From the NCBI GenBank assembly GCA_022606425.2, contig JAHDVF020000016.1, positions 3,192,501-3,256,500 on the forward strand: a stretch of 64,000 nucleotides of DNA, written 5' to 3'. Under the pieces are notes generated by a model. It had not been told where the DNA came from and did not search any database. It saw only the letters and a program-made list of their open reading frames with translations. Positions 1 through 64,000 of this stretch are shown here, in pieces (positions within the stretch are counted from its first letter, which is position 1; each line of letters begins with the position of its first letter). The stretch is from Lepidostoma basale (taxonomy: Eukaryota; Arthropoda; Insecta; Trichoptera; Lepidostomatidae). Both the position numbers and the translations under genes were made by a program.

Positions 1-1307
1 ATCCATCAATCAGCGGTTTCTTTTGATTTTCCGAGAGTAGATAATTGATTTACTTCTTTTCCTCTGCCCCAATCAAGGGATCCATTGTGTGTGAGGCTGC
101 GGGTACGTGGTCCGCTTGACCGAAAGTCAGGAGGTGAAGGGTAAAGTGGTCGGCTGTTTTCCCCAGCGTATCATTAATTACGTTAAATTGCTCATAAGAC
201 CGTATTTCACCGCAGGATATGCCTTTATAATAGCTGGTCCTGTGTAAAGTTATAAATTTTGTTTTAGGGCAGAAGGCGTGCATTTATTACGAGTATTTTA
301 TTATCAAAACTTGTAATAGTATCTCGGAATGCGTCCCGGTTTAAATATTCCAAGGGCGCCTCGCGCGCCCATCGCGCCCCTTGCTCAAAGGTGTCGGCGG
401 AAAACTCGTTAGTCTCGAACAAAAATAAAACACCCGAACAAGTTGATTACGAGAATGCGCTTTAGTTTTTGTTCGTAAAGAGAACTTTCAATCTCCCCTG
501 CGAATCGCATATTGAAATCTCTCGGCTACAACACCATCAGCATGCGATTTCCCTAACTGGCGCTAAGGCCTCTAATTACAGAATAGATAATTGCAAACGC
601 TCGGTCCGAGATAAGCCATATTTAAGTGATTTCCTAGAAGCAGAAAGTTTGTTTCTCTGTAATGTTTTTATCGTATAAGGAGCAGCGGAACCGCTTGGAA
701 GAATGCACCGAATATTTAAACCAGCTAAGTGACGGTGTGGTGCAAAAAATCGTTCATCTTTAGCGGACTAATTGCTTCATTAATTAGCATTTTGGCGTGA
801 GATTTAATGTATCTAATTTTAAATGAAAATAAATTGACATTTATCAAGTTCTTGCTTCAACATACCGATTTAAAAAACCGGCGAACGGCAAAGTTTTACC
901 CGCGCGAGTAAAATAAAGATAGGCGAGATTGATTGTTACATTTCACTTCCATTGTGCGAGATACGAGTGCCTATTGTGAGCGCCCATTTGCATATTCAGA
1001 AGCCACGAGACCACGTGAGGATAGTGAGAGGTATTCAGTTTGAAAAATAAAAAGGGAGACACGGCTATTGTTAAAAGTTAGTGATCAAAATACTGAAAAA
1101 TTTGCAAGTCTAAGTAGGACCGGAATAATTTGCGTACAAAATTATGTTATATCCGAAAATGTTTATTATACAAACAATTCTCGTTATTAAACATATTATA
1201 CAAAACACACTTTATTGCCTTAACCTTTCAACTTAATTAAATTTAAATAACTCAAATGTAACGTTAATGTTTGATAACTTAAATGTTACTTAAATTTAAA
1301 AAGTAAG
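1..1307. other. No gene recognised; unique-looking AT-rich DNA
   Basis: I see no coding pattern or known repeat here. A GC-rich patch with CG-rich words lies at about 345-430. Short open frames are scattered, none over 80 codons, and none resembles a known protein. It could be intron or intergenic DNA. Confidence 0.5.
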
Positions 1308-1663
1308 ATGAGAATCTATAGAGCATGCGTAAGACTAATAATAACATATGGCGTTGAAGCAAGGGCAGACACATTCTCGGCCAAACAAATTTTGAGAACT
1401 TCCAAGATGAAGGCACTGAGGATGATAACAGATAGATCGCATGAGGAACACTAGAATACGAGAGATATGTGAGGCTGAGGATATTATAAGATGGAGTAGA
1501 CAGCGAAGGAGGGACTGGTGCGGTCAGGTCCAAAGATTGGACACCACCAGACTATATTGTATTATATTACTTAATAAGCCTCTCGGGACTCGTCCTTGTG
1601 GAAGATCTCCTAAAATATGGAAGGACAGCTGGGAGTCCACCTCTGAAGAACATACCACATAGG
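1308..1663 (+). pseudogene. Non-LTR retrotransposon RT C-terminal fragment (family E)
   Basis: Translation from ATG 1308 gives the post-catalytic C-terminal part of a LINE reverse transcriptase: a YGVEARADT segment equivalent to the common YGxETW motif, then KALRMITDR, then NTRIREICEAEDIIRW, RRRDWCGQVQRL and a GRSPKIWKD tail. A +1 frameshift near 1430-1440 splits it into two frames. The catalytic YADD region is missing, so this is a 5'-truncated, dead copy. The same family recurs at 13388-13555 and, more diverged, at 57485-57800. Clade assignment is uncertain. Confidence 0.75.
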
Positions 1664-2974
1664 CCTACAGCAAGGTACAGATTGTGCTATTTTATAAAAT
1701 GTTTTATTGTACTTTTATCTGATTTCCTGAAACTGTTATGATGCTGAATTTTACTAGATTATCTATTCCGACATATTTTTAAAATATTGTACTCGTATAT
1801 CACCATTATCGAGGGAACAATAAAAATAGTTCACAATGTTCTCTCGTTTACGAAAATTGATGAAATACCTGTGAAACATGTAAAGTAAACGAAAAGCAGG
1901 ACTTGATAAATACAATTTTGGAATTGTGGTATTCCACCAATAACAATTCGTTAAGTTCATCAAAAACGTGCATAAATATCAATAATATTAACTTTAACGA
2001 AGGTTATTGAAAGAAAGTCTTTGTCAGTTTTTATATAGACTTGTTTCACCACACCAAGACTTTATTGAAAATGTGAAAGTCACAATCAAAATATTTTACA
2101 AAGAATTGAATGAACAAACATGCTAACAATTTTACGCATTCTTACATGCTCTAAGAAATAATTAATCATCAGTAGCACAGTATCACTTTTCAATATATAT
2201 TTGAAAAGTGTTCTATTTCTCTGCGGTATTATAATACGTTACATGTCAATAAAGCAGAAAGGAAGAAAGCGGGAAGTCGCAGGTCACCAAAATGTAGCGG
2301 AGATCTAATTATCTCCCGCCCACTTCCAGCTTTGGTTCTCGCTTCAGATTTACTTCCAAGAAATAAATATTCATTAAGCCGCGCTTTGAATACCGAATGG
2401 AGGGCTGTCGGTATTTTTCCAAAGAAATCTTTATCGAATCGAAAGTTTTTTCCCCCATTATTGGAATCCGGTGAGTAAAATACGTTCGGAGAAGATAGAT
2501 TCAGCGCACTTTATAGCTTTCTATTTAACCGATTGAATTTCGTACTGCCGAGTGGAGAAACACACGCGTGTTCCAATCATCTAATTATATGTGCAGAAAT
2601 ACAATTTACCAAATGTTTATATCCAAACCTTTACTTCCAATATTGACTGAGCTAAATCTGTACGATTTTAGGTATTATTTTTTTTTTTAGTTTTAACACC
2701 AAAAATTAAAAAAAAATGTTACTAAATACTCTATAAAGCATTTATTTTGACTATTCAGTAGTAAAAATTCTTTACAAAATATTTGGGTAATAGACACCCT
2801 ACAGAAATACCGCAACATACACATTTACAATCATATGAATCGGAATGCTAAAATTCCATTGAACTATCATTTGAATAAGTTCATGTAACTTCGTAATGTT
2901 GAATTTTTCGTGCTTTTTATGTATACACAGTAAATACAATAACATAAGTTGCACTAACGTCTCAATTGTCTGGT
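1664..2974. other. No gene recognised
   Basis: AT-rich DNA with no coding signature or repeat that I can match elsewhere in the window. A moderately GC-rich stretch (2260-2580) carries no open frame of note. Confidence 0.45.
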
Positions 2975-3237
2975 GACACTGGTCACCAGACAAGAGCAAT
3001 TAGTCTGCTGAACGCGGTCTCCTCAGAGATCGACGTCTTTCATAGTGAAGGTACGTTCAGGAGACAAATAATCTTGACTTTATAAAGTATCTTGTCTTCC
3101 TAATGTCAAACCATCTCTAATGCGTTCTTGGTACTGTGTTGTATTTTTATAATATTTGACCTGTACTCAATAGATGCCTTAAACATTTTCCTGTTTGTAA
3201 AGTCTTTTGAGTTAATAAACTGATTTGATTTTTATTA
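2975..3237 (+). mobile_element. 3' end of Jockey/CR1-like LINE (family D)
   Basis: It matches, in opposite orientation, the 3' end of the element at 24043-25105 and the fragment at 29217-29501. It carries the C-terminal codons of pol (ALLVSLLNAVSSEID-like reading), a stop, a short 3' UTR with the shared words AATAGATGCCTTAAAC and AGTCTTTTGAGTTAATAAAC, and a short GATTT-type tail at 3222-3235. It is truncated on the 5' side. Confidence 0.7.
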
Positions 3238-3548
3238 ATGAAACCTGATGAAATATGTAGAATGTTTTTAATTGGTTCTATTTTTCTCGGGAGCCTTGGT
3301 CAACCGGCCAGGTCTCAGTCCCGACAAGGCTGGTTACGAGGGGTGACACTGTTCTATGTAAAACTGTAATTAATACTGGTATTCTTTATAATTATTATTA
3401 ATGAAATTTTCATGATAAATAAAACAAATAAAACAAATATAACTGGCATATCTTCAAAGCAGTTACCGCAATATACACAAGATATTGATTAAAATCTTTT
3501 AACTCTAAATATAAATTTAATTCTGATAGAAATGTAACCTTTTTATAC

Positions 3549-3588
3549 TGCCCTGATGAAGCTTTGGTCCGAGCGAAACTAGTCGGCA
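3549..3588 (+). ncRNA. Hammerhead ribozyme (type I, minimal), core intact
   Basis: Every core part is present. Stem I is TGCC (3549-3552) pairing with GGCA (3585-3588). Core heptad CTGATGA spans 3553-3559. Stem II is GCTT/GAGC with a 6-nt loop. GAAAC lies at 3575-3579, then a 2-nt stem III loop, then the cleavage triplet GTC at 3582-3584. The very short stem III is typical of Penelope-like-element and retrozyme hammerheads, which are thought to work as dimers. It is followed by AT-rich sequence with the words GTGGTTAAACAC and AAGTGTTTTATT, similar to flanks of other motifs here. Activity is inferred only. Confidence 0.8.
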
Positions 3589-3599
3589 CCAACTACAAT

Positions 3600-4249
3600 A
3601 ACCATACCGTGGTTAAACACTAAGTGTTTTATTATTTTATATCTATAAGTTAGAAATGTAACCAATTTACAACCATAATTTAGATATTTTCGTACTCATA
3701 AAAATAAATATTTAAAAATATAATGAAAGTGTAGAACATTGCATAAGGCTTCCGAACCCCTTTCAGGGAGTTAAAAAGGAAAGTAATCCACTCCACAAGT
3801 CCAGAGCCCACAGTAAATATTTTCTTTCAATTTAGTATTCAGAATGGCACACTCTGCGAGAAAAATCTGCTGTGGACCAATAAACTTTTACCATAAAATT
3901 AATCTCATTCGAACGGCCTCAAATTTTGGGCTACTCAAAATATACGCCATTTTATAATAGCAGTGAGTACATACCTAGTTTTTTTTACATACAATAAACG
4001 GAGTACCTAATTTTTTAAGCACAAAATTCCAAGGGTCGATGAAGATCGTCGAGGCTTCAACTTTTTTTCTATGGATAAGTGTATCTGCGTTTATTTCTTT
4101 TTAAAAATAAATTTATCAAACTTTCTGCGAATCTTTAATGTAACAATTTTTTAGGATATAATAACCAATGAAATATTTACCTTTTTTTGTTTAATATAAT
4201 AAAAACTATTGTTCACTAGTTTTAATCCAAGGGATTGGTTTGGACCAAA
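3600..4249. other. No gene recognised
   Basis: AT-rich DNA with poly-T and poly-A runs. I find no frame or repeat match. Confidence 0.4.
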
Positions 4250-4508
4250 TTGTAATACTTTTTGCTGGTTCTAGAGATGCCACATGAGTAGTTTCCCGTT
4301 ACTTTCCACATTTGTATACAACAGGTTATACGAGCCCCATTACTGTACACAACTTTTAGATTATAATTCTCATTGCATGTGATAGGTAGTTAATCTATCG
4401 CCATTTTATTATTCTACACCAGACCAAAGTCAGTGTGACAATCACACTGCCATCGACGGGAATCGAACCCGAGACCTTCAGTGTAGCAATCATACCACGA
4501 AGGTCATC
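4250..4508 (-). mobile_element. tRNA-derived SINE (family S)
   Basis: Read on the minus strand, the right end is a tRNA-like head with a clear B box (GGTTCGATTCC type, near 4458-4470) and a decayed A box near 4485-4500. A body follows that is shared with 9931-10378, 23565-23730, 44130-44420 and 60518-60815. Shared body words include ATTGATTCTCATG and CTATCGCCATTT. The 3' end lies near the TTGCTGGTT word at 4260. It is a Pol III-type retroposon; this copy is old. Confidence 0.7.
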
Positions 4509-4984
4509 CTATAAAGTAAGATGTTATAATAACATGTGATAATACGTGCTTTCACAAACTTTCCCATTGTACATTTCCTTGTAGTATGTAATAAAACTCC
4601 AGTTTAAAATGTACGTAGGTTTTCGCGAGCTGTAAAATATAATATTTTGACTAGTAGAGGATGAAATTAATTTACAGCGTCCATTGCCGATTCCCAGAGC
4701 TGTCCTTTAGGGCCAAACAGATGATATATAATAATATGAAGGGAGATGTTCCTGTCACCTGGAAGGCCGGAATAATGATTCCGCTGAGAACACTCTCAAA
4801 CACTCCATAAATCACCATTACAGCGAAGGTCGTTTGAAACACAACAGCACTAATAGTATCACAGCGGCCAAATATTTATCTCACTCAACTGAGGCCCGGA
4901 GAACAAATGTACCCGTTTGTCAAATAATAGTTTTTGATCTAGATTTTCTATTTCAACATTTCATTTCACAGTCTTGCGGAAAAT

Positions 4985-5180
4985 GGCGAAATAGTCCAAT
5001 ATAAAGATTAGAATAATGTCATATTTGGGACACATTCTCCGCAACGAAAAATACGGTTTGCTGCACCTCATCACGAAAGGAAAGATTGAGCGTAATCGCG
5101 GTGTTGAAAAACGGCAGACGTCCTAACTGATACATCAGAGAGTGGACCGGAATTTAGAGGGAGCTTCTTCTTATGAAATC
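4985..5180 (+). pseudogene. RT C-terminal fragment, family B, badly decayed
   Basis: One frame reads like the extreme C-terminus of the family B element at 16806-17385: a GHILRNEKYGLLHLITKGKI-like block aligned to KYHLLQLILEGKIEG, then a GRQMSW-like and a REWTG-like remnant. Several stops interrupt it. It ends about 20 bp before the TTAGG array at 5204. Confidence 0.6.
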
Positions 5181-5203
5181 CTGGCCCTTTTTATGTGATT
5201 ATG

Positions 5204-5241
5204 TTAGGTTAGGTTAGGTTAGGTTAGGTTAGGTTAGGTTA
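5204..5241 (+). repeat. Interstitial TTAGG telomeric array, 7 units
   Basis: Seven perfect TTAGG units (5204-5238) are followed by TTA. TTAGG is the telomere repeat of most insect orders outside Diptera. The array lies between two LINE fragments and is not itself a telomere. It could come from break repair by telomerase, capture of telomeric DNA, or a retroelement that targets TTAGG repeats. Confidence 0.95.
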
Positions 5242-5248
5242 ACATCAG

Positions 5249-5875
5249 ATGAGAGTAGTGATGTCAGGAGTTCCACTAAAGAACACCAAGGAGTTTGTCT
5301 ACCTCGGGAGCAAAATAACATGGGACGGTCGGTCTAAGAGCGAGGTCGACAGCCGTATACATCAGGCTAGGCTTGCATTTAATAAAAGGTCGAAAATAAT
5401 AGAATCAAATAATATAGACCTAAAACTGAAAATACTCCTCATCAAGACCTATGTATGGAGTGTCTTGATGTACGGCTGCGAGACATGGTGCCTATCCGAA
5501 AGGGATAAGCGGAGACTAGAGGCTTTTGAGATGTGGTCCTATAGAAGACTCTTTGGAATTTCCTGGAGAGACCACATCACGAATGAGTAAGTTCTTCAAG
5601 GAATCGAAGGAGGAAGGCACCTGCTCAGGACCTTGTCCGAAAGGCGTGCAAGATGGATCGGCCATGTCATACGTCAAGAAGGTCTCTTGCATGCCATAAT
5701 GGAGGGTATGATCGAGGGGACAAACTCTAGGGGACGCCCACGCCGAGAGTGCCTGGAGGACCTGTTGGTGGACGTACGCTGCTCATCATATGCAGATCTC
5801 AAAAGAGCCGCACAAGACAGGGAAAAGTGGAAGAGAATAATGGAGGAAATTGCTGCAAACCAATCCCAGGATTGA
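5249..5875 (+). pseudogene. Non-LTR retrotransposon RT C-terminal region (family F)
   Basis: 208 codons in one frame, broken by a single TAA at 5588-5590. In order: a VYLGSKITWDG segment, a DSRIHQARLAF helix, the LMYGCETWCL motif, a RRLEAFEMWSYRRLFG block, SERRARWIGHVIRQEGL, and a GRPRRECLEDLL tail ending AAQDREKWKRI. This order is the part after the catalytic domain in many insect LINE reverse transcriptases. The catalytic YADD box is missing, so it is 5'-truncated. It starts 8 bp after the telomeric array and is fairly young given only one stop. Confidence 0.85.
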
Positions 5876-6054
5876 AACCAGAGAAGAAGATGTTAGGAGT
5901 TCATAAAAACATCTTCTGATTCTTCTTTTTCATGTAACAGATCTGACGATCTGTGACAGAGTAATTATGTCTCTTGAGATGATGACCTCCAACTGTCCCT
6001 TCATTTCTTAGGTGGTTTTCCAGGTTAACGTGTCCGGAGGGGATTTAGTTAGGA

Positions 6055-6119
6055 CTGTATATGTGAGTCTGTCACTGTCTATTCTGACGACATAGACAAA
6101 GATAGACTCACATATACAG
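6055..6119. repeat. Perfect 16-bp inverted repeat (hairpin)
   Basis: CTGTATATGTGAGTCT (6055-6070) and its exact reverse complement (6104-6119) flank a 33-nt loop. Weaker pairing extends outside the arms. I see no coding or known-element context. Confidence 0.8.
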
Positions 6120-7187
6120 CCCTACCAAAAGTCGGGCTGGTCGCTCCAGTATCTTCTTCATGATCTACTTCATCGAACAATGATTTCGCAAGTTTTTCTT
6201 ATTTTTGAGCCACAAACAAGATCTCGAAGAGTTTTCCAGTAATGCATGACCTTCATCTCATATAAATAAAGACATTGTAAGATTTGTTGTTATTAAGTAA
6301 AGCATTTTTTCACATTATAAAGCTTAGCAATTAGTATGAAATTATTTAAATACGTTAAAAATATAAACGTTACGAGTAACATTTTACACAAAAACACATA
6401 AGTAAATACGACCCTAAAAAGTAACGTTGCTTTAATGTATATATTTGACTCGGGCTCTGCGATAGCAAAATATGAAAGATAATTGAATGATAACTATATC
6501 TGAAGTAATTTCAGAGTCCAAGCTTATAAGCGCTGTTATAATTGAAAAAATACCTCCTTCCTGCTATCCACGTACGCTGTTAACTCGTCAGTCTCAAGGG
6601 CGTCCTCCAGGAAGACCTGGAAAAGAGGGAAGATGAAATGCAACTCGGTGGAAGCGGTTTGTGGTTCTGTCATTTTAAAAGCAAAAACAAATAAATTAAA
6701 AGGAGCTGCCGAAACCGGTCGAAGCCATAAAATTCAGTGAAATTAAACGTAATATTTATGACTAAGGAATTTTTTTATATATATATTTTTTTTATTATCC
6801 TTTATTTCCAATAAAGGTCATAGAGTTTTATATATAATATTAGATTGAAGGTTTACGGTCGAATTATATTTTGACTTGGAAAACGTCGATTAATAAAGTC
6901 ACAATTTTCACTGCTGCTATTTATGTTAGAAGTCAATATGTAACATACATTAGACAATTTGTCTTGAAGTATAAATATGTGGCATGTCATGGTTGACAAA
7001 TTAATATTTTCGTGGTAAATATTAAACATTTCAAAAATATTAATTAGCAAATAATGTTAAAATTGCAACGTATTACATAATTGTGGTTTAACTTGTCTTG
7101 CATTGGAAGAAAACCGGCCGAAAAACACTCAATACAGAATTGAAGCAATAATTATTGGATTTAAAGATTTTGGTATTTAAAAGTGTT
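6120..7187. other. No gene; a half hammerhead motif at 6702-6722
   Basis: AT-rich DNA. At 6702-6722 the right half of the GGCAGC-type hammerhead (AGCTGCC, GAAAC, CG, GTC) is present, but no matching left half or CUGANGA precedes it. It is probably a truncated relic of the family at 43480-43880. Confidence 0.4.
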
Positions 7188-7522
7188 GATCTAGATTAGT
7201 AATTCTCAAAGTAATCTACAATATATAGACCCCCATGGGTCCACGACAACTTGCAGGGGGTCCACTACAGTTGGGGATCCACGAGATGTAAATAGGGGAC
7301 TACGAGATGGTTCAACTAAATTGAAACGAAAATTGAAATCGTTGGCGACCTTTTTTTTAGATCGACAACGACTTCCGGCCAGTACAATTTTCGGCAGCAA
7401 TCAATATTTTTTTAGCAATCGATTCGAAAAAATCAATTAAAAAAGCAGGGGGTCCACACGAGATAGAAAAAAATCGGCAGGGGGTCTACGGGTCAAAACA
7501 ATTTAGGAACCTCTGATCTAGA
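7188..7522. mobile_element. hAT-type MITE with 8-bp target-site duplication
   Basis: A 319-bp body (7196-7514) is flanked by identical 8-bp copies of GATCTAGA (7188-7195 and 7515-7522). hAT transposons make 8-bp duplications. The ends form imperfect inverted repeats: the left AGTAATTCTCAAA matches the right end read backwards, AGAGGTTCCTAAA. Both ends then carry a GACCCCC-like subterminal word (about 7229 and 7468-7490), as in insect hAT non-autonomous elements. No transposase remains. Confidence 0.75.
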
Positions 7523-7595
7523 CTGATTAAAAACTATTATTCACTAGATAATCGATACATTTGTTAAACGAATTCAGACCGATTTAAAATATTAG

Positions 7596-8075
7596 TAAAC
7601 AAACAAACAAACAAAAACCATCCCACCGTTTCCCCGCAGGGGTAAGCAGAGAGAATGGACCGCCACACTACTCTATCCTGGCAAACCTATCTAGATTCCT
7701 CCACATTCATACAACGAGTCATACACGCACGTCGATTCCTCCGACTTCTAACATGATCAACCTTTAAAATTTGATTAATTTGGTCATTCCATATTTTCCT
7801 CGGTCTGCCTCGACTCCGTACTCCATTTACATCATTAACGTATACTTTCTTAACCATTCTTTCTCCATCAATGTGTTCCATATGTCCGAACCCACGCAGC
7901 GATCCTTTCATAATTTTGTTAATAATACCTTCTTCCGCTCTACTTTCCTTTCTTATATCAGCATTTGAGATTCAGTCGTATATCGTTCTACCACAGGACC
8001 CTCATATCTACCGCATTTATTCTGATTTCATCCTTCTTCTGCCAGTTTCATGATTCGCTTCCATACATTAGGGAT
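7596..8075 (-). pseudogene. LINE RT C-terminus, family A copy 1
   Basis: Read on the minus strand from 8075: PLMYGSES-type motif, INAVDMR, a FGHMEHIDGERMVKK block, NDVNGVRSRGRPRK, a RSRRNRRACMTRCMNVEE block, then a 3' end that stays close to other family A copies. Frameshifts and stops break it. The tail is (TTTG)n (about 7596-7615 seen as CAAA repeats on the plus strand), unlike the GTTA tail of its neighbour. It lies directly beside copy 2 in the same orientation, so two truncated insertions are adjacent. Confidence 0.8.
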
Positions 8076-8092
8076 GGGAAAATATTAGTAAC

Positions 8093-8397
8093 TAACTAAC
8101 TAACTAACTAACCATCACGCCGTCTCCCCGAAGGGGTAGGCAGAAAGAATGGATTGCCACACTTTTCTTTCCTGACATATTTCTCTCGCTTCGTCAACAT
8201 TCATACATCGTGTCATGCACGCGCGTCGATTTCTCTGACTCCTCACATGGCCGACATTCAATATTTGATTTATTTGATCGTGCCACGTTTTCCTCGGTCT
8301 TCCTCTATTTCTGGTTCCATTTACATCATTAACATGTAATTGTTTTACCATTCTTTCTTCATTCATTCTTTCCATATGTCTAAACCATATTTTTTTC
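8093..8397 (-). pseudogene. LINE RT C-terminus, family A copy 2 (open over 94 codons)
   Basis: The frame 8399-8115 is open: FRHMERMNEERMVK, NDVNGTRNRGRPRKTWHDQI, RSQRNRRACMTRCMNVDEAREIC, ending SAYPFGETA and a stop. After the stop come only a few bases and a (GTTA)n tail (CTAA repeats, 8093-8111). The protein end at SAYP-GE-A is shared by all family A copies. The 5' truncation leaves no catalytic domain. Confidence 0.85.
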
Positions 8398-8720
8398 ATT
8401 TCATTTCATTTATTTATTTTGATAATAATCACAAACATTACAGACATACAATTCCAAATCGTTTGCAATTACATTATAAACAGAGAAGCATTAAAAAAAT
8501 TAAGCTTAAGACTAAGAAAAAATCATAACATTGTTATTACATTCCTGAGGTAACTCACACTATCACGAAATATGTCGACCTCCGAGGCGATTCAATTAAG
8601 CAATAAGATTGCCCTACCCACAGGCATAACCATTGGCAGGTTGGTTCTGCAGCGTGGCAAATAAAACAATCTGTGCAATCTTATTGATCTTAATATTAGT
8701 ACAGTTAATAAATACTGTAT
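8398..8720 (-). mobile_element. 3' end of a second Jockey/CR1-like LINE (family C)
   Basis: The minus strand ends in a (TGAAA)n-type tail (TTTCATTTCATTT at 8396-8412), preceded by a UTR and the last pol codons. Similar sequence occurs at 10085-10265 (minus) and 41890-42125 (plus). Pol C-terminal words around 8547-8660 (GGTAACTCACACTATCACGA, GTCGACCTCCGAGG, TTGGCAGGTTGGTTCTGC) are also shared at low level with family D at 24183-24330. Confidence 0.65.
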
Positions 8721-9540
8721 TTGATCATACTCAATGTCCGCAGAATATCGTTGAATGTATACAGAGTAAACAAGTTACTTGAATTTTTGTTTCAAACGAG
8801 GAAACATTTAACATACGAGTATACACCATGCGTTATGTGCTCTGGACCACAGCGGAACGTGTAATACATTATAAATCTGTTCATCTTTTTTAACAGGCGC
8901 ACGTACGAAACATTTTGAAATTCATAAATACACGCGGCGCAAATGCGGATTACACGGGTCGTTAAATCAATGTAGAGTGCAGCCAGCAGCCAGCGGCAGA
9001 AATGTCACAGGCAGTCGTTAGCATTTCACACAATTTGTTCGCAGCGTGCAAAAATAATTGGAAACGGCTTTCATTACCAAGTCCCCGCCATTGTTTGACG
9101 CTCGCCCGCGGTTAAATTCATTAACCCCTGCAATTGCGGAAGTTGGCGATGGCTCCGGGAAATATGATGCAAAAATGTGTCGCCCGGGATCGCCGCCTAA
9201 TTGGCTTGCATTGTTCATAAGGCCTGCTGCCTGCTGTTGCACATGGTGACTCTTTCGTTCTCTCTCTGTGAATGTTTAAACACCAACCAAATTACCTGTT
9301 TAACTATTTCCGAATAACCCTTCATTTATTGTAGTTCCACCGTTACATTTCAGGGAAATGTTTCTATGCAGGTATACTTAGCAATTAAGCATATTAAAAT
9401 GTGTTCTAGTTACCTTATAAACTGTTTTATTATGCTTCATATTGTTTCTTTCTATAGATTCTAGGGATTCGTTTGCAGCAAGTTAATCATAATCTATTGC
9501 TGGTTTTTCACAATGGAATTCTAGTGCCAACCAACAATAT
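8721..9540. other. No gene; GC-richer block at 8930-9245
   Basis: No protein match. The block 8930-9245 is clearly GC-richer than its surroundings, lacks repeats found elsewhere in the window, and has balanced open frames on both strands without a recognisable product. It might be a conserved non-coding or regulatory element, but nothing in one sequence proves that. Confidence 0.35.
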
Positions 9541-9925
9541 GCGGGAAAACGTTGTATGATAGAATACCGAACGATGAAATAAGAAAGAAAGAAAGAATAA
9601 AATTTAAAAGGATCCCTGAGACGGTTTGGACATATGGAACGAATGGATGAGAGTTGAATGGTAAAAAAGTTGTACACAAGCAGCGTGAGTGGAAAAAGAA
9701 GCCGAGGACGACCGAGGAAAACATGGCATGACCAATTACTTATTATTATTAATTAATCAATTACTAAAAGGCGGCCGCATTCGAAGTCGGAATAATCGAC
9801 GTGCGTGCATGGTACGATGTTTGAATGTAGAGGAAGCCCGAGAGGTATGCCAGGACAGAGCATTGTGGCGATCCATCTCCACTGCCTACCCCTCCGGGGA
9901 AATGGCGTGATGGTTAGTTAGATAG
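9541..9925 (+). pseudogene. LINE RT C-terminus, family A copy 3
   Basis: Starts with a decayed CGGGAAAACGTTGTATGAT segment shared with 23030-23060, then FGHMERMDE, GRPRKTWHD, RSRNNRRACMVRCLNVEEAREVC, and ends STAYPSGEMA plus a stop and a GTTAG tail (9909-9925). A small AT-rich insertion lies at 9742-9762. It is closest to the copy at 22668-23302, with which it shares the CMVRC and SGE variants. Confidence 0.8.
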
Positions 9926-9930
9926 TTTTT

Positions 9931-10378
9931 TTGCTGGTTTTTAGGATGCTATTACTGCCTTTTTAATGTGGTAGTTTTCCATTGCTTTCCATACTTTTTG
10001 GTACATAGCAGGTTATTTTAACACAACCAAATTACTGTATCCAACTATTTAGTAATTGATTCTCGTAACATTTGAAGTCGTTTTCAATTACAAAATTGTA
10101 AAATAAGAATTTAACGTACATAAAATAACATTAAAAATGAGAAAAAAATATAAAATAAGATTACGCATTAGAGAGAACAATCATAACATTAATATCGCAT
10201 CCCTGAAGCAACTCGTATCACGTATTATGTCGACCTCGGAGATAGAAATATACAATCCCAGCGATGACAATTTGAAAATCTTTTTTTTTTCACATTGTCA
10301 TCACCAGGAATCGAACCCGGGACACTGTCTCGGGTTCGATTCCTGGCGGATAGCTGTTGCCACTCTTCCACAAAGGCA
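9931..10378 (-). mobile_element. SINE (family S) split by a LINE end
   Basis: The 3' body of the SINE lies at 9931-10080 (TGCTGGTTTTTAGGATGC, TTGATTCTCGTAAC). It is interrupted by a family C 3' fragment at about 10085-10265 and resumes at 10285-10378 with the tRNA-like head. The B-box region is present twice in opposite orientation at 10306-10349, making a near-perfect palindrome of CCAGGAATCGAACCCGGGA and its complement. The A box sits near 10355-10366. Confidence 0.65.
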
Positions 10379-12014
10379 GTTTCTAACTATCATGATTAAA
10401 TATTTTTCACACTATTATAATCCTAGCCGAAATGGTGTAAAGTTAAAAAAGGAAAATATAGTACCTAAAGGAAATGTGTATACAATTATGTGAGTGGAAA
10501 CATATTATTTCCCAATTTTTTCTCTAAACGTTAGAAGGCACACAAATTCACTATAGCTTCATTTAAAGATGATCACGACAAATGTCACCTTGTTGAAAAG
10601 ACGAATCACCTGCAATATGAGAGAATTTTGAAGTGCCTATGTACGGCAATTTTGGACATAATACATGGCCCCTTGTTAAGCTGAAGCTGCAAGGAATGTA
10701 AAGGTTCAGTTCGCTTAGTATTCCTTTAATATATTTATAATAAAGGACCTACAAAAATATTTAAAACATGTTTTTTTAAGAAAGACGACGACAACGTATG
10801 ACCGATTTCGAGAAGGAATAAAGTCAACATTCCTGTGAGAAACAATGTCAAGTAGAATTTGCAAAAAAACAGATTTTCATATTGATATCGTTAAGTATAA
10901 AGTTATATGGGATTTGTAATATATTGATACACAGGCAATTTTTAATTATGTAACCTTATTCGTTCAATCAATAAAAAATATAGACAAATATTTTTTAAAT
11001 TTTTAGTTTGTACAGATTACGTTGAATTAACTCTCCTTAATTTTTGTTATTATGAATCTTTTATTTATTATATAATAGTAGGTATATTTATATTAAAAAA
11101 AAACAAGATAATGGTTTTTATAGGAATTAGTGCGCATTTTTAATTGTAATCATTTTATATAGTGATAATAAAAGGCAGCAAATGACACTCTGATGATTAA
11201 ATGATGTGATGATGATATGATAAAAACAATTTAATTAGGATTACCTTGATCACCGATATAAAATTATTTTCGGGTCAAACTGCAGCAAGTCACAAATGTC
11301 ACTAACGCGCAACATGCCAAACTTCAATTCTAAATTGGTCGGCAAAACAGTTTTCTAACAAACCCACGTGGTTTCCAAAATATGGAAATGGTTATGACGT
11401 ATTGACAGCGCGTGAGTTATTGTTTATACCATTCAATACAAACATATTAAGAAAATAATCGGTTGATTAATATTTGCATCAAGTCGCATTGCAGGAGTTT
11501 CGGTACATTTTTTTTAGTTTCAGTTAAAGTGATTGATTTCCAGAGTTTTAACTGATTCTTGGGATGCTATTTTGGCCTTTAATGTGACAATTAAATAATT
11601 ACATTTTTCTAATGACAGAACCAGAGTAACTAAGAGTCGTTAGTAAAGATGAATTCATTCGGAAATCATTTATAGCATATGTGAATAAATGAAGTGAACA
11701 GTTGATTTCCATTAATGTTTAATAATTTTCTATTTGAATAAAGCTTTGTTATTCGAGAACTCCGAACATAGCCAATGATTGCACGCCAAACGAATAATTA
11801 TTATAACGGATCAAATGGAGCTTAACGAGCACCTCGCCTCGGTATTAATTACTTCATTCATATGTGTTGCAATCAGTTCATTATGCAATCATTGTTGATT
11901 CTACTTCAGGCAAAAACTAGCACTAATGTCCACGAGGTCGTGGCGGTCGGTATATGATGAATTTACCTGCTTAGTTCATTAGAAATTGTTGAAAAAAATA
12001 GGAATTGTTGTAAA
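10379..12014. other. No gene; one possible SINE scrap
   Basis: AT-rich. About 11555-11600 (TTGGGATGCTATTTTGGCCTTTAATGTG in two halves) resembles the SINE family S 3' end. Otherwise I recognise nothing. Confidence 0.4.
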
Positions 12015-12560
12015 ATAATACACTCAATGAGGTCAGAGTCTCTGACCCCTCTGAGGGTGTACTGATTGCTTCGCTAGGGGTGTGGGCTGCCTGCAGAGCT
12101 GAGCCTCGCCCTCCCCATTGCGGCAATTTCTTAATATATGTATATATATATTTTTTGATTTTTGTAATGTTTTGTTCCCTTGACCTGTTCCGTGTCCGCT
12201 ATATAATAACATTGTGCGTACCCACGCGATTCCGCATTTGTCTCCTCTGTTCCTCCTTTCATTTCCCGCTGTCATGTGTCCATGAGTCCACTTCCAATTT
12301 AATCCCGTGTCTTTTTTTTTCCTATATATATTTTGTTTAGAAATATTTTAAGTGTTATCTACATGTTAGGCGGGACATAGAGGAAAATAGCCTTAGATTA
12401 AATGTGGCCTGGTCCCTCTTGCTTTCTTTCATACATTTTTTTCTAACTTAAGTCCCGCATGGATGAAGGACGGGGCTAGGGAGTGAATGAGCGAAGCTGA
12501 CGAAATGCGCCGTTCGCGTATAACTGCTTCGGGTAGGCGGTGCCGGTGGGATATCTCTAT
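12015..12560. repeat. Dispersed repeat, unclassified
   Basis: GC-richer than surroundings. Its right third (about 12410-12560) matches 59110-59290, with shared words AAGTCCCGC, CTAGGGA, GAAGCTGACGAAA and GCTTCGGGTA, so it is a dispersed repeat. A retroelement 3' region is possible because both copies end in the same area, but no protein is readable. Confidence 0.5.
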
Positions 12561-13387
12561 GTAGGTCAAGGTTTTCACTTTAGATAAATAAAATATAATC
12601 GGATGATTATAATAACTTTAAATAAATAACCGCAGAAGTTATTGATATACGAGAAGTTTAAACCTATTCAGGCGAGTAAGACTACGCATCTAAATACATC
12701 ACCGTGAAGCGTCTATTCATTTATGCGAATCGGATTTAATTTAGACACCAGTCCAGAATGAATTTTACACGACTCCGGGGTGAAGTAGGTTCCCCTTAAT
12801 TGCTCGAGGTGATTATATTACAAATCCCCGGGCAAGGAAAATTCCAAGAAGCAGCCCACACGCTTTTAAAGACGCGCGGGTGGATGACGCGGCCGAGTGA
12901 ACTTTACCGTGAGGTTTTCTTATATTATGTTGTGTAAATATAATTTAAATATGGTTTCAAGATAGTTTCAGTTATTTCTTCACTTTAGCTGGGCATTTCG
13001 AATATGAGGAGATAAAATAAGCATCCTCTGTTAGCTTGTTATTGCACGGGTATCATAGCTCCAAGCCGCCAAAGCATTGTACGAGTATGCTTGATTGAGT
13101 AAACACGAGTGGCAACCATAACATGTAAATATTACCTTACCTTCTATATGTCTTATGCTCTAGGGATTCTTATATAGACATTCCATTATATAATCAAAAG
13201 AAATCCAATGGAATTGTATATCTCTATTTTCATGTAAAGTGATATTTTATAAACGTTTATTTACGTAAGTAAGAGAGACGTTAAGTAAAACTTTTCTAAT
13301 ATGTACCTAAAATATTTATATTTTTTGCTTACTAGAACAAAACCGTATACTCTAGTCGACAGGGACTGGTATCATCATATTTAAATA
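12561..13387. other. No gene recognised
   Basis: A short GC-rich stretch at 12770-12910 has no open frame longer than a few tens of codons. The rest is AT-rich. Confidence 0.4.
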
Positions 13388-13555
13388 ATGGACACCACCA
13401 GTCTCCCTTTTATTGCACTACATAATGACCCTCACAGGACTCGTCCTCGTGGAGGTCCTCCTAAAAGAAGCTGCGGGGAATCCACCTCACAGGAAGAGTA
13501 ACCCTCTGGAGAACAGATCACATAGATCTATAGCCAGCCAGAAAAATAAGAATAA
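13388..13555 (+). pseudogene. LINE fragment, family E 3' end
   Basis: Aligns with 1540-1665: shared GGACACCACCAG start, then ACTCGTCCT-GTGGA, then the GGAGAACAGATCACATAGAT-like end. Only the last ~50 codons and 3' sequence remain. It has no function. Confidence 0.65.
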
Positions 13556-14004
13556 TAAAGCCAAAATGGAAAAAAAAATTCTCTTTGAAACGTTCTCGTA
13601 AAAAATAATTTGAAAAACATAAAATTTATTATTCGGAAAAAACACAATTAGAATGTACATGAATTAAAAGCAATTTCCCTTTGGCGAAAACATGGTACAC
13701 ATTTGTTTTTAAATGAGCAATAATTCAGATGATTATGTTCCTTAATTAATAAAGCGGCGGCGATTTGTAAAACAACATTCGCGTTAACGGGGACAGGCAG
13801 CGAGGACATTACCTCGGCGGGGCTAGCACCGAATAACTCACTCAAATGGCCCGTGGAACGGATACGTTCTGAAAAATTAAACGCAATTGAAATAGAAAAC
13901 TTTTATATTTGGAATTTTCAAATGCGCGTTTCGTTAGAAAAAATAGGATTTTCCTAGTCCGCGAGGCGGACTCAAAATTAACAACCAGATCCAGATCTGT
14001 ATCA

Positions 14005-15564
14005 CTATACTAGAGCCGCTCAGAAGTGAGTCTTGGGGCCATAAATCATTTCCCTATGTCTATCTCGCTTGCACTTACGGGCCTTATGGAGCGGTTTAGG
14101 GATGGGCGTAACAATAAAATAAATATATCGATAAGTAACGTTTATTATCGTATCTTGTTCATAAACTTTAACGAGTTAACAAAGTTTTGATATTAAACTT
14201 TATTTATGGGTTTTACGTGCGTTTAAATTAGTATGAAATTAGTGACTACCAGATACTAAATTAAATACCAGTAAAAACAGAAAAATTGTTTAATTTTAAA
14301 ATTTGTATACCGTATGTCTATAAACCCAGAAAGAAAGTTAAGTATAAAAAACAAAGTAGATCATATTGTGGCCCTTAAAAGAGCCGTTTATATTACAAAA
14401 AAATGTATCAATCCTCATCGGAGTCTTCTTCATCAGTGATCGACGATTATAACTGAGGGCTCTTCAAGTATATTTAGGAATGCGGAAAACCATGCCATAT
14501 ATGTATCGCCATCCATTTCTGTGTGATAATCAGCATCCTTCGATTTTACCGCTTTAAATATTAGCTTCGCTTCTGGAACAAAGCCAGTCCTTGCGGAACC
14601 AGCATGGCAAACTATCAATCTTTGACCTTTTCCTACAGGCTGATTCTTGAAACCTCCTTCATCGTTGCTTCCAAGCCACATACGCTTTCTTGAATGGTTT
14701 TGATTAATCCATGTTTCATCCAGATAGAAACGCGGCCGCTGATCGTTAGTTCTTCTAAGTAAATCCAATTTCCTTAAAAAGTCCATTCTGGCACAAACAA
14801 TATCTGTTCTTTCCATTAAATATTTACGTCCTTCGGCATTTTTCTTATACTTGAACCCAATCTCCTTCATGAGTGTTCTCATCGAAGTTTTTCCGCATTT
14901 AAAATCAGGTAATTGCTCTCGGTATTTTTCTAATATTTTCGCCACGGACGGATACTCTCCACTATCATAAAATGAACCTACAGTCCGCTTCAATACACTT
15001 TTATCAAAATCGTCAATATTGGTGACAGTTTCTTGTTTCTTAAAATTTGCTCTTGGTGTACAGGGGCTGCTTGATTGCAATAATTCAGTCTTTATTCGGT
15101 CCACTGTCACTCTACTCACACCACAAATAAACGCGGCCATTTCACGTGGTTTGTTGAAATTAAGAGAAGCTATTTTATTCGGATCACTTTTCAATTCATT
15201 GACAAACAAGAATACGTTGTGAATCACTGTTCGAGTTTGAGGGCTAATATCGCCATGTAATTTCTTCAAATCAATGTTGGAAAATAAAGTATCCATAGTG
15301 CGTAACGAGTGGTGACACACGAATGAATTCATTTAATTGCAGTAAACACATTTATAACAAAAAAGCACTGCATTCGGTAAAAACCAATCATTAGTGACTC
15401 ATCGTACATATCATAACGTACATATCATTACAAAATCATTATAGTGACTCATCGACACCACGAGAGCAGGTAGCCGTATACCGATAACAGTCCTGGGGCT
15501 TCCCATCCCTATTTCTATTGACATTTATGGCCCCACGACTCCGTTTCAAACGGCTGTAGTATAG
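14005..15564. mobile_element. IS630/Tc1-mariner superfamily DNA transposon with TIRs
   Basis: About 40-bp imperfect terminal inverted repeats bound the element. The left reads CTATACTAGAGCCG and, further in, GGGGCCATAAAT (14036-14046). The right read backwards gives CTATACTACAGCCG and GGGGCCATAAAT. A TA dinucleotide lies at each edge, as expected for TA-target elements. It holds a transposase frame on the minus strand (14433-15332). Size about 1.56 kb. Confidence 0.85.
14408..15332 (-). pseudogene. IS630/Tc1-type DDE transposase, internally deleted
   Basis: 299 codons are open from ATG 15332. The N-terminal ~170 residues carry a DNA-binding region (helix-turn-helix-like AAFICGVSRVTVDRIK near residues 67-82). 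RPRFYLDETWINQNHSRK supplies the first catalytic Asp, and the second should be in SVIIVDH at the very end. Immediately after, translation stops, while a different frame reads ITDEEDSDED and a stop at 14408-14440, which looks like the original acidic C-terminus. So the third catalytic residue and the segment between are deleted, and the element is not autonomous. Relatives with YLDETWxNQNH are widespread in insects. Low stop density suggests fairly recent activity. Confidence 0.8.
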
Positions 15565-15589
15565 GTCAGTTAAGCTTAGATTTAGTGAC

Positions 15590-16050
15590 ATAGGCAATCT
15601 TTGGAGTGAGCGTGGGATAACGAAAAACATAGACAAACTTTGGAGAAAGGGTGGGATAATGTCACTACGTTAAGCAAAGAGAAGTTTTGGAGCAAGCGTG
15701 GGGATATTAAAATACATAGATATGTATTTTAGTAAGCGTAGGATAATTAAAAACATTGACACGCTTTGGAGAAAGGGTGGGATAATGTCATTACGTTAAA
15801 CAAAGACAAGTTTTGGAGCAAGCGTTGGGGATATTGAAAAACATAGAGAAGCATTGGAGTAAGCGTAGAATAATTAAAAACATTGACACGCTTTGGAGAA
15901 AGGGTGGGATAATATCATTACGTTAAACAAAGACAAGTTTTGGAGCAAGCGTGGAGATATTGAAAAACATACTCGTAGATAAGTATTGGAGTAAGCATAG
16001 AATAATGAAAAACATAGACAAGCTTTGGAGAAAGGGTGGGATAATGAGAT
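15590..16050 (+). repeat. Higher-order tandem array, ~127-bp period
   Basis: The word TTTGGAGAAAGGGTGGGATAA recurs beginning near 15641, 15767, 15894 and 16026 (spacings 126, 127, 132). Each large unit contains three related ~40-bp sub-units of the form AACATxGACAAG-TTTGGAG-AAGCGT-GGATAAT. This is a nested, satellite-like array of about 3.5 units. It runs straight into a reverse transcriptase fragment and its last unit is in frame with it. Confidence 0.85.
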
Positions 16051-16223
16051 GGTTCGAAATAAAACTGGCGCAAAGCAATAGAAACCTACCTATTGAATTG
16101 CAAACAAGATTAGTTCGATGTTACGCGCTACCCGTCTTGTTCTACGGTATGAAACACGTTCTGGTTCTACGGTTCTTACACACAGTAGACAAATGCTGTG
16201 ATAAAAATGTTGGACGTCCATGA
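15951..16223 (+). pseudogene. LINE RT C-terminal fragment
   Basis: An open frame continues from the tandem array into NLPIELQTRLVRCYALPVLFYG (written here only as a location, residues ~46-66), the helix and YG motif of LINE reverse transcriptases just after the catalytic domain. The expected E-W after YG is changed to MKH and the frame decays by 16220. Upstream residues are repeats of the array, so the repeat may have grown inside a LINE copy. Confidence 0.6.
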
Positions 16224-16805
16224 AATGATATGTCACAAACGAAAAAGTACTTCAGCGAATGAAGAAAGAAACTAAACGATGATAACTTTAAAGTATACAA
16301 AATTTGCATGCTTTGGGTAAGTTAAAAGAAAAGAGTAACATTGAAGGAAAACGAAGTGTTTGGAAGGTAAGAAAATTCTGGCTAAAAACATAGAATTGTT
16401 CAGAGCTGGTACATTTAAAGTAAAAATGGCCACGATACTGTCAAGTCAAGAAGCAATTGGTGAATGACGTCCATCTTTAAAAAATAAGAGTGCTCATTCG
16501 GTTTTAAAAAAACATTTTTTTTTTCGTAAAATAATATTTCCTTTTTTATTTATTTATTTCTATTATACCAAAATGAGACGTTAAAAACGAAAAAAATTTA
16601 GACGACTCATTTGGAAAAAAAACGGTGTGACAAAAATAAAATAACGATATGAAACTAAGAAATAATATGTATCAGAAGAATCCGAATTCGTTAAAGCGTT
16701 TTTTTTTATCATTTCAATGAAATTTTATTTATGCCTAGTTTAAATTAAAAAAATACATATATGGAAAAAAGCACATTATGTATCGGTGATATTATAAGGT
16801 TATTT

Positions 16806-17385
16806 ATAGAGAGAGATTGAGGCAGCAAGAGCTAAGTTTAATAAAATGAAATCACTCTTCTGCAATGATAACGTAAACTTGAAACTTCGCCAGAGAATGA
16901 TCAAATGCGATGTGTGGTCTGTTTTATTGTACGGATGTGAAACGTGGTCCTTGAAAGTTAACTCATTGAACAGACTGGAAGCATTTGAAATGTGGCTTCA
17001 TCGCCGAATGCTCAGAGTTCCCTGGACAGACCTGGTTACCAATACTGAAGTCCTGAGGCGAGCTAGAGTTGACAGGGAACTGTAATCAACTATCAAGGTT
17101 TTTTTTTTTTTTTGCATGTGTTGGTTTCTGCTAAAATACCTTAACGTGTTACAGGGTCAAGGTGTTTTGTATATACGTGGGGAAAAGTACCACCTTCTCC
17201 AACTGATATTGGAGGGGAAAATTGAGGGACGCCGAGGGCCCGGTGGGAGACAAATGTCCTGGCTGCGAAACGTTAGGGAGTGGACCGGCATCCGAAGTGT
17301 TGAGGAGCTGTTCCGAGCGGCGCAGGACAGGGACGGGTTCGCCGAGGTGATCGCCAACGTTGGGGGGACCCGACAGGGCACTTGA
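16806..17385 (+). pseudogene. Non-LTR retrotransposon RT C-terminus (family B)
   Basis: Frame 1 (16806-17085) reads EIEAARAKFNKMKSL, then LLYGCETWSL, then RLEAFEMWLHRRMLRVPWTD. A stop and a T-run (17099-17113) follow. Frame 2 (about 17182-17385) reads KYHLLQLILEGKIEG, GGRQMSWLRNVREWTG, and LFRAAQDRDGFAEVIANVGG, ending at a stop followed by GAAGAAGAAG. These are the post-catalytic parts of a LINE polymerase, with a small insertion between. Related scraps lie at 4985-5180 and 47233-47322. Confidence 0.8.
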
Positions 17386-18042
17386 AGAAGAAGAATAATT
17401 GTTTCTTTCGGTTAAAACAATTAGACCAAAGTTTATTTGGTCAGTGGAATATATCCAAAAATCAAATATATACTCTTTTGAACTTTCAATTATTCACATT
17501 TGTGCTAATCCCCACCCTCAAATAATCGTAATTATTTTGTGTCGTCGTTATAAGTTCTTCAATTATTATATATTTTTTATTATATTTACAATAATGTTTA
17601 AGGAAAATCCACATATAATTTATTGGTTACATGTAATCAAATAGCGTGATAAGTTATAATGACTTTATTACTGGAAAGGAAGATGCCTCCACGTGTGCTG
17701 TAATAATAACTGTAACACCCTGCACCCCCGGAAACGCTATAAATTCAGTCAAACCTTCCACCACAATAGCAAGAGAAGGAGAGAGAATTGGTCTTTTTAG
17801 GGCCATCTCAACAAAAAACGTTGTATTTGATAGGACGAAGAAGACGTGTAATGTTGAGTGTATGAGTGAGTGGTCAGCTCTGTAGTCTCACCTGGCATGT
17901 TCCAGCGGTGGCGGAGTGGCCGGGGCCCGGGCAGCACATCTGGAATAACAAATATACATTTGTATTCACTGTTAGAACAATTACGTTACATTCCATTTCA
18001 AATAATTTCTGGAAGTTTGATGTTGTTTTAAAGGATTTAATA
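17386..18042. other. No gene recognised
   Basis: An open frame at 17646-17885 (79 codons) has no recognisable product. A GC-rich spot at 17905-17940 contains a tRNA A-box-like word (TGGCGGAGTGG) but no B box. Confidence 0.35.
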
Positions 18043-19307
18043 CATAGGTTGCATTTTATGTTTTTACATTCAAACAATAGATGGCGTTAGTGAGTTATGA
18101 CATCACTGTATTTGTGAACATTGACGTTTGTTATTGCGAAGCCGTATTAATTGACCGATTAGGTTGTTGATAGTGAACGTTTAAAAAAGCAAGTTTATGC
18201 GAAAATGGAGATCACTCGTGAAGGTTATCGTTGGATGATTTTTTATGATTTTAAAAAAGGCCTTACTCGACAACAATGCATAGAATCGCTTCGTGTAACT
18301 TTTGGTAATAAAGCACCATCAGAGAATACTGTTTGCTATTGGTTTGCAGAATTTTGTCGTGGTCGTGCGTCCGTCAGTGATGAATATCGAGAAGGTCGGC
18401 CAAAATCGTTTGTCATTCCGAGAAACATCGATGCTGTGCGCAACATGATTGAAGAAGATCGGCATGTGACTTGCAGACAGATAGAGGCGTCTCTTGGCAT
18501 ATCGCAGACTGCAATACAATCGATTTTACATGAGCATTTAGGCGTGAGAAAGATTTGTTCCAGATGGGTTCCGCATAATTTGGCCGAAACGCAAAAAAGG
18601 CTCGTGTTGATTGGTGTTATGAAATGTTGAATAAATTCGACCGAGGACGTTCAAAATTTGTCTACAAGAAACTTGTATATTTCTTATGAATCTGAAAGCA
18701 AACAACAGTCTACTGTTTGGGTGTTTGACCATGAACCCAATCCCACTAAAGTTGTTCGTTCACGGAGCACCTCCAAGAAAATGATCGCTTGTTTCTTCGG
18801 TTGTACTGGACACATCGCAACCCTTCCTTTAGAGGATCGAAGAACTGTTAATGCTGAATGGTATACAATAGTTTGTTTGCCAACGGTCTTCGAAGAACTA
18901 AGGAAAAACAACAAAAAACGTCGCATCATTCTTCATCACGACACTGCGAGCTCCCATAAAGCACGTCAAACAACTGAATATTTGAAGGAGAAAAACATTG
19001 AATTAATGTCTCATTTACGGTATTCATCTGATTTATCGTCTAATGACTTTTTCTTGTTCCCTATTGTCAAACAGAAGATGCGTAGACAGCGATTTTCATC
19101 ACCTCAATAAGCTGTTGAAGACTTTCAAAACCATGTTTCTACAATATCAGCTTCAGAGTGGAGAAAACGTTTCCAGAATCGGTTTGAACGTATGCAAAAA
19201 TGTATATACCTAAAAGGCAAATATTTCGAAAAGCAATAAAACACTTTGTTTCAAACTTGTGTGTTTCTGTTTCACTTTTTGTAAAAACTTAAAAGGCAAC
19301 TTTAGAA
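18043..19307 (+). mobile_element. mariner element with TIRs
   Basis: Ends form imperfect ~28-bp inverted repeats. The left after TA contains GTTGCATTTTATGTTTTTAC. The right read backwards contains GTTGCCTTTTAAGTTTTTAC. TA borders both sides. Length about 1.27 kb, the normal size for mariner. It encodes a broken DD34D transposase in the plus orientation. Confidence 0.85.
18205..19240 (+). pseudogene. mariner transposase, first catalytic Asp deleted
   Basis: The N-terminus is open from ATG 18205 for 141 codons: paired-like DNA-binding domain with the GRPKS linker and LGISQTAIQSILHEHLG second helix-turn-helix, then the conserved WVPHNL motif. At about 18627-18690 the frame shifts and a small deletion removes the TGDE-W segment that holds catalytic Asp 1. 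The rest continues in another frame (18658-19110): ILHHDTASSH carries Asp 2 and SSDLSSNDFFLF carries Asp 3. A TAA at 19108-19110 and further decay follow. It is dead for two independent reasons. Confidence 0.85.
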
Positions 19308-19380
19308 TAGCGATATATGTAATTCCTATAGAATTAAATAAATAAAAATTAGAAAACAGACAATTAATTTTGAACAATGA

Positions 19381-19565
19381 TGTAAAACTTTACTTTGGGA
19401 ATTATAAAAACATTGTTTAAACCACCTTTTCAATAAAAAAATATTAAAATACACGACATTTTTCAGAGGATACCTCCATCTTCAGGTGTAAAAAATATAA
19501 CAATTTATAATTTCCAAAGTAGATTACTATGGAATTCCACAGTGTTAATGCCTTAACTTTCAATG
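19381..19565. repeat. Palindromic repeat with a hammerhead at the centre
   Basis: Arms around 19386-19410 (TACTTTGGGAATTATAAAAAC side) and 19498-19526 (TTATAATTTCCAAAGTAG side) are inverted relative to each other. They enclose the hammerhead motif at 19451-19489. The right flank continues into GGAATTCCACAGTGTTAATG (19531-19550), a word also at 47151, 50783, 52987 (diverged) and 56546 (diverged). Confidence 0.65.
19451..19489 (-). ncRNA. Hammerhead-like motif, one core change
   Basis: On the minus strand: stem I ACAC/GTGT (perfect), heptad CTGAAGA, stem II GAGG/CCTC with a TAT loop, then GAAAA instead of GAAAC, AT, and GTC. Geometry and stem pairing are right, but the C next to the GAAA is replaced. 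A sister copy inside the 150-bp insertion at 50672-50821 keeps GAAAC. Confidence 0.65.
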
Positions 19566-20866
19566 TAAAACTCTGAATGAAATTTCAGCTTGTTTCTATT
19601 TATATACACTAGTAAATGGAGCTGAATATGATAATTAACGAAAATTGATGTGACTTTATACATTTTTAGCAAGTAATTATTTGGGTGGGTTCAGAAATAT
19701 TGGAAAGTGTTTCTTGGAACTCGTTAAGCAATTTTATTACAATGATTGGGGATACTAAATGATATTATATAAATCAAAAATAAGTTATTTGAGGTAGGAC
19801 GAAATAAACGGTTTCTGACGAGGACATTAACGAGTAGGACTAGCTAGTTTTGCTGGTGTTATGCAAGAGAGCGTTACGCATCATTTTATAGACTTACATT
19901 ATCACGGAAATCACTACTAGCCATTGAACCGCTAGTAAATAGTAGGTTTAAAATACTAATGCCAAGAATTTTAAAATCAATGGAATTTGAATTTATTACA
20001 CAATCTCAAATATAAGCATAAAATAACCCATTATTAAGAAGGATCTAGTATTGTCCAGGCTTGAACACATATCCCCTGGATAAGGAGTCAAGAATTATTT
20101 CCCTTAAGCCACCACTCGGTTGAACATGTTTCACATTATTTCCCAAAAAATATATTTCACAATATTTTATTGAAATTTGATTTAAATAAAAACATTTTGA
20201 ACTCTCATTATGTCCATGTAAACTCGCCAAAAACATTACTCATATGTAATTCATGCATATATGATATAATTAGTATTAATACAAAGCTCTTCAAAATAGC
20301 AATGTCATATTTCCGGATGTTGTGAGAGCAAAATGAATGTGTAATGACTTCCCGTGGGCGGTGGGAGGGGGGGGGGGGAGCTTCAATTATCATTTAACAG
20401 GTTTTACAAAAGGGTCGCTCGACCGCTGGCCGAGGGGCTTTTATTTCACTCTTTGGTTAATTACGAAACGAAAAAAATCAAATGATTAAATTACAAACGA
20501 TGGAGCAGATTGCGATCAAGGTCAGATGCTGAAATATCGGAAATGTTTTGAATGTGTAATTCGGCACAACAAATTTCCAGTTTTTCCCGCCGGGATTTTT
20601 GCAGGGATATACGACGTGACCTTTTTTAATTAAATTAATTTCGACGAGGATCGATACAGGAACACTTTCATTTTTCAAGGGCGGTTCCATTCCTAGACGA
20701 GCAACAAATAACTCTTTCCTCAATTTTTTGCTCCTTATCAATCCTAGTACCTAACTCATCCTGAATTTTAGCTTAACTAACTAAAATTGTAATGCGATTA
20801 AGCCATCCTTAAAACGATGTTTATATTCGGCTAAATAATTATTTAAATTAGATTAAAAGTTTATCT
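19566..20866. other. No gene; G-run at 20367-20378
   Basis: AT-rich DNA. A run of 12 G (20367-20378) sits in a GC-rich spot, followed to 20760 by a moderately GC-rich stretch with an 87-codon minus-strand frame of no recognisable family. Confidence 0.4.
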
Positions 20867-21090
20867 AAATAACTAACTAACTAACCATCACGCCGTTTCC
20901 CCGGAGGACCGACCAAGACCGCCACTATCCTGACATAACTCTCGAGCTCATATTTCGTTGTTCAGTGTTTCTATCATACATCGATTCCCCGCAAATTCTT
21001 CTCGGTGATCTGATTTCTACGGCATTGATCATACTTACATTCTTCTTTTGCCTGTTCCAAGCTACACTTCCATGTAAAACGTTAAAGGTT
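20867..21090 (-). pseudogene. LINE 3' end, family A copy 4, internally deleted
   Basis: Begins with the (CTAA)n tail and the ACCATCACGCCGTTTCCCCGG end common to family A. It jumps, with loss of about 300 bp, to the segment for MRSPRRICGE-like and INAVEIR residues (20985-21060). The deletion joins two distant parts of the family consensus. Confidence 0.7.
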
Positions 21091-21234
21091 CTTGATTTAT
21101 TCAAAGAATTAAAATATTTCCACAAATCTATATCTACGAGAATATTTCCTTATTTTATTTATATTATTGGAATTGCTCTTAGCTAACGAATGAATAAAAA
21201 CATGGTTTATAAAAAAAAAACTTTTTCATTCGAA

Positions 21235-21755
21235 ACGTATCTTATTACTCGTAATGGTGTTCTTGTACCGACCCTTATGTATGGAAGCGAAGCATGGAAC
21301 TGTCAAAAGAAGGGTGAAAGTAGAATAAATGCAGTAGATATGAGATCTCTTAGACGAATGTGTGGATTCTCTGTGTATGATAGAGTGTCGAATGAAAATA
21401 TAAGAAGTGAATGCGGTACAAATGATGGTGTAATGAACAAAATAATGAAAGGATCATGTTTAAGACACATGGAAATAATGAATGAAGAAAGAATGGTAAA
21501 AAAGTATATATTAATGATGTAAATGGAACTATAAATAGAGGAAGACCGAGGAAAACGTGGCACGATCAAATAAATCAAATATTGAATGTCGGCCACGTGA
21601 GACGTCAGAAAAATTGACGCGCGTACATGACACGATGTATGAATGTTGAAGAATCGAGAGAAATATGTCAGGAAAGAAAAGTGTGGCAGTCCATTCTTTC
21701 TGCCTACTCCTTCGAAGAGACGGCGTGATGGTTAGTTAGTTAGTTGGATAGTTAG
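21235..21755 (+). pseudogene. LINE RT C-terminus, family A copy 5
   Basis: Reads NGVLVPTLMYGSEAWNCQKK, then INAVDMRSLRRMCGFSVYD, then MKGSCLRHMEIMNEERMVKK. A frameshift near 21505-21525 follows, then a GRPRKTWHDQIN-like stretch and the SAYSFEETA-like end with a stop, and a (GTTA)n tail at 21732-21755. It retains the tip of the region that follows the catalytic domain. It faces away from copy 4, 145 bp to the left. Confidence 0.8.
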
Positions 21756-22667
21756 TTTTAATGTAAAATAAAACACATTTCTTTAAATTAAACTTGTCAA
21801 AACTCACTTGTAATAAATTGAGTCGTGTAATTGAAATTCCAAAGCTACTATAAGCTGTCATCTAGAGAGAAACAAAGATGTTTTTGAAACTCGTTAGTTG
21901 ATTAGCTTATGTTCTGATTCTGCTTGGAGCCGAGAATACATTACTCCCAGCTTCACATTACCGAAGGCAAGTGGGTGCTGCGCGAAGGGCGTAGCTATCA
22001 TGAGTCTGACATTTACAAATTTCGTATTTTAATATTATATATAATATAATATGTAGTATAATATTTATTGTAGCCGGCTGACTGTGTTTATATGTATTAG
22101 TTTATATATTTCAGTATATAAAAATGTATAGGTCTACACTTTTATATTCAAGACTAGGAGAGAACTTCCATTCTGCCTAATCACCAAATATATAAATGTA
22201 TTATATACGTCATAACAAAAATGCTTGATTTTTTTTAATGTATTACTAAATAACAAATAATTGTCTTGGTTAAATTTAATATTACTTTTTTTTCAATTAA
22301 TTTTAAAGTAAAATATCTGTTTTCTAAAAGTTTTATTCAAAATACATATTTCGCCTTGTTAAGCAATTATCAATTGTTTTAAAGTAACGAAATTTTTAAT
22401 TTTTATAAATAAATTAAATATTTACATAGTTTTTGATTTTTCAAGAATGGTTTTGAACAACAACTCTTTTCATCAGACTGGTGGAGGTCGAACTTTTACT
22501 ATTTATTTACAGTTCAGAATGTTATATTTTTTTATCTTTATTGCACCACGTGATTTATTTTATCTTTTGCTAACCGATTTCAATACTATCGGATTTTTAT
22601 TATAATGTATTAAATGTGTATATCTCAAATCAGGTTATTTACAAAATAAATGTTTTTTCAATTCAAA
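21756..22667. other. No gene recognised
   Basis: Strongly AT-rich with many T runs. Nothing found. Confidence 0.4.
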
Positions 22668-23302
22668 CTAACTAACCATAACTAACCATCACGCCATTTC
22701 CCCGGAGGGGTAGGCAGAGAGAATGGATCGCTACAAAGCTCTGTCCTGGTATACCTCTCGGAATTCCTCTACATTCATACATCGTACCATGCACGCACGT
22801 CGATTATTCCGACTTCGAATGTGGCCGCCTTTTAGTAATTGATTCATTTGGTCATGCCATGTTTTCCTCGGTCGTCCTCGGCTTCTTTTTCCACTCACGC
22901 TGCTTGTGTACAACTTTTCAACCATTCTTCTCTCTTTCATTCGTTCCATATATCCAAACCTTCTCAAGGATCCTTTTTTAATTTTATTCATGATGCAGTC
23001 ATCTGTCTTACATTTCTCTCATATTTCATCGTTCGGTATTGTATCATACAACGTTTTCCCGTACATTATTCTTAGTGATCTCATTTCTACGGCGTTTATC
23101 CTGCTTTCATCCTTCTTTTGCCAGCTCCAAGCTTCACTTCCATGCACGTGGGTTAGCACTAGAACTCCATTGTGTACTGCCATTTTTGATTCTGTGGATA
23201 TATTTCTATTTGCAGTAATGACTTTGAGTGCGCCATTTATTTAATTCCCAGCACCAACACTTCTTTCGATGTCTTTCTCTATTTTTCCGTCTCTTGTTAA
23301 GA
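22668..23302 (-). pseudogene. LINE RT C-terminus, family A copy 6
   Basis: One of the longest copies. Minus strand from 23302: DGKIEKDIERSVGAGN, NGALKVITANRN, KMAVHNGVL, EAWSWQKKD-like, INAVEMRSL, then MNKIKKGSLRRFGYMERM, GRPRKTWHDQMNQLL, NNRRACMVRCMNVEE and the SGE-A end. Several frame breaks occur. A (GTTA)n tail is seen as CTAACTAACC at 22668-22690. Confidence 0.8.
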
Positions 23303-23417
23303 TGCTTCAAATACTTTTTAAATATTTTTTTTAAATTTGGTTATGGAAAAAAGGATGAGCTTATCATTGATTGTATAGTTTTGGAAGAACTTTATGTTTG
23401 TGCGATTATTTATAAAT

Positions 23418-23490
23418 TATATTTATTATTATTATTATTATTATAATAATAATTATTATTATAATTATTATTATTATTATTATCATTATT
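23418..23490 (+). repeat. ATT microsatellite
   Basis: Imperfect (ATT)n and (AAT)n tract of about 70 bp, interrupted once. Confidence 0.9.
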
Positions 23491-23564
23491 GTTTTGTTGA
23501 ATCCCTCTTTGCATCTTTTCAGCGCGAGCTAAATCAATGTAAAAGGTATAGCAATCATATTGAA

Positions 23565-23730
23565 TTTCATTACATGTGATAGGTAGCTAATCTATCACCA
23601 TTTTACTGTCACGTGAATCCTGCACCAGACCAAAGACAGTGTTATACTCACACTGCCATCACCGGGAATCGAACCCGGGACCTTTGAGGTGGTAGTCAAA
23701 GCACTTACCACTCGGCGAAGGTTGTCAATA
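23565..23730 (-). mobile_element. SINE (family S), head half
   Basis: The tRNA-like head on the minus strand has a good B box (complement of GGAATCGAACC, 23662-23672) and an A-box-like word in CGCCGAGTGGTAAG (about 23705-23718). The body continues to about 23565 with CTAATCTATCACCATTTTAC. The 3' half is missing. Confidence 0.7.
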
Positions 23731-24042
23731 ATATACCACTTATTAATTAATTAAAGAACCAACCTTTTTCAAATGTAACCGAGCTTTTTGGGACAAATAA
23801 ATCAATTGTGTCTATGTTGGCCATTCTTTGTACATACGATTGTTATTTAATTATTTATCATTTGCCAAGTACAGGTTTTTTAATTCCTCCTAACTGGGGT
23901 AACCCGTGCTACGGAGGCAATATATGTTACGAACGAAAGAAAATAAAAGAAACGAGATTGCTTTGAGTTTGTTTTTAATCGACTATTTTATTTGAGTTCC
24001 GTTCGCTACCGACAGTTTGCTGCTGTCGTATTATTATTTATC
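23731..24042. other. No gene recognised
   Basis: AT-rich. Nothing I can name. Confidence 0.35.
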
Positions 24043-25105
24043 AAATCAAATCAAATCAAATCAAATCAGTTTATTTTCTCAAAAGACATTACAATTTTTT
24101 TTTATAGTTTAAGGCATCTATTGAGAACAGGTAAAACATAAGGAATATATAATACCAGGAACGCATGAGAGATGGTTCGACATTAGGAATACAAAATACT
24201 CTCCAAAGTCAAGAGTATTTGTCTTCTGAATGTACTTTCACGAATATGAAAGACATCGATCTCCGAAGCGATCATGTTCAGCAGTTTGATTGCTCTCCCC
24301 ACCGGCATCACCAGAGGCAGGTTGGTTCTGCATGCTGGGAGATAAAACAGTCTGTGCTGACGCTGTCGAAGATAGCCATCCGGAACATAAAGATGGATAG
24401 CCTCCAAGATGATGGAGTTCTCAAAGAATCCCCTGATTAGTCTGAAGAAATGGGTAAGTGTGCACCCATCCCTTCTTATCTGCAAACTATTGGTCCCCAG
24501 CATGCCCAAGAGGAATGCAGTGGGATAAAGCCACGGATAGCTACCAAACTCCCTCATGTAGAGATATCTCAGAAATCTTTTCTGAACCCTCTCTAACATG
24601 AGCGAGTATCTCGCCTCGTGGGGACTCCATATCACCGAGCCACACTCGAGCCGGCTCCGGACCAATGAGTTATACAAAATTCGCAAAACATAGGGATTCT
24701 TGAAAACTCTACCAGTTCGGAGAATAAATCCCAACATTTTCAGTGCAACTCCACATATTCTCTCGATGTGAGCATGGAAAGTCAGCCTACTTTCATAAAC
24801 GATACCAAGATCCTTTATCGTTGAAACACGCTTAAGTTGCTGGTTATCCATTGTGTATCTGTAATAAACAGTACGCAATGCTCTCGTAAAAGATAAAATT
24901 ACGCATTTAGAGATATTGAAATAAATTTGATTGGTTTTACTCCAGCGGACGATATTATTTATATCTGACTGGAGATGGAGGCAATCTTCGTGGCTTTTTA
25001 TCTCAAGGAATAATTTAAGATCATCTGCAAATAAAAGAAATCGCGAAAATTGTATAACCCTCGCGACATCATTAATGAAGATGTCAGACGATGCAACGAG
25101 CTGCC
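24043..25105 (-). mobile_element. Jockey/CR1-like LINE, 3' half (family D)
   Basis: A 5'-truncated non-LTR retrotransposon on the minus strand. The 3' end is a pure five-base tail (TCAAA repeats on the plus strand, 24043-24067) after a short UTR. Other 3' ends of the family lie at 2975-3237 and 29217-29501, with the same kind of tail. Confidence 0.85.
24183..25105 (-). pseudogene. LINE reverse transcriptase, C-terminal half with FADD
   Basis: Continuous reading frame of ~300 codons without a start. In order from 25105: a DIFINDVARVIQFSRF segment, LLFADDLKLF (the FADD box holds two catalytic Asp residues that bind metal), SDINNIVRWSKTNQIYFNISK (the helix and substrate-contact region; position only), then VSTIKDLGIVYESRLTF, ERVQKRFLRYLYMR, and a C-terminal thumb/connection region ending near ESILYS at 24183. 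The KDLG and QKRFLRY motifs are typical of the Jockey/CR1 group. Loss of the endonuclease and ORF1 comes from 5' truncation. The frame is intact, so the insertion is fairly recent. Confidence 0.85.
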
Positions 25106-25296
25106 GAAAAGAAACACAAGTAGACTGGAACTCTATGCGTAAAAAAGTATTATGGTATTTACTTGTATATTTTCAACCCATATTTTTTTGAAAATATTTT
25201 ATTTAAATATTCACAGATTACCCAAATGTTTGGAGATTTAACCCTCATTATGCGGCTGGCTACATTTGCAGTAATAAAAAAGATCTTGTATGGCTG

Positions 25297-25410
25297 ACTA
25301 CATTTGCAGCTCAGACAGATATTCTCAGTTCTTTATAATGTTACGTATAATTTAGTAGTAAAAGGTTTTATAAGTAAGTCGTATATTCAAATATGAGCTG
25401 CAAATGTAGT
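25297..25410. repeat. 17-bp perfect inverted repeat
   Basis: ACTACATTTGCAGCTCA (25297-25313) and its complement (25394-25410). A further copy of CTACATTTGCAG lies at 25259-25271 in direct orientation. I do not know the function. Confidence 0.7.
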
Positions 25411-25829
25411 TTGCCGTAATTCGAAAACAATAATTTTGTTCAAAGTGGCCAACCGACTACGTGGCGGGTTAAAAGTAAATGTGGCTACAGCACAGAAGCT
25501 CTCCATATGAGTTTGTTTTGTTTAGCAGCCACTTGAAATGCGTTCGGACCCTCTCAGGTAGTGCGGGTGTGATGGTACAATAAGGGTTCAAACGGAGCTG
25601 AGAGGGGTGATTCATTAACCCTTGGATCACACCTACTCTCCGTATAAATTCGTCTCTCCATTTACTCCCGTAACGGCTCCATGCCCGGAATATAGGAGGG
25701 TTAGTTTATTTACTCGCGGACACGAGAAAAAAACAATGAGGATTTATTTATTTTTTCAATATAGATCATTTAGCGTTTCGTGAGTTTCAAAACTAATATC
25801 ACTTAAATGATCAAGTTAAAGTTGACAAA
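25411..25829. other. No gene recognised
   Basis: Moderate GC, no frame or repeat match. Confidence 0.35.
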
Positions 25830-26330
25830 ATCATCAGCCGTCTGTCATCGACTGCTGAATGTAGGCATCTCCCAAAGCACGCCACCGCCCTCTATCCATT
25901 GCCGCTCCCACCCATCATGTCCAGTAATCCTCTTCAGATCGTCGGTCCATCGAGCAGGGGGACGTCCAACTCTACGGAATCCTGTACGCGATCTCCACTC
26001 CAGAATCCGTCTCCCCCATCAGCCGTCGGTTCTCCGACAGATATGGCCAGCCCATCGCCACTTCAGCCCGCCCATCCTCAGACCCACCTCAGTCACCTTG
26101 GTTTGTTGACGAATAAATTCGTTTCTAAATCTGTCCCTCAAGGTTATTCCAACCATGGCTCTTTGCATGGCGCGTTGGGCGACCTTGAATCTGTAGAGTC
26201 GACCTTTTGTCAGTGTCCACGTCTCGGCTCCGTACGTCATGACTGGCAAGACGCACTGGTTGAAGACTTTAGTCTTGAGGCATTGTGGTATTTTAGAGCA
26301 TGAATAATTCTTAACAAATGTAGGAAGCAA
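25830..26330 (-). pseudogene. RTE-clade LINE RT C-terminus
   Basis: Minus strand from 26330: LKTKVFNQCVLPVMTYGAETW (helix plus YGxETW), FKVAQRAMQRAMVGITLRD, then GLKWRWAGHICRRTDG. A stop at 26016-26018 replaces an expected sense codon, after which the same frame continues WGRRILEWRSRTG, VGRPPARWTDDLKRI and a decayed end by 25830. The WAGH-RTDGRW-LEWRPRTG-GRPPTRWTDD order is the signature of insect RTE elements. One premature stop and a truncated 5' side. It lies in the presumed intron of the host exon to its right. Confidence 0.85.
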
Positions 26331-26548
26331 AATGTTTTTATTATTGAAATAAATAAAATAGTTGGAGTCCCTGTCTGTTTGAAACCATTTACCAATTTAA
26401 AAATAGCAAGTAATGGAGGATAAGCATATTTGAGGTTTTTATACCTTGTTAGTTCCTCAACCGCTTACTGGGATCAAAGACGCGGTCTTTCGTTTTCGTC
26501 TTTCAGATGGTATTGAAAATGCTTAGGACAAAAAAGGAAGGGACTCAC

Positions 26549-26660
26549 CGACCGGGCTGCCTGCTATGTCGAGGGCCTTGGGCGCACCCGACCTCTTCTT
26601 CACTTCCACAGCACTGAACAATTGCGATATTTTCTCCCCATTTCTTCGCTTAGAGCTCAT
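26549..26660 (-). CDS. First coding exon of an unidentified host gene
   Basis: On the minus strand an ATG at 26660-26658 opens 37 codons plus one base, ending at 26549 next to GTGAGT (26548-26543), a strong splice donor; the intron would be phase 1. The peptide begins MSSKRRNGEKISQLF and is basic, with an AVEVKKRSGAPKALD-type hydrophilic segment and no membrane or signal segment. GC content is far above the surroundings. No transposon signature is present, and the upstream side (26661-26780) looks like unique 5' UTR. I do not recognise the family. Chance open frame with chance donor is the alternative. If real, transcription runs leftwards and the RTE copy at 25830-26330 and LINE at 24.0-25.1 kb lie in its intron. 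Confidence 0.5.
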
Positions 26661-27186
26661 AGAGCTAGGCGGCGGTTGACGGTTAATTTGATACTGGTGT
26701 GAATAATTATCGACACGACTAGAATCCCACGTTGATTGGCGGGGAACAATAATTCGTGTGCCAAATTAGTAGGTAGGAAGGCAAAAGGATGTCGCAACAT
26801 AACTATTAACTAAGAGGTCTCATAACTATTATCATTTGTTTTTTGTTTTAATTAATGATTATGCGATGAAAATCTTGTATTAGTATAACGCTTTAATTTT
26901 AATAAATTAGGTCCTTTTTTGTGTTAAAATTTTCAAAAATTTATTGTTAAAAACATTGAAAAAGAGGATGTAATTTGTCTGAATCATGTTTATTTAGTAA
27001 TGTGGTGTATTGTTACTAAGTTATTCTAATTACATTTAAATATGAATTAACAATATAAAATGAAAATGAATCAACATCATTTATCCGTTGAAGCTTTTTA
27101 CTAATTAAATAATGTATTTTCTCGGAAAACTTTCAGTATATTATCCTCTTGTAATTATAAAATTTGTGTATGATTATAAAATTATA
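26661..27186. other. No gene; possible 5' UTR and promoter side
   Basis: The first ~110 bp left of 26780 is less AT-rich than the rest and may be untranslated leader of the exon at 26549-26660. No core promoter motif is convincing. The remainder is AT-rich and empty. Confidence 0.3.
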
Positions 27187-28470
27187 TTAGGTCCTTACAT
27201 ATGAAATTGGCGTTTTGTATGGGAGGAACATAAAGTTGATTTTTTTTAAATATAATATATTTATTTAATCAAAGTATGTACCATTGCTATCTATGCACTT
27301 TTGCCATCTCATAGGAAGTTCATCGATCCCTTTACTAAAAAAACCATTCGGACGGGAATCAATAAAATCTTTGAAGTCGGTTTGGACTGCCCCATCGGAG
27401 TTAAATTTTTTCCCTTGCAAGAAGTTATCCAAATTTCGAAAAAAATAGTAATCTGTTGGGGCAAGGTCCGGAGAGTACGGTGGATGTTTTAGACATTCCA
27501 ATTGAAGCTCTTCTAATTTGGTAGCCGTCTGTTGTGCAGTGTGTGGTCTAGCGTTATCATGAAGCAGCAGTGGCCTAGAGCGATTAACCAGCCTCGGTTG
27601 TTTAGCAGCTAGCTTTTCCATCATGGTTTGCAGTTGCTGACAATAGACATCTGCCGTAATCGTCTGGCCAGATTTAAGAAAGCTGTAGTGAACGACACCA
27701 GCACTAGTCCACCAAACGCTCACAAGTAACTTTTTTGGAGTCAATTTTCGCTTGGGGCATGGTTTGGCTGGTTCGGCAGGGTTCAGCCATTGCGATGAGC
27801 GCTTCCGATTATCATACAGGATCCACTTTTCATCACAGGTAATGCATTCAAAATCCCTTCATTATTGTGCCGGTTGAGTAATGCAACGCAGCAGTCAACG
27901 CGCGTTTGTTGATTTGCTTCACTCAATTCGTGAGGTACCCACCTTTGAAGCTTTTTCACCTTCCCAATTTGCTTCAAGTGGATTAAAACAGTTTTATCAC
28001 TAACACCGCAGCCTGCAGCTAACTCGGACGTGGTTTGCGATGGATCGGCTTCCACAATAGCCTTCAATTCTTCATTATCAACTTTGGTCACCGGCCGTCC
28101 ACGGGGCTTGTTTTGCAGGTCGAAATTTCCAGAACGAAAACGTTGGAGCCAAAAACGCACTGTGTTTTCTTTTGCGGCACCGTCGCCATACACATCATTA
28201 ATCTTTCGAGCCGTTTCTGCAGCACTGGTGCCACGGTGGAACTCGTACTCGTAAATAACGCGATATTTCAAGTTTCCATTTTGTAAACTGAGTGACGCAC
28301 AGAAAAAAAAAACAATTGAGGAAAAAACAAATGAATTATAATTTTCGAAACACAAATACTTGAGTAAATAGCTGTATAAATTTGAATTTGGAATTCCTTA
28401 CCAAAGAGAAGATATTTAAGATCAAAGTTGCCAGTACGGCAAAACGCCATTTTCATATGTAAGGACCTAA
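27187..28470 (-). mobile_element. mariner element, TIRs nearly identical
   Basis: Both ends begin TTAGGTCCTTACATATGAAA (left 27187 onward; right reads the same on the minus strand from 28470) and continue with TGGCGTTTTG. About 30 of 31 bases match. TA lies on both outer sides (27185-27186 and 28471-28472), the expected target duplication. Size 1284 bp, typical of a full-length mariner. It is the best preserved DNA transposon in the window. Confidence 0.95.
27265..28355 (-). pseudogene. mariner DD34D transposase, one frameshift
   Basis: First part, minus strand to 27783: paired-like DNA-binding half with the AKENTVRFWLQRFRSGNFDL and RGRPVTKVDNEELKAIVE regions, CGVSDKTVLIHLKQIGK (second helix-turn-helix), and WVPHELSE. 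Near 27850 a small indel shifts the frame. The other frame there reads ITCDEKWILYDNRKR, which holds catalytic Asp 1. The second part (27744-27265) contains LLLHDNARPHTA (Asp 2) and YSPDLAPTDYYFF (Asp 3), spaced as DD34D, and ends CIDSNGTYFD. No in-frame ATG is clear at the N-terminus, where LQNGNLKYRVIYEYEF begins the family homology. All three catalytic residues survive, so it died recently. Confidence 0.9.
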
Positions 28471-28485
28471 TATATAAAATTATTT

Positions 28486-28740
28486 GTAACCAAGTGGTCG
28501 TCTAGGCTATAGAACACTTGACTCCTGATTCAGGGAAATTTGGTTCAAGGCTGGACACGACCCGATTTCTTCTTCACAAAAACAAGTTATTTTCTCATCA
28601 CATTGGTGATGCCAATTTGTCTTAAGCATGAAGGCCAATAACTGTGCAAAAGTTCGTAATGATTGAATAATATAGTGTAGTTCAAACGTCACCCCAAAGA
28701 TGTCACCCGTGGTACACGACAAATGGAACAAAATCAATTT
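28486..28740 (+). mobile_element. Possible tRNA-derived SINE (second family)
   Basis: Starts with AACCAAGTGGTCGTCTAGG, similar to a tRNA A-box region, followed ~40 bp later by TTTGGTTCAAGGCTGG, similar to a weak B box. A body of ~190 bp follows that I do not see elsewhere in the window. It abuts the mariner within 20 bp. Single copy, so the call is tentative. Confidence 0.35.
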
Positions 28741-28930
28741 TTGCTTCTTTTCTCTTCTTTATGTTTCAACCAGTGAGCACCTTTGCAATGTCCAGCCTTC
28801 AATTTTATTATAATACCATTAATTCAATAGTCTATTGTTTTGGCCGAAACACTGTGATACTTCAACATTATTACTGTTAAAATTCAAAACACTGTTACAA
28901 TATCGCAATTTATTTTTATTCACTGAGAGT

Positions 28931-28982
28931 GTCACAACAGCTGTTTCGCTAACCGATGTTAGCATCATCAGTTTATTGTAAC
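28931..28982 (-). ncRNA. Hammerhead-like motif, core intact (GTT triplet)
   Basis: Minus strand: CTGATGA, stem II GCTAAC/GTTAGC with an ATCG loop (perfect 6 bp), GAAAC, AGCT in place of a stem III loop (the palindromic CAGCTG would favour dimers), and GTT as cleavage triplet. Distal stem I is GTTAC with GTGAC (one G-U), but AATAAA bulges on the 5' side, so stem I is not continuous. Confidence 0.65.
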
Positions 28983-28984
28983 AC

Positions 28985-29027
28985 CTGATGATGCCAACAT
29001 ACGCCAACATGAGGCAAAACAGCTGTC
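28985..29027 (+). ncRNA. Hammerhead-like motif, decayed partner
   Basis: CTGATGA (28985-28991) and AGCT-GTC (29021-29027) are intact. Stem II holds only GCC/GGC with a long, altered loop, and GAAAC has become AAAAC (29016-29020). Likely inactive. Confidence 0.6.
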
Positions 29028-29216
29028 GCGACACTCTCAGTGAATAAAAATGAATTTTGATATTATAGGTGCATTAAATTTGAACAGTAACCATTAATTT
29101 AAATTACTTGGTGTTAGTTTTAACTTTATTTATTTTTCTTATTGTTATTTATTAAATATGAGGTATTTTTTAGATTCATGTTTTCACTTATAACAATTAA
29201 ACGAAGGAAACGTTAT

Positions 29217-29501
29217 TAAATCAAATCAAATCAAATCAGTTTATTTACTCAAAAGACATTACAAACAGCATAAATGCTTAAGGCATCTATTGTGTACAGG
29301 TAAAATATTATATTATTGTATATTATAATTCAACATAATACCAGAAACGCATTAGAGATGGTTCGACATTAGGAAGACAAGATACTTTCTAAAGTCGAGA
29401 GTATTTGTCCCCTGAACGTACTTTCACTAATATGAAAGACGTCGATCTCCGAGGAGACCGCGTTCAGCAGACTAATTGCTCCTCCCACCGGTGTCACCAG
29501 A
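29217..29501 (-). mobile_element. LINE 3' end, family D
   Basis: Near copy of 24043-24330 in the same orientation: TCAAA-type tail at 29219-29237, UTR with AAGGCATCTATTGTGTACAGG, then the C-terminal codons (GATCTCCGAGGAG, CCACCGGTGTCACCAG). Truncated at 29501. Confidence 0.8.
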
Positions 29502-31142
29502 ATATGTACACAGTATATAAATAAACATGATGTTAAAGTAAACTTAGGTATGTATGTAATTCTAGTTAAATACTAAACGAAATTTCATTAATATCGCGAG
29601 TATATTGACAGCCCCTCGTAGGTTAAGTTATCAAGCGGTATTTGCCTTATCATTTCACAGTGCATTTGAAATGATTTATGATGCCGAATAGTTGGGCCGC
29701 TAATCTATGGGATCTCTATTTCATTAGGCCCAGATGGGGACGGAATACACAATGCTGCACGCCCGCTATACATGAGGAAACTAATATGAATGGGAGGTTC
29801 GGACTAAACATTTTTCTTAACAATAAGCACGATCCGAGATATGATAGGTTCGTGATGCTATTGGGAAAATTGTGGCATAAAAGAATAACAGCTTTCTTTC
29901 TAAAATATTTTCTTTCTCTCATAAATGTTAAATATATCAACATGGAACAAGATTCTTTGGCCTTATCTTATCGTCAGTTTCACGACAGTTCTAAATTTAA
30001 TAGTTACTATCGCTGTGGAGCGTTTTACCAGACTGAATATCTTCATTTAAAAGTTGAAAAATAAGTGAGATTTCGCATCTGTTTTTAATGTTTCTTAAAT
30101 TCAATATATGAAATGTTAATATTAATTTTATATTAAGTTTACGTCCAAAGTCGTGATTATTAATTATTTTCATTATTTAAATGGAAAATCACAATGACTT
30201 ACGGACATGAGTGTAATATTGTTGTTTTTCATAAAAAAAATTCTAGCGTATTACGCTCAATAGACTTAAAATGGGACTCAAATGACTGCAAAAGGTAGAG
30301 TAGAACATACCCTGCTGAAAGGTGCACCACCTTGCACGATAACAGGGTATCATAAAGTGGTCCTTGTAAGGGCAGTGTGATCACTGACCTTACCATCAAG
30401 GTCAAAGCAGACAGGGAAAGGGCGTATGGCGTATCCTGGGAGCCCCAAAACCGAAACCCACCAGCTCAGGGAAGGAAGCTTCCACAAATAAAAAAAAAAC
30501 GGAAAAGACAGTGAGAAACCACTACATTAACAATTCCGCCAACACGGCACTGTAAAAAGATGAAGAAGACTAACAATTAGATTCTGGAGGGATTTCATTC
30601 CATTCACGCTGCCGACCACTTAAATCTACGTGTAGCGAAACAACACTATAGTCGATCAGAGGAATAAATTATCCCATCAGGATTATCATTTCAATTATGT
30701 TCGAAATTCGATTAATTTAACTTTTGTCCCCGCCTGGCGAGAGGGCGCACCGCTGTGCGGCGGGTGCTCCATGCGAAACAATTTCAAGTCTAAATTCTTC
30801 CCTGATGGCTTTGGGGGGTTTTCTCTGAAAGTTATTCACCTTCTCTCCCCCAGGTGGCAGAGTCCTCGCACAATTAAGGGAGGGAATATCACCGGCGGGA
30901 GGTGAGGTGGACGGTTGGTTCCAGTCTTGTGAGTAAATGAAATTTAAATGCCGGCTATACCAGCAGCCTCCACTTTTAATACGTTCAAAATATTATTAAT
31001 TTTCAAATAATCAATTGTAATCAAATCAAATAACATTGGCTTTTATACATCGATCACATTAAATTCTTTCATTTTTATTTTTATTGGTTATTAAAATATA
31101 TTTCGACCATATAATTCATAACATGTATTTCGATATAAATTG
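29502..31142. other. No gene; a few GC-rich spots
   Basis: A plus-strand frame at 29678-30064 (128 codons) has no recognisable family and AT-rich codons. At 30850-30899 a CTCTCCCCCAG-GT...GGGAG-GTGAGG layout imitates a 49-nt exon, but it is too short to trust. 30290-30572 is GC-richer and ends with a poly-A (30488-30498), and might be a lone retroposon. Confidence 0.35.
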
Positions 31143-31198
31143 ATTTTAAGACCTGACGATGCTTACATCGGTTAGCGAAACAGCTGTCGCGACAAAAT
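31143..31198 (+). ncRNA. Hammerhead ribozyme-like, core intact
   Basis: CTGACGA (31153-31159), stem II GCTTAC/GTTAGC with an ATCG loop and one mispair-prone position, GAAAC (31077+ offset gives 31177-31181), AGCT, GTC (31186-31188). Flanks ATTTT (31143-31147) and AAAAT (31194-31198) pair across an internal loop AAGAC/GCGAC. An internal loop in stem I is common in natural type I hammerheads. The same ribozyme family as 28931-29027 and 36841-36906. Confidence 0.7.
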
Positions 31199-31217
31199 AT
31201 AATCAATTGTGATATAA

Positions 31218-31353
31218 CAACATTTTGAATGTATACAAATACTTGTAGACGAATACTGGATTTTATTTACCCATTGCGGGTTATTAATTGCTAACCCGCA
31301 ATAGGTAAAATCCAGTATTCGTCTACAAGTATTTGTGTACATTCAAAATGTTG
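31218..31353. repeat. 136-bp near-perfect hairpin
   Basis: Arms of about 64-68 bp (31218-31285 and about 31290-31353), read as complements with roughly 95 percent identity. They begin CAACATTTTGAATGTA and share ACTTGTAGACGAATACTGG. The loop is only a few bases. It starts 20 bp after the hammerhead at 31143-31198. Confidence 0.95.
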
Positions 31354-31429
31354 TAAAAAACAAAAACTGGTCCAAATTAAAAAAAAAATAGCATATAAAT
31401 TCATCAGTAGTATACATCTCTAATAGCAT

Positions 31430-31775
31430 ATACATCTCCAGGCGTTATCTAGCAATAATGGCGGTAGCCTTTCACATTGCGTTAATAAAAAAGATCTTCT
31501 GCTTAATGCTTAAATCCAATCTTCAGTGTGTAGTGTGTAGATTGAAACTACCATGTGAAGTTTGGTGTTACATATTAACATATATACAACTTCCAAAAAT
31601 TGTCAGACATGGTGGTCGTAAGAAGGGTGGAATGGGGAATGTTGTATTACATAAAGCGTGCGCTTAACCCAACCAATGACAGGTCATAAGTCCTGTAAAC
31701 ACTTCGATCACCATATTATGTTTACAATTTGCATATTTGTCTCTATTAAGATACAATTAATCCTTGAATTGTGAT
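31430..31775 (+). repeat. Repeat family P, plus-strand copy
   Basis: Shares two blocks with the minus-strand sequence at 37828-38225: GGCGGTAGCC with an AATGCG/CATTGCG area at 31440-31515, and the long block 31518-31775 (AACTTCCAAAAATTG, GGTGGAATGGGGAATGTTG, CTTAACCCAACCAATGACAG, GAGATACAATTAAT-like end). 53797-54032 matches the long block at about 90 percent and 46318-46412 matches its end. In the copy at 37.8 kb the block ends straight at a hammerhead, so this may be the body of a hammerhead-bearing element. Confidence 0.75.
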
Positions 31776-31940
31776 ATTTATAACAAAGTTTTTTTAATTA
31801 AACAGTTAACATGTGTTTCCTCATAAATAAATTGAAATTACTATTTGAATATATTGTTTCTTGAACAATGATGTAAAATCCATATTGAAAAATTCATGCG
31901 AATGAAAACGTCTGTTTTCTAGAAGTTTTATCATATTATA

Positions 31941-32033
31941 TGTGACTGACATGTTTCACCTGTATTAGGCATTGTCTAATGTAATAATCATTTGATGATG
32001 CTTTGGACAAGAGAAACATGTCAAGTCACATAA
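31941..32033. repeat. Palindrome with two decayed hammerheads
   Basis: Outer arms TATGTGACTGACATGTTTC and GAAACATGTCAAGTCACATA are complementary with one mismatch area. The plus motif (31992-32022) is TTGATGA, a weak stem II, GAAAC, AT, GTC. The minus motif (31948-31980) has GAAAC, AT, GTC but no good heptad. Same family as 54595-54690. Confidence 0.65.
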
Positions 32034-32189
32034 AATATAAAAAAACGTCTAGAAAATATAAGTTTTTATATTCTTTGAATTAGTTGCATTGATTTTTTGT
32101 GAAAAATTTAATTTAAATGTTGATAAATGAAAAAAAATATTTATACATCTTCTGGAAAAAGGTCTTAAGTTTAAGTTAAAGTTAATACT

Positions 32190-32221
32190 AACCGGTTTCG
32201 CTCCCGCCGGAGCTTCGTTAG
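32190..32221 (-). ncRNA. Hammerhead-like motif, one core change
   Basis: Minus strand: CTAACGA (expected CTGACGA), stem II GCTCC/GGAGC perfect with a GGCG loop, GAAAC, CG, GTT. Stem I does not pair well. Partner of 32244-32283 in a palindrome. Confidence 0.6.
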
Positions 32222-32243
32222 GAGAGAATAAAGTTTATTCTCT

Positions 32244-32283
32244 CACTCTGACGAAGCTCTGGCGGGTGCAAAACCGGTTGGTG
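32244..32283 (+). ncRNA. Hammerhead-like motif, one core change
   Basis: Stem I CACT/GGTG (one T-G), CTGACGA intact, stem II GCTCT/GGGTGC weakened, AAAAC in place of GAAAC, CG, GTT. A run with ATAAAGTGGTTAAAAG follows, also near the motif at 44040-44065. Together with 32190-32221 it makes a divergent pair 22 bp apart. Confidence 0.65.
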
Positions 32284-32829
32284 TTAACAAATAAAGTGGT
32301 TAAAAGTTTATTATTATTTTAATTAATAATGTCAGATCACAAACTAAGTGTTTCAAACGAATGTTTGGAAAAATCACTAATTGGCATACACGATCAATGT
32401 CATAATCATAATTTTAAATATTTGAAAATAAATGTTACTCATATGAAATAATATACGTGTTTGTGGTGTAATTTTAACTGGTAGAAACACCGAGAACGTT
32501 TGGCCAAGCGGTAGAGAGGGAAGCGGAAGAATCTGTTTTGTGTATTAAAAATTGATGTGACCACGCCATCATAAAGCGCGCGAGGAACGCAAACATCCGA
32601 AGCATGTTTCTATTCACGACCAGGAATGGAATATTAAAATAAGTCAGGTTCGCGCGGGAAGAGCGGAGAGCAAATCACATTTTAGAGGACAGCTGGCAAG
32701 TTATAGGCGCAAGTTGGCGGAGGATGGCGCCCTGCTTATGTAAGTTACGGACATGTTTAGATTTGGCGGCGAGATTATTCACGGCAAGTTTCATGCTGTT
32801 ACGTCACAAATGGCTTTCACTCTTGTTTA
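32284..32829. other. No gene; GC-richer tract 32480-32800
   Basis: TTTGGCCAAGCGGTAGAG near 32500 looks like a tRNA A box, but no B box follows. The rest has no frame or repeat match. Confidence 0.35.
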
Positions 32830-33215
32830 AACTAACTACCATCACGCCGACACTCCCAAGGGGTAGGCAGAAATAATGGACTGACGCAATGTTATTTCCT
32901 GACATACTTCTCTCGTTTCTCAACATTCATACTTCGTGTCATTCGCGCACGTCGATTTCTCCGACTCCTCACGTGGCCGACTTTCAATATTTGATGGTGC
33001 CACGTTTTCCTCGGTTTTCTTTTTTTTCTCGTTCCATTAACATCGTTAAGATATATTTTCTTTACCATTATTTATTCAATCATAACTTCCACGTATCCAA
33101 ATCATATTAATGATCCTTTCATTACTTTGTTCATAACAAAATGAAAATAAATTTGCATTGCATTCACTTCTTATATTTTCATTCGAAACTCCATCATACA
33201 CAGATTTTCCACCGA
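32830..33215 (-). pseudogene. LINE RT C-terminus, family A copy 7
   Basis: CTAACTACCATCACGCCG start (3' end), then codons in reverse for CMTRCMNVEE-like, RSRRNRR-like, GRPRKTW-like and HMERM-like blocks. Frames are broken repeatedly and ~20 bp are missing near 32995. Truncated near 33215. Confidence 0.7.
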
Positions 33216-34727
33216 TTCATCTTGAGATCACACACTTATTTATGGCTGATAACTAAAGATTAAAAAGTTATGAAAGATCAATCTTAATTCTCTCTACAAG
33301 TAGATGGCAGTGAGCTGCCAAAACCTTTTGAAGACACAAATATTAGTAGATTTGAATGAAATATGCATTTTAAAAAGATTTTTTTACATAATTTTTAGGT
33401 CTCAAGTGTCAAGGCAACTAAGTCCACCAGGCGATCCGCAGTGCCTCCTCAAGGGCAACAAAGGCACTCCGTTATGTGCAGCATGGATTGCTCCATAGAA
33501 GCCCAGAATCCACCTTCCAACAATGTTCCCAACAGACGTAAGAGTAATAGCCACAAGAGCTGAACCTCTGTTAGCCAGAAGAGGTTTTGATTAAAAAAAA
33601 ATTACGCAAGCCGGGTTTCTGGGCTTCTACGGGATTACCGCTACTAGATGCAGAGTGTCTCATCTCGCCATGTTATCACTGAATCTAACGACACGCAATC
33701 GGTTGAGGCAGCAGATGAAACTTAAAGAAAGTTGGTGTAAAATACTGCGCATTTCCAGAAGATAATTCACGATTGTCCAAACCATGTGGCGCAGCTTGGA
33801 AGGCAGAAGACTTATTTAAATCAATGGCCAACGAAGAGAGTGTTTACATCGCAATATTTGTACCGGCTTAATTAATTCGATTTCGCATGATTTCTATGAA
33901 AGTAGCTCTCGGCCCAGCCGGTTTATTGTAGTCTTTCGGTGTCTCCTACCGAGGCGGGTTAATGAATAGAAATTTGAAATCCGTTACCACATTCTTTGTA
34001 ACAAAGGGGGGACATAACTTCCCCGAAATTGATTATGTTCCTGATAAAATTTATAACAATCACCTTGTCAAATTATAAGATTTCGCAAAATGGACGCACT
34101 TTGTGCTGTTACTGGAAGTTACAAGGATTTTCTTAATTTATTACGTAATTTAATGAAATATTAATTTCGCTCCGTTTATAAGAAACTGTAGAATATATAA
34201 CGGTTAAGAGCTCAAATGGAAGTACCTTCAACATTTTGGTTTTTACCTTTAATATTGTAAGCTCATGCTCAAGCTGTATGCACACTATAGCTTTTCTACT
34301 GATATTGATATCAAGCAACTGCTTCATTTTATTAATTTAAAATTCAAAACATTGGCAAATAAAATATATTCAAGTTGTTGGCACATTTTATGTATAATAT
34401 ATTCCATATTATTTGTATTATTCATTTATACTTATTTTAATACTAATTTTAAGAACACTCACTATTACTTAATTGTTGCTGGCAGCAAGCCTGGCGAAAA
34501 GTAGTTCTTAAAAACATCGTTTTATTTCATTATTCCTTTTATTAACGTTTAAACATGTGTGTTTTTTATAGTAATATTTTTTGTCGTTTTGTTTTAATCA
34601 TAATATTATTTAATTCATTTTTAACACGCATAATATATTAATATTTATAAAATCACTACATATTCTTATAAATTTTAGTCATGAAAATAAAACTATTGAG
34701 ATAGATATTGAACATTTTGATCATTGT
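33216..34727. other. No gene; weak hammerhead relic at 33297-33330
   Basis: AGATGGCAG-TGAG-CTGCC-AAAAC at 33305-33325 is a worn copy of the GGCAGC-type motif. A short inverted repeat TAGAAGCCCAGA (33497-33508) pairs with TTCTGGGCTTCTA (33617-33629). Otherwise nothing. Confidence 0.4.
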
Positions 34728-34935
34728 TTAACTAATTAACTAATCACTACACCGTATCTCCGAAAGGGTAGGCAGAAATAATGGACCACCAAATTATTCT
34801 TTCCGGACATACTTCTCTCGTTCCCTCAACTTTAATACATCGTATCACGTATGTCAATTTCTTTGACTCCTGACGCGGCCAATTTTTCATATTTGATTGA
34901 TTTGATCGTGCTATGTTTTCTTTCTCCTTTCTTTA
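34728..34935 (-). pseudogene. LINE 3' end, family A copy 8
   Basis: CTAATTAACTAATCACTACACC tail side followed by the usual 3' segment with GGTAGGCAGAAATAATGGAC. Decays after the TTTGATCGTGCTATGTTTTC word near 34920. Confidence 0.65.
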
Positions 34936-36130
34936 TCGTTTTTTTTTTAAATTGTAAATAGCTTATAATCATATTTAAAAACTTGCTCAATTGCAATTAC
35001 TAACTAAATTTTGGCCTCCAAGAATAAGGGCACTGCCGGAAAAGCGGGTATTTCACCACAGATTTGGTAAAATTGAAAACAAAAGGATGAGGAACGCTTC
35101 TGTGAAAGCATGCCCCAAAAAGTCAGAATAAGGCATCTTACCGCAAGCTGTTGGGAGCCACATTGTGCTTGCAATGTTTTACAAATGAGAATCGTATCTA
35201 ATTGTGTAATTAGCGAAAGTTAAACAATTAATCTAATATGAGTAGAAGGTAAACTTTATTAGATGTGTTATTTAGATACTATTTATAATGTAGTTTCACA
35301 AAATTATTCATTTCATTAAGTGTCATTTTACTACTTAAAACCCCTATGTTTCACACAAGACACCCCGAACCGGGTTTTCCATCTTCCTGCTTATCGTACT
35401 AACTACGTTCAGAGCATTGAAAATGTACCGGATTTGCGACAACTACAATAAATTCTTTAGTAATATCCATGTTTTTGATTTGAACGAATGAAATTAAAAA
35501 AAGTATCAGAGTATCCTTTCGGCGTAAATATTGTAGTTCATTTTTTTAAATGATTAATATTATAATACAATTATAATTTTTACTCTTAAAAATATTACTT
35601 TAATATTGTTCGATTTAAGTTTAACGTGTATATTTGTGGTAGCATTTAATTTGCCTTATTTTATTCTCATTATAATCACTGTTTACCCCAAAGAAATAAA
35701 TAAATAGAGTGAAAAAGTCAAATAATTATTTTTACTATCCAAAATGTCGTTAGTCACCACGTGGGAGCCTTGATGAGCTCGACATACGACAAGATTATTT
35801 TCAAATATTTTATATAAAATATTAGGTAAATCCGTTATACTATTATGTATATGATACCGTTTAATTAAAAATGTTGATAAACACGAAAATGATTATTACT
35901 ACAACAATTATTCACTCATCGATACAAAGAAAACTATTTCTTGGATTGTATTACAGATGGTAGATATTATTAGACCAATTCTCTCCTTTCATCTTACTTT
36001 ATACTATTTTCTTACTCTTAAATAAAAAAATATAGCTTCCGTATGAAGCACTTAATTTGTGGTGTGACATTATTTAATATAATAATAATACAATTGTAAA
36101 ATTAGTATATAAACCAATTCATTCGTTATA
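34936..36130. other. No gene recognised
   Basis: Very AT-rich. No frame of interest and no repeat matches. Confidence 0.4.
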
Positions 36131-36132
36131 AA

Positions 36133-36172
36133 TACCAACCAGTTTCGCTCCCGCCGGAGCTTCGTCAGGGTA
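36133..36172 (-). ncRNA. Hammerhead ribozyme, core and stems intact (GTT)
   Basis: Minus strand from 36172: stem I TACC pairs perfectly with GGTA (36133-36136), CTGACGA, stem II GCTCC/GGAGC with a GGCG loop (perfect 5 bp), GAAAC, TG, and GTT as the cleavage triplet. GUU fits the NUH rule but is slower than GUC in known hammerheads. Same family as 32190-32283 and 45394-45435. Confidence 0.8.
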
Positions 36173-36254
36173 CCAGAATATAAAAAAAGAGTTATAAAAT
36201 GTATGGGAGAAAGTGTGCACGAGGACAAATAGTATGGTAGAACGGTGAGTCATG

Positions 36255-36290
36255 AACATTAGGTAAGACCTGACGATGGTAACATCAAAT
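36255..36290 (+). ncRNA. Hammerhead 5' half
   Basis: GACCTGACGATGGTAACATC matches the left half of the CAGCTG-type motif at 31151-31168. No GAAAC or triplet follows. A truncated relic 80 bp right of the intact motif at 36133-36172. Confidence 0.5.
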
Positions 36291-36295
36291 ACATT

Positions 36296-36580
36296 CAAGG
36301 TAGTTTAGAAAGCTGTTCAAATACAGCAAACTTGGAGTCCATCTTAGGCTACAATCAATTCCACCAACACAAATTTTACTCTCTCTGACAATGGACAGAG
36401 AGTTCTCGATTTACATAATAAATATAATCAATGAAACTTTGGTACAATTCTCTCTATTTTTTAAGAAAGATTAAATATTAAATAATCCTTGTTGTGAATT
36501 TTGCAATGCCTTTATGTATAAATTATCATTCCTAGAATCCATTTACAGTAAACAAATTATCGCGATTCCCGAGAATTTCT
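36296..36580 (+). repeat. Direct repeat, left copy
   Basis: About 285 bp, repeated at 37316-37588 in the same orientation with about 88 percent identity (shared runs GGAGTCCATCTTAGGCTACA, TGAAACTTTGGTACAATT, CATTCCTAGAATCCATT). The two copies bracket roughly 735 bp that contain a hairpin, a decayed hammerhead and a palindrome, so they may be terminal repeats of an element. Confidence 0.8.
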
Positions 36581-36625
36581 AATTAATATTCTGGAACGGA
36601 CAGGGGAGTTCATTTTATTTTTTTA

Positions 36626-36712
36626 ATTTGGGGGAATATTTGAAATTATTTAAAATGGGGAACATGTCTAAAATGTTCCCAATTTTACGTAATTTTAAAT
36701 ATTCCCCCAAAT
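36626..36712. repeat. 87-bp hairpin
   Basis: ATTTGGGGGAATATTT (36626-36641) and its exact complement (36697-36712), with further pairing inside (AATGGGGAACAT with ATGTTCCCAATT-like). Small loop. Not coding. Confidence 0.85.
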
Positions 36713-36837
36713 AACAAATTTTTTATTAGATCCATTGTTCTGGTGAAAACACTTTGATATTTCAATATTATTAACTGTTTAAAATAAAATAAAAACTCTG
36801 ATATAAATATCACAATTTGATGTTATCATCATCGGGA

Positions 36838-36906
36838 CTTACAATCAACTGATATTGGTTATATAACTGATATTATATAACAATGGTTAGCGAAACAGCT
36901 GTCACG
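36838..36906 (+). ncRNA. Decayed hammerhead of the CAGCTG family
   Basis: GGTTAGC, GAAAC, AGCT, GTC (36886-36903) and the following ACGACAAAATA are as in 31170-31195. The 5' half is scrambled (two CTGATAT-like words, an insertion), so stem II is lost. Confidence 0.55.
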
Positions 36907-37125
36907 ACAAAATAAAATTATTATTATTATAATTAAATAACTATTAAGTAATTTGATGATATGAAATTTGTTATAACGATTATAGCAGCTTAGGGTACTT
37001 TTCATCTCTAAAAACAATTATTTGTTTATTAATAGTATTGTATCATTTGAATGTTGCACATAGTTGTAAGTTGTACATATGTTTCTTCTAAGATATATTC
37101 GCCGTCACTTTGTGTTGTGGATTCA

Positions 37126-37345
37126 CATTCAAATAACTTTTTGAAAACATTGTATTTTCACAACAATTTTTTGCATTCCTCACTAACAATTTTCGGGACA
37201 CAAATGTCCTTTCTAAGTGTAGAAATATTTTACACTGAGGAAAATTTTTACTCCGAGGAAGGACATCTGTGCCCAGAAGCATGTTTGTGAAAAGTGCAAA
37301 AAGGTTTTGTCAAAATACAATGTTTTCAAGAAGCTATTCAAATAC
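37126..37345. repeat. Palindrome with two worn hammerhead-like motifs
   Basis: Arms 37126-37175 and 37292-37345 are complementary with gaps (AAAACATTGTATTTT with AAAATACAATGTTTT). In the centre, GGACATCTGTGCCC-AGAAGCATGTTTG (37256-37290, written in two parts) and its inverted partner at 37186-37212 resemble the hammerhead at 46513-46559, but lack intact CUGANGA and GAAAC. Confidence 0.55.
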
Positions 37346-37588
37346 AACCAGATTGGAGTCCATCTTAGGCTACAATCGATTCCTCCAACACAAGTTTTAC
37401 TCTCTCTGACAACGGACATATAGTAAATAGAATAAATGAAACTTTGGTACAATTTTCTCTACTTTTAAGAAAAATTAAATATTAAATAATCCTTGATGTG
37501 AATTTTGCAATGCCTATATGTGTAAATTATCATTCCTAGAATCCATTAACCGTAAACAAATTATCGCAGTTTCCGAGAAACCATTTAC
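37316..37588 (+). repeat. Direct repeat, right copy
   Basis: See 36296-36580. This copy lacks about 15 bp near 37425 relative to the left one. Its left end overlaps the right arm of the palindrome at 37126-37345. Confidence 0.8.
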
Positions 37589-37778
37589 ATATTTGAAAAT
37601 CTTCATAATGTGTTAACCGTCATTACATTAATATTCATTAGCGTTTCAGGTGAAATGAGATTAGTTAACGATTCAGAGTGGATTAAATATTTACATATTT
37701 ATATTTCGTCTACGCACTTCAAAAATATGAACACATATCTATCAAGGAATATTTTTCGGGGTGAAACCGTGTTCCCTC

Positions 37779-37821
37779 CACCAACGTTTCGGAGGCCCTT
37801 GCGGCCTCCATCATCAGGGTG
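37779..37821 (-). ncRNA. Hammerhead ribozyme, core intact, long stem II
   Basis: Minus strand from 37821: stem I CACC pairs with GGTG (37779-37782), CTGATGA, stem II GGAGGCC/GGCCTCC closed by a GCAA-type loop (7-8 bp, strong), GAAAC, then GTT directly. Stem III is reduced to AACGTT, which could only form between two molecules. Immediately 5' of it on the same strand is a copy of repeat family P, ending GAGATACAATAAAAATT. Confidence 0.75.
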
Positions 37822-37827
37822 TTAAAT

Positions 37828-38225
37828 TTTTATTGTATCTCAATAGAGACGAAGAAACAAACTGGAAACTGAACATGGATGATCAAGGTGTTTACAGGAC
37901 TTATGACCTGTCATTGGTTGGGTTAAGCGCACGCTTTATGTAATTACAACATTCCCCATTCCACCATTGTTATTATGATCATGCAAGATACATTTTTGGA
38001 AGTTGTATATATACTCCAAATTCATACTTATTTTCACGTGTCAGTTCCAGCTAGCCATCTATGTAGATTTGATTGTACTAATTAATTGTTAAGATTAATC
38101 TTATACAATCCACCTACCAGCGGCATCTGTGAAGAATGATTGTTTAGCATTTAGCCAACTACTTTATTAACACAATGCGAAGAGGCTACCGCCTCCTAGC
38201 GCACTGTATAGAAGTCGCCTGGAGT
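37828..38225 (-). repeat. Repeat family P, minus-strand copy ending in a hammerhead
   Basis: Minus-strand order: GGCGGTAGCC block (about 38185-38205), a variable part, then the long block with ACTTCCAAAAATG, GGTGGAATGGGGAATGTTG, CTTAACCCAACCAATGACAG and the GAGATACAATA end at 37828. The hammerhead at 37779-37821 follows. It ties the family to the ribozyme. Confidence 0.7.
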
Positions 38226-38435
38226 AAACACTCCTATTTTATACGCCAAAGAATTGAAGATATCCTCCCCATAGAGGCTCGTCAAGTAAGAACTTAAATT
38301 TCCACGGTTAACATATATAGGAATATTTACGGTTAACATATATATTTAATAAAGTTCCACGGTTAACATATATATTTAATAAAGTAGTTGGCTAAATGCT
38401 AAACAATCATTCTTCGTGGAAATTTAAGTTCTTAC
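38131..38435. repeat. Two interlocking long inverted repeats
   Basis: Pair 1: a 39-bp arm at 38131-38169 (GAAGAATGATTGTTTAGC start) with its complement at 38377-38415. Pair 2: GTAAGAACTTAAATTTCCACG (38286-38306, 21 bp) with its complement at 38415-38435. Between them ACGGTTAACATATATA recurs three times (about 38308, 38331, 38359). The pairs cannot both form fully in one strand, so alternative folds are possible. Confidence 0.9.
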
Positions 38436-39313
38436 ATATCTATCATTTCATCGTCTTCCCTAAATCAATTATTTTGTGGCAATGTAGCCATTGACAATCT
38501 ATATATATAAAACAAAGTCAAAAATCGTGTTAGTTACACCATTTATAACTCGAGAACGGCTGGACCAATTTTGAGGATCTTATATTTGCTGGATTTGTCT
38601 CCGTTCCGGATAACAGAATAATTATTAAAACATTTGAAAAAATCACTTAAATGATTTAAAATTAATTATATTTGTCGTACGTTTGACTAAATTTGACTTA
38701 ATAAACGACGTATAAAATCAAAATGGCGTGTATTTTAGTTTCGGTATCGCCCGTAGGTGGTGTATTGTTGATGCCAGATGTCAATACTCAATGTGAAAGA
38801 TTTGAGTTGAGGTTATTTTTTAATCGTCGCCGGGATTTTTGGTTTTCTTTATTAATTTTAGATTAACAATGCCCAAAGTTATAAAAATCAGTATAAGAGA
38901 GACTATTCTAAAAGTTAAACCCCTTTTGTGAAGGAGAGCAGAGAATATTTGCGCCATTAATACCATTCGAAAAGATGACAGATGAGTGTTCCGTGGAGAT
39001 TAAATAACCGATTTATGATTAGTGAATAATAATAAAAATACGTATTGTATATTTTGTATTGATTTTATAGGTGTATCTGTGTACATTCGGTCCAGAGAAT
39101 TGTTACCATAGGAAATTCAGCCGCGAGTACTTAATAAACGAAATATTTGGCTAGATGAAGACGAGGAATTTCTTTTTTCAATTGATAGGGACACTGAATC
39201 ATCAAACTCTTCAGATGATGAATATGATGATGCTAATGATGAAAACGGAGTTCATTGATGGATCACACTTATTCAAAATTATGTTGTCTGCTATTTAATT
39301 GTTTTAACGTGTT

Positions 39314-40070
39314 TTGATGAATGTCGGAAAGTCAAAGGTGTTAGTTTTTGAAAGGGAAGAGCAAATGACAGTTTGTAATATAAGTGTAAATGAAGAGAAC
39401 TTGGAACAGGTGAGGGAATTTGTGTATTTAGGTAGCATGTTCACAGCGGATGGCCGAACGGACAGTGATGTTGAAAAAAGGGTTGGTGCGGGTAACAAAG
39501 TGAATGGAGCTTTAAAAGTAGTTATTGGAAACAAGAATTTATCAATGAAAGCGAAAATGGCCGTTCACAATGGAGTTCTGGTCCCAACTCCTATGTATGG
39601 AAGCGAAGCATGGAACTGACAGAACAAAGATGAGAGCAGAATAAATGCGGTAGAGATGAGGTCCCTAAGACGTATGTGTGGTAGAACGATGTATGACAGA
39701 ATCTCAAATGCTGATATTAGGAAGGAATGTAGAGCGAAAGAAGGTATTATGAACAAAAATATGAATGGTTCGTTGCGTTGGTTCGGACATATGGAGCGCA
39801 TGGGTAAAGAAAGAATGGTTAAAAAAATATACGTTATCGATGTAAATGGAGTAAGGAGTCGAGGTAGACCGAGAAAAACATGGCATGTCCAAATTAATCA
39901 AATATTAAAGGTTGGTCATGTCAGAAGCCGGAAGAATCGACGTGCGCGTATGACTCGATGTATGAATGTGGAGGAAGCTAGAGAGGTGTGCCAGGATAGA
40001 GTAGTGTGGCGGTCTATTCTCTCTGCCTACCCCTGCGGAGAAACGGCGTGATGGTTTGTTGTTGTTGTTG
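39314..40070 (+). pseudogene. LINE RT C-terminus, family A copy 9 (longest)
   Basis: 246 codons in one frame with a single TGA at 39617-39619. Starts just after the catalytic domain: NVGKSKVLVFER, VREFVYLGSMFTADGR, DVEKRVGAGNKVNGALK, VPTPMYGSEAWN then the stop, INAVEMRSLRRMCGRTMYD, GSLRWFGHMERM, SRGRPRKTWHVQINQILK, RKNRRARMTRCMNVEEAREVC, ending SAYPCGETA and TGA at 40049-40051. The tail is (GTT)n (40057-40070). It sits inside the Helitron and gives the reference for the other twelve copies. Confidence 0.9.
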
Positions 40071-40319
40071 TATTAAATTCATTTATTTATAATAATAAAA
40101 TAATAAGAATGATAATAATCATAATAATAATTCAAACAGTAATTAGAAGGAACAATCATACATAATATAGAGTCAAAAACGATGAATCTTTATATATTAA
40201 AGACGATAAACATTATAAGGAAGCTGATTACATTAGTAAGAAAGGGACAAAAATGGAAGGTAGTATTAATATTTTTTTGGTAGATTGTATAAAGGAAAAG
40301 TTTTTAATGTACTACATAT

Positions 40320-40620
40320 ATACTAAGGGGAATAAGCTGGAATTTGGTTATTTATAACATTCAATTCACGTGCCTTTGCTTTAAAAATTTCAAAATTTTC
40401 TAATTTATCAATTTTTTTTAAAATTGTTTGCTATATGCAAAAAAAATGTGTTTTTGGAATTGAAATGATGGTCAAAATTCACACAATGATTCTGTTTTTG
40501 TATTAAATGTTGTGTTCATATAACCTCTTCAAAATGATCGACCCGTCTTTCCAATATACACGGCATCACAATCCTCACAATTAATCTGGTAGATTCCACT
40601 ATGGTTGAATATATTGTCGC
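40320..40620 (-). pseudogene. Penelope-like element GIY-YIG endonuclease remnant
   Basis: Minus strand from about 40620: SGIYQINCEDCDAVYIGKTG and then RSF, the signature GIY...C..C...YIG.TGR of the GIY-YIG domain at the C-terminus of Penelope-like retroelements, including the two cysteines typical of that group. A stop/frameshift follows. Later frames read NHCVNFDHHFNSKN-like and LENFEIFKAKARELNVINN-like stretches, matching the usual C-terminal KLNxLExxEIYK area. The reverse transcriptase part is absent. It lies inside the Helitron. Its edge touches sequence similar to the downstream flank of the hammerhead at 31143-31198. Confidence 0.75.
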
Positions 40621-40944
40621 GAAAAAATAAAAAACACAATTGTGATACATAAAACAAAGTTTTTAATTAACAATTTATAATTCATTTTAAGTATTAATGC
40701 AGGCTTCCACGTGAATTATATTCCATTGTAATTAATATTTTTAATTTTGACATTTGCACATTTCATGAACTTAATTCATTTTTAGTATTAATTGTAATTC
40801 AATAAAAAGGTGAATTAAATTTAGCTAATAAGTTAACACAACATTTATTGATTCTGAGGCGGTACGAAGTTCGTCGGGTCAGCTAGTAATATAATATAAA
40901 CTGTAATACGATTAAATTGCGTTCATTTCGTCTTCCCGTTTTTT

Positions 40945-41095
40945 AAATCAAATATTGAATGTCGGCCACGTGAGGAGTCGGAGAAATCAACGTGCGTGTA
41001 TGAATGTTGAGGAATCAAGATAATTGTGTCAGGAAAAAAACTGTGGCAGTCCATTATTCGTGCCTACCCCTTCAGAGAGACGACGCATGGTTAGT
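40945..41095 (+). pseudogene. LINE 3' end, family A copy 10
   Basis: Starts AAATCAAATATTGAATGTCG, includes the CMNVEE-like and AYPFRE-like codons, ends GGTTAGTTAGTTTG. Only ~50 codons plus tail remain. Confidence 0.75.
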
Positions 41096-41889
41096 TAGTT
41101 TGTTAAATTTACCATAAATATCTTTATTGTGTTTGAAACAACGGTGTAAAAGTGTACATTGAATATTAAATCCGGCTTTCATCAGATTTTTAAAAATATT
41201 GTATGGTAATTTCGCCATGACAGGGTATTTTCTAAATAAACTCGTTTTAAAATTTGTTAAACCTATTATTTCTATTAGTGCAAACAAAATTTAATACTCA
41301 CTACCTCATTGAGGTTATAAATAAGCTAAGATTTGCGGTAACGAAAACTAATTTTTATTATCATATACTCTTATACTAAGACAACGATCAAAGAAATCAA
41401 ATTATTTTCAAAAGGAATTATTAAATTAATCAAAGTGTTTCAATAAGGGCTAAACTGCGCCTTTATTTGACCATTCCCTTTGTACGAGAACTCGGCATCC
41501 CAGAAGCGGAGACACTCGTGCTCTTAATAAACTGTTGTTGGGTTTATTCAACCCTCTCCGGGTTTATTTTATTAGATGATATTCCCTGTTTTTCTTTATT
41601 CGTCACGTTCCGTGCATTTAGCGTCTTGCTTCTGGACGTGGCGGGGTCAGATTTAACCCCTCCCCCTCCAGCGCCATTACTAGGGCTGGGACAAGGTATC
41701 GTCTAAATATTTTTAAATCTTTGCCATCGGAAATATCGACACCGTATATATAACCCGGATGTCCTGAGTGATGAAAATCTATTTGTCCCTGATAATTACC
41801 CTCAGCAAAGACAATAAAAATTGTTTTATTTACCAAGTTTCAGTACCAACTTGCTCATGGTTATGCCTATGGGTAGAATAATTTCTTTA
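41096..41889. other. No gene recognised
   Basis: A CTGATGAAAGCC word on the minus strand near 41178-41189 resembles a hammerhead 5' half but lacks a partner. A GC-rich stretch at 41470-41700 has no frame of known type. Confidence 0.35.
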
Positions 41890-42125
41890 TTTAATCAGGT
41901 CGCCTCTGTGGTCAACATATTTCGTGATAGTGAGAGTGGCCTCTATAAAGAGTAAGAGTAAAAATAAAAAAGATTTAATGTTACGATTCTTTCTAATTCT
42001 CACACCTACTTTTTTGTGTTTATGTTTTTCTCTTATTGAATCTTATTATGGAATTTGCAAACGATCTGGAAATGTATATCTGTAATATTTTTGATTTTAT
42101 GTAAATAAATTAAATGAAATACTTC
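41890..42125 (+). mobile_element. LINE 3' end, family C, plus orientation
   Basis: Complement of parts of 8398-8600: GTGGTCAACATATTTCGTGATAGTG (in two halves), AATCTTATTATGGAATTTGC, GCAAACGATCTGGAAATGTA, ending AAATTAAATGAAATAC. Truncated on the 5' side. Confidence 0.6.
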
Positions 42126-42387
42126 GATGAACGGCGTTATATCTGAAATGACATCGGTAGAAGAAGATCTTCATATTTTTTCTAGATCTGAAAAATGTTA
42201 ATGACTAATTAATTTGATCTTCTTGAAGATGCAACATACATACATAATTAACGATTGATGTATTAACATATAAGGGTGTGAAATATGAACGATGACCCCA
42301 AAATCTGATACTGGACGCATAATAGAGAATGGTGGAAAATCCTGGGGCCCTTAAGCGATGGTGGAACCTGGAGAATGAGGTACAATG

Positions 42388-42660
42388 AGAAGCAAGTTGA
42401 GTAGGCTGAGATGGGCTGGAAACGTGGAGAGAATGCCATCGTCTCGGGCACCTTAGATAATTCTTGAAAAACATCCAGGTGAGAGAAGAAGGGTCGACAG
42501 GCCTAGACTTCCATAGAAGGATGAGGTGAAGAAGGACGCTGCACAAGTATTGCAATTAAGAAACTGGAAGACGCCAGCAGGCAAAATAATTGCTTGGAGG
42601 GGAGGACTGATGAAAGCTAAAACTCGAAATGAGCAGTGGAGCCATCGAAGAAGAAGAAGA
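42388..42660 (+). pseudogene. LINE RT extreme C-terminus
   Basis: Frame reads SKLSRLRWAGNVERMPSSRAP, a stop, IILEKHPGERRRVDRPRLP, a stop, KDEVKKDAAQVLQLRNWKTPA, and MKAKTRNEQWSHRRRRR, closing with a GAAGAAGAAG tail. The WAGxVERM - GRPRLRWKDEVKKD - NWK-A - AKTR order is the usual end of an RTE-like insect LINE. Two stops show decay. Confidence 0.75.
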
Positions 42661-43479
42661 AAAGTATTTGTATATGGTTTTAAAATATTGTATATATATT
42701 ATATATTTATTGAATGTAAGGGATAAAAACATTAAACTCAAAACCCAAATAAAATATTCAACTACCGGGAGAAAATGAAAAAGATTTGCAGAGAGTAGAA
42801 AAATAGCATTCGTTTTACAAATTAATCTCACTCTGGGCGTTCGGAGTAGAGCTTTTATAGTATAAATCAGGACGACAATGTTTGAAAAAAAGTATCGAAG
42901 GGCAATACTTATTCCAGCTACGTGAGATACCTGGAGACGCCCCGCCCTAGCGTTCCCTTTATTATCACGGCGGACGGAGTTAAAGCAACTGTATTACATT
43001 TCTTGAATTACTTACGCATATTAAAAAAAAAATACTTCCCCTTTATTTTTCAGAAGGCTTTACGGGGAAATGAACTACGCATTTTTAATTATGTAAATTA
43101 AATTATTTTATTACTTTGTTTCGTGAAAACGTTTATTTTTTTAATTATTGCTAAAGGGACAAATACAGAACGTAGATATTTTTTAAGAAAATAAAGTAAA
43201 TAAGTTCACAAAATAATTAATTCTCAGTAGAAGTGACAGAATATTCATTATTTATTTTCTACTGTATTCACCAATTAAGTCTGTCTCACAAAAGAGGATA
43301 TTTCTCACCAAACTATTGTGTTATCATATTTCACATTAATTTTTGAACACTTAATTTAATAAACCATTTAACACTTGTAAATATGAATTTAAACCACTTT
43401 ATTCTTAAATAATGAAAAAAAAAAATGTACAAAATTTATTTATTATTACATATTTAGTGTGCTTCCGCTTGTGTTTAAC
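42661..43479. other. No gene recognised
   Basis: AT-rich. Nothing besides the start (about 43385) of the inverted repeat around the hammerheads at 43480-43880. Confidence 0.4.
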
Positions 43480-43515
43480 GCCGACCGGTTTCGGCAGCTT
43501 GCTGCCATCTTCTAG
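43480..43515 (-). ncRNA. Hammerhead-like motif (GGCAG type)
   Basis: Minus strand: CTAGAAGA (one extra base against CTGAAGA), stem II GGCAG/CTGCC with a CAAG loop (perfect), GAAAC, CG, GTC. Flanked by sequence complementary to that around 43845-43880, so the pair sits in a long inverted repeat with a ~330-bp spacer. Confidence 0.6.
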
Positions 43516-43844
43516 TACGTACACCAAATTTAATTTAATTTATACAACAAATGCAAGTGGTGGGGGTTAAGAAAATTATAAAAGACTCTTTCATGTAATC
43601 CATAAAAACATATATATTTTTAAATAAAGTAAAATAGATTTTTCCATGTAATGAATGCGGAATCATTTCCAATAAATTTACATTATACGGAATCATTTAA
43701 AAAAATAGTCACATATGTTAATGCTTTTAATTATATGGAAAACAACAACACTTACAACTTAATAACAGTAATGGATTATTTAGAACCAGTATTTTTTTTA
43801 ACCACCACCACTACATATTTATAATATAATTTTGATGTAGGTAT

Positions 43845-43880
43845 CAGAAGATGGCAGCAAGCTGCCGAAACCGGTCGACG
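43845..43880 (+). ncRNA. Hammerhead-like motif (GGCAG type), U4 changed
   Basis: CAGAAGA (43845-43851; U to A at the second core position), stem II GGCAG/CTGCC, GAAAC (43867-43871), CG, GTC (43874-43876). The downstream arm TCAAACACAAGCGGAAGCAC mirrors 43453-43472. Confidence 0.6.
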
Positions 43881-44016
43881 TCAAACACAAGCGGAAGCAC
43901 ACAAAATATATAATAATAAATAGTATAATTTTTCTGGTTTTAATTTTTTAAAATGAGCTTCCACCAAGAAATTTCAATCAAAAATATAAATCACTTTATT
44001 CTTACCAATAACCAAC

Positions 44017-44065
44017 GATTTCGCTCCCGCCGGAGCATCGTTGACGAAGGAGCGAAACCAGAATG
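44017..44065. repeat. Palindrome with two worn hammerheads (GCTCC type)
   Basis: The minus motif keeps GATGCTCCGGCGGGAGC (stem II perfect), then GAAAT, GTT. The plus motif keeps GACGAAGGAGCGAAACC with the stem II loop lost. Arms AATCACTTTATTCTTA (43992-44007) and TAAAGAATAAAGTGGTTT (44076-44093) are complementary. Confidence 0.6.
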
Positions 44066-44129
44066 TTGTTGTAAAGAATAAAGTGGTTTAAATACAAATT
44101 TACAAGCATTTTATTATATTTGTAATATA

Positions 44130-44420
44130 TTGCTGGTTTTTGGAAAGGCCCTTGGGCCTTTATTGTAGTAGTTTCCTGTTGCTTTCCATTTTTTTTTTGT
44201 ATACAACAGATTATTTGAGCCCAATTACTATATAAGCTTTACAATTGATTCTCATGAAATGTGATAAGCAACAAGTCTATCGACATTTGTATTGTCGTGG
44301 ATTCTACCGGACAAAGGCAGTGAGATTTTTTTCATAAAGTCATCGCCGGGAATCGTAACCGGGATCTTCGGTATGGCAGTCGTAGCTTTTGTGACTCTGG
44401 TATAAAGGCTGCCCCGCCAT
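44130..44420 (-). mobile_element. SINE (family S), full-length
   Basis: Head at the right with B box (complement near 44351-44361, one change) and a poor A box; body includes TTGATTCTCATGAAATGTGA and AGTCTATCGACATTTG; 3' end near TGCTGGTTTTTGG at 44131. Same strand as the other four copies. Confidence 0.7.
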
Positions 44421-45393
44421 TATTAATGAATCACATACCTAATAAAACAAGCAAGCAATTTGAATAGTTCCAATTTGACCGGTATTGGGTCACGCTTATT
44501 TTAGAGCCAGATATATAACGATGTTTTTTATGAGGAGACCTAATTTATTTGAAGAAATAAAACCCCAACAGAGCACAGGTAGTTAAATGACAAAGCAAAA
44601 TGTTTTTTTCGATTCTTTAGTTTAGTAAAAACTCACCCAGCGAACTATAATTCAGGGCAGTTATTATTTTTTAGGAAAGCATTTACCTCCGTGAATACCC
44701 TCGCTCCGAGCCAACTTCCGTTTATCTGCGGAATATTTGTTTCCCGCCATTAAATGGCGGAGGATTTATGCTGGACCGAGTCTCCGCGCACATATCACCG
44801 CTATCTAATAAACTTCGAGAAGACAAAACCACCAATTATTTTACTCAAATAATTCAAATTCTGACTCAACCGAGAGCAATTAGTTTTTGCACTTTTTATT
44901 ATTTTCCCAAACCCTCACAAACATTTTTTTGCGTTGTTGCAAGGGATGTTGTATTACATAATAGGTTTAAATATTATTTCGAGAATTTCGGTAACAAGTT
45001 ACATATGTATTTTTGCTCACTTGTTTAATCTCGAAAAAAAATTATGAGTTTGATTTTCCGAAAACCAAATCAGTTTTTCAGACAATTGCACTTCATTTTT
45101 TACACGATAATTCGTTATTCTATTTGATGTATACTCGTATATGTGCATTTGTTAGTGATTTATTTTATGTCAAAAATTTACCATATCTTATTTTATTAGA
45201 TAAAATGACTTATTTTTGCAGCATACTCCAATAAAGATTACAATAGCTTATAGAAATAATTCTATCATATAAAAAAGTATGTAGTATATCTGTATTATGA
45301 AAATCGGTAAATTAAATTGAATATTTATTACTATTAGTTATAAAAAAGAATTCTGCAAAATGGTCACTTAAATACATTTTGAGTAAATATATG
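44421..45393. other. No gene recognised
   Basis: Two plus-strand frames (44768-45028 and 45013-45234) are open but AT-rich and match nothing I know. Confidence 0.35.
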
Positions 45394-45435
45394 TATCCCT
45401 GACGAAGCTCTGGCGGCAGCAAAATCGGTTGGGTA
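45394..45435 (+). ncRNA. Hammerhead-like motif, GAAAC lost
   Basis: Stem I TATCC/GGGTA (5 bp, one T-G), CTGACGA (45399-45405), stem II GCTC with weakened right arm GCAGC, AAAAT where GAAAC should be, CG, GTT. Stem I is well kept but the core is broken. Confidence 0.55.
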
Positions 45436-46317
45436 GTTTAGTTTAGAGTAATAAAGTAGTGTAAAAACAAAATATTAAAGTGTTTTCAAATTATAATATT
45501 AAAAAAAAACTCTTCTTAATTTCATTCCCTGGGGCACTTTGATCATATATAATAAAAAAAAAACTTGATGGAAAAATGTATACCTAATGTCGATTTTGTA
45601 ATAAATCTAGCGTTTCTTGTATTAATAAAATGATTCCTTGTAATTTTCTTCCAAACAATAATTTTTGGTTTACTCCCTGGGCGATAAAACCACTCAAGAA
45701 AACATCCCTCGCTGGCTTCCTTGGGAACATAAAATTTTAACATCCTGAAGTAAATGTTTATTTTTTAACCCTTTATTAATCGGAGATTACATCTCACTAA
45801 CAATGTACGTAGAACAATGGCTCGCCCTCGCACTCCCAACAAACTTCTACCGAGTCTTCATTTGAATTATTGTTTAACTTCTAATTCGATATATAATATA
45901 AAGGGTACGCAGCTCAGAGGGAGAATGGCTCCTTATTGCGCCTGAAGAAGCGGCTCTGGGCGTGAACTGGTGGGAACTCTCTTGCTACTGATTCGTAATA
46001 TCAAGACCCATTAGGAACTATTCACTTGATTTAGTGATCGTGTAATCAATCGGAAGTTATAGTATAACATACTGTACTATAGATTGTGAGAAGCTCCGCA
46101 TTCGCAATTGATTTATCAACAAAATTAACATTTGGTTCGTTTACAGATAGTGCTTTATATGGAAACTGACAGAAAGAGAATGCTAATTGAAAATATTTGT
46201 TTCTTCTATGTTCGCCATACTTTGTGTTGTAGATGTTGTAAATTTAACGTCAAGTCCAATTTTTTTTTCTTTGTTGTAAGTAATTACCTGGACCCCAATA
46301 AGAATTTAAAATTATTA
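45436..46317. other. No gene recognised
   Basis: AT-rich. At 46191-46245 TTTCTTCTATGTTCGCCATA starts a word shared with 37085, 46423, and in complement with 46925-46985 and 48378-48412. Confidence 0.4.
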
Positions 46318-46412
46318 TCAGGTCATAAGTCCTGTAAACGCCTCAACCACCATATTCTGTTTCCAAAATAATTTACACCTTCGTCTCTATTGAGATACAA
46401 TTAATCTTTAAA
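46318..46412 (+). repeat. Repeat family P, end fragment
   Basis: CAGGTCATAAGTCCTGTAAA through GAGATACAATTAATC, matching 31679-31770 and 53947-54030. Only the last 95 bp of the block. Confidence 0.7.
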
Positions 46413-46422
46413 TTATTTTTTT

Positions 46423-46620
46423 TCTTCTATATTCGCCATGACTTTGTGTTGTGTATTCACATTAGAACAACTTGTTGATAACTTTTTATTATCACAATTT
46501 AATTTCATCATTTATACACAGAAGAAGGGAAGTCTGTTTTCCCGAAACATGTCTGTATACGATGTAAGTAAGTGTTGTGATAATACAAGTTGTTCTATTA
46601 TATAATAATTTAAATTATTA
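46423..46620. repeat. Palindrome enclosing one hammerhead
   Basis: Left arm AGAACAACTTGT...ATTATCACAA (about 46465-46499) and right arm TTGTGATAATACAAGTTGTTCT (46572-46593, in two halves) are complementary. The hammerhead 46513-46559 is in the loop. The palindrome is preceded by the TTTCTTCTATATTCGCC word. Confidence 0.75.
46513..46559 (+). ncRNA. Hammerhead-like motif, 6-bp stem I, U4 changed
   Basis: Stem I TATACA/TGTATA (perfect 6 bp), CAGAAGA (46519-46525; one core change), stem II GGGAA/TTTCCC with a 6-nt loop, GAAAC (46544-46548), AT, GTC (46551-46553). The core change probably weakens or kills cleavage; all pairings are intact. Confidence 0.65.
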
Positions 46621-46744
46621 TTTTAAATTTTAAATTTAATCATAATATTTGTTAAAACAAAAGCATAAACGTACCAAAATAAATTGTTATTACATCTGTC
46701 AGATCATGTAAACAATTTTATAATATTTTAAATATGTATCTTTA

Positions 46745-46800
46745 TAATATGTATCACAAAAGAAGGACTGGTTGTCCGAAACGAAACATGTCTATGTAAT
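46745..46800 (+). ncRNA. Worn hammerhead with duplicated GAAAC
   Basis: TATCA at the start and GGAC/GTCC stem II match 48261-48301, but the heptad is CAAAAGA and GAAAC occurs twice in tandem (GAAACGAAAC). Then AT, GTC. The stem I right arm is changed. Confidence 0.55.
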
Positions 46801-46859
46801 TTTTTTAATGTGTGTGTTATATAGAAAGTATATAAAAAATAAAAAAAGAATAAGAGAAT

Positions 46860-48130
46860 ATTTGTAATTCTGGAATAATATATTTTTTAAACTTTGTAAC
46901 ACTCCAAATTATTTTAAAAAAATTCAAAAATGAATCCACGACACAAAGTAGTGGTGAATATAAAAGACATTATTCATATTCTACGTTTCAATGTCACGTT
47001 GTTTTTTATGAATCAAAACTTTTTTTTTCCACCTTTACGTTAATTTATGACGAAGATGTAAAACCCTTTTTTTACAATACATTTTGAGAAAAGTAAACTC
47101 AAAAATAGAAAAAAAAAATAGCATTTGAATTCAGAACGAATCGTCTGAATGGAATTCCACAGTGTAAACGCCCAAGTTAATAAAATATATCCAAATTATT
47201 TTATTTTATTACAATTATCGTCGTGAAACTAATTCTTCTTAAAGTGCCCTGTCAGGTCCCCCCAACGTTAGCGATCACTCTGGTAAACTCTTCCCTATCC
47301 TGCGCTGTCCGGAATAGCTAACTAATTCACGATGATTAATTCGATGTCTTTAGTATAATAAGAAAAGATGCACTGTATGTTCTGTACATCTATTTCATCT
47401 AAAGCTTGACTATAATGCTACAAGGAGCAAGGTGGCGCGGAAATATTTCATTTAAGACATATTTTCATCATTGTCACCGTCTAATATATTGTTTTCATGA
47501 ATGTTAACCCTGCAAGTTCATTTTATCCATATGATACCAATATTTTATACAAATAAGTATAAAAAGACATCTTATATGTGGGTCTCCGTTTTCGAGAAAA
47601 TTCGAAAAACGGAAGATTTCATTTAATAAGGTAGAATTTTGGTGAAAATGTTATGCATATAGCCAATATCTGGCATCATGGTCGGAAAATACTCACACTG
47701 GAACTACGCGCAGCAGCCCAAATGTTTGTACCAACGGAAGCCAAACAAAGCAATAGCGATCCTCTATTATATAATATTTGGTGGGGAAACTTTCATCTCG
47801 GAAAGCTGAAATGCTGAAAGAAAATGGTCGTTTATAGTATTTGTCATTTTCTTCTTTCACGGTTTTGTTTCAAAAAAGTACTGAGAATTGTGATGTCTGT
47901 AGTCGCAAGATTCGCGATAAAGGCGGCAATAAATATGAACTATTTGAATCAGAATCTAGAGAATTTCACCTAGTTGACAATTACGCCGTCTATACTATAT
48001 TTTAATATCTTTCATAATTTTCCCTATTTTCTTGACATTAAAAAAGCAGTTATTCTGATGCAAAAAAAATATGTGTCTTTTTCTTTTTTATATATTTTGT
48101 ATATACAACACTAACTTAAAAAAAATTACA
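46860..48130. other. No gene; LINE scrap at 47233-47322 listed separately
   Basis: AT-rich. GGAATTCCACAGTGTAAACG at 47151-47170 matches the end of the hammerhead module at 50783. Nothing else. Confidence 0.4.
47233..47322 (-). pseudogene. LINE 3' end, family B
   Basis: Minus strand: LFRTAQDREEFTRVIANVGG, aligned to LFRAAQDRDGFAEVIANVGG at 17308-17367, with a stop and a TTCTTC-type tail on the plus strand. Only 30 codons. Confidence 0.7.
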
Positions 48131-48171
48131 TATCAGACATGTTTCGGACAACCGGTCCCTCTTCACTGATA
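48131..48171 (-). ncRNA. Hammerhead-like motif, C3 changed (pair, left)
   Basis: Minus strand: stem I TATCA/TGATA (perfect 5 bp), GTGAAGA (expected CTGAAGA), stem II GGAC/GTCC with a CGGTT loop, GAAAC, AT, GTC. Its partner at 48261-48301 keeps this base but has lost another. Confidence 0.7.
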
Positions 48172-48260
48172 CATATTATAAAGATACGTATTCAAAATAT
48201 TATAAAATTGTTTATAAATAATATCAGTTTTGACAGATTTAATATTTTGAATATAATATG

Positions 48261-48301
48261 TATCACTGAATAAGGACCGGTTGTCCGAAACATGTCTGAT
48301 A
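48261..48301 (+). ncRNA. Hammerhead-like motif, G8 changed (pair, right)
   Basis: Stem I TATCA/TGATA (perfect), CTGAATA (expected CTGAAGA), stem II GGAC/GTCC, GAAAC, AT, GTC. Compared with the left copy, the two differ in the heptad at one base each from CTGAAGA, so their common ancestor had the full core. Confidence 0.7.
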
Positions 48302-49786
48302 TGTAATTAAAAAAAAAAGTAAGTGATGTACCTGTATGTACAAATTATATAAAAAAGAAAAAGGAAATAAAACATCTACAACACAAAGTATGGCGAACAT
48401 AGAAGAAATAATATTATAATTTTATGTGAAAAAATAGAGGTGCACCTTTTTAATTCAAATTTCATTTGATTTTTCAATTAGTTTGTACTCCATTTCACAA
48501 GATTAAAAATACTACTTTTTTTTTATTTAAAAAAATGTTTTGTTTAATATATTCATCATTTTTATAGCAGGCAATCATGGTGCTGCAATATAATAATAAA
48601 TTTATGGCGAACTACCTTCACGGCGGATGTTATTATATTGTATAAAGAGAAAACAAGTCCCACGAGTGCCGAGTACATAGTTGTTAAACTAAATTCATAC
48701 AAAGTGTTTGTACATTCTACATATCTAGCTTCGTGTTTAGATGTAAACACACGGCAAACACTTACTTATTATATGAAGTATAAAAAGTGATCGTTCTAGC
48801 AGGGGAAAGTAATTCAAAAGTAGCAATATTCTAGGTAAAGGAAAATTTCAGAATACCGTTCAACAAGAGCCGAGAAAACTGAATACAAGAACAAACAGCG
48901 GCTCTGCCATTCAGGAATTAATGTTCAGACCAACACAACCCTTAGTTTAGTCATGGGGTGAAACAGATGGGCGGCAGATCAAATGATTATTAGTCCTACT
49001 CTCCCAACCCACTCGCCTCGCCTCCCTTACGGCTCCTGTATCAGAGATTCTTTAACTTTTGGAACTTTCAAAACCCCCAACACTTTGTAATGTTTATTAT
49101 ATTTCAATCCGCATGTTTTCTTTCTCACTGTATTTTGACGATATCAAACAAAAAATGTACGAAAATAATATATTTTTATTACCGAAATATCAAAAATTTG
49201 TTTAATTTTTTTATGACAAACACATTTTTTATTTTAATAATATTAATAATCTTTATGAAAATTCACTTTAAGGTTTAAGAAACATCATTTAACAATATTT
49301 GATAACTTAAAGTAATATAAATAAGAATGAAACTCCGAAGATTAAACTTTTCGGTGCTAGCAGTTTTCGCGAAACCCTGGTTGAATATCGATGGTCACAC
49401 TACACAGTTTTATCATAACAAGCCCTGCCTCACCTTCCTGCGCAGACTTATTTAAATAAAGGTAGGTCCAAGTTCAAATCTGCGATAAGTCCGCAAATTA
49501 AAAACCCACGAAATGCCGACATTTCGTGGAATCGGCCGCTGACCATGTTTAAAGAGCTCTAATATAATCAGCATTTTTAAAACAGATTTTTGTTGGGTAT
49601 TTCATTGAAGTTTGAAAATATAAGATTCGTAAATGTTTTATAATTCAAATATTTGAAATATCTTTGATGTTAAAGCGGCAAAATAAACCCAAAATTATGA
49701 AGCGGGTTTTCTAATAAAAAATCCAGTAAAAGATGGTAACAAAAAGCATAAAAATAACGAATGAGATGTTCCGTTAATGAAAACTA
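48302..49786. other. No gene recognised
   Basis: Complement of the TTTCTTCTATGTTCGCC word at 48378-48412. A GC-richer stretch at 48850-49060 has no recognisable coding frame. Confidence 0.4.
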
Positions 49787-49840
49787 ATAAATATCTTCTA
49801 TATTATAAATATCCTCTATATTATAAATATCCTCTATATT
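49787..49840 (+). repeat. 18-bp tandem repeat, 3 copies
   Basis: Unit ATAAATATCCTCTATATT, three copies with one change, ending at 49840. Confidence 0.9.
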
Positions 49841-49869
49841 ATAATACATGTTTTAGAAGATAATAGCGA

Positions 49870-49910
49870 GGAAGGATAAGAACCATCCGAAACATGTCTC
49901 TGAACCATGA
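49870..49910 (+). ncRNA. Worn hammerhead-like motif
   Basis: GCGAGGA, GGAT-AAGAACC-ATCC, GAAAC, AT, GTC. The last three parts and stem II are right, but the heptad differs at two bases and stem I is not visible. Confidence 0.4.
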
Positions 49911-50554
49911 AATAAAATGTCAGAAAAAACCATAGTGTGTGGCAGCCATAGCTGTTAACACTATGCCGCGAAGGTTATCAAGTATGATTTATGTAAGGTT
50001 AAAAAAATAAATAAAAACAATGATGACTGTATAGAACTAACATGGGAGCGATTTCTAATCGAAGAATATATGTAACATATAAAGTAAATACCCGTTCAAT
50101 CAAATTTTATTCCACGATTATGTTTTTGGCAAATATTTAGCTATTTAAGAGCAAACATTAAAGTTTATTTGTATATATCAGTGTAATTGGATATTATTTA
50201 GAGTACTGCTGCTTAGAGAGAATATTTTATAATAATAGAGATTCCAATTTAGAATATTTGCTTTATTTTTTATTTACATGAACTTTGTTTATCTATTAAG
50301 TAACGAAACGAACTTTAACCAACCGCAATGTTAATTTCAGAACTTGGTTAGAATGGCAATGGATCGGAATAATTTAAGCTGCGCGTATTACGAGAGTGCA
50401 TAATAAATTATTGTTTTCCAACTAATCTGCGCTCACTAATAGATTATACACTTTACTACAATACAAGGGTTCATTTTCATACCTATAATGAACCCAAAAA
50501 TGTTATTTGTTTATACAATTAATTAAAAATATATATCTTAACGATATAAACAGA
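49911..50554. other. No gene recognised
   Basis: AT-rich, nothing found. Confidence 0.4.
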
Positions 50555-50935
50555 ACTAGAAATAAAAACAAGACCGAGGAAAACGTGGCACGATAAAATA
50601 AATCAAACATTGTATGTCGGCCACGTAAGGAGTCGGAGAAATCAATGTGCGTCATGACACGATGTATGAATATACTTATATCTTGGATGGAGGTATCCTC
50701 CGAAACATGTCGTGTTTTTAATATTTTTTAATAAATACTGGATTAAACAAAGTTATTTTCAATTTCCTAAGTATATTACTAGGGAATTCCACAGTGTTAA
50801 TGCCTTAGCATTCAATAAGTGGATGTATGAATGTTGAGGAAGCGAGAGAACAGTGTGTCAGGAAAGAACAGTGAAGGGGTCCATTATTTCTGCCTACCCC
50901 TTCGGAGAGACGGAGTAATGGTTAATTAGTTAGTT
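50555..50935 (+). pseudogene. LINE 3' end, family A copy 11, split by an insertion
   Basis: Left part 50555-50671 carries GRPRKTWHDKINQT-like and RSRRNQCAS-like codons. Right part 50822-50935 carries CMNVEEAREQC-like codons, GGTCCATTATTTCTGCCTAC, GGAGTAATGG and the (GTTA)n tail. A 150-bp insertion with an 11-bp duplication separates them (see 50661-50832). Confidence 0.8.
50661..50832 (+). mobile_element. 150-bp hammerhead module with 11-bp TSD
   Basis: GATGTATGAAT occurs at 50661-50671 and again at 50822-50832. Uninterrupted family A copies have it once here. The 150 bp between (50672-50821) carry the hammerhead parts GGAGG-TAT-CCTCC, GAAAC, AT, GTC (50689-50711) with an altered heptad (TCTTGGA), then AT-rich sequence, the words TTCCTAAGTATATTACTA and GGAATTCCACAGTGTTAATG, and end near ATTCAATAAGTG. 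A 56505-56585 copy shares the right half. It is a small non-autonomous mobile unit; the variable-length duplication fits retrotransposition rather than mariner (TA) or hAT (8 bp). Confidence 0.8.
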
Positions 50936-51104
50936 AGTGAAAAACGGTTCTCAATAACAGAAAACGTTTTTTTTTTACTTGAGCAAATTAACGTTCTAAA
51001 AGTCATCCCAAGATCAACAACCATTTGACCTATTTACTATATTCGAAAAGTCCTTTAAGCAACTTACAAAAAGACACATTACGTAAGATTATCAACCGGC
51101 GATA

Positions 51105-51560
51105 TTTGATAACAACAACAAACGCTGTTTCCCGCAAGGGTAGGCAAAGATAATGGACCGCAACATTACTCTATCCTGATACACCTCTCTAGATTCCTTC
51201 GCATCCATACAACGAATCATACACGCACATCGATTATTTCGAATTCTTACTAAGCCGACCTTTAAAATTTGATTAATATGTTCATGCCATGTTTTCCTCG
51301 ACTCTGTACTCCATTCATACTATCTTAACCAATCCATCCATGCGTTCCATATATGTCAAAACCAACGCAGTAATCCTGTAATATTTTTGTTCAAATTAAT
51401 TTATTTTGTTCTACATTCCTTTCTAATATGGATTTGTAATTCTGTCGTACATCATTTTATCATCTATACGTTTTAGGGATCTAATATATACTGTATTTAT
51501 TCTGATGTCTCTTCCATTCACAAGCATTTGAACTAGAATTCCTTTGTGTTATTTTATTTC
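51105..51560 (-). pseudogene. LINE RT C-terminus, family A copy 12
   Basis: Starts AACAACAACAAACGCTGTTTC (GTT-type tail, as in copy 9), then the reversed CMRRC-like, GRPRK-like and INTV-like codons to about 51560. Heavily decayed. Confidence 0.7.
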
Positions 51561-53796
51561 ACATATATTCGTTAAGTTACTTAGTATCTGATTTAATTGA
51601 TAAAGTTTCAGAGTGAAAAGCAGAAAATTTATTGACTTATTTATATATTTTATAATTATTGAATATGGGTCAAAAAACATTGTGTATCTCGAATAATGAC
51701 CAAAGTATGCAAGCGCCACATGTGCAACACTGGCTCCCCCGATGGACCAACCACAGAGCATAATGATGCCGCGTATTTGTTCCCATTCTCTGATCTCATT
51801 GTAATAATATTTAACATCACAATGGCGTACTCGAAGTTACCTCGAATACCAAAAGCCAAAATAATTATTAACATTAGTTCTAGTTGCCAAATGCACCATG
51901 AAATACTCGACCCCTTTTATCTCGCCTGCGTGTTTTGACGGTAGTCGCATTTGCTAAGTTTGTTCTGGCTTAACGAGACTGAAATTTGGTTAATGGCTTA
52001 ATTTTCGGAAAACGAATTTTGATTTCGAAATACGACCGATAAACGTTATATTTTGGGGACAGCAAATATATTGTTTTTTAGTTCTTTACAAATAGGTTTC
52101 TTGAATTAGAATTTTTTTACAAATTAAATTATACTGACGCTCCGAATGCAAAGGATTTGACTTAGCGTGAGATAAAATTAAACTCTACTTTGATTGTATA
52201 CGAGTATGAATGTTTTATTAAAAAAATGTTTCAATGTTTAGTAAAGATGATAAGAACATATTTCACCCCGATCCACTATTAAATAATTCTTCTTCTTCTT
52301 TCTTCTTAAGTCGTATTTCTCATGATCAATGATCAATTAATTCGATAAACTATATAACACGGCTCGCTTTGCGCTCCTGTCGCCTGTCAGTCTCTTGATA
52401 GCCGTCCTTGTATTAGATTTCTATCTACTTTGGCCATTATTATGATACTTTCGAGGTTGTCCTGATGACTCCGGACTATGTTATGTATATAAAAATTCTC
52501 TATTTTAGAATATTTACATGTCGAATATTCGCGATCTTCTAATGATGAGAATCTAATCTATCAAAAAGTAAAACTATAAATTTTGAGTAAAATTGTAGTG
52601 CGTGTAAGCCGAGTTGGTAGCAATATGTTTTTTTTGGGATCTTGAGGAAATTCCGTGTAAGTCGTTTTTCGAGAAAGACGAGTAACACGGATTTTCCTAA
52701 GATCTCAAAGAACATAATAAAATATGGTTCATTTAACAAAAATCCTCAACGGTTACCTCTTGGATAAATAATAAATGAAATTTTATAATACATTTCTTTT
52801 TAAATTAAAACACTGTTTTTTCCCATTTTCAGTTTATTTTTATCGACATGTTTCGAATATAATAATAATAATAATAAATTGGATAATTTATAAAGCGCCA
52901 TTTTTATGAATTGCTCATCTCAAAGGCGCTCATCTCGAAGGCTTTACACATTCAAGTATTTAACTACATTAAAAAATCATTATAATGGATTTCCACAGTG
53001 TTATTCACTTAAGTACGTCCAAAATAAAGATAAAATACTTATCTATGAATGGGCAAAATTTGTGAACGAAAGATGTATTGGGGAGATTAAAATGAACATA
53101 AACATAAATATGAGGTTCAGTAGTATTAAACCACAGAATCCATAAATCCAGAATCCATCTGAAAACCGCTAGTTTATCTGTTTGCCTCACGTATATAAAG
53201 AATGTCGCCAATGTAGAACTAATTATACCCTCCTCCCGGGCAGGCCTCCCCCCACCTCGCCACCCTCTTCTTCTCTGTAACGAGGTAACGAGCGATTGAT
53301 TGGCAGCAAAATTGTCGAATAATTGAGGTAAAAACAACGCGCTCCGATATCCAATATGCAATTATCGAAAGTAAATAATTAACGCAATTAATATTCAGTT
53401 TGGGCTTGATCCCCAACACACTGATGAATAAATTACAGAACACCACTATATTACACACTGTTCTTACTTTGTATAACATAATAATGTTCATTAGTGAAAA
53501 TCACTCTGATATGTAATGTCTTGGTTTAGGTATGTTAAGAAAATTATATGGTGCTTTGGAACTGAGCCTCACATTTTATCATCTTTAATTCGACAAAGTC
53601 ACCAAGGTCATGAATTAACCATATTACTGAAAAAGTCTATCAAAAAAGTAGCACAATGCTACGAATACGAGTAGATGCTTCACGTGAAGTTTTGTTCTTA
53701 CACTTTTTATTCTGCTAAATTATTGTTTAATATTATTAGGTAAGAGCAAATTAATAAAATTAAGCAGGTCAAAAAAATAATTGACAATTAAAGCGC
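51561..53796. other. No firm gene; one dubious frame at 51656-51874
   Basis: On the minus strand two overlapping frames (51549-51761 and 51656-51874) give hydrophobic, GW-containing peptides that look better than random. I cannot assign them or find splice sites. GGATTTCCACAGTGTTATTC at 52987-53006 is a worn copy of the module end. A GC-rich spot at 53225-53280 is C-rich without a frame of known type. Confidence 0.35.
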
Positions 53797-54032
53797 TAGT
53801 GTGTAGATTGAAACTAACATGTGAAGTTTGGTGTTACAGATTAACATACATACAACTTCCAAAAATTTGTCTGACATGGTGGTCATAAGAAAGGTGGAAT
53901 GGGGAATGTTGTGTTATATAAAGCGTGAGCTTAACCCAACCAATGACAGGTCATAAGTTCTGTAAACACCTCGATCACCATATTCTGTTCCCAATTTGCA
54001 TCTTCGTCTCTTTTGAGATACAATTAATCCAA
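53797..54032 (+). repeat. Repeat family P, plus-strand copy
   Basis: Matches 31518-31775 at about 90 percent: AGTGTGTAGATTGAAACTA, GTGAAGTTTGGTGTTACA, GGTGGAATGGGGAATGTTGT, CTTAACCCAACCAATGACAG, GAGATACAATTAATCC. No hammerhead follows directly. Confidence 0.8.
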
Positions 54033-54560
54033 TAATTGACAACATTGAGCTGAGCTTACTGTGGAAGTAAACGTAGGCGCTTGAAGAGATTTACATCTTC
54101 ACCTTTTCATGAAATTTGATAATTTATACCAAATCAAATACTGAATACTGAATTACTGAATTGAAACTGATTGAAATCAAATATGGAAAAATGTTCAATT
54201 GTAAATAAAAAACTTGTTTTTCACCACTTGAGTATTGACTGACACTTATTCAAGTGGTGAAAAACAAGTGTTTTATTTACAATTTAATCATGTCCTACCA
54301 CAAAGTGAATGCCGAAACAATAAATAACATGGAAAAAATGTTTATTTGATGTTCGAGTAAAACAAGCATCGTCAGCGCCAGTAACCTTGCCTTCGCTGAA
54401 ATCCATCTCAAGTTATTGTTTTTTTATTCTTTAAAACAACAGTTGTTTTTATCAGACTGCTTAACTTTCTCAAATTTAACTGTGATCACGATTACAGATA
54501 TATTTATTTATTGTTTCTTGAACAGTGATGTAAAACTTCACTTAAATTATTAACACATAT
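54033..54560. other. No gene; short palindrome
   Basis: CTTGTTTTTCACCACTTGA (54210-54228) and TCAAGTGGTGAAAAACAAG (54250-54268) form a near-perfect palindrome around 21 bp. No ribozyme core at its centre. Confidence 0.5.
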
Positions 54561-54594
54561 GTTTTCTAGAAGTTTTATTACAATGTATTTTAAT

Positions 54595-54690
54595 GACGTG
54601 TTTCGCCTGTCTAAGGCATTATCAAATGACATTTGAAAAACGTTTGACAAAGCATTAGACAGGCAAACTACGTCTTTCACGTAAATTGCA
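54595..54690. repeat. Palindrome with two decayed hammerheads
   Basis: The minus motif (54595-54625) has TTGATAA, stem II GCCT/AGGC, GAAAC, AC, GTC. The plus motif (about 54640-54690) has TTTGACAAAG, AGACAGGC, AAACTACGTC and is worse. Outer arms TTCTAGAAGTTTTATTACAAT and ATTGCAATAAAACTTCTAGAA-like (54565-54585; 54695-54714) are complementary. Confidence 0.6.
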
Positions 54691-54714
54691 ATAAAACTTC
54701 TAGAACACAGACGT

Positions 54715-56504
54715 TTTCATTCGTATTAACAGTTATGTATATAATGAACTCTTTAAAGGAATAAATACAGTTCTTCTATTTCAATCAAGATTCTTCGTAC
54801 AATTAAAGTGTCCCTAATAACTATGTTGAACTCTTAAATTTTGAAACAAATTCAGTTTTGAAAGAAAAAATATATTGATGATATATAAAAGCATAACAAG
54901 TTGGCTAACGATTTGGGCTCAGGACATAAGTTAAGAAATATTTTAGTACACTCACCTTCACAATAGAATCACTTGTAATAAATAACACTCGCGTCTCTCA
55001 TGTATTACATTAATTCTGTAGGTTGTACCCAGAGGGGCCTAAGTCCCTGATTACACCTTCCACTCTCGTCTCATCCCTTAAGACTCGCTTACCTCTCTCG
55101 TAAATCATGCCGTGGTTGAATACAAGATTTCCTTCTATGCTTAAATCCGTTCCAATAAAAAACATGGCCTGTTCAGGTAAACAAACAAATCTTTGCAAAC
55201 TTCAAACCCCCTAATCGTGGTTCGCCGAACGAAAAACTGTTCCTCCCAGAAACTCTTATTTTCTTGTTGAAATAACACATCAACTTTTCGATATCCGTAA
55301 AATAGACGAATTGTTTTGAACAAGACGACTCGAAACGCACCGCTTTCGCTTAACACAAAATGTTTTCAATACGCGGCGCCAACTTGACTCAACGTAAACC
55401 ATTCATAATTTTATATTCGGTATTTTTCTAACATTGCAGAGTTGACTTATACAAAACTCTATGTATTGCCTTATCAGAATTGAGTTAATATTTTATTTGT
55501 ATTAAATGCTGAATTAATTTTGGGCAAGTCTCTTTCATCTTGTATATAAAGGCCTTTTCTGACATATTTTCTTTTGAGAATATCCAAGGGAAAAATAACT
55601 AAGTAGACGAATTTTTTGCCTTTATTAAAAATATATTTTATACAAATCTGAAAAAATAAAACGGAAACACATTTTCTGAAATGAAGTTTCTTACTCTGCC
55701 GACTAACATAACCAAACGTGATACGTTTCCTTAATATGTTAAAATACTACTACTGGTGTACCTTATCAGTAGATCATAGAACCAACACGTATTTTCAAGG
55801 AACCTTATATAATTATATCTCCAGAAGCCAAGAACTAGTTCTCGTTTAGGTACGGAAGAAAACGTCTGTTTTTTTAAACAATTTATGTGTATGGCATGTT
55901 TCGCCTGTCTAACGCATTACCAAATATAGACAATAGACGTTTTCATTTTTATCAATTATTTAATATGGAGATTTACATCATTGTTAAAGAAACAATATAT
56001 CTCTTTTAGATATTCATATTTCCTCAAAAAAATATATATAAATCCCCCAAAGATCACTTTTCAAAGGGTCACAGGAAGGTAATGGCTAATTTCCACAACG
56101 AAGAGTTTTTAAAATACCTTACTCGTTATAATATTTGATGTTTTCACAATTTCAAAAGGGCCTTATATATCCAGTATATAATGACCCCTGTATGTACAAG
56201 GACCCGATTGCTTGGCAAAGAATACTGGAAGGAAAATGGCGGATGCGCAGCACAAGAGGGCAGATAGACACACAGACGACCAGGCAGTAGAGTATCATGG
56301 GTAGTTGCACAATCAGTTTATTCAAAAACCCGTCACGACGATGTTCAGATCTGTACTCGGACATACTGGCCAAAAATAATCTAAAACTTTTCTGGACTTT
56401 TCAAGGTCCAATTTTTAAGAGAAAATGTGAATGCTATCAGTTTATCTACTGCATTGGCCCCACCACCATCATCCACAAACTCTACAAAAATGAGAGATTT
56501 GTAG
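54715..56504. other. No gene; hammerhead scrap at 55888-55925
   Basis: Minus strand 55888-55925: GGTAATGCG, AGACAGGC, GAAAC, AT, then GCC in place of GTC; same family as 54595-54690. Minus-strand frames at 55010-55356 are open, with no recognisable family. Confidence 0.4.
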
Positions 56505-56585
56505 ATTAAACAAAGTTATTTTTAATTTCCTAAGTATATTACTATGGATTTTCACAGTGTTAATGCCTTAGCGTTCAATATGTTG
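56505..56585 (+). mobile_element. Right half of the hammerhead module
   Basis: GATTAAACAAAGTTATTTTTAATTTCC (in two halves), AAGTATATTACTATGGAT, TTCACAGTGTTAATGCCTTAG and TTCAATA match 50732-50817. The ribozyme half is missing. Confidence 0.7.
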
Positions 56586-57484
56586 ATTATTTTACAATTA
56601 TTTGTTGAGTTTTGTGGATGCTTGCAAAATATTTACAGCTCGCATAAATGAATAATTAAAAAAAAATACTTGCTTTTTTTTGTTTCATAAGATTGTAACT
56701 AAATGTACTCTGTTGAAATACACAATATTAATTTTCACAAAACCAACACAATGGAGAAATAACGCTTTAATGTTGACAGAAATGTACAATAGCACCGACA
56801 GAGTATAGTTTCTGAATTCAAATTTGAATTGTCATCCCTTCAGGGCTCCATACATATGTATGTACAATAATATTCGTATTCATAGACAATAAAATGTCGG
56901 ATACCCGTTAAAATAAACGAGAACAAATCCTGAATATAGACTGCGACGTACCCCTGGGCCGCTACAAATGAAATAAGTATGCGGTTTTATATAAATTTAT
57001 GAGAAGAGAGAAAAGTTCGAATAGCAAACTGTGCCGCCATTAAATTCGTCTCGTTTTTTTCGATACTTGTGGTGAGAATCGAAAGTATTTTGGGATATAA
57101 TATTTGAAGTATTTATGAATATGCTTTCAGTACTTTATCTTGCGTAAGGTACATAATCTAGAGTGTGATGAATTCTATTAAAATAAACAGATCTCAACTT
57201 ATAGATATTTTGGAAGATTTGGCTCTAGGTCATGAAGTTATTAATAGAGATTGATAAAGCTAAAAGCAGTAGCATGAAGTTGAGGCCAAATATGCAATTT
57301 ATTTAATTTTTTTTAAATATATCATTAACACTCTGGATACCACAGAGAGAGATCACGCGAAAAAGTAGGCTCATCGAAACTTGTCATCAACCAATTTTTA
57401 AAATTTTATATTATAAATAAAATAAACTAACACATGTTATATTTTAATTAAAAATAATAAACTACTAATGCTTCTTATTCTTCT
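56586..57484. other. No gene recognised
   Basis: AT-rich. CATCGAAACTTGTCATC near 57376-57392 imitates a hammerhead right half, but nothing supports it. Confidence 0.35.
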
Positions 57485-57800
57485 TCTTTATTAAGGACTG
57501 GGTCCTGTTATTTTTCGGAGCCTGTTCCTGGGATGTAGATGTCCAACTATCTCGCCATCTTTTGGATGCTTTCCCTTTAGAACACGCTCTTTCCGCATGA
57601 AGTATCTCTCCAATAGCGTCTTCTCAGTCTTCCCCATCACACGACATCTTCCACATTGCAGATCTTTCTTATTTCAGAACTTCTTACTCTGTCTCCGAGT
57701 GTCGTTCCCGCAACGGATCGGAGAGTCTTCATTTCTGTGGTTCTTAGGAGAGTTTTTTTTCTAATGGTGTCAGCTCTCGTTTCTATTCCATATATTTATA
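57485..57800 (-). pseudogene. LINE RT C-terminus (family E relative)
   Basis: Minus strand from 57800: YGIETRADTIRKKTLLRTTEM, KTLRSVAGTTLGDRVRS, EIRKICNVEDVV, a stop, WGRLRRRYWRDT, then decay. The YG-E-R-DT, KTLR-I-G, DR-R, EIR-C-VEDVV order matches 1308-1560. It ends at the plus-strand left with TTCTTCTTC-type sequence. Confidence 0.75.
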
Positions 57801-59109
57801 TATATGATTATAATACTCATGAATAATACCTCAAAAACACCGGGAAATACTTTTTCAGAACGTTTTTTTTCCGGACCGACCTTTCGGGGATCGTTGCATT
57901 CCCCATCTTTAGGACGGTCCTGACCACTTACATATTTAATCACCCTAAATATGGAGACTACAACGATCTTCGAAACGACGGTCCAGAAAAACGAGCTACA
58001 TGGATTTTCCCAAAATCCCCAAAAACATAATTCTACCAACCGTGAAAATCTACGCAATTAGCTTTTTCAGACTTTTACCCTACCAGCATAAATAATAACC
58101 GCGGAGTTTCACTTTGCGCGCGTATTATTCGAGTACGTATTATACAATATATTTGCAGTTAGTTTAAGTTCGGTTATTTGAACTAAAACTATCGCTCAAA
58201 ATTGTGTAGTATAATCCACCTTATTTATAGGTCACTAGAACTTACTTAGTATAAATCGAGGAGCACCTCGATACATTAAATGTTAACTATTCGAGAGCTT
58301 CTGTTTGCTCTTGCACACAGTGGATATAGGCGGTATGATGGACTGTTTGCCTGTTCGCTATTCAGCAAGTAGGTACAGTGCGGTAGTGTATTTCCTATTT
58401 TGCAGCATTATCTCGCACCAAGCATCCAAGTCACGCCCTCTGCACAATGTACGGTACGGTGTTCGGTGTCTACATATGGCGGTTCGTAAGATCCCCGAGT
58501 ACAAAAACACCATACTAATAATCCATCTTATTATTCATAACGTAAAATTTAATGCATACTGGTAAAAAATGTACATTAAGAGTATCGTAGAAATTAAAAA
58601 AAAATACGTCAAAATTGCGTGATATGAGTATCATAGTATTTTTAATGCGCTCGAATATTAGATGTAGCGTTCAAATTTAGATTTTTAATTTACATGATGT
58701 ATTTTATATTAACATCGCTAAAATGGCGCTTTGAAAGTAGGCATATTATTATTATTATTAAATTATAATTACGGGCGGACATTTGTTACCGATATCGAAT
58801 TTGTATTGATTCGTATTGGATTTTTCCCACTCTTCTCGCTGTTTACTTCGAACGAAAAAACTTAGCAACATTTTCTTTGATACGAGTATCATACTACTCA
58901 TATCTTTTGAAATAAAATCATTTCTATTAAGACATGTTAATTAATCGTCGTTAATATTGTGGATTTGAATATATAAAATTTGCTTGCTTTTATCATATTA
59001 TTTGATATTTTAAGCCAAGTCGGCTCTTGTTATTTTTTTTAAATCGTGAAATTGAAATTTTTGACCAAATTTACCATACAATATTCAATATTGTTAAATT
59101 TGACTTTTA
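57801..59109. other. No gene recognised
   Basis: An ordinary AT-rich stretch with a few GC-richer spots (57860-57960, 58300-58500). No frame or repeat that I can name. Confidence 0.4.
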
Positions 59110-59290
59110 CGAGTAGAATGTGGTCTGGAGAACCTTTTCCCTTAAGCTTTTTCTTACTGGAATGGTGCATTTCCCAGTCAATGTAAGTCCCGCGTGGGCG
59201 AAAGGCGGGCCTAGGGATTGTATGAGGGAAGCTGACGAAAGGGCGCCGCTGCGTCCTATAACAGCTTCGGGTAAGCGGTGGGTAACCTTT
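59110..59290. repeat. Dispersed repeat, second copy of 12410-12560
   Basis: GTAAGTCCCGC, GGGCCTAGGGA, GAAGCTGACGAAA, AGCTTCGGGTAAGCGGTG. GC-rich within AT-rich DNA. Function unknown. Confidence 0.55.
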
Positions 59291-60083
59291 TATGTCTTTA
59301 TTTAACTATATGTTCATTTGTATGTGTATTAACAATCACGGTATGTTACCCTGCAATTAATAAATGAATTTACGAAAAAAGTAAAACAAAGGATTTTCTT
59401 GCCTAAGAAAATTCTCGATTCAAATTAAGCTGCGAAAGAAGGAGACAACTATATCCTTTATAAATGAAAAATGTCAAATGATACATATACAATGATCCTA
59501 AGAATGAATCTGGAACCCAGACCTGGTATTGCAGCAGGAATTTGGAGGCATAGTGCCAACCATTAAACTCGTACGATGTCCCAGCAGCCCCTTATAACGA
59601 GAACCGTGAAAGCCGTTCGCCAAGCATTGGGCACGTATGCCGAGTGGAGACTCCAGAGCAATCAAGATTCTATGCGCCTCAAGACCTAGACAGCGCCTAA
59701 CGGATAATGTTCTGTCTGATGGAAGGAGGCTAAAACTCTCCAAGAGTTGTATAGCCATAGGAAGTAATTAAGTAAGTATGTACTTTGTGGCCATTGTTTT
59801 TTGTAAGAACAATCACGGCTCAGCGCGTGCCGCCTCTGGGGGCTGATAGTAAACGGTAGTACACATATATTATACATGTATGCGGTCTTGCAGTTCACAC
59901 GACCCATGCAGCGTCCAGAGTGGCCGCACTAACCAGGCCGCCCGGTACGCTACTGTGCACTGCGACTGTTTAATTAGCGCAAGTGGCCATCGCCGCGTCA
60001 CGCCCCTCCTGCATTATCATATTTGATTTCCTCTTGCTATTAGCATCAACCAGATAGTTTACTTAAAATTACGAAATAAATAA
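59291..60083. other. No gene recognised
   Basis: 59500-59770 is GC-balanced and may be a retroelement piece, but no motif is readable. 59800-60010 is GC-rich, also unassigned. Confidence 0.35.
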
Positions 60084-60360
60084 ACTCTTCTTCTTCTTCT
60101 TCTTCTTCAGCCTGTATTGACCGTCTACTCCTGGACGTAGGCCTCCTCTCGCATTTTCCATTCTCTTGTATTCTGAGCGATCCGCATCCAGGCACTTCCC
60201 GTACTTCTCCGGATATCGTCGCGCTAACGCAACTGTGGGCGCCCAACTCCACGCTTTGCCGTCCTTGGCCACCAGCACAGCAGTCTTCTTGTCCACTTTT
60301 CATCTGGATCGCGAGCGACATGTCCCGCCCATCGCCACTTGAGGGTTGCGGCCACCTTGT
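60084..60360 (-). mobile_element. LINE-like 3' region with (GAA)n tail
   Basis: Starts with (TTC)n at 60085-60109, then AGCCTGTATTGACCGTCTAC, CTGGACGTAGGCCTCCTCTC and a GC-rich body. A GTCCACT-CTGGACATAGGCCTCC sentence of this kind is common at LINE 3' ends in insects. On the minus strand a DGKAWSWAPTVALARRYPEKY-like frame (near 60170-60270) is open but not clearly RT. Confidence 0.5.
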
Positions 60361-60517
60361 AAAATAAACTCAACCCTTTTAAATTCCAGATTTTTTTTTA
60401 CTCAAATTAACTTTATTTTATATATCTTTTTCGCGCGTTTCATATTTATCAAACCTAAGTTCTTAATTTAGATTAAACCCTTGGGATTCGTTTGTAGCAA
60501 AGTCTATTAACATCTAT
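60361..60517. other. No gene recognised
   Basis: AT-rich spacer. Confidence 0.35.
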
Positions 60518-60815
60518 ACTGGTAATTAAGATGCCACTTGGCCTTTTTTAATGCGGTAGTTTCCGTTGTTTTCCACAGTTTTTTTTGTATAAATCAGTTA
60601 TTTTAACCCAATTAATGTACACATTTTTTTGAGATATTGATTCTCATGACGTGTCACAGCTTGTCTATCGCCATTTATATTGTCCCGTGACTTCTACCAA
60701 ATCAAAGACAGCATGAGCATTTTTTTTATCACACTATCATTGCCGGGAATCGAACCCGGGACCTTGACGGGGGTTTTGCAGTCATAGCTGTTGCCACTCT
60801 GCCACGAAAGCCGCC
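60518..60815 (-). mobile_element. SINE (family S), best-preserved copy
   Basis: On the minus strand from 60815: A box TGGCAGAGTGG (60804-60794), 37 nt, B box GGTTCGATTCC (60756-60746), then CCCGGCAATG and the body with ATTGATTCTCATGACGTG on the plus strand, to the CTGGTAATTAAGATGCC end near 60520. A-box and B-box agree well with the Pol III promoter of tRNA genes, so it is a tRNA-derived SINE, about 300 bp. Confidence 0.85.
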
Positions 60816-60964
60816 CATTACCAAATATTATTAATTGATTTAGCCAACAAAATTTTGATTTTTCCACAGAATTATTTGCCCGCTATGACTGACTTTAGTC
60901 AGACTAATACGTCGTACGCATCAGATCTTGAGTGTGTATTTATTTTCTTCTTTGATATTTTAGG

Positions 60965-61135
60965 AAAGAGAGAGAGAGACCAAAAGAAAAATGGACGGAC
61001 TACGTGAAAGATGACCGCAAGAAATCATAAAGATCTGGAGAATGGAGAGAGATGACCAGGGACAGAAGCCAGTAGAAGACTACTATGCAAGAGGAAAGTC
61101 CCACACCGGGATGTAACGGCGAGAAGAAGAAGATA
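60965..61135 (+). pseudogene. LINE RT last codons and tail
   Basis: Broken frames read RGRPKEKWTDYVKDD-like, SGEWREMTRDRSQ-like, and a CCACACCGGGATGTAACGG 3' end followed by GAAGAAGAAG. A typical end of an insect LINE; only about 50 codons. Confidence 0.6.
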
Positions 61136-63029
61136 ATATAATTTATAATTAATATAATGATTTGGTTTATAAATTTATTTATTTAAAACGTGACATTTAA
61201 TTAAAAATGCATTTACGAAGAATAGGCCGTGTAGCAATAACATATATAGTATCGGTCTAAGCATTAAACAATTAATTTAAATGTTAACATAGTATAAAAA
61301 AAATACATTAAGCCCCATAATTATATGTTTAATGTCAAGTGTGATGAGATTAGAAGACATGATTGAATTGTAATGTATTTATTTTATATAATCGATAAAC
61401 AAGCATTCACCACCTCCCAAAGTATTCAACACTAAATACGGAATAAAATCTCTTAAATTCATAACCTTTTCTGCACTTAATAGACTTCCGGAACACCTTA
61501 AAGATTAAACAAACAAAAAAACACTTAAATTATATTACCTTAATCAGATTTCAGAAAATAATGATTTTTAACTTAACATGATAATATTCTAAACTGTTTA
61601 CTTTTTACCACAATTTACTTAAAATGATATTTAATTTCTAACTCATATTCGATCTTTTTTTTCTGTACAAATTATTTCGTGATATTTTTCAAAACTCTCC
61701 CTGCTTTTCTGTTTCAAACCGAGAATTTGTTCATTTCTCTCTTCAATCTTTGTAGGAAATATTATATAGTTCAGGATACAGGCCATGCCTAGTGTGACAA
61801 CTACAGTTCATAAACTTTTTTTGGCAAATTATTGTGTAACATGTAAAGTAAAAAATATAAATAAATATGTATTACCTTAGTAATTTATATTTCACTTTTA
61901 AAAACTTTAATTTGAATGAAATTTTTTCTTGCCGTAATTTGTTATTTGCTACATAGTTAGTTTTAAGTAAGTTTATGTATAATTTTTCACAATCTACAAT
62001 GAGTATATATGCTAGTTATAATAATGTTTAAAATAACTCATGTCAAAAATAGTGTTTAAAGGAACTCATATCATAAGTATTGTTTAAATAAGTACCGATG
62101 TTTAAAGTTGTAATTACCGATGTTTTTAAGTTTTTTTTTTCATTTGTATTTTTTTATATTATTAATTGTTTATAAAATGTTATTTTATAAGTCCGGATGT
62201 TTAAAGTTGTTGAAAGTACCGATGTTTTAAAGTTTTTTTTTTCATTTGTGTTTTTATATTATTAATTGTTCATAAAATGTTGTTTTATAAGTTGTAAAAT
62301 ATTTCTGTAATTTTTTATAACTTTATTAAATAAATAAATAAATAAAATAACCCATGAAATAAATAGTGTTAAAAAAAACACATGAAATAAATAGTGGGGT
62401 ATCAATAATAAGAGTCCTCTCACGATACTCCCATATTAAATCGGATAAATAAAAATAATAAAAAATTCTTATAATTTGTCTACTCGTATATAATTTTTAT
62501 AAAAGAAAATGGATTAATATTAGGAAAACAACATTATTTTCTTCAATAATGAAAAGAGAGTAGTAGGTATCGATTTCCCTGGGCCGGAATAATCCTCGCG
62601 CGAGGCCATTTACAGCACTCTACATTCCGCTCGCCTGCGGAGCGGAGCAGTTCGGGCGGTGATGGTGAATTGCGAGCCCGGCTGAAGCATGGGACAGGTG
62701 CCGCTGTGTGGACCATAATTTCGTTATTCTCCAATACTCAGTCCCCGGTCCATGGTGGGGGGGAATGTAGGGTGGCAGCCCGATATATTCGCTCTCCTAA
62801 TGTCTTATCGAAATATGAAGTTTGATCCCGATAACGGCATTTTACTATGATTGCCGAATTTACTTCCTTCTAGAGTATTACTAATACATCTCAAGTTTTC
62901 TACTTCGGATTCAGTGTGACCGAGCCAACATTGATTTCTAATAAATATATACATCACGATATTAAAATATGTAAAGTCCGATATACCTACCTATAAACTA
63001 ATCACTACATTTCTTCATGACAAAACAAT
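61136..63029. other. No gene; tandem repeat listed separately
   Basis: AT-rich with a GC-rich island at 62570-62760 (GAGCGGAGCAG, CCCGGCTGAAGCATGG) that has no known frame. Could be a regulatory or conserved non-coding piece. Confidence 0.35.
62094..62300 (+). repeat. Tandem duplication, 102-bp period
   Basis: TACCGATGTTTTTAAG at 62115 and TACCGATGTTTTAAAG at 62217 start two copies, each continuing with a T-run, TTATATTATTAATTGTT and TTTATAAGT. Confidence 0.85.
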
Positions 63030-63235
63030 CTAAATAACCATCACGCCACCTCCCCGAAGAATTAAGTGGTAATAATGGACGGGCACATTGTTCTGTCCTA
63101 ACATAATTTTCTCGCATCCTCCACATTCATACATCTTTATCATGCACGTACGTTAATTTTTCCGTCTCCTTAAGTGACCGAAATTTAATATTTGATCGTG
63201 CTACTTTTCCCTCGGTCTTCCTCTATTTCATGACA
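63030..63235 (-). pseudogene. LINE 3' end, family A copy 13
   Basis: AACCATCACGCCACCTCCCC start, then reversed CMNVEE-like and RPRE-like codons to CTCGGTCTTCCTCTATTTC. Ends 45 bp before a mariner left end. Confidence 0.7.
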
Positions 63236-63279
63236 AAATAATGATAAATAAATATTTTTTTAAATATGAAAGAACATTA

Positions 63280-64000
63280 TTTTGGGGGTACAAATAAGTT
63301 CTCGCTGTTTTTCTTATCGAACTTGTATTTTTTTATATACACATATAGCAATATTGAATACAGTTTTATTTTAAAGTTAAACCTTCAACCTCAAAACGTT
63401 AGTATGTGTTGAATAGTCAAACGGTAAAGAACATTTTTTACATCGCCTCAAACATGTCGGATTTCGTACCAAAAAAACGTTTTACGGGGAATTTTGTTAC
63501 ATTATTATATCCAAAACCAATCTGCAGCGGAAGCACATCGAATTCTTGTTGCTACTTACGGCAACCATGTACTATTAGAAACAACGTGTAGAGATTGGTT
63601 TTAACGTTAAAAAAAATTACCTCGAAGATAACGAGCGTTACGGCGCACCGAAAAAAATTTAAGACACGAGAAGAACTTGCAGAATCATTAGGAGTTGAAT
63701 AACAAATAATTTCAAAACGATTTAAAGACTTATTAAAAAAGAAGGAAATTGGGTTCCGTATGAATTGAAGCCGAGAGATGTTGAACGGTGCTTTTTTACC
63801 GGCAAACAATTGCTTCAAAGACAAAAAAGAAAGAGTTTTCTGCATCATATCGTGACTGGTGATGAAAAATGGATACGCTACGACAATTCAAAGCTGGAAA
63901 AATCATGAGAAAAGCCTGGTCATGTTTCGACATCAACAGCAAAGCCAATAATCCGTGGCTCCAAGGTCATGCTCTGTATCTGGTGGGGATCAGCTCGGTG
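63280..64000 (+). mobile_element. mariner element, left part (cut by window edge)
   Basis: Left end TTTTGGGGGTACAAATAAGT then TCTCGCTGTTTTTCTTATCG, a mariner-type inverted terminal repeat, with TA at 63278-63279. Transposase remnants run to the last base of the window, so the right end is outside. Confidence 0.8.
63454..64000 (+). pseudogene. mariner transposase, frameshifted, incomplete
   Basis: ATG 63454 opens MSDFVPKKRF. Repeated frameshifts follow, but blocks are readable in different frames: AEAHRILVATYG-like (about 63530-63570), LLETTCRDW-like, GAPKKFKTRELAESLG-like (63640-63700), NWVPYELKPRDVERCFF (63745-63795), QRQKRKSFLHHIVTGDEKWI (63815-63875; D of TGDE is catalytic Asp 1), and a KVMLCIWW-like end. 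A different subfamily from the two complete mariners in the window. Confidence 0.8.

Follow-up and report, generated by a model that had tools for sequence, protein, structure and literature searches.

Within the window, the whole stretch of 64,000 nucleotides from Lepidostoma basale analysed here, short hammerhead-like motifs lie next to each other in mirror image, always in the same orientation, and the question is what produces such an arrangement. The arrangement is real, yet largely expected if, as is most likely, it stems from Penelope-like elements (PLEs), whose head-to-head insertions are already known. With a probability of about 0.8, judged from their sequences, the divergent pairs would be short, decayed PLE insertions in which two pseudo-LTR (pLTR) ends lie head to head. 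PLE integration is poorly understood, and these nine short insertions, head to head and drawn from seven motif families within a single window, would provide a compact record of outer ends and inner junctions.

Divergent pairs within inverted repeats

All eight loci that an earlier note had described as divergent pairs are inverted repeats with hammerhead-like motifs in their arms, the left one on the minus strand and the right one on the plus strand, and H1 adds a ninth pair beyond them (Table 1). The same note had proposed counting the orientation of neighbours closer than 400 bp, and this count, made within the window on a hand inventory of 28 motifs, gave nine divergent cases out of nine for neighbours of the same family, namely, the eight pairs already described plus H1. 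None of the three neighbouring pairs of different families was divergent, two being convergent and one tandem. Inverted repeats scoring at least 38 are not a product of chance: 16 were observed, whereas five second-order Markov shuffles yielded none. Half of them correspond to hammerhead pairs (A1, B1, C1, F1, D1, E1, B2 and H1); pair C3 (44017-44065) falls below the threshold of 38 used in this search.

Table 1. Positions of hammerhead-like pairs, partial pairs and unpaired motifs in the window.
Feature	Family	Position	Motifs (strand)	Arms and reading frame
Pair A1	A	28825..29089	28932-28971 (-), 28985-29031 (+)	long arm left, frame from 28868 (-)
A1 direct repeat, left copy		28815..28824		10 bp, likely target-site duplication
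A1 direct repeat, right copy		29090..29099		10 bp
Pair B1	B	31843..32072	31943-31979 (-), 31991-32028 (+)	left-arm frame from 31883 (-)
Pair C1	C	32181..32361	32185-32221 (-), 32248-32284 (+)	right-arm frame from 32329 (+); left arm shortened
Pair F1	F	37076..37343	37180-37217 (-), 37251-37290 (+); decayed	left-arm frame from 37126 (-)
Pair D1	D	43437..43922	43479-43515 (-), 43843-43880 (+)	centre of ~210 nt unpaired; frame not found
Pair C3	C	43984..44120	44008-44043 (-), 44040-44061 (+); right motif without half of stem II	
Pair E1	E	48077..48412	48131-48166 (-), 48266-48301 (+)	long arm right
Pair B2	B	54505..54729	54590-54626 (-), 54643-54679 (+)	left-arm frame from 54541 (-)
Pair H1		57866..57991	57871-57912 (-), 57945-57986 (+)	
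B3	B	55858..56000	left, 55888-55924 (-)	right arm tail only, frame from 55965 (+)
E3		46421..46600	right, 46519-46557 (+)	left arm tail only, frame from 46460 (-); weak arm match
Motif-less hairpin		54194..54330		right arm continues into frame from 54290 (+)
A2		31153..31192	(+), core blocks intact	partner not found
C2		36132..36168	(-), core blocks intact	frame from 36070 (-); partner not found
V1		3553..3589	(+), core blocks intact	partner not found
U1		37776..37817	(-), at 3' end of ~185-nt repeat	partner not found
Motif seen by covariance model only		49866..49903	(+)	partner not found

The orientation, as the earlier note had it, is indeed constant; its argument that this is not expected from random insertion is another matter, because a single insertion probably brings in both motifs of a pair, which makes independent random insertion the wrong null. 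Pair A1 is flanked on both sides by ACCATTAATT, a 10-bp direct repeat with a chance expectation of 0.0044 per pair (eight pairs examined), which is likely, from its sequence and position, to be a target-site duplication; the A1 pair therefore probably inserted as one unit. In the other seven of the eight pairs examined, shared flanking words were at most 8 nt and not convincing.

The same neighbour counts bear on two circular models. A circular dimer, one of the origins that had been proposed, predicts head-to-tail copies, and none of the nine same-family neighbour pairs is tandem, so that this proposal is not supported. This also makes it very unlikely that the pairs are non-autonomous retrozymes with type I hammerheads, spread through small RNA circles: such repeats have been reported from many invertebrate genomes, including insects, but as tandem copies (PMC7229834), and a reading frame with a start codon would be unexpected in them. 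Template switching, proposed alongside the dimer, is a possible origin of the pairs.

Identity and state of the motifs

Each motif is built of a core, a stem II and a two-base-pair stem III, whose loop is often self-complementary and differs by family (ACAGCUGU, ACAUGU, ACCGGU or ACUAGU). By eye, a stem I joining both ends is present in V1, C2 and E1, and was not seen in A1 or D1. An Rfam search, of the kind proposed in the earlier note, gave no hammerhead at either threshold applied: there was none at gathering score across the window, and none at E<=10 across 28800-54800, where 14 of the 17 matches of any kind were microRNA families, all below their gathering scores. A descriptor scan gave six matches scoring at least 8, versus 0.2 expected from ten Markov shuffles, and three of the six fall in pairs. 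In exact 14-mer scans of IMG/VR aimed at misfiled animal contigs, the hammerhead descriptor was present in 0 of 283 among the matches listed, and the scans thus supplied no outside comparator.

A covariance model was built from 21 of the 28 inventory motifs. At E<=0.03 it recovered both members of A1, B1, C1, D1 and E1, that is, five of the eight pairs first described, as well as of H1, all of which belong to the training set. At the remaining loci it recovered the left motif alone in F1 (37126-37345, E 1.1) and in B2 (54595-54690), and scored the left and right motifs of C3 at E 0.008 and 8.7, respectively. Three matches at E<=0.03 come from outside the training set, starting at 49866 (7.5e-4), 44008 (0.008) and 46757 (0.012).

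Stem II shows covariation: 94.0% of 84 cells are paired, with a covariation score of 0.942 versus 0.227 after shuffling (0/500). Under a fixed rule applied to 27 motifs, 98 of 108 cells are paired, the maximum among 3000 between-family deals being 89. Neither pairs changed on both sides (498/500) nor further pair types (297/500) exceeded the shuffles, and a count of 44 out of 44 paired cells is not relied on, as its representatives were hand-picked. Judged by eye, three base pairs of stem II (A1, B1 and H1) differ at both positions when the two arms of the same locus are compared.

Inspected by eye, the core blocks CUGANGA and GAAA are both intact in six of the 28 motifs (A1L, A2, C2, U1, V1 and G1L), in only one of the 18 paired motifs, and never in both motifs of a pair; on sequence grounds, the paired motifs are probably decayed, minimal hammerheads. 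It had been suggested that transcripts of a pair could serve sense/antisense regulation, which is a weak proposal for elements in which no pair has two intact cores. We accordingly give almost no credence to selection on the divergent pair itself, with each strand's transcript supplying one ribozyme and a controlling antisense copy, even if the symmetry would permit it.

Many motifs, absent from the earlier note, lie outside divergent pairs. For 11 unpaired motifs examined, a search within 700 nt gave no inverted partner scoring above the 95% background level, although three of these motifs (E3, G1L and B3L) have a partial inverted tail.

Unequal arms and a short reading frame

The two arms of a pair tend to differ, one ending near a start codon and the other extending into a short, related reading frame. 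The arm end precedes the start codon by 0-20 nt in eight of ten structures at strict alignment scoring, in five of ten at looser scoring and in none of ten at the loosest; at looser scoring the second arm passes the start codon in A1, B1 and B2. An arm of C1 ends 40 nt short, G1 has an apparent frame on both arms, and no frame was found in D1, H1 or C3. The idea that there is always one long and one short arm was weakened under looser alignment scoring.

The frames share the pattern M-x-x-H-[KS]-V-x-A, composed after inspecting them, which has 10 matches versus seven in 30 shuffles combined. Five of these matches are found downstream of a motif, on the same strand (A1L, C1R, C2, F1L and E2), and three more in arms that have lost their motif (46460, 19529 and 54290). 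A looser first pattern gave 14 rows at 10 places; 20 shuffles gave 1-12 rows, so that this pattern did not clearly exceed chance. From its sequence, we infer that the tail frame may be the beginning of a PLE protein. No open reading frame exceeds about 14 codons at these copies, and the window yielded no PLE protein, for which a telomerase-related reverse transcriptase (RT) and a GIY-YIG endonuclease in one ORF would be expected: all 14 frames of at least 120 aa lack a GIY-YIG domain (Pfam), and the only Pfam match to an RT among them is below cut-off. Since all copies are short, the missing RT and GIY-YIG bear on autonomy more than on origin.

Arms and frames also speak to long-hairpin MITEs, namely, miniature DNA transposons that move in palindromic form and acquired a hammerhead-like sequence. 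The palindromic shape and small size would suit them, as would the presence of several copies in a family and the direct repeat flanking A1. However, the arms are unequal (at strict scoring only), related reading frames have no place in such an element, and the arms of family B are no more alike by side (left-left 0.825, right-right 0.723) than within loci (0.815 and 0.797), with no sign of one copied palindrome; we consider these transposons quite improbable. Arm identity in B3 is 0.900 over 20 positions, the between-locus range in this family being 0.723-0.863, and these identities do not resolve how frequently palindromes form.

Origin of the head-to-head arrangement

The proposal that fits best is that of inverted terminal repeats of Penelope-type units, given the minimal type I hammerheads, the arms that are unequal at strict scoring, the tail into the start codon and a single likely target-site duplication. 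Each pLTR end would carry a minimal type I hammerhead; one outer end would fall about 44 nt into the element's reading frame, forming the tail, and the other near the start codon. The two copies would extend inward beyond the hammerhead, and therefore the motifs face the centre; the constant orientation would thus follow from the head-to-head structure of the insertion. In the passages of PMC3846280 on Penelope, head-to-head is the commonest arrangement, pLTRs include the opening 12 codons, a 31-bp tail may be present on one member of an inverted pair of pLTRs, and 8-10 bp duplications are found. Inverted pLTRs and 3' extensions are described as general PLE marks (PMC8969392), and minimal type I hammerheads as borne by PLEs (PMC7761336, PMC6155905).

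For the second copy we favour, at slightly less than even odds, a route in which both strands of the cut target prime reverse transcription, with two RNA start sites. A PLE protein has been described that cuts and extends both target strands, with the tail lying between two RT start sites (PMC11167929). This route is preferred over fold-back self-priming, in which one cDNA, on arriving at the pLTR head, serves as primer for its own second copy, the hairpin then being resolved to a palindrome. Self-priming is a tentative second possibility; palindromes at inverted junctions prompted its proposal for Adineta vaga Penelope (PMC3846280), and short centres, such as the 13 nt of A1, and the near-perfect palindrome running through the centre of C1 agree with it. 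The long unpaired centres of D1 (211 nt) and E1 (71 nt) do not; furthermore, self-priming on sense RNA would yield tail-to-tail rather than head-to-head copies (PMC3846280). A first-strand copy should also reach the far end, yet at strict scoring the second arm ends near the start codon, an objection that fails for B1 and B2 at loose scoring.

A more specific, improbable variant gives the hammerhead a part in integration. Two PLE RNAs would pair through the stem III loop, and a dimeric PLE protein would bring both to one cut site and copy one per target strand, at two different start sites, so that the hammerhead would be retained chiefly for pairing, not cleavage. If this were true, head-to-head pairs would be traces left by RNA dimers. 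Examined genome-wide, copies like those in the window could help decide between self-priming and two-strand priming, and may also inform why PLEs retain minimal hammerheads even though hammerhead mutants left insertion unaffected in vitro (PMC11167929).

Comparison with known systems

We found no report of divergent hammerhead pairs in the portions of the literature consulted. A close likeness is to the PLE of PMC3846280, in which a tail on one of two inverted pLTRs resembles the tail on one arm seen here. However, the inverted pLTRs of Adineta vaga Penelope mostly come with an ORF, its pLTRs are longer, and hammerheads go unmentioned in the relevant passages of that source, whereas the present copies have their hammerheads near the junction and lack an ORF of more than about 14 codons. 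The Poseidon element of Anolis carolinensis, PAc (PMC11167929), is alike in having a hammerhead at the pLTR-ORF junction and two RT start sites flanking the tail. It differs in three respects: its ORF begins at stem II, before the cut site, while in the window the motif precedes the start codon; its main RT start falls 111-118 nt into the ORF, while the single well-defined end in the present copies falls 44 nt into the frame; and it is described in tandem copies, unlike the present pairs. Small PLE hammerheads cleaving in dimeric form (Cervera 2014 and Lunse 2017, via PMC7761336) share a very short helix III and dispersed, PLE-linked copies; that source describes them as dispersed or tandem, and its passages on them do not mention divergent pairs. 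Finally, metazoan retrozymes (PMC7229834) likewise carry type I hammerheads in repeats, but these are described as tandem and associated with RNA circles, whereas the copies in the window are inverted pairs with a reading frame.

Orientation and pairing of the motifs

The claim of the earlier note, that hammerhead-type motifs form divergent pairs at eight loci, holds at every one of them: each is an inverted repeat with one hammerhead-like motif per arm, minus on the left and plus on the right. Our inventory of 28 motifs, which does not include the later-found motif at 49866, has 12 cases in which neighbours lie less than 400 bp apart; all nine of the same family are divergent, and the three of different families comprise two convergent and one tandem. 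When an inverted partner within 700 nt was sought for 11 unpaired motifs, all scored below 36, the 95% background value; for three of them (E3, G1L and B3L; L and R, left and right motif) other evidence points to part of an inverted tail. Therefore, close same-family pairs are always divergent, yet about one third of the motifs are solitary. One more divergent pair of family A, its two motifs both broken, may lie at 36731-36918 and is excluded from all counts; its left tail matches the left flank of A1 and its right end matches A2.

Hammerhead fold and decay

The motif sequences vary from family to family around common elements: a CUGANGA-like core, a stem II, GAAA and a stem III that is very short. 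Judged by eye, the stem III loop is often self-complementary, namely, ACAGCTGT in family A, ACATGT in B1, B3-like (decayed), E1, E3, G2 and 49866, ACCGGT in C1 and D1, and ACTAGT in V1; no such loop was seen in H, U, F, B2, C2, C4 and G1L. Rfam returned no hammerhead, either at gathering score over the whole window or at E<=10 over 28800-54800, and might well overlook minimal variants.

The fold is supported apart from Rfam by stem II pairing and covariation. When the 28 motifs were aligned without seven decayed ones (B2R, B3L, C3L, C3R, E2, F1L and F1R), leaving 21, the four pairs of stem II formed in 94.0% of 84 cells, with a covariation score of 0.942 vs 0.227 shuffled (0/500 shuffles) and 0.079-0.325 slid. 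Under a fixed pairing rule applied to 27 motifs (without C3R), stem II forms in 98/108 cells, and 3000 between-family deals give at most 89. The 21-motif model has 24 matches in the window at E<=0.03, its own 21 and three more. A weak match (E 0.1) at 33298-33334 is family D-like by eye.

With an intact core defined as CUGANGA plus GAAA, judged by eye on the motif sequences, both blocks are kept in one of 18 paired motifs (A1L) and in five of the 10 others in the inventory (A2, C2, U1, V1 and G1L); most are fossils. In E1, core position C3 is damaged in one arm and G8 in the other, and single changes at either abolish cleavage in PAc, the Poseidon of Anolis carolinensis (PMC11167929).

Coordinates, arm gaps and reading frames of the features
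Feature	Position (strand)	Gap from second arm end to start codon, strict (nt)	Short frame
A1, pair	28919-29045	2	28868, MLKYHSVSAKTID
B1, pair	31941-32033	18	
C1, pair	32190-32283		32329, MSDHKLSVSNECLE
F1, pair	37126-37345	5	37126, VNPQHKVTANIS
D1, pair	43480-43880		
C3, pair	44017-44065		
E1, pair	48131-48301	3	
B2, pair	54595-54690	7	
H1, pair	57871-57986		
V1, single	3553-3589 (+)		
A2, single	31153-31192 (+)		
C2, single	36132-36168 (-)		36070, MSHHKLSASYGS
U1, single	37776-37817 (-)		
E3, partial	46421-46600	2	
B3, partial	55858-56000	20	
Motif-less hairpin	54194-54330	2	
Frame	19529 and 47149		MEFHSVNA
Frame	46460		VNTQHKVMANIEE
Frame	46930		MNPRHKVVVNIKDI
Frame	54290		MSYHKVNAETINN
Frame	56544		MDFHSVNA
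Match outside training set, E<=0.03	44008-44044 (-)		
Match outside training set, E<=0.03	46757-46792 (+)		
Match outside training set, E<=0.03	49866-49903 (+)		

Unequal arms and reading frames

Under strict scoring, the second arm stops 2-20 nt before the first arm's start codon in eight of 10 structures, the exceptions being C1 (40 nt short) and G1 (3 nt inside the frame); the arm matches of B3 and E3 are weak (scores 21-32), and the start of E1, an ATA codon, was set by hand. Looser scoring carries A1, B1 and B2 11, 41 and 37 nt beyond the start codon, five of 10 structures still fitting, and with the loosest every second arm extends far beyond it. The 10-bp direct repeat ACCATTAATT flanking A1 (28815-28824 and 29090-29099) locates both ends without recourse to arm scoring: the long one lies 44 nt from the start codon, the short one immediately in front of it. 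A word like this has a chance probability of 0.0044 per pair, or about 0.035 over the eight pairs examined; common flanking words in the remaining seven reach at most 8 nt.

The frame pattern M-x-x-H-[KS]-V-x-A, composed after the frames were seen, has 10 matches in the window vs seven in 30 shuffles combined, two of the 10 (47149 and 56544) being without a motif nearby; a looser pattern gave no clear excess over chance. At the equivalent place, family B has VKFYITVQETINKYI in B2 and MEIYIIVKETIY in B3, and the ATG of B1 gives MDFTSLFKKQYI, a frame differing from both; resemblance of these frames to other families is by eye only.

Origin of the second arm

Priming on two strands, that is, reverse transcription from both strands of the cut target, would let the reverse transcriptase (RT) start sites set the outer ends and leave the inner junctions free. 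The long unpaired centres of D1 (211 nt) and E1 (71 nt) fit this. Alone, it leaves the one-long-one-short arm pattern unexplained, and no difference between strands was observed in PMC11167929. Self-priming, put forward for A. vaga Penelope (PMC3846280), fits the short centres of A1 (13 nt) and C1 (nearly none). In family B, two arms of one locus resemble each other about as much as arms of different loci do, a likeness that does not separate the two routes and contains no hint that the palindrome itself is mobile.

Surrounding sequence

The window is AT-rich and animal-like (GC 31-40% in 4-kb steps). In a Pfam scan of all 14 frames of at least 120 aa, three (18163-18630, 27265-27858 and 27783-28397) passed the cut-off with transposase or Mos1-type helix-turn-helix domains; a transposase match in 18631-19110 fell slightly under it, and an RT match in 24183-25172 was also under it. 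Stretches 18163-19110 and 27265-28397 are two Mos1-like transposase genes, each split in two frames.

Directly downstream of A2 is a near-perfect 49-nt hairpin (31217-31354; 98%, 40 nt between arms), matched below gathering scores by plant and insect microRNA Rfam families. Inverted repeats also occur at 38131-38415 (perfect, 40 nt, arms 205 nt apart; no hammerhead motif listed) and 36620-36718 (about 46 nt, 7-nt centre; no model match). The family U repeat of about 185 nt has four copies (31588-31760, 37818-38004, 53854-54027 and 46319-46411), with a 3'-end motif in the 28-motif inventory only at 37818-38004. A 250-nt repeat starting at the edge of F1 has two copies 85% identical (36310-36575 and 37331-37579), in which, by eye, there may be a coding frame.

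Comparison with Penelope-like elements

We infer membership in the Penelope-like elements (PLEs) from ends, arrangement and motif, because no PLE protein was found by Pfam in the 14 frames; confidence is lowered because the unequal arms depend on alignment scoring. Published work describes, for Penelope, a pseudo-LTR that includes the first 12 codons, an optional tail of 31 bp on one of the inverted pseudo-LTRs, duplications of 8-10 bp and head-to-head as the commonest arrangement (PMC3846280); for PAc, cutting and extension of both target strands and a tail between two RT start sites (PMC11167929); and, for PLEs, minimal type I hammerheads (PMC7761336, PMC6155905). The paired arrangement, confirmed here, is known in kind and useful in detail. 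The head-to-head order, the unequal arms seen at strict scoring and the likely A1 duplication resemble marks published for Penelope, and therefore we read the pairs as probable PLE insertions cut down to two ends.
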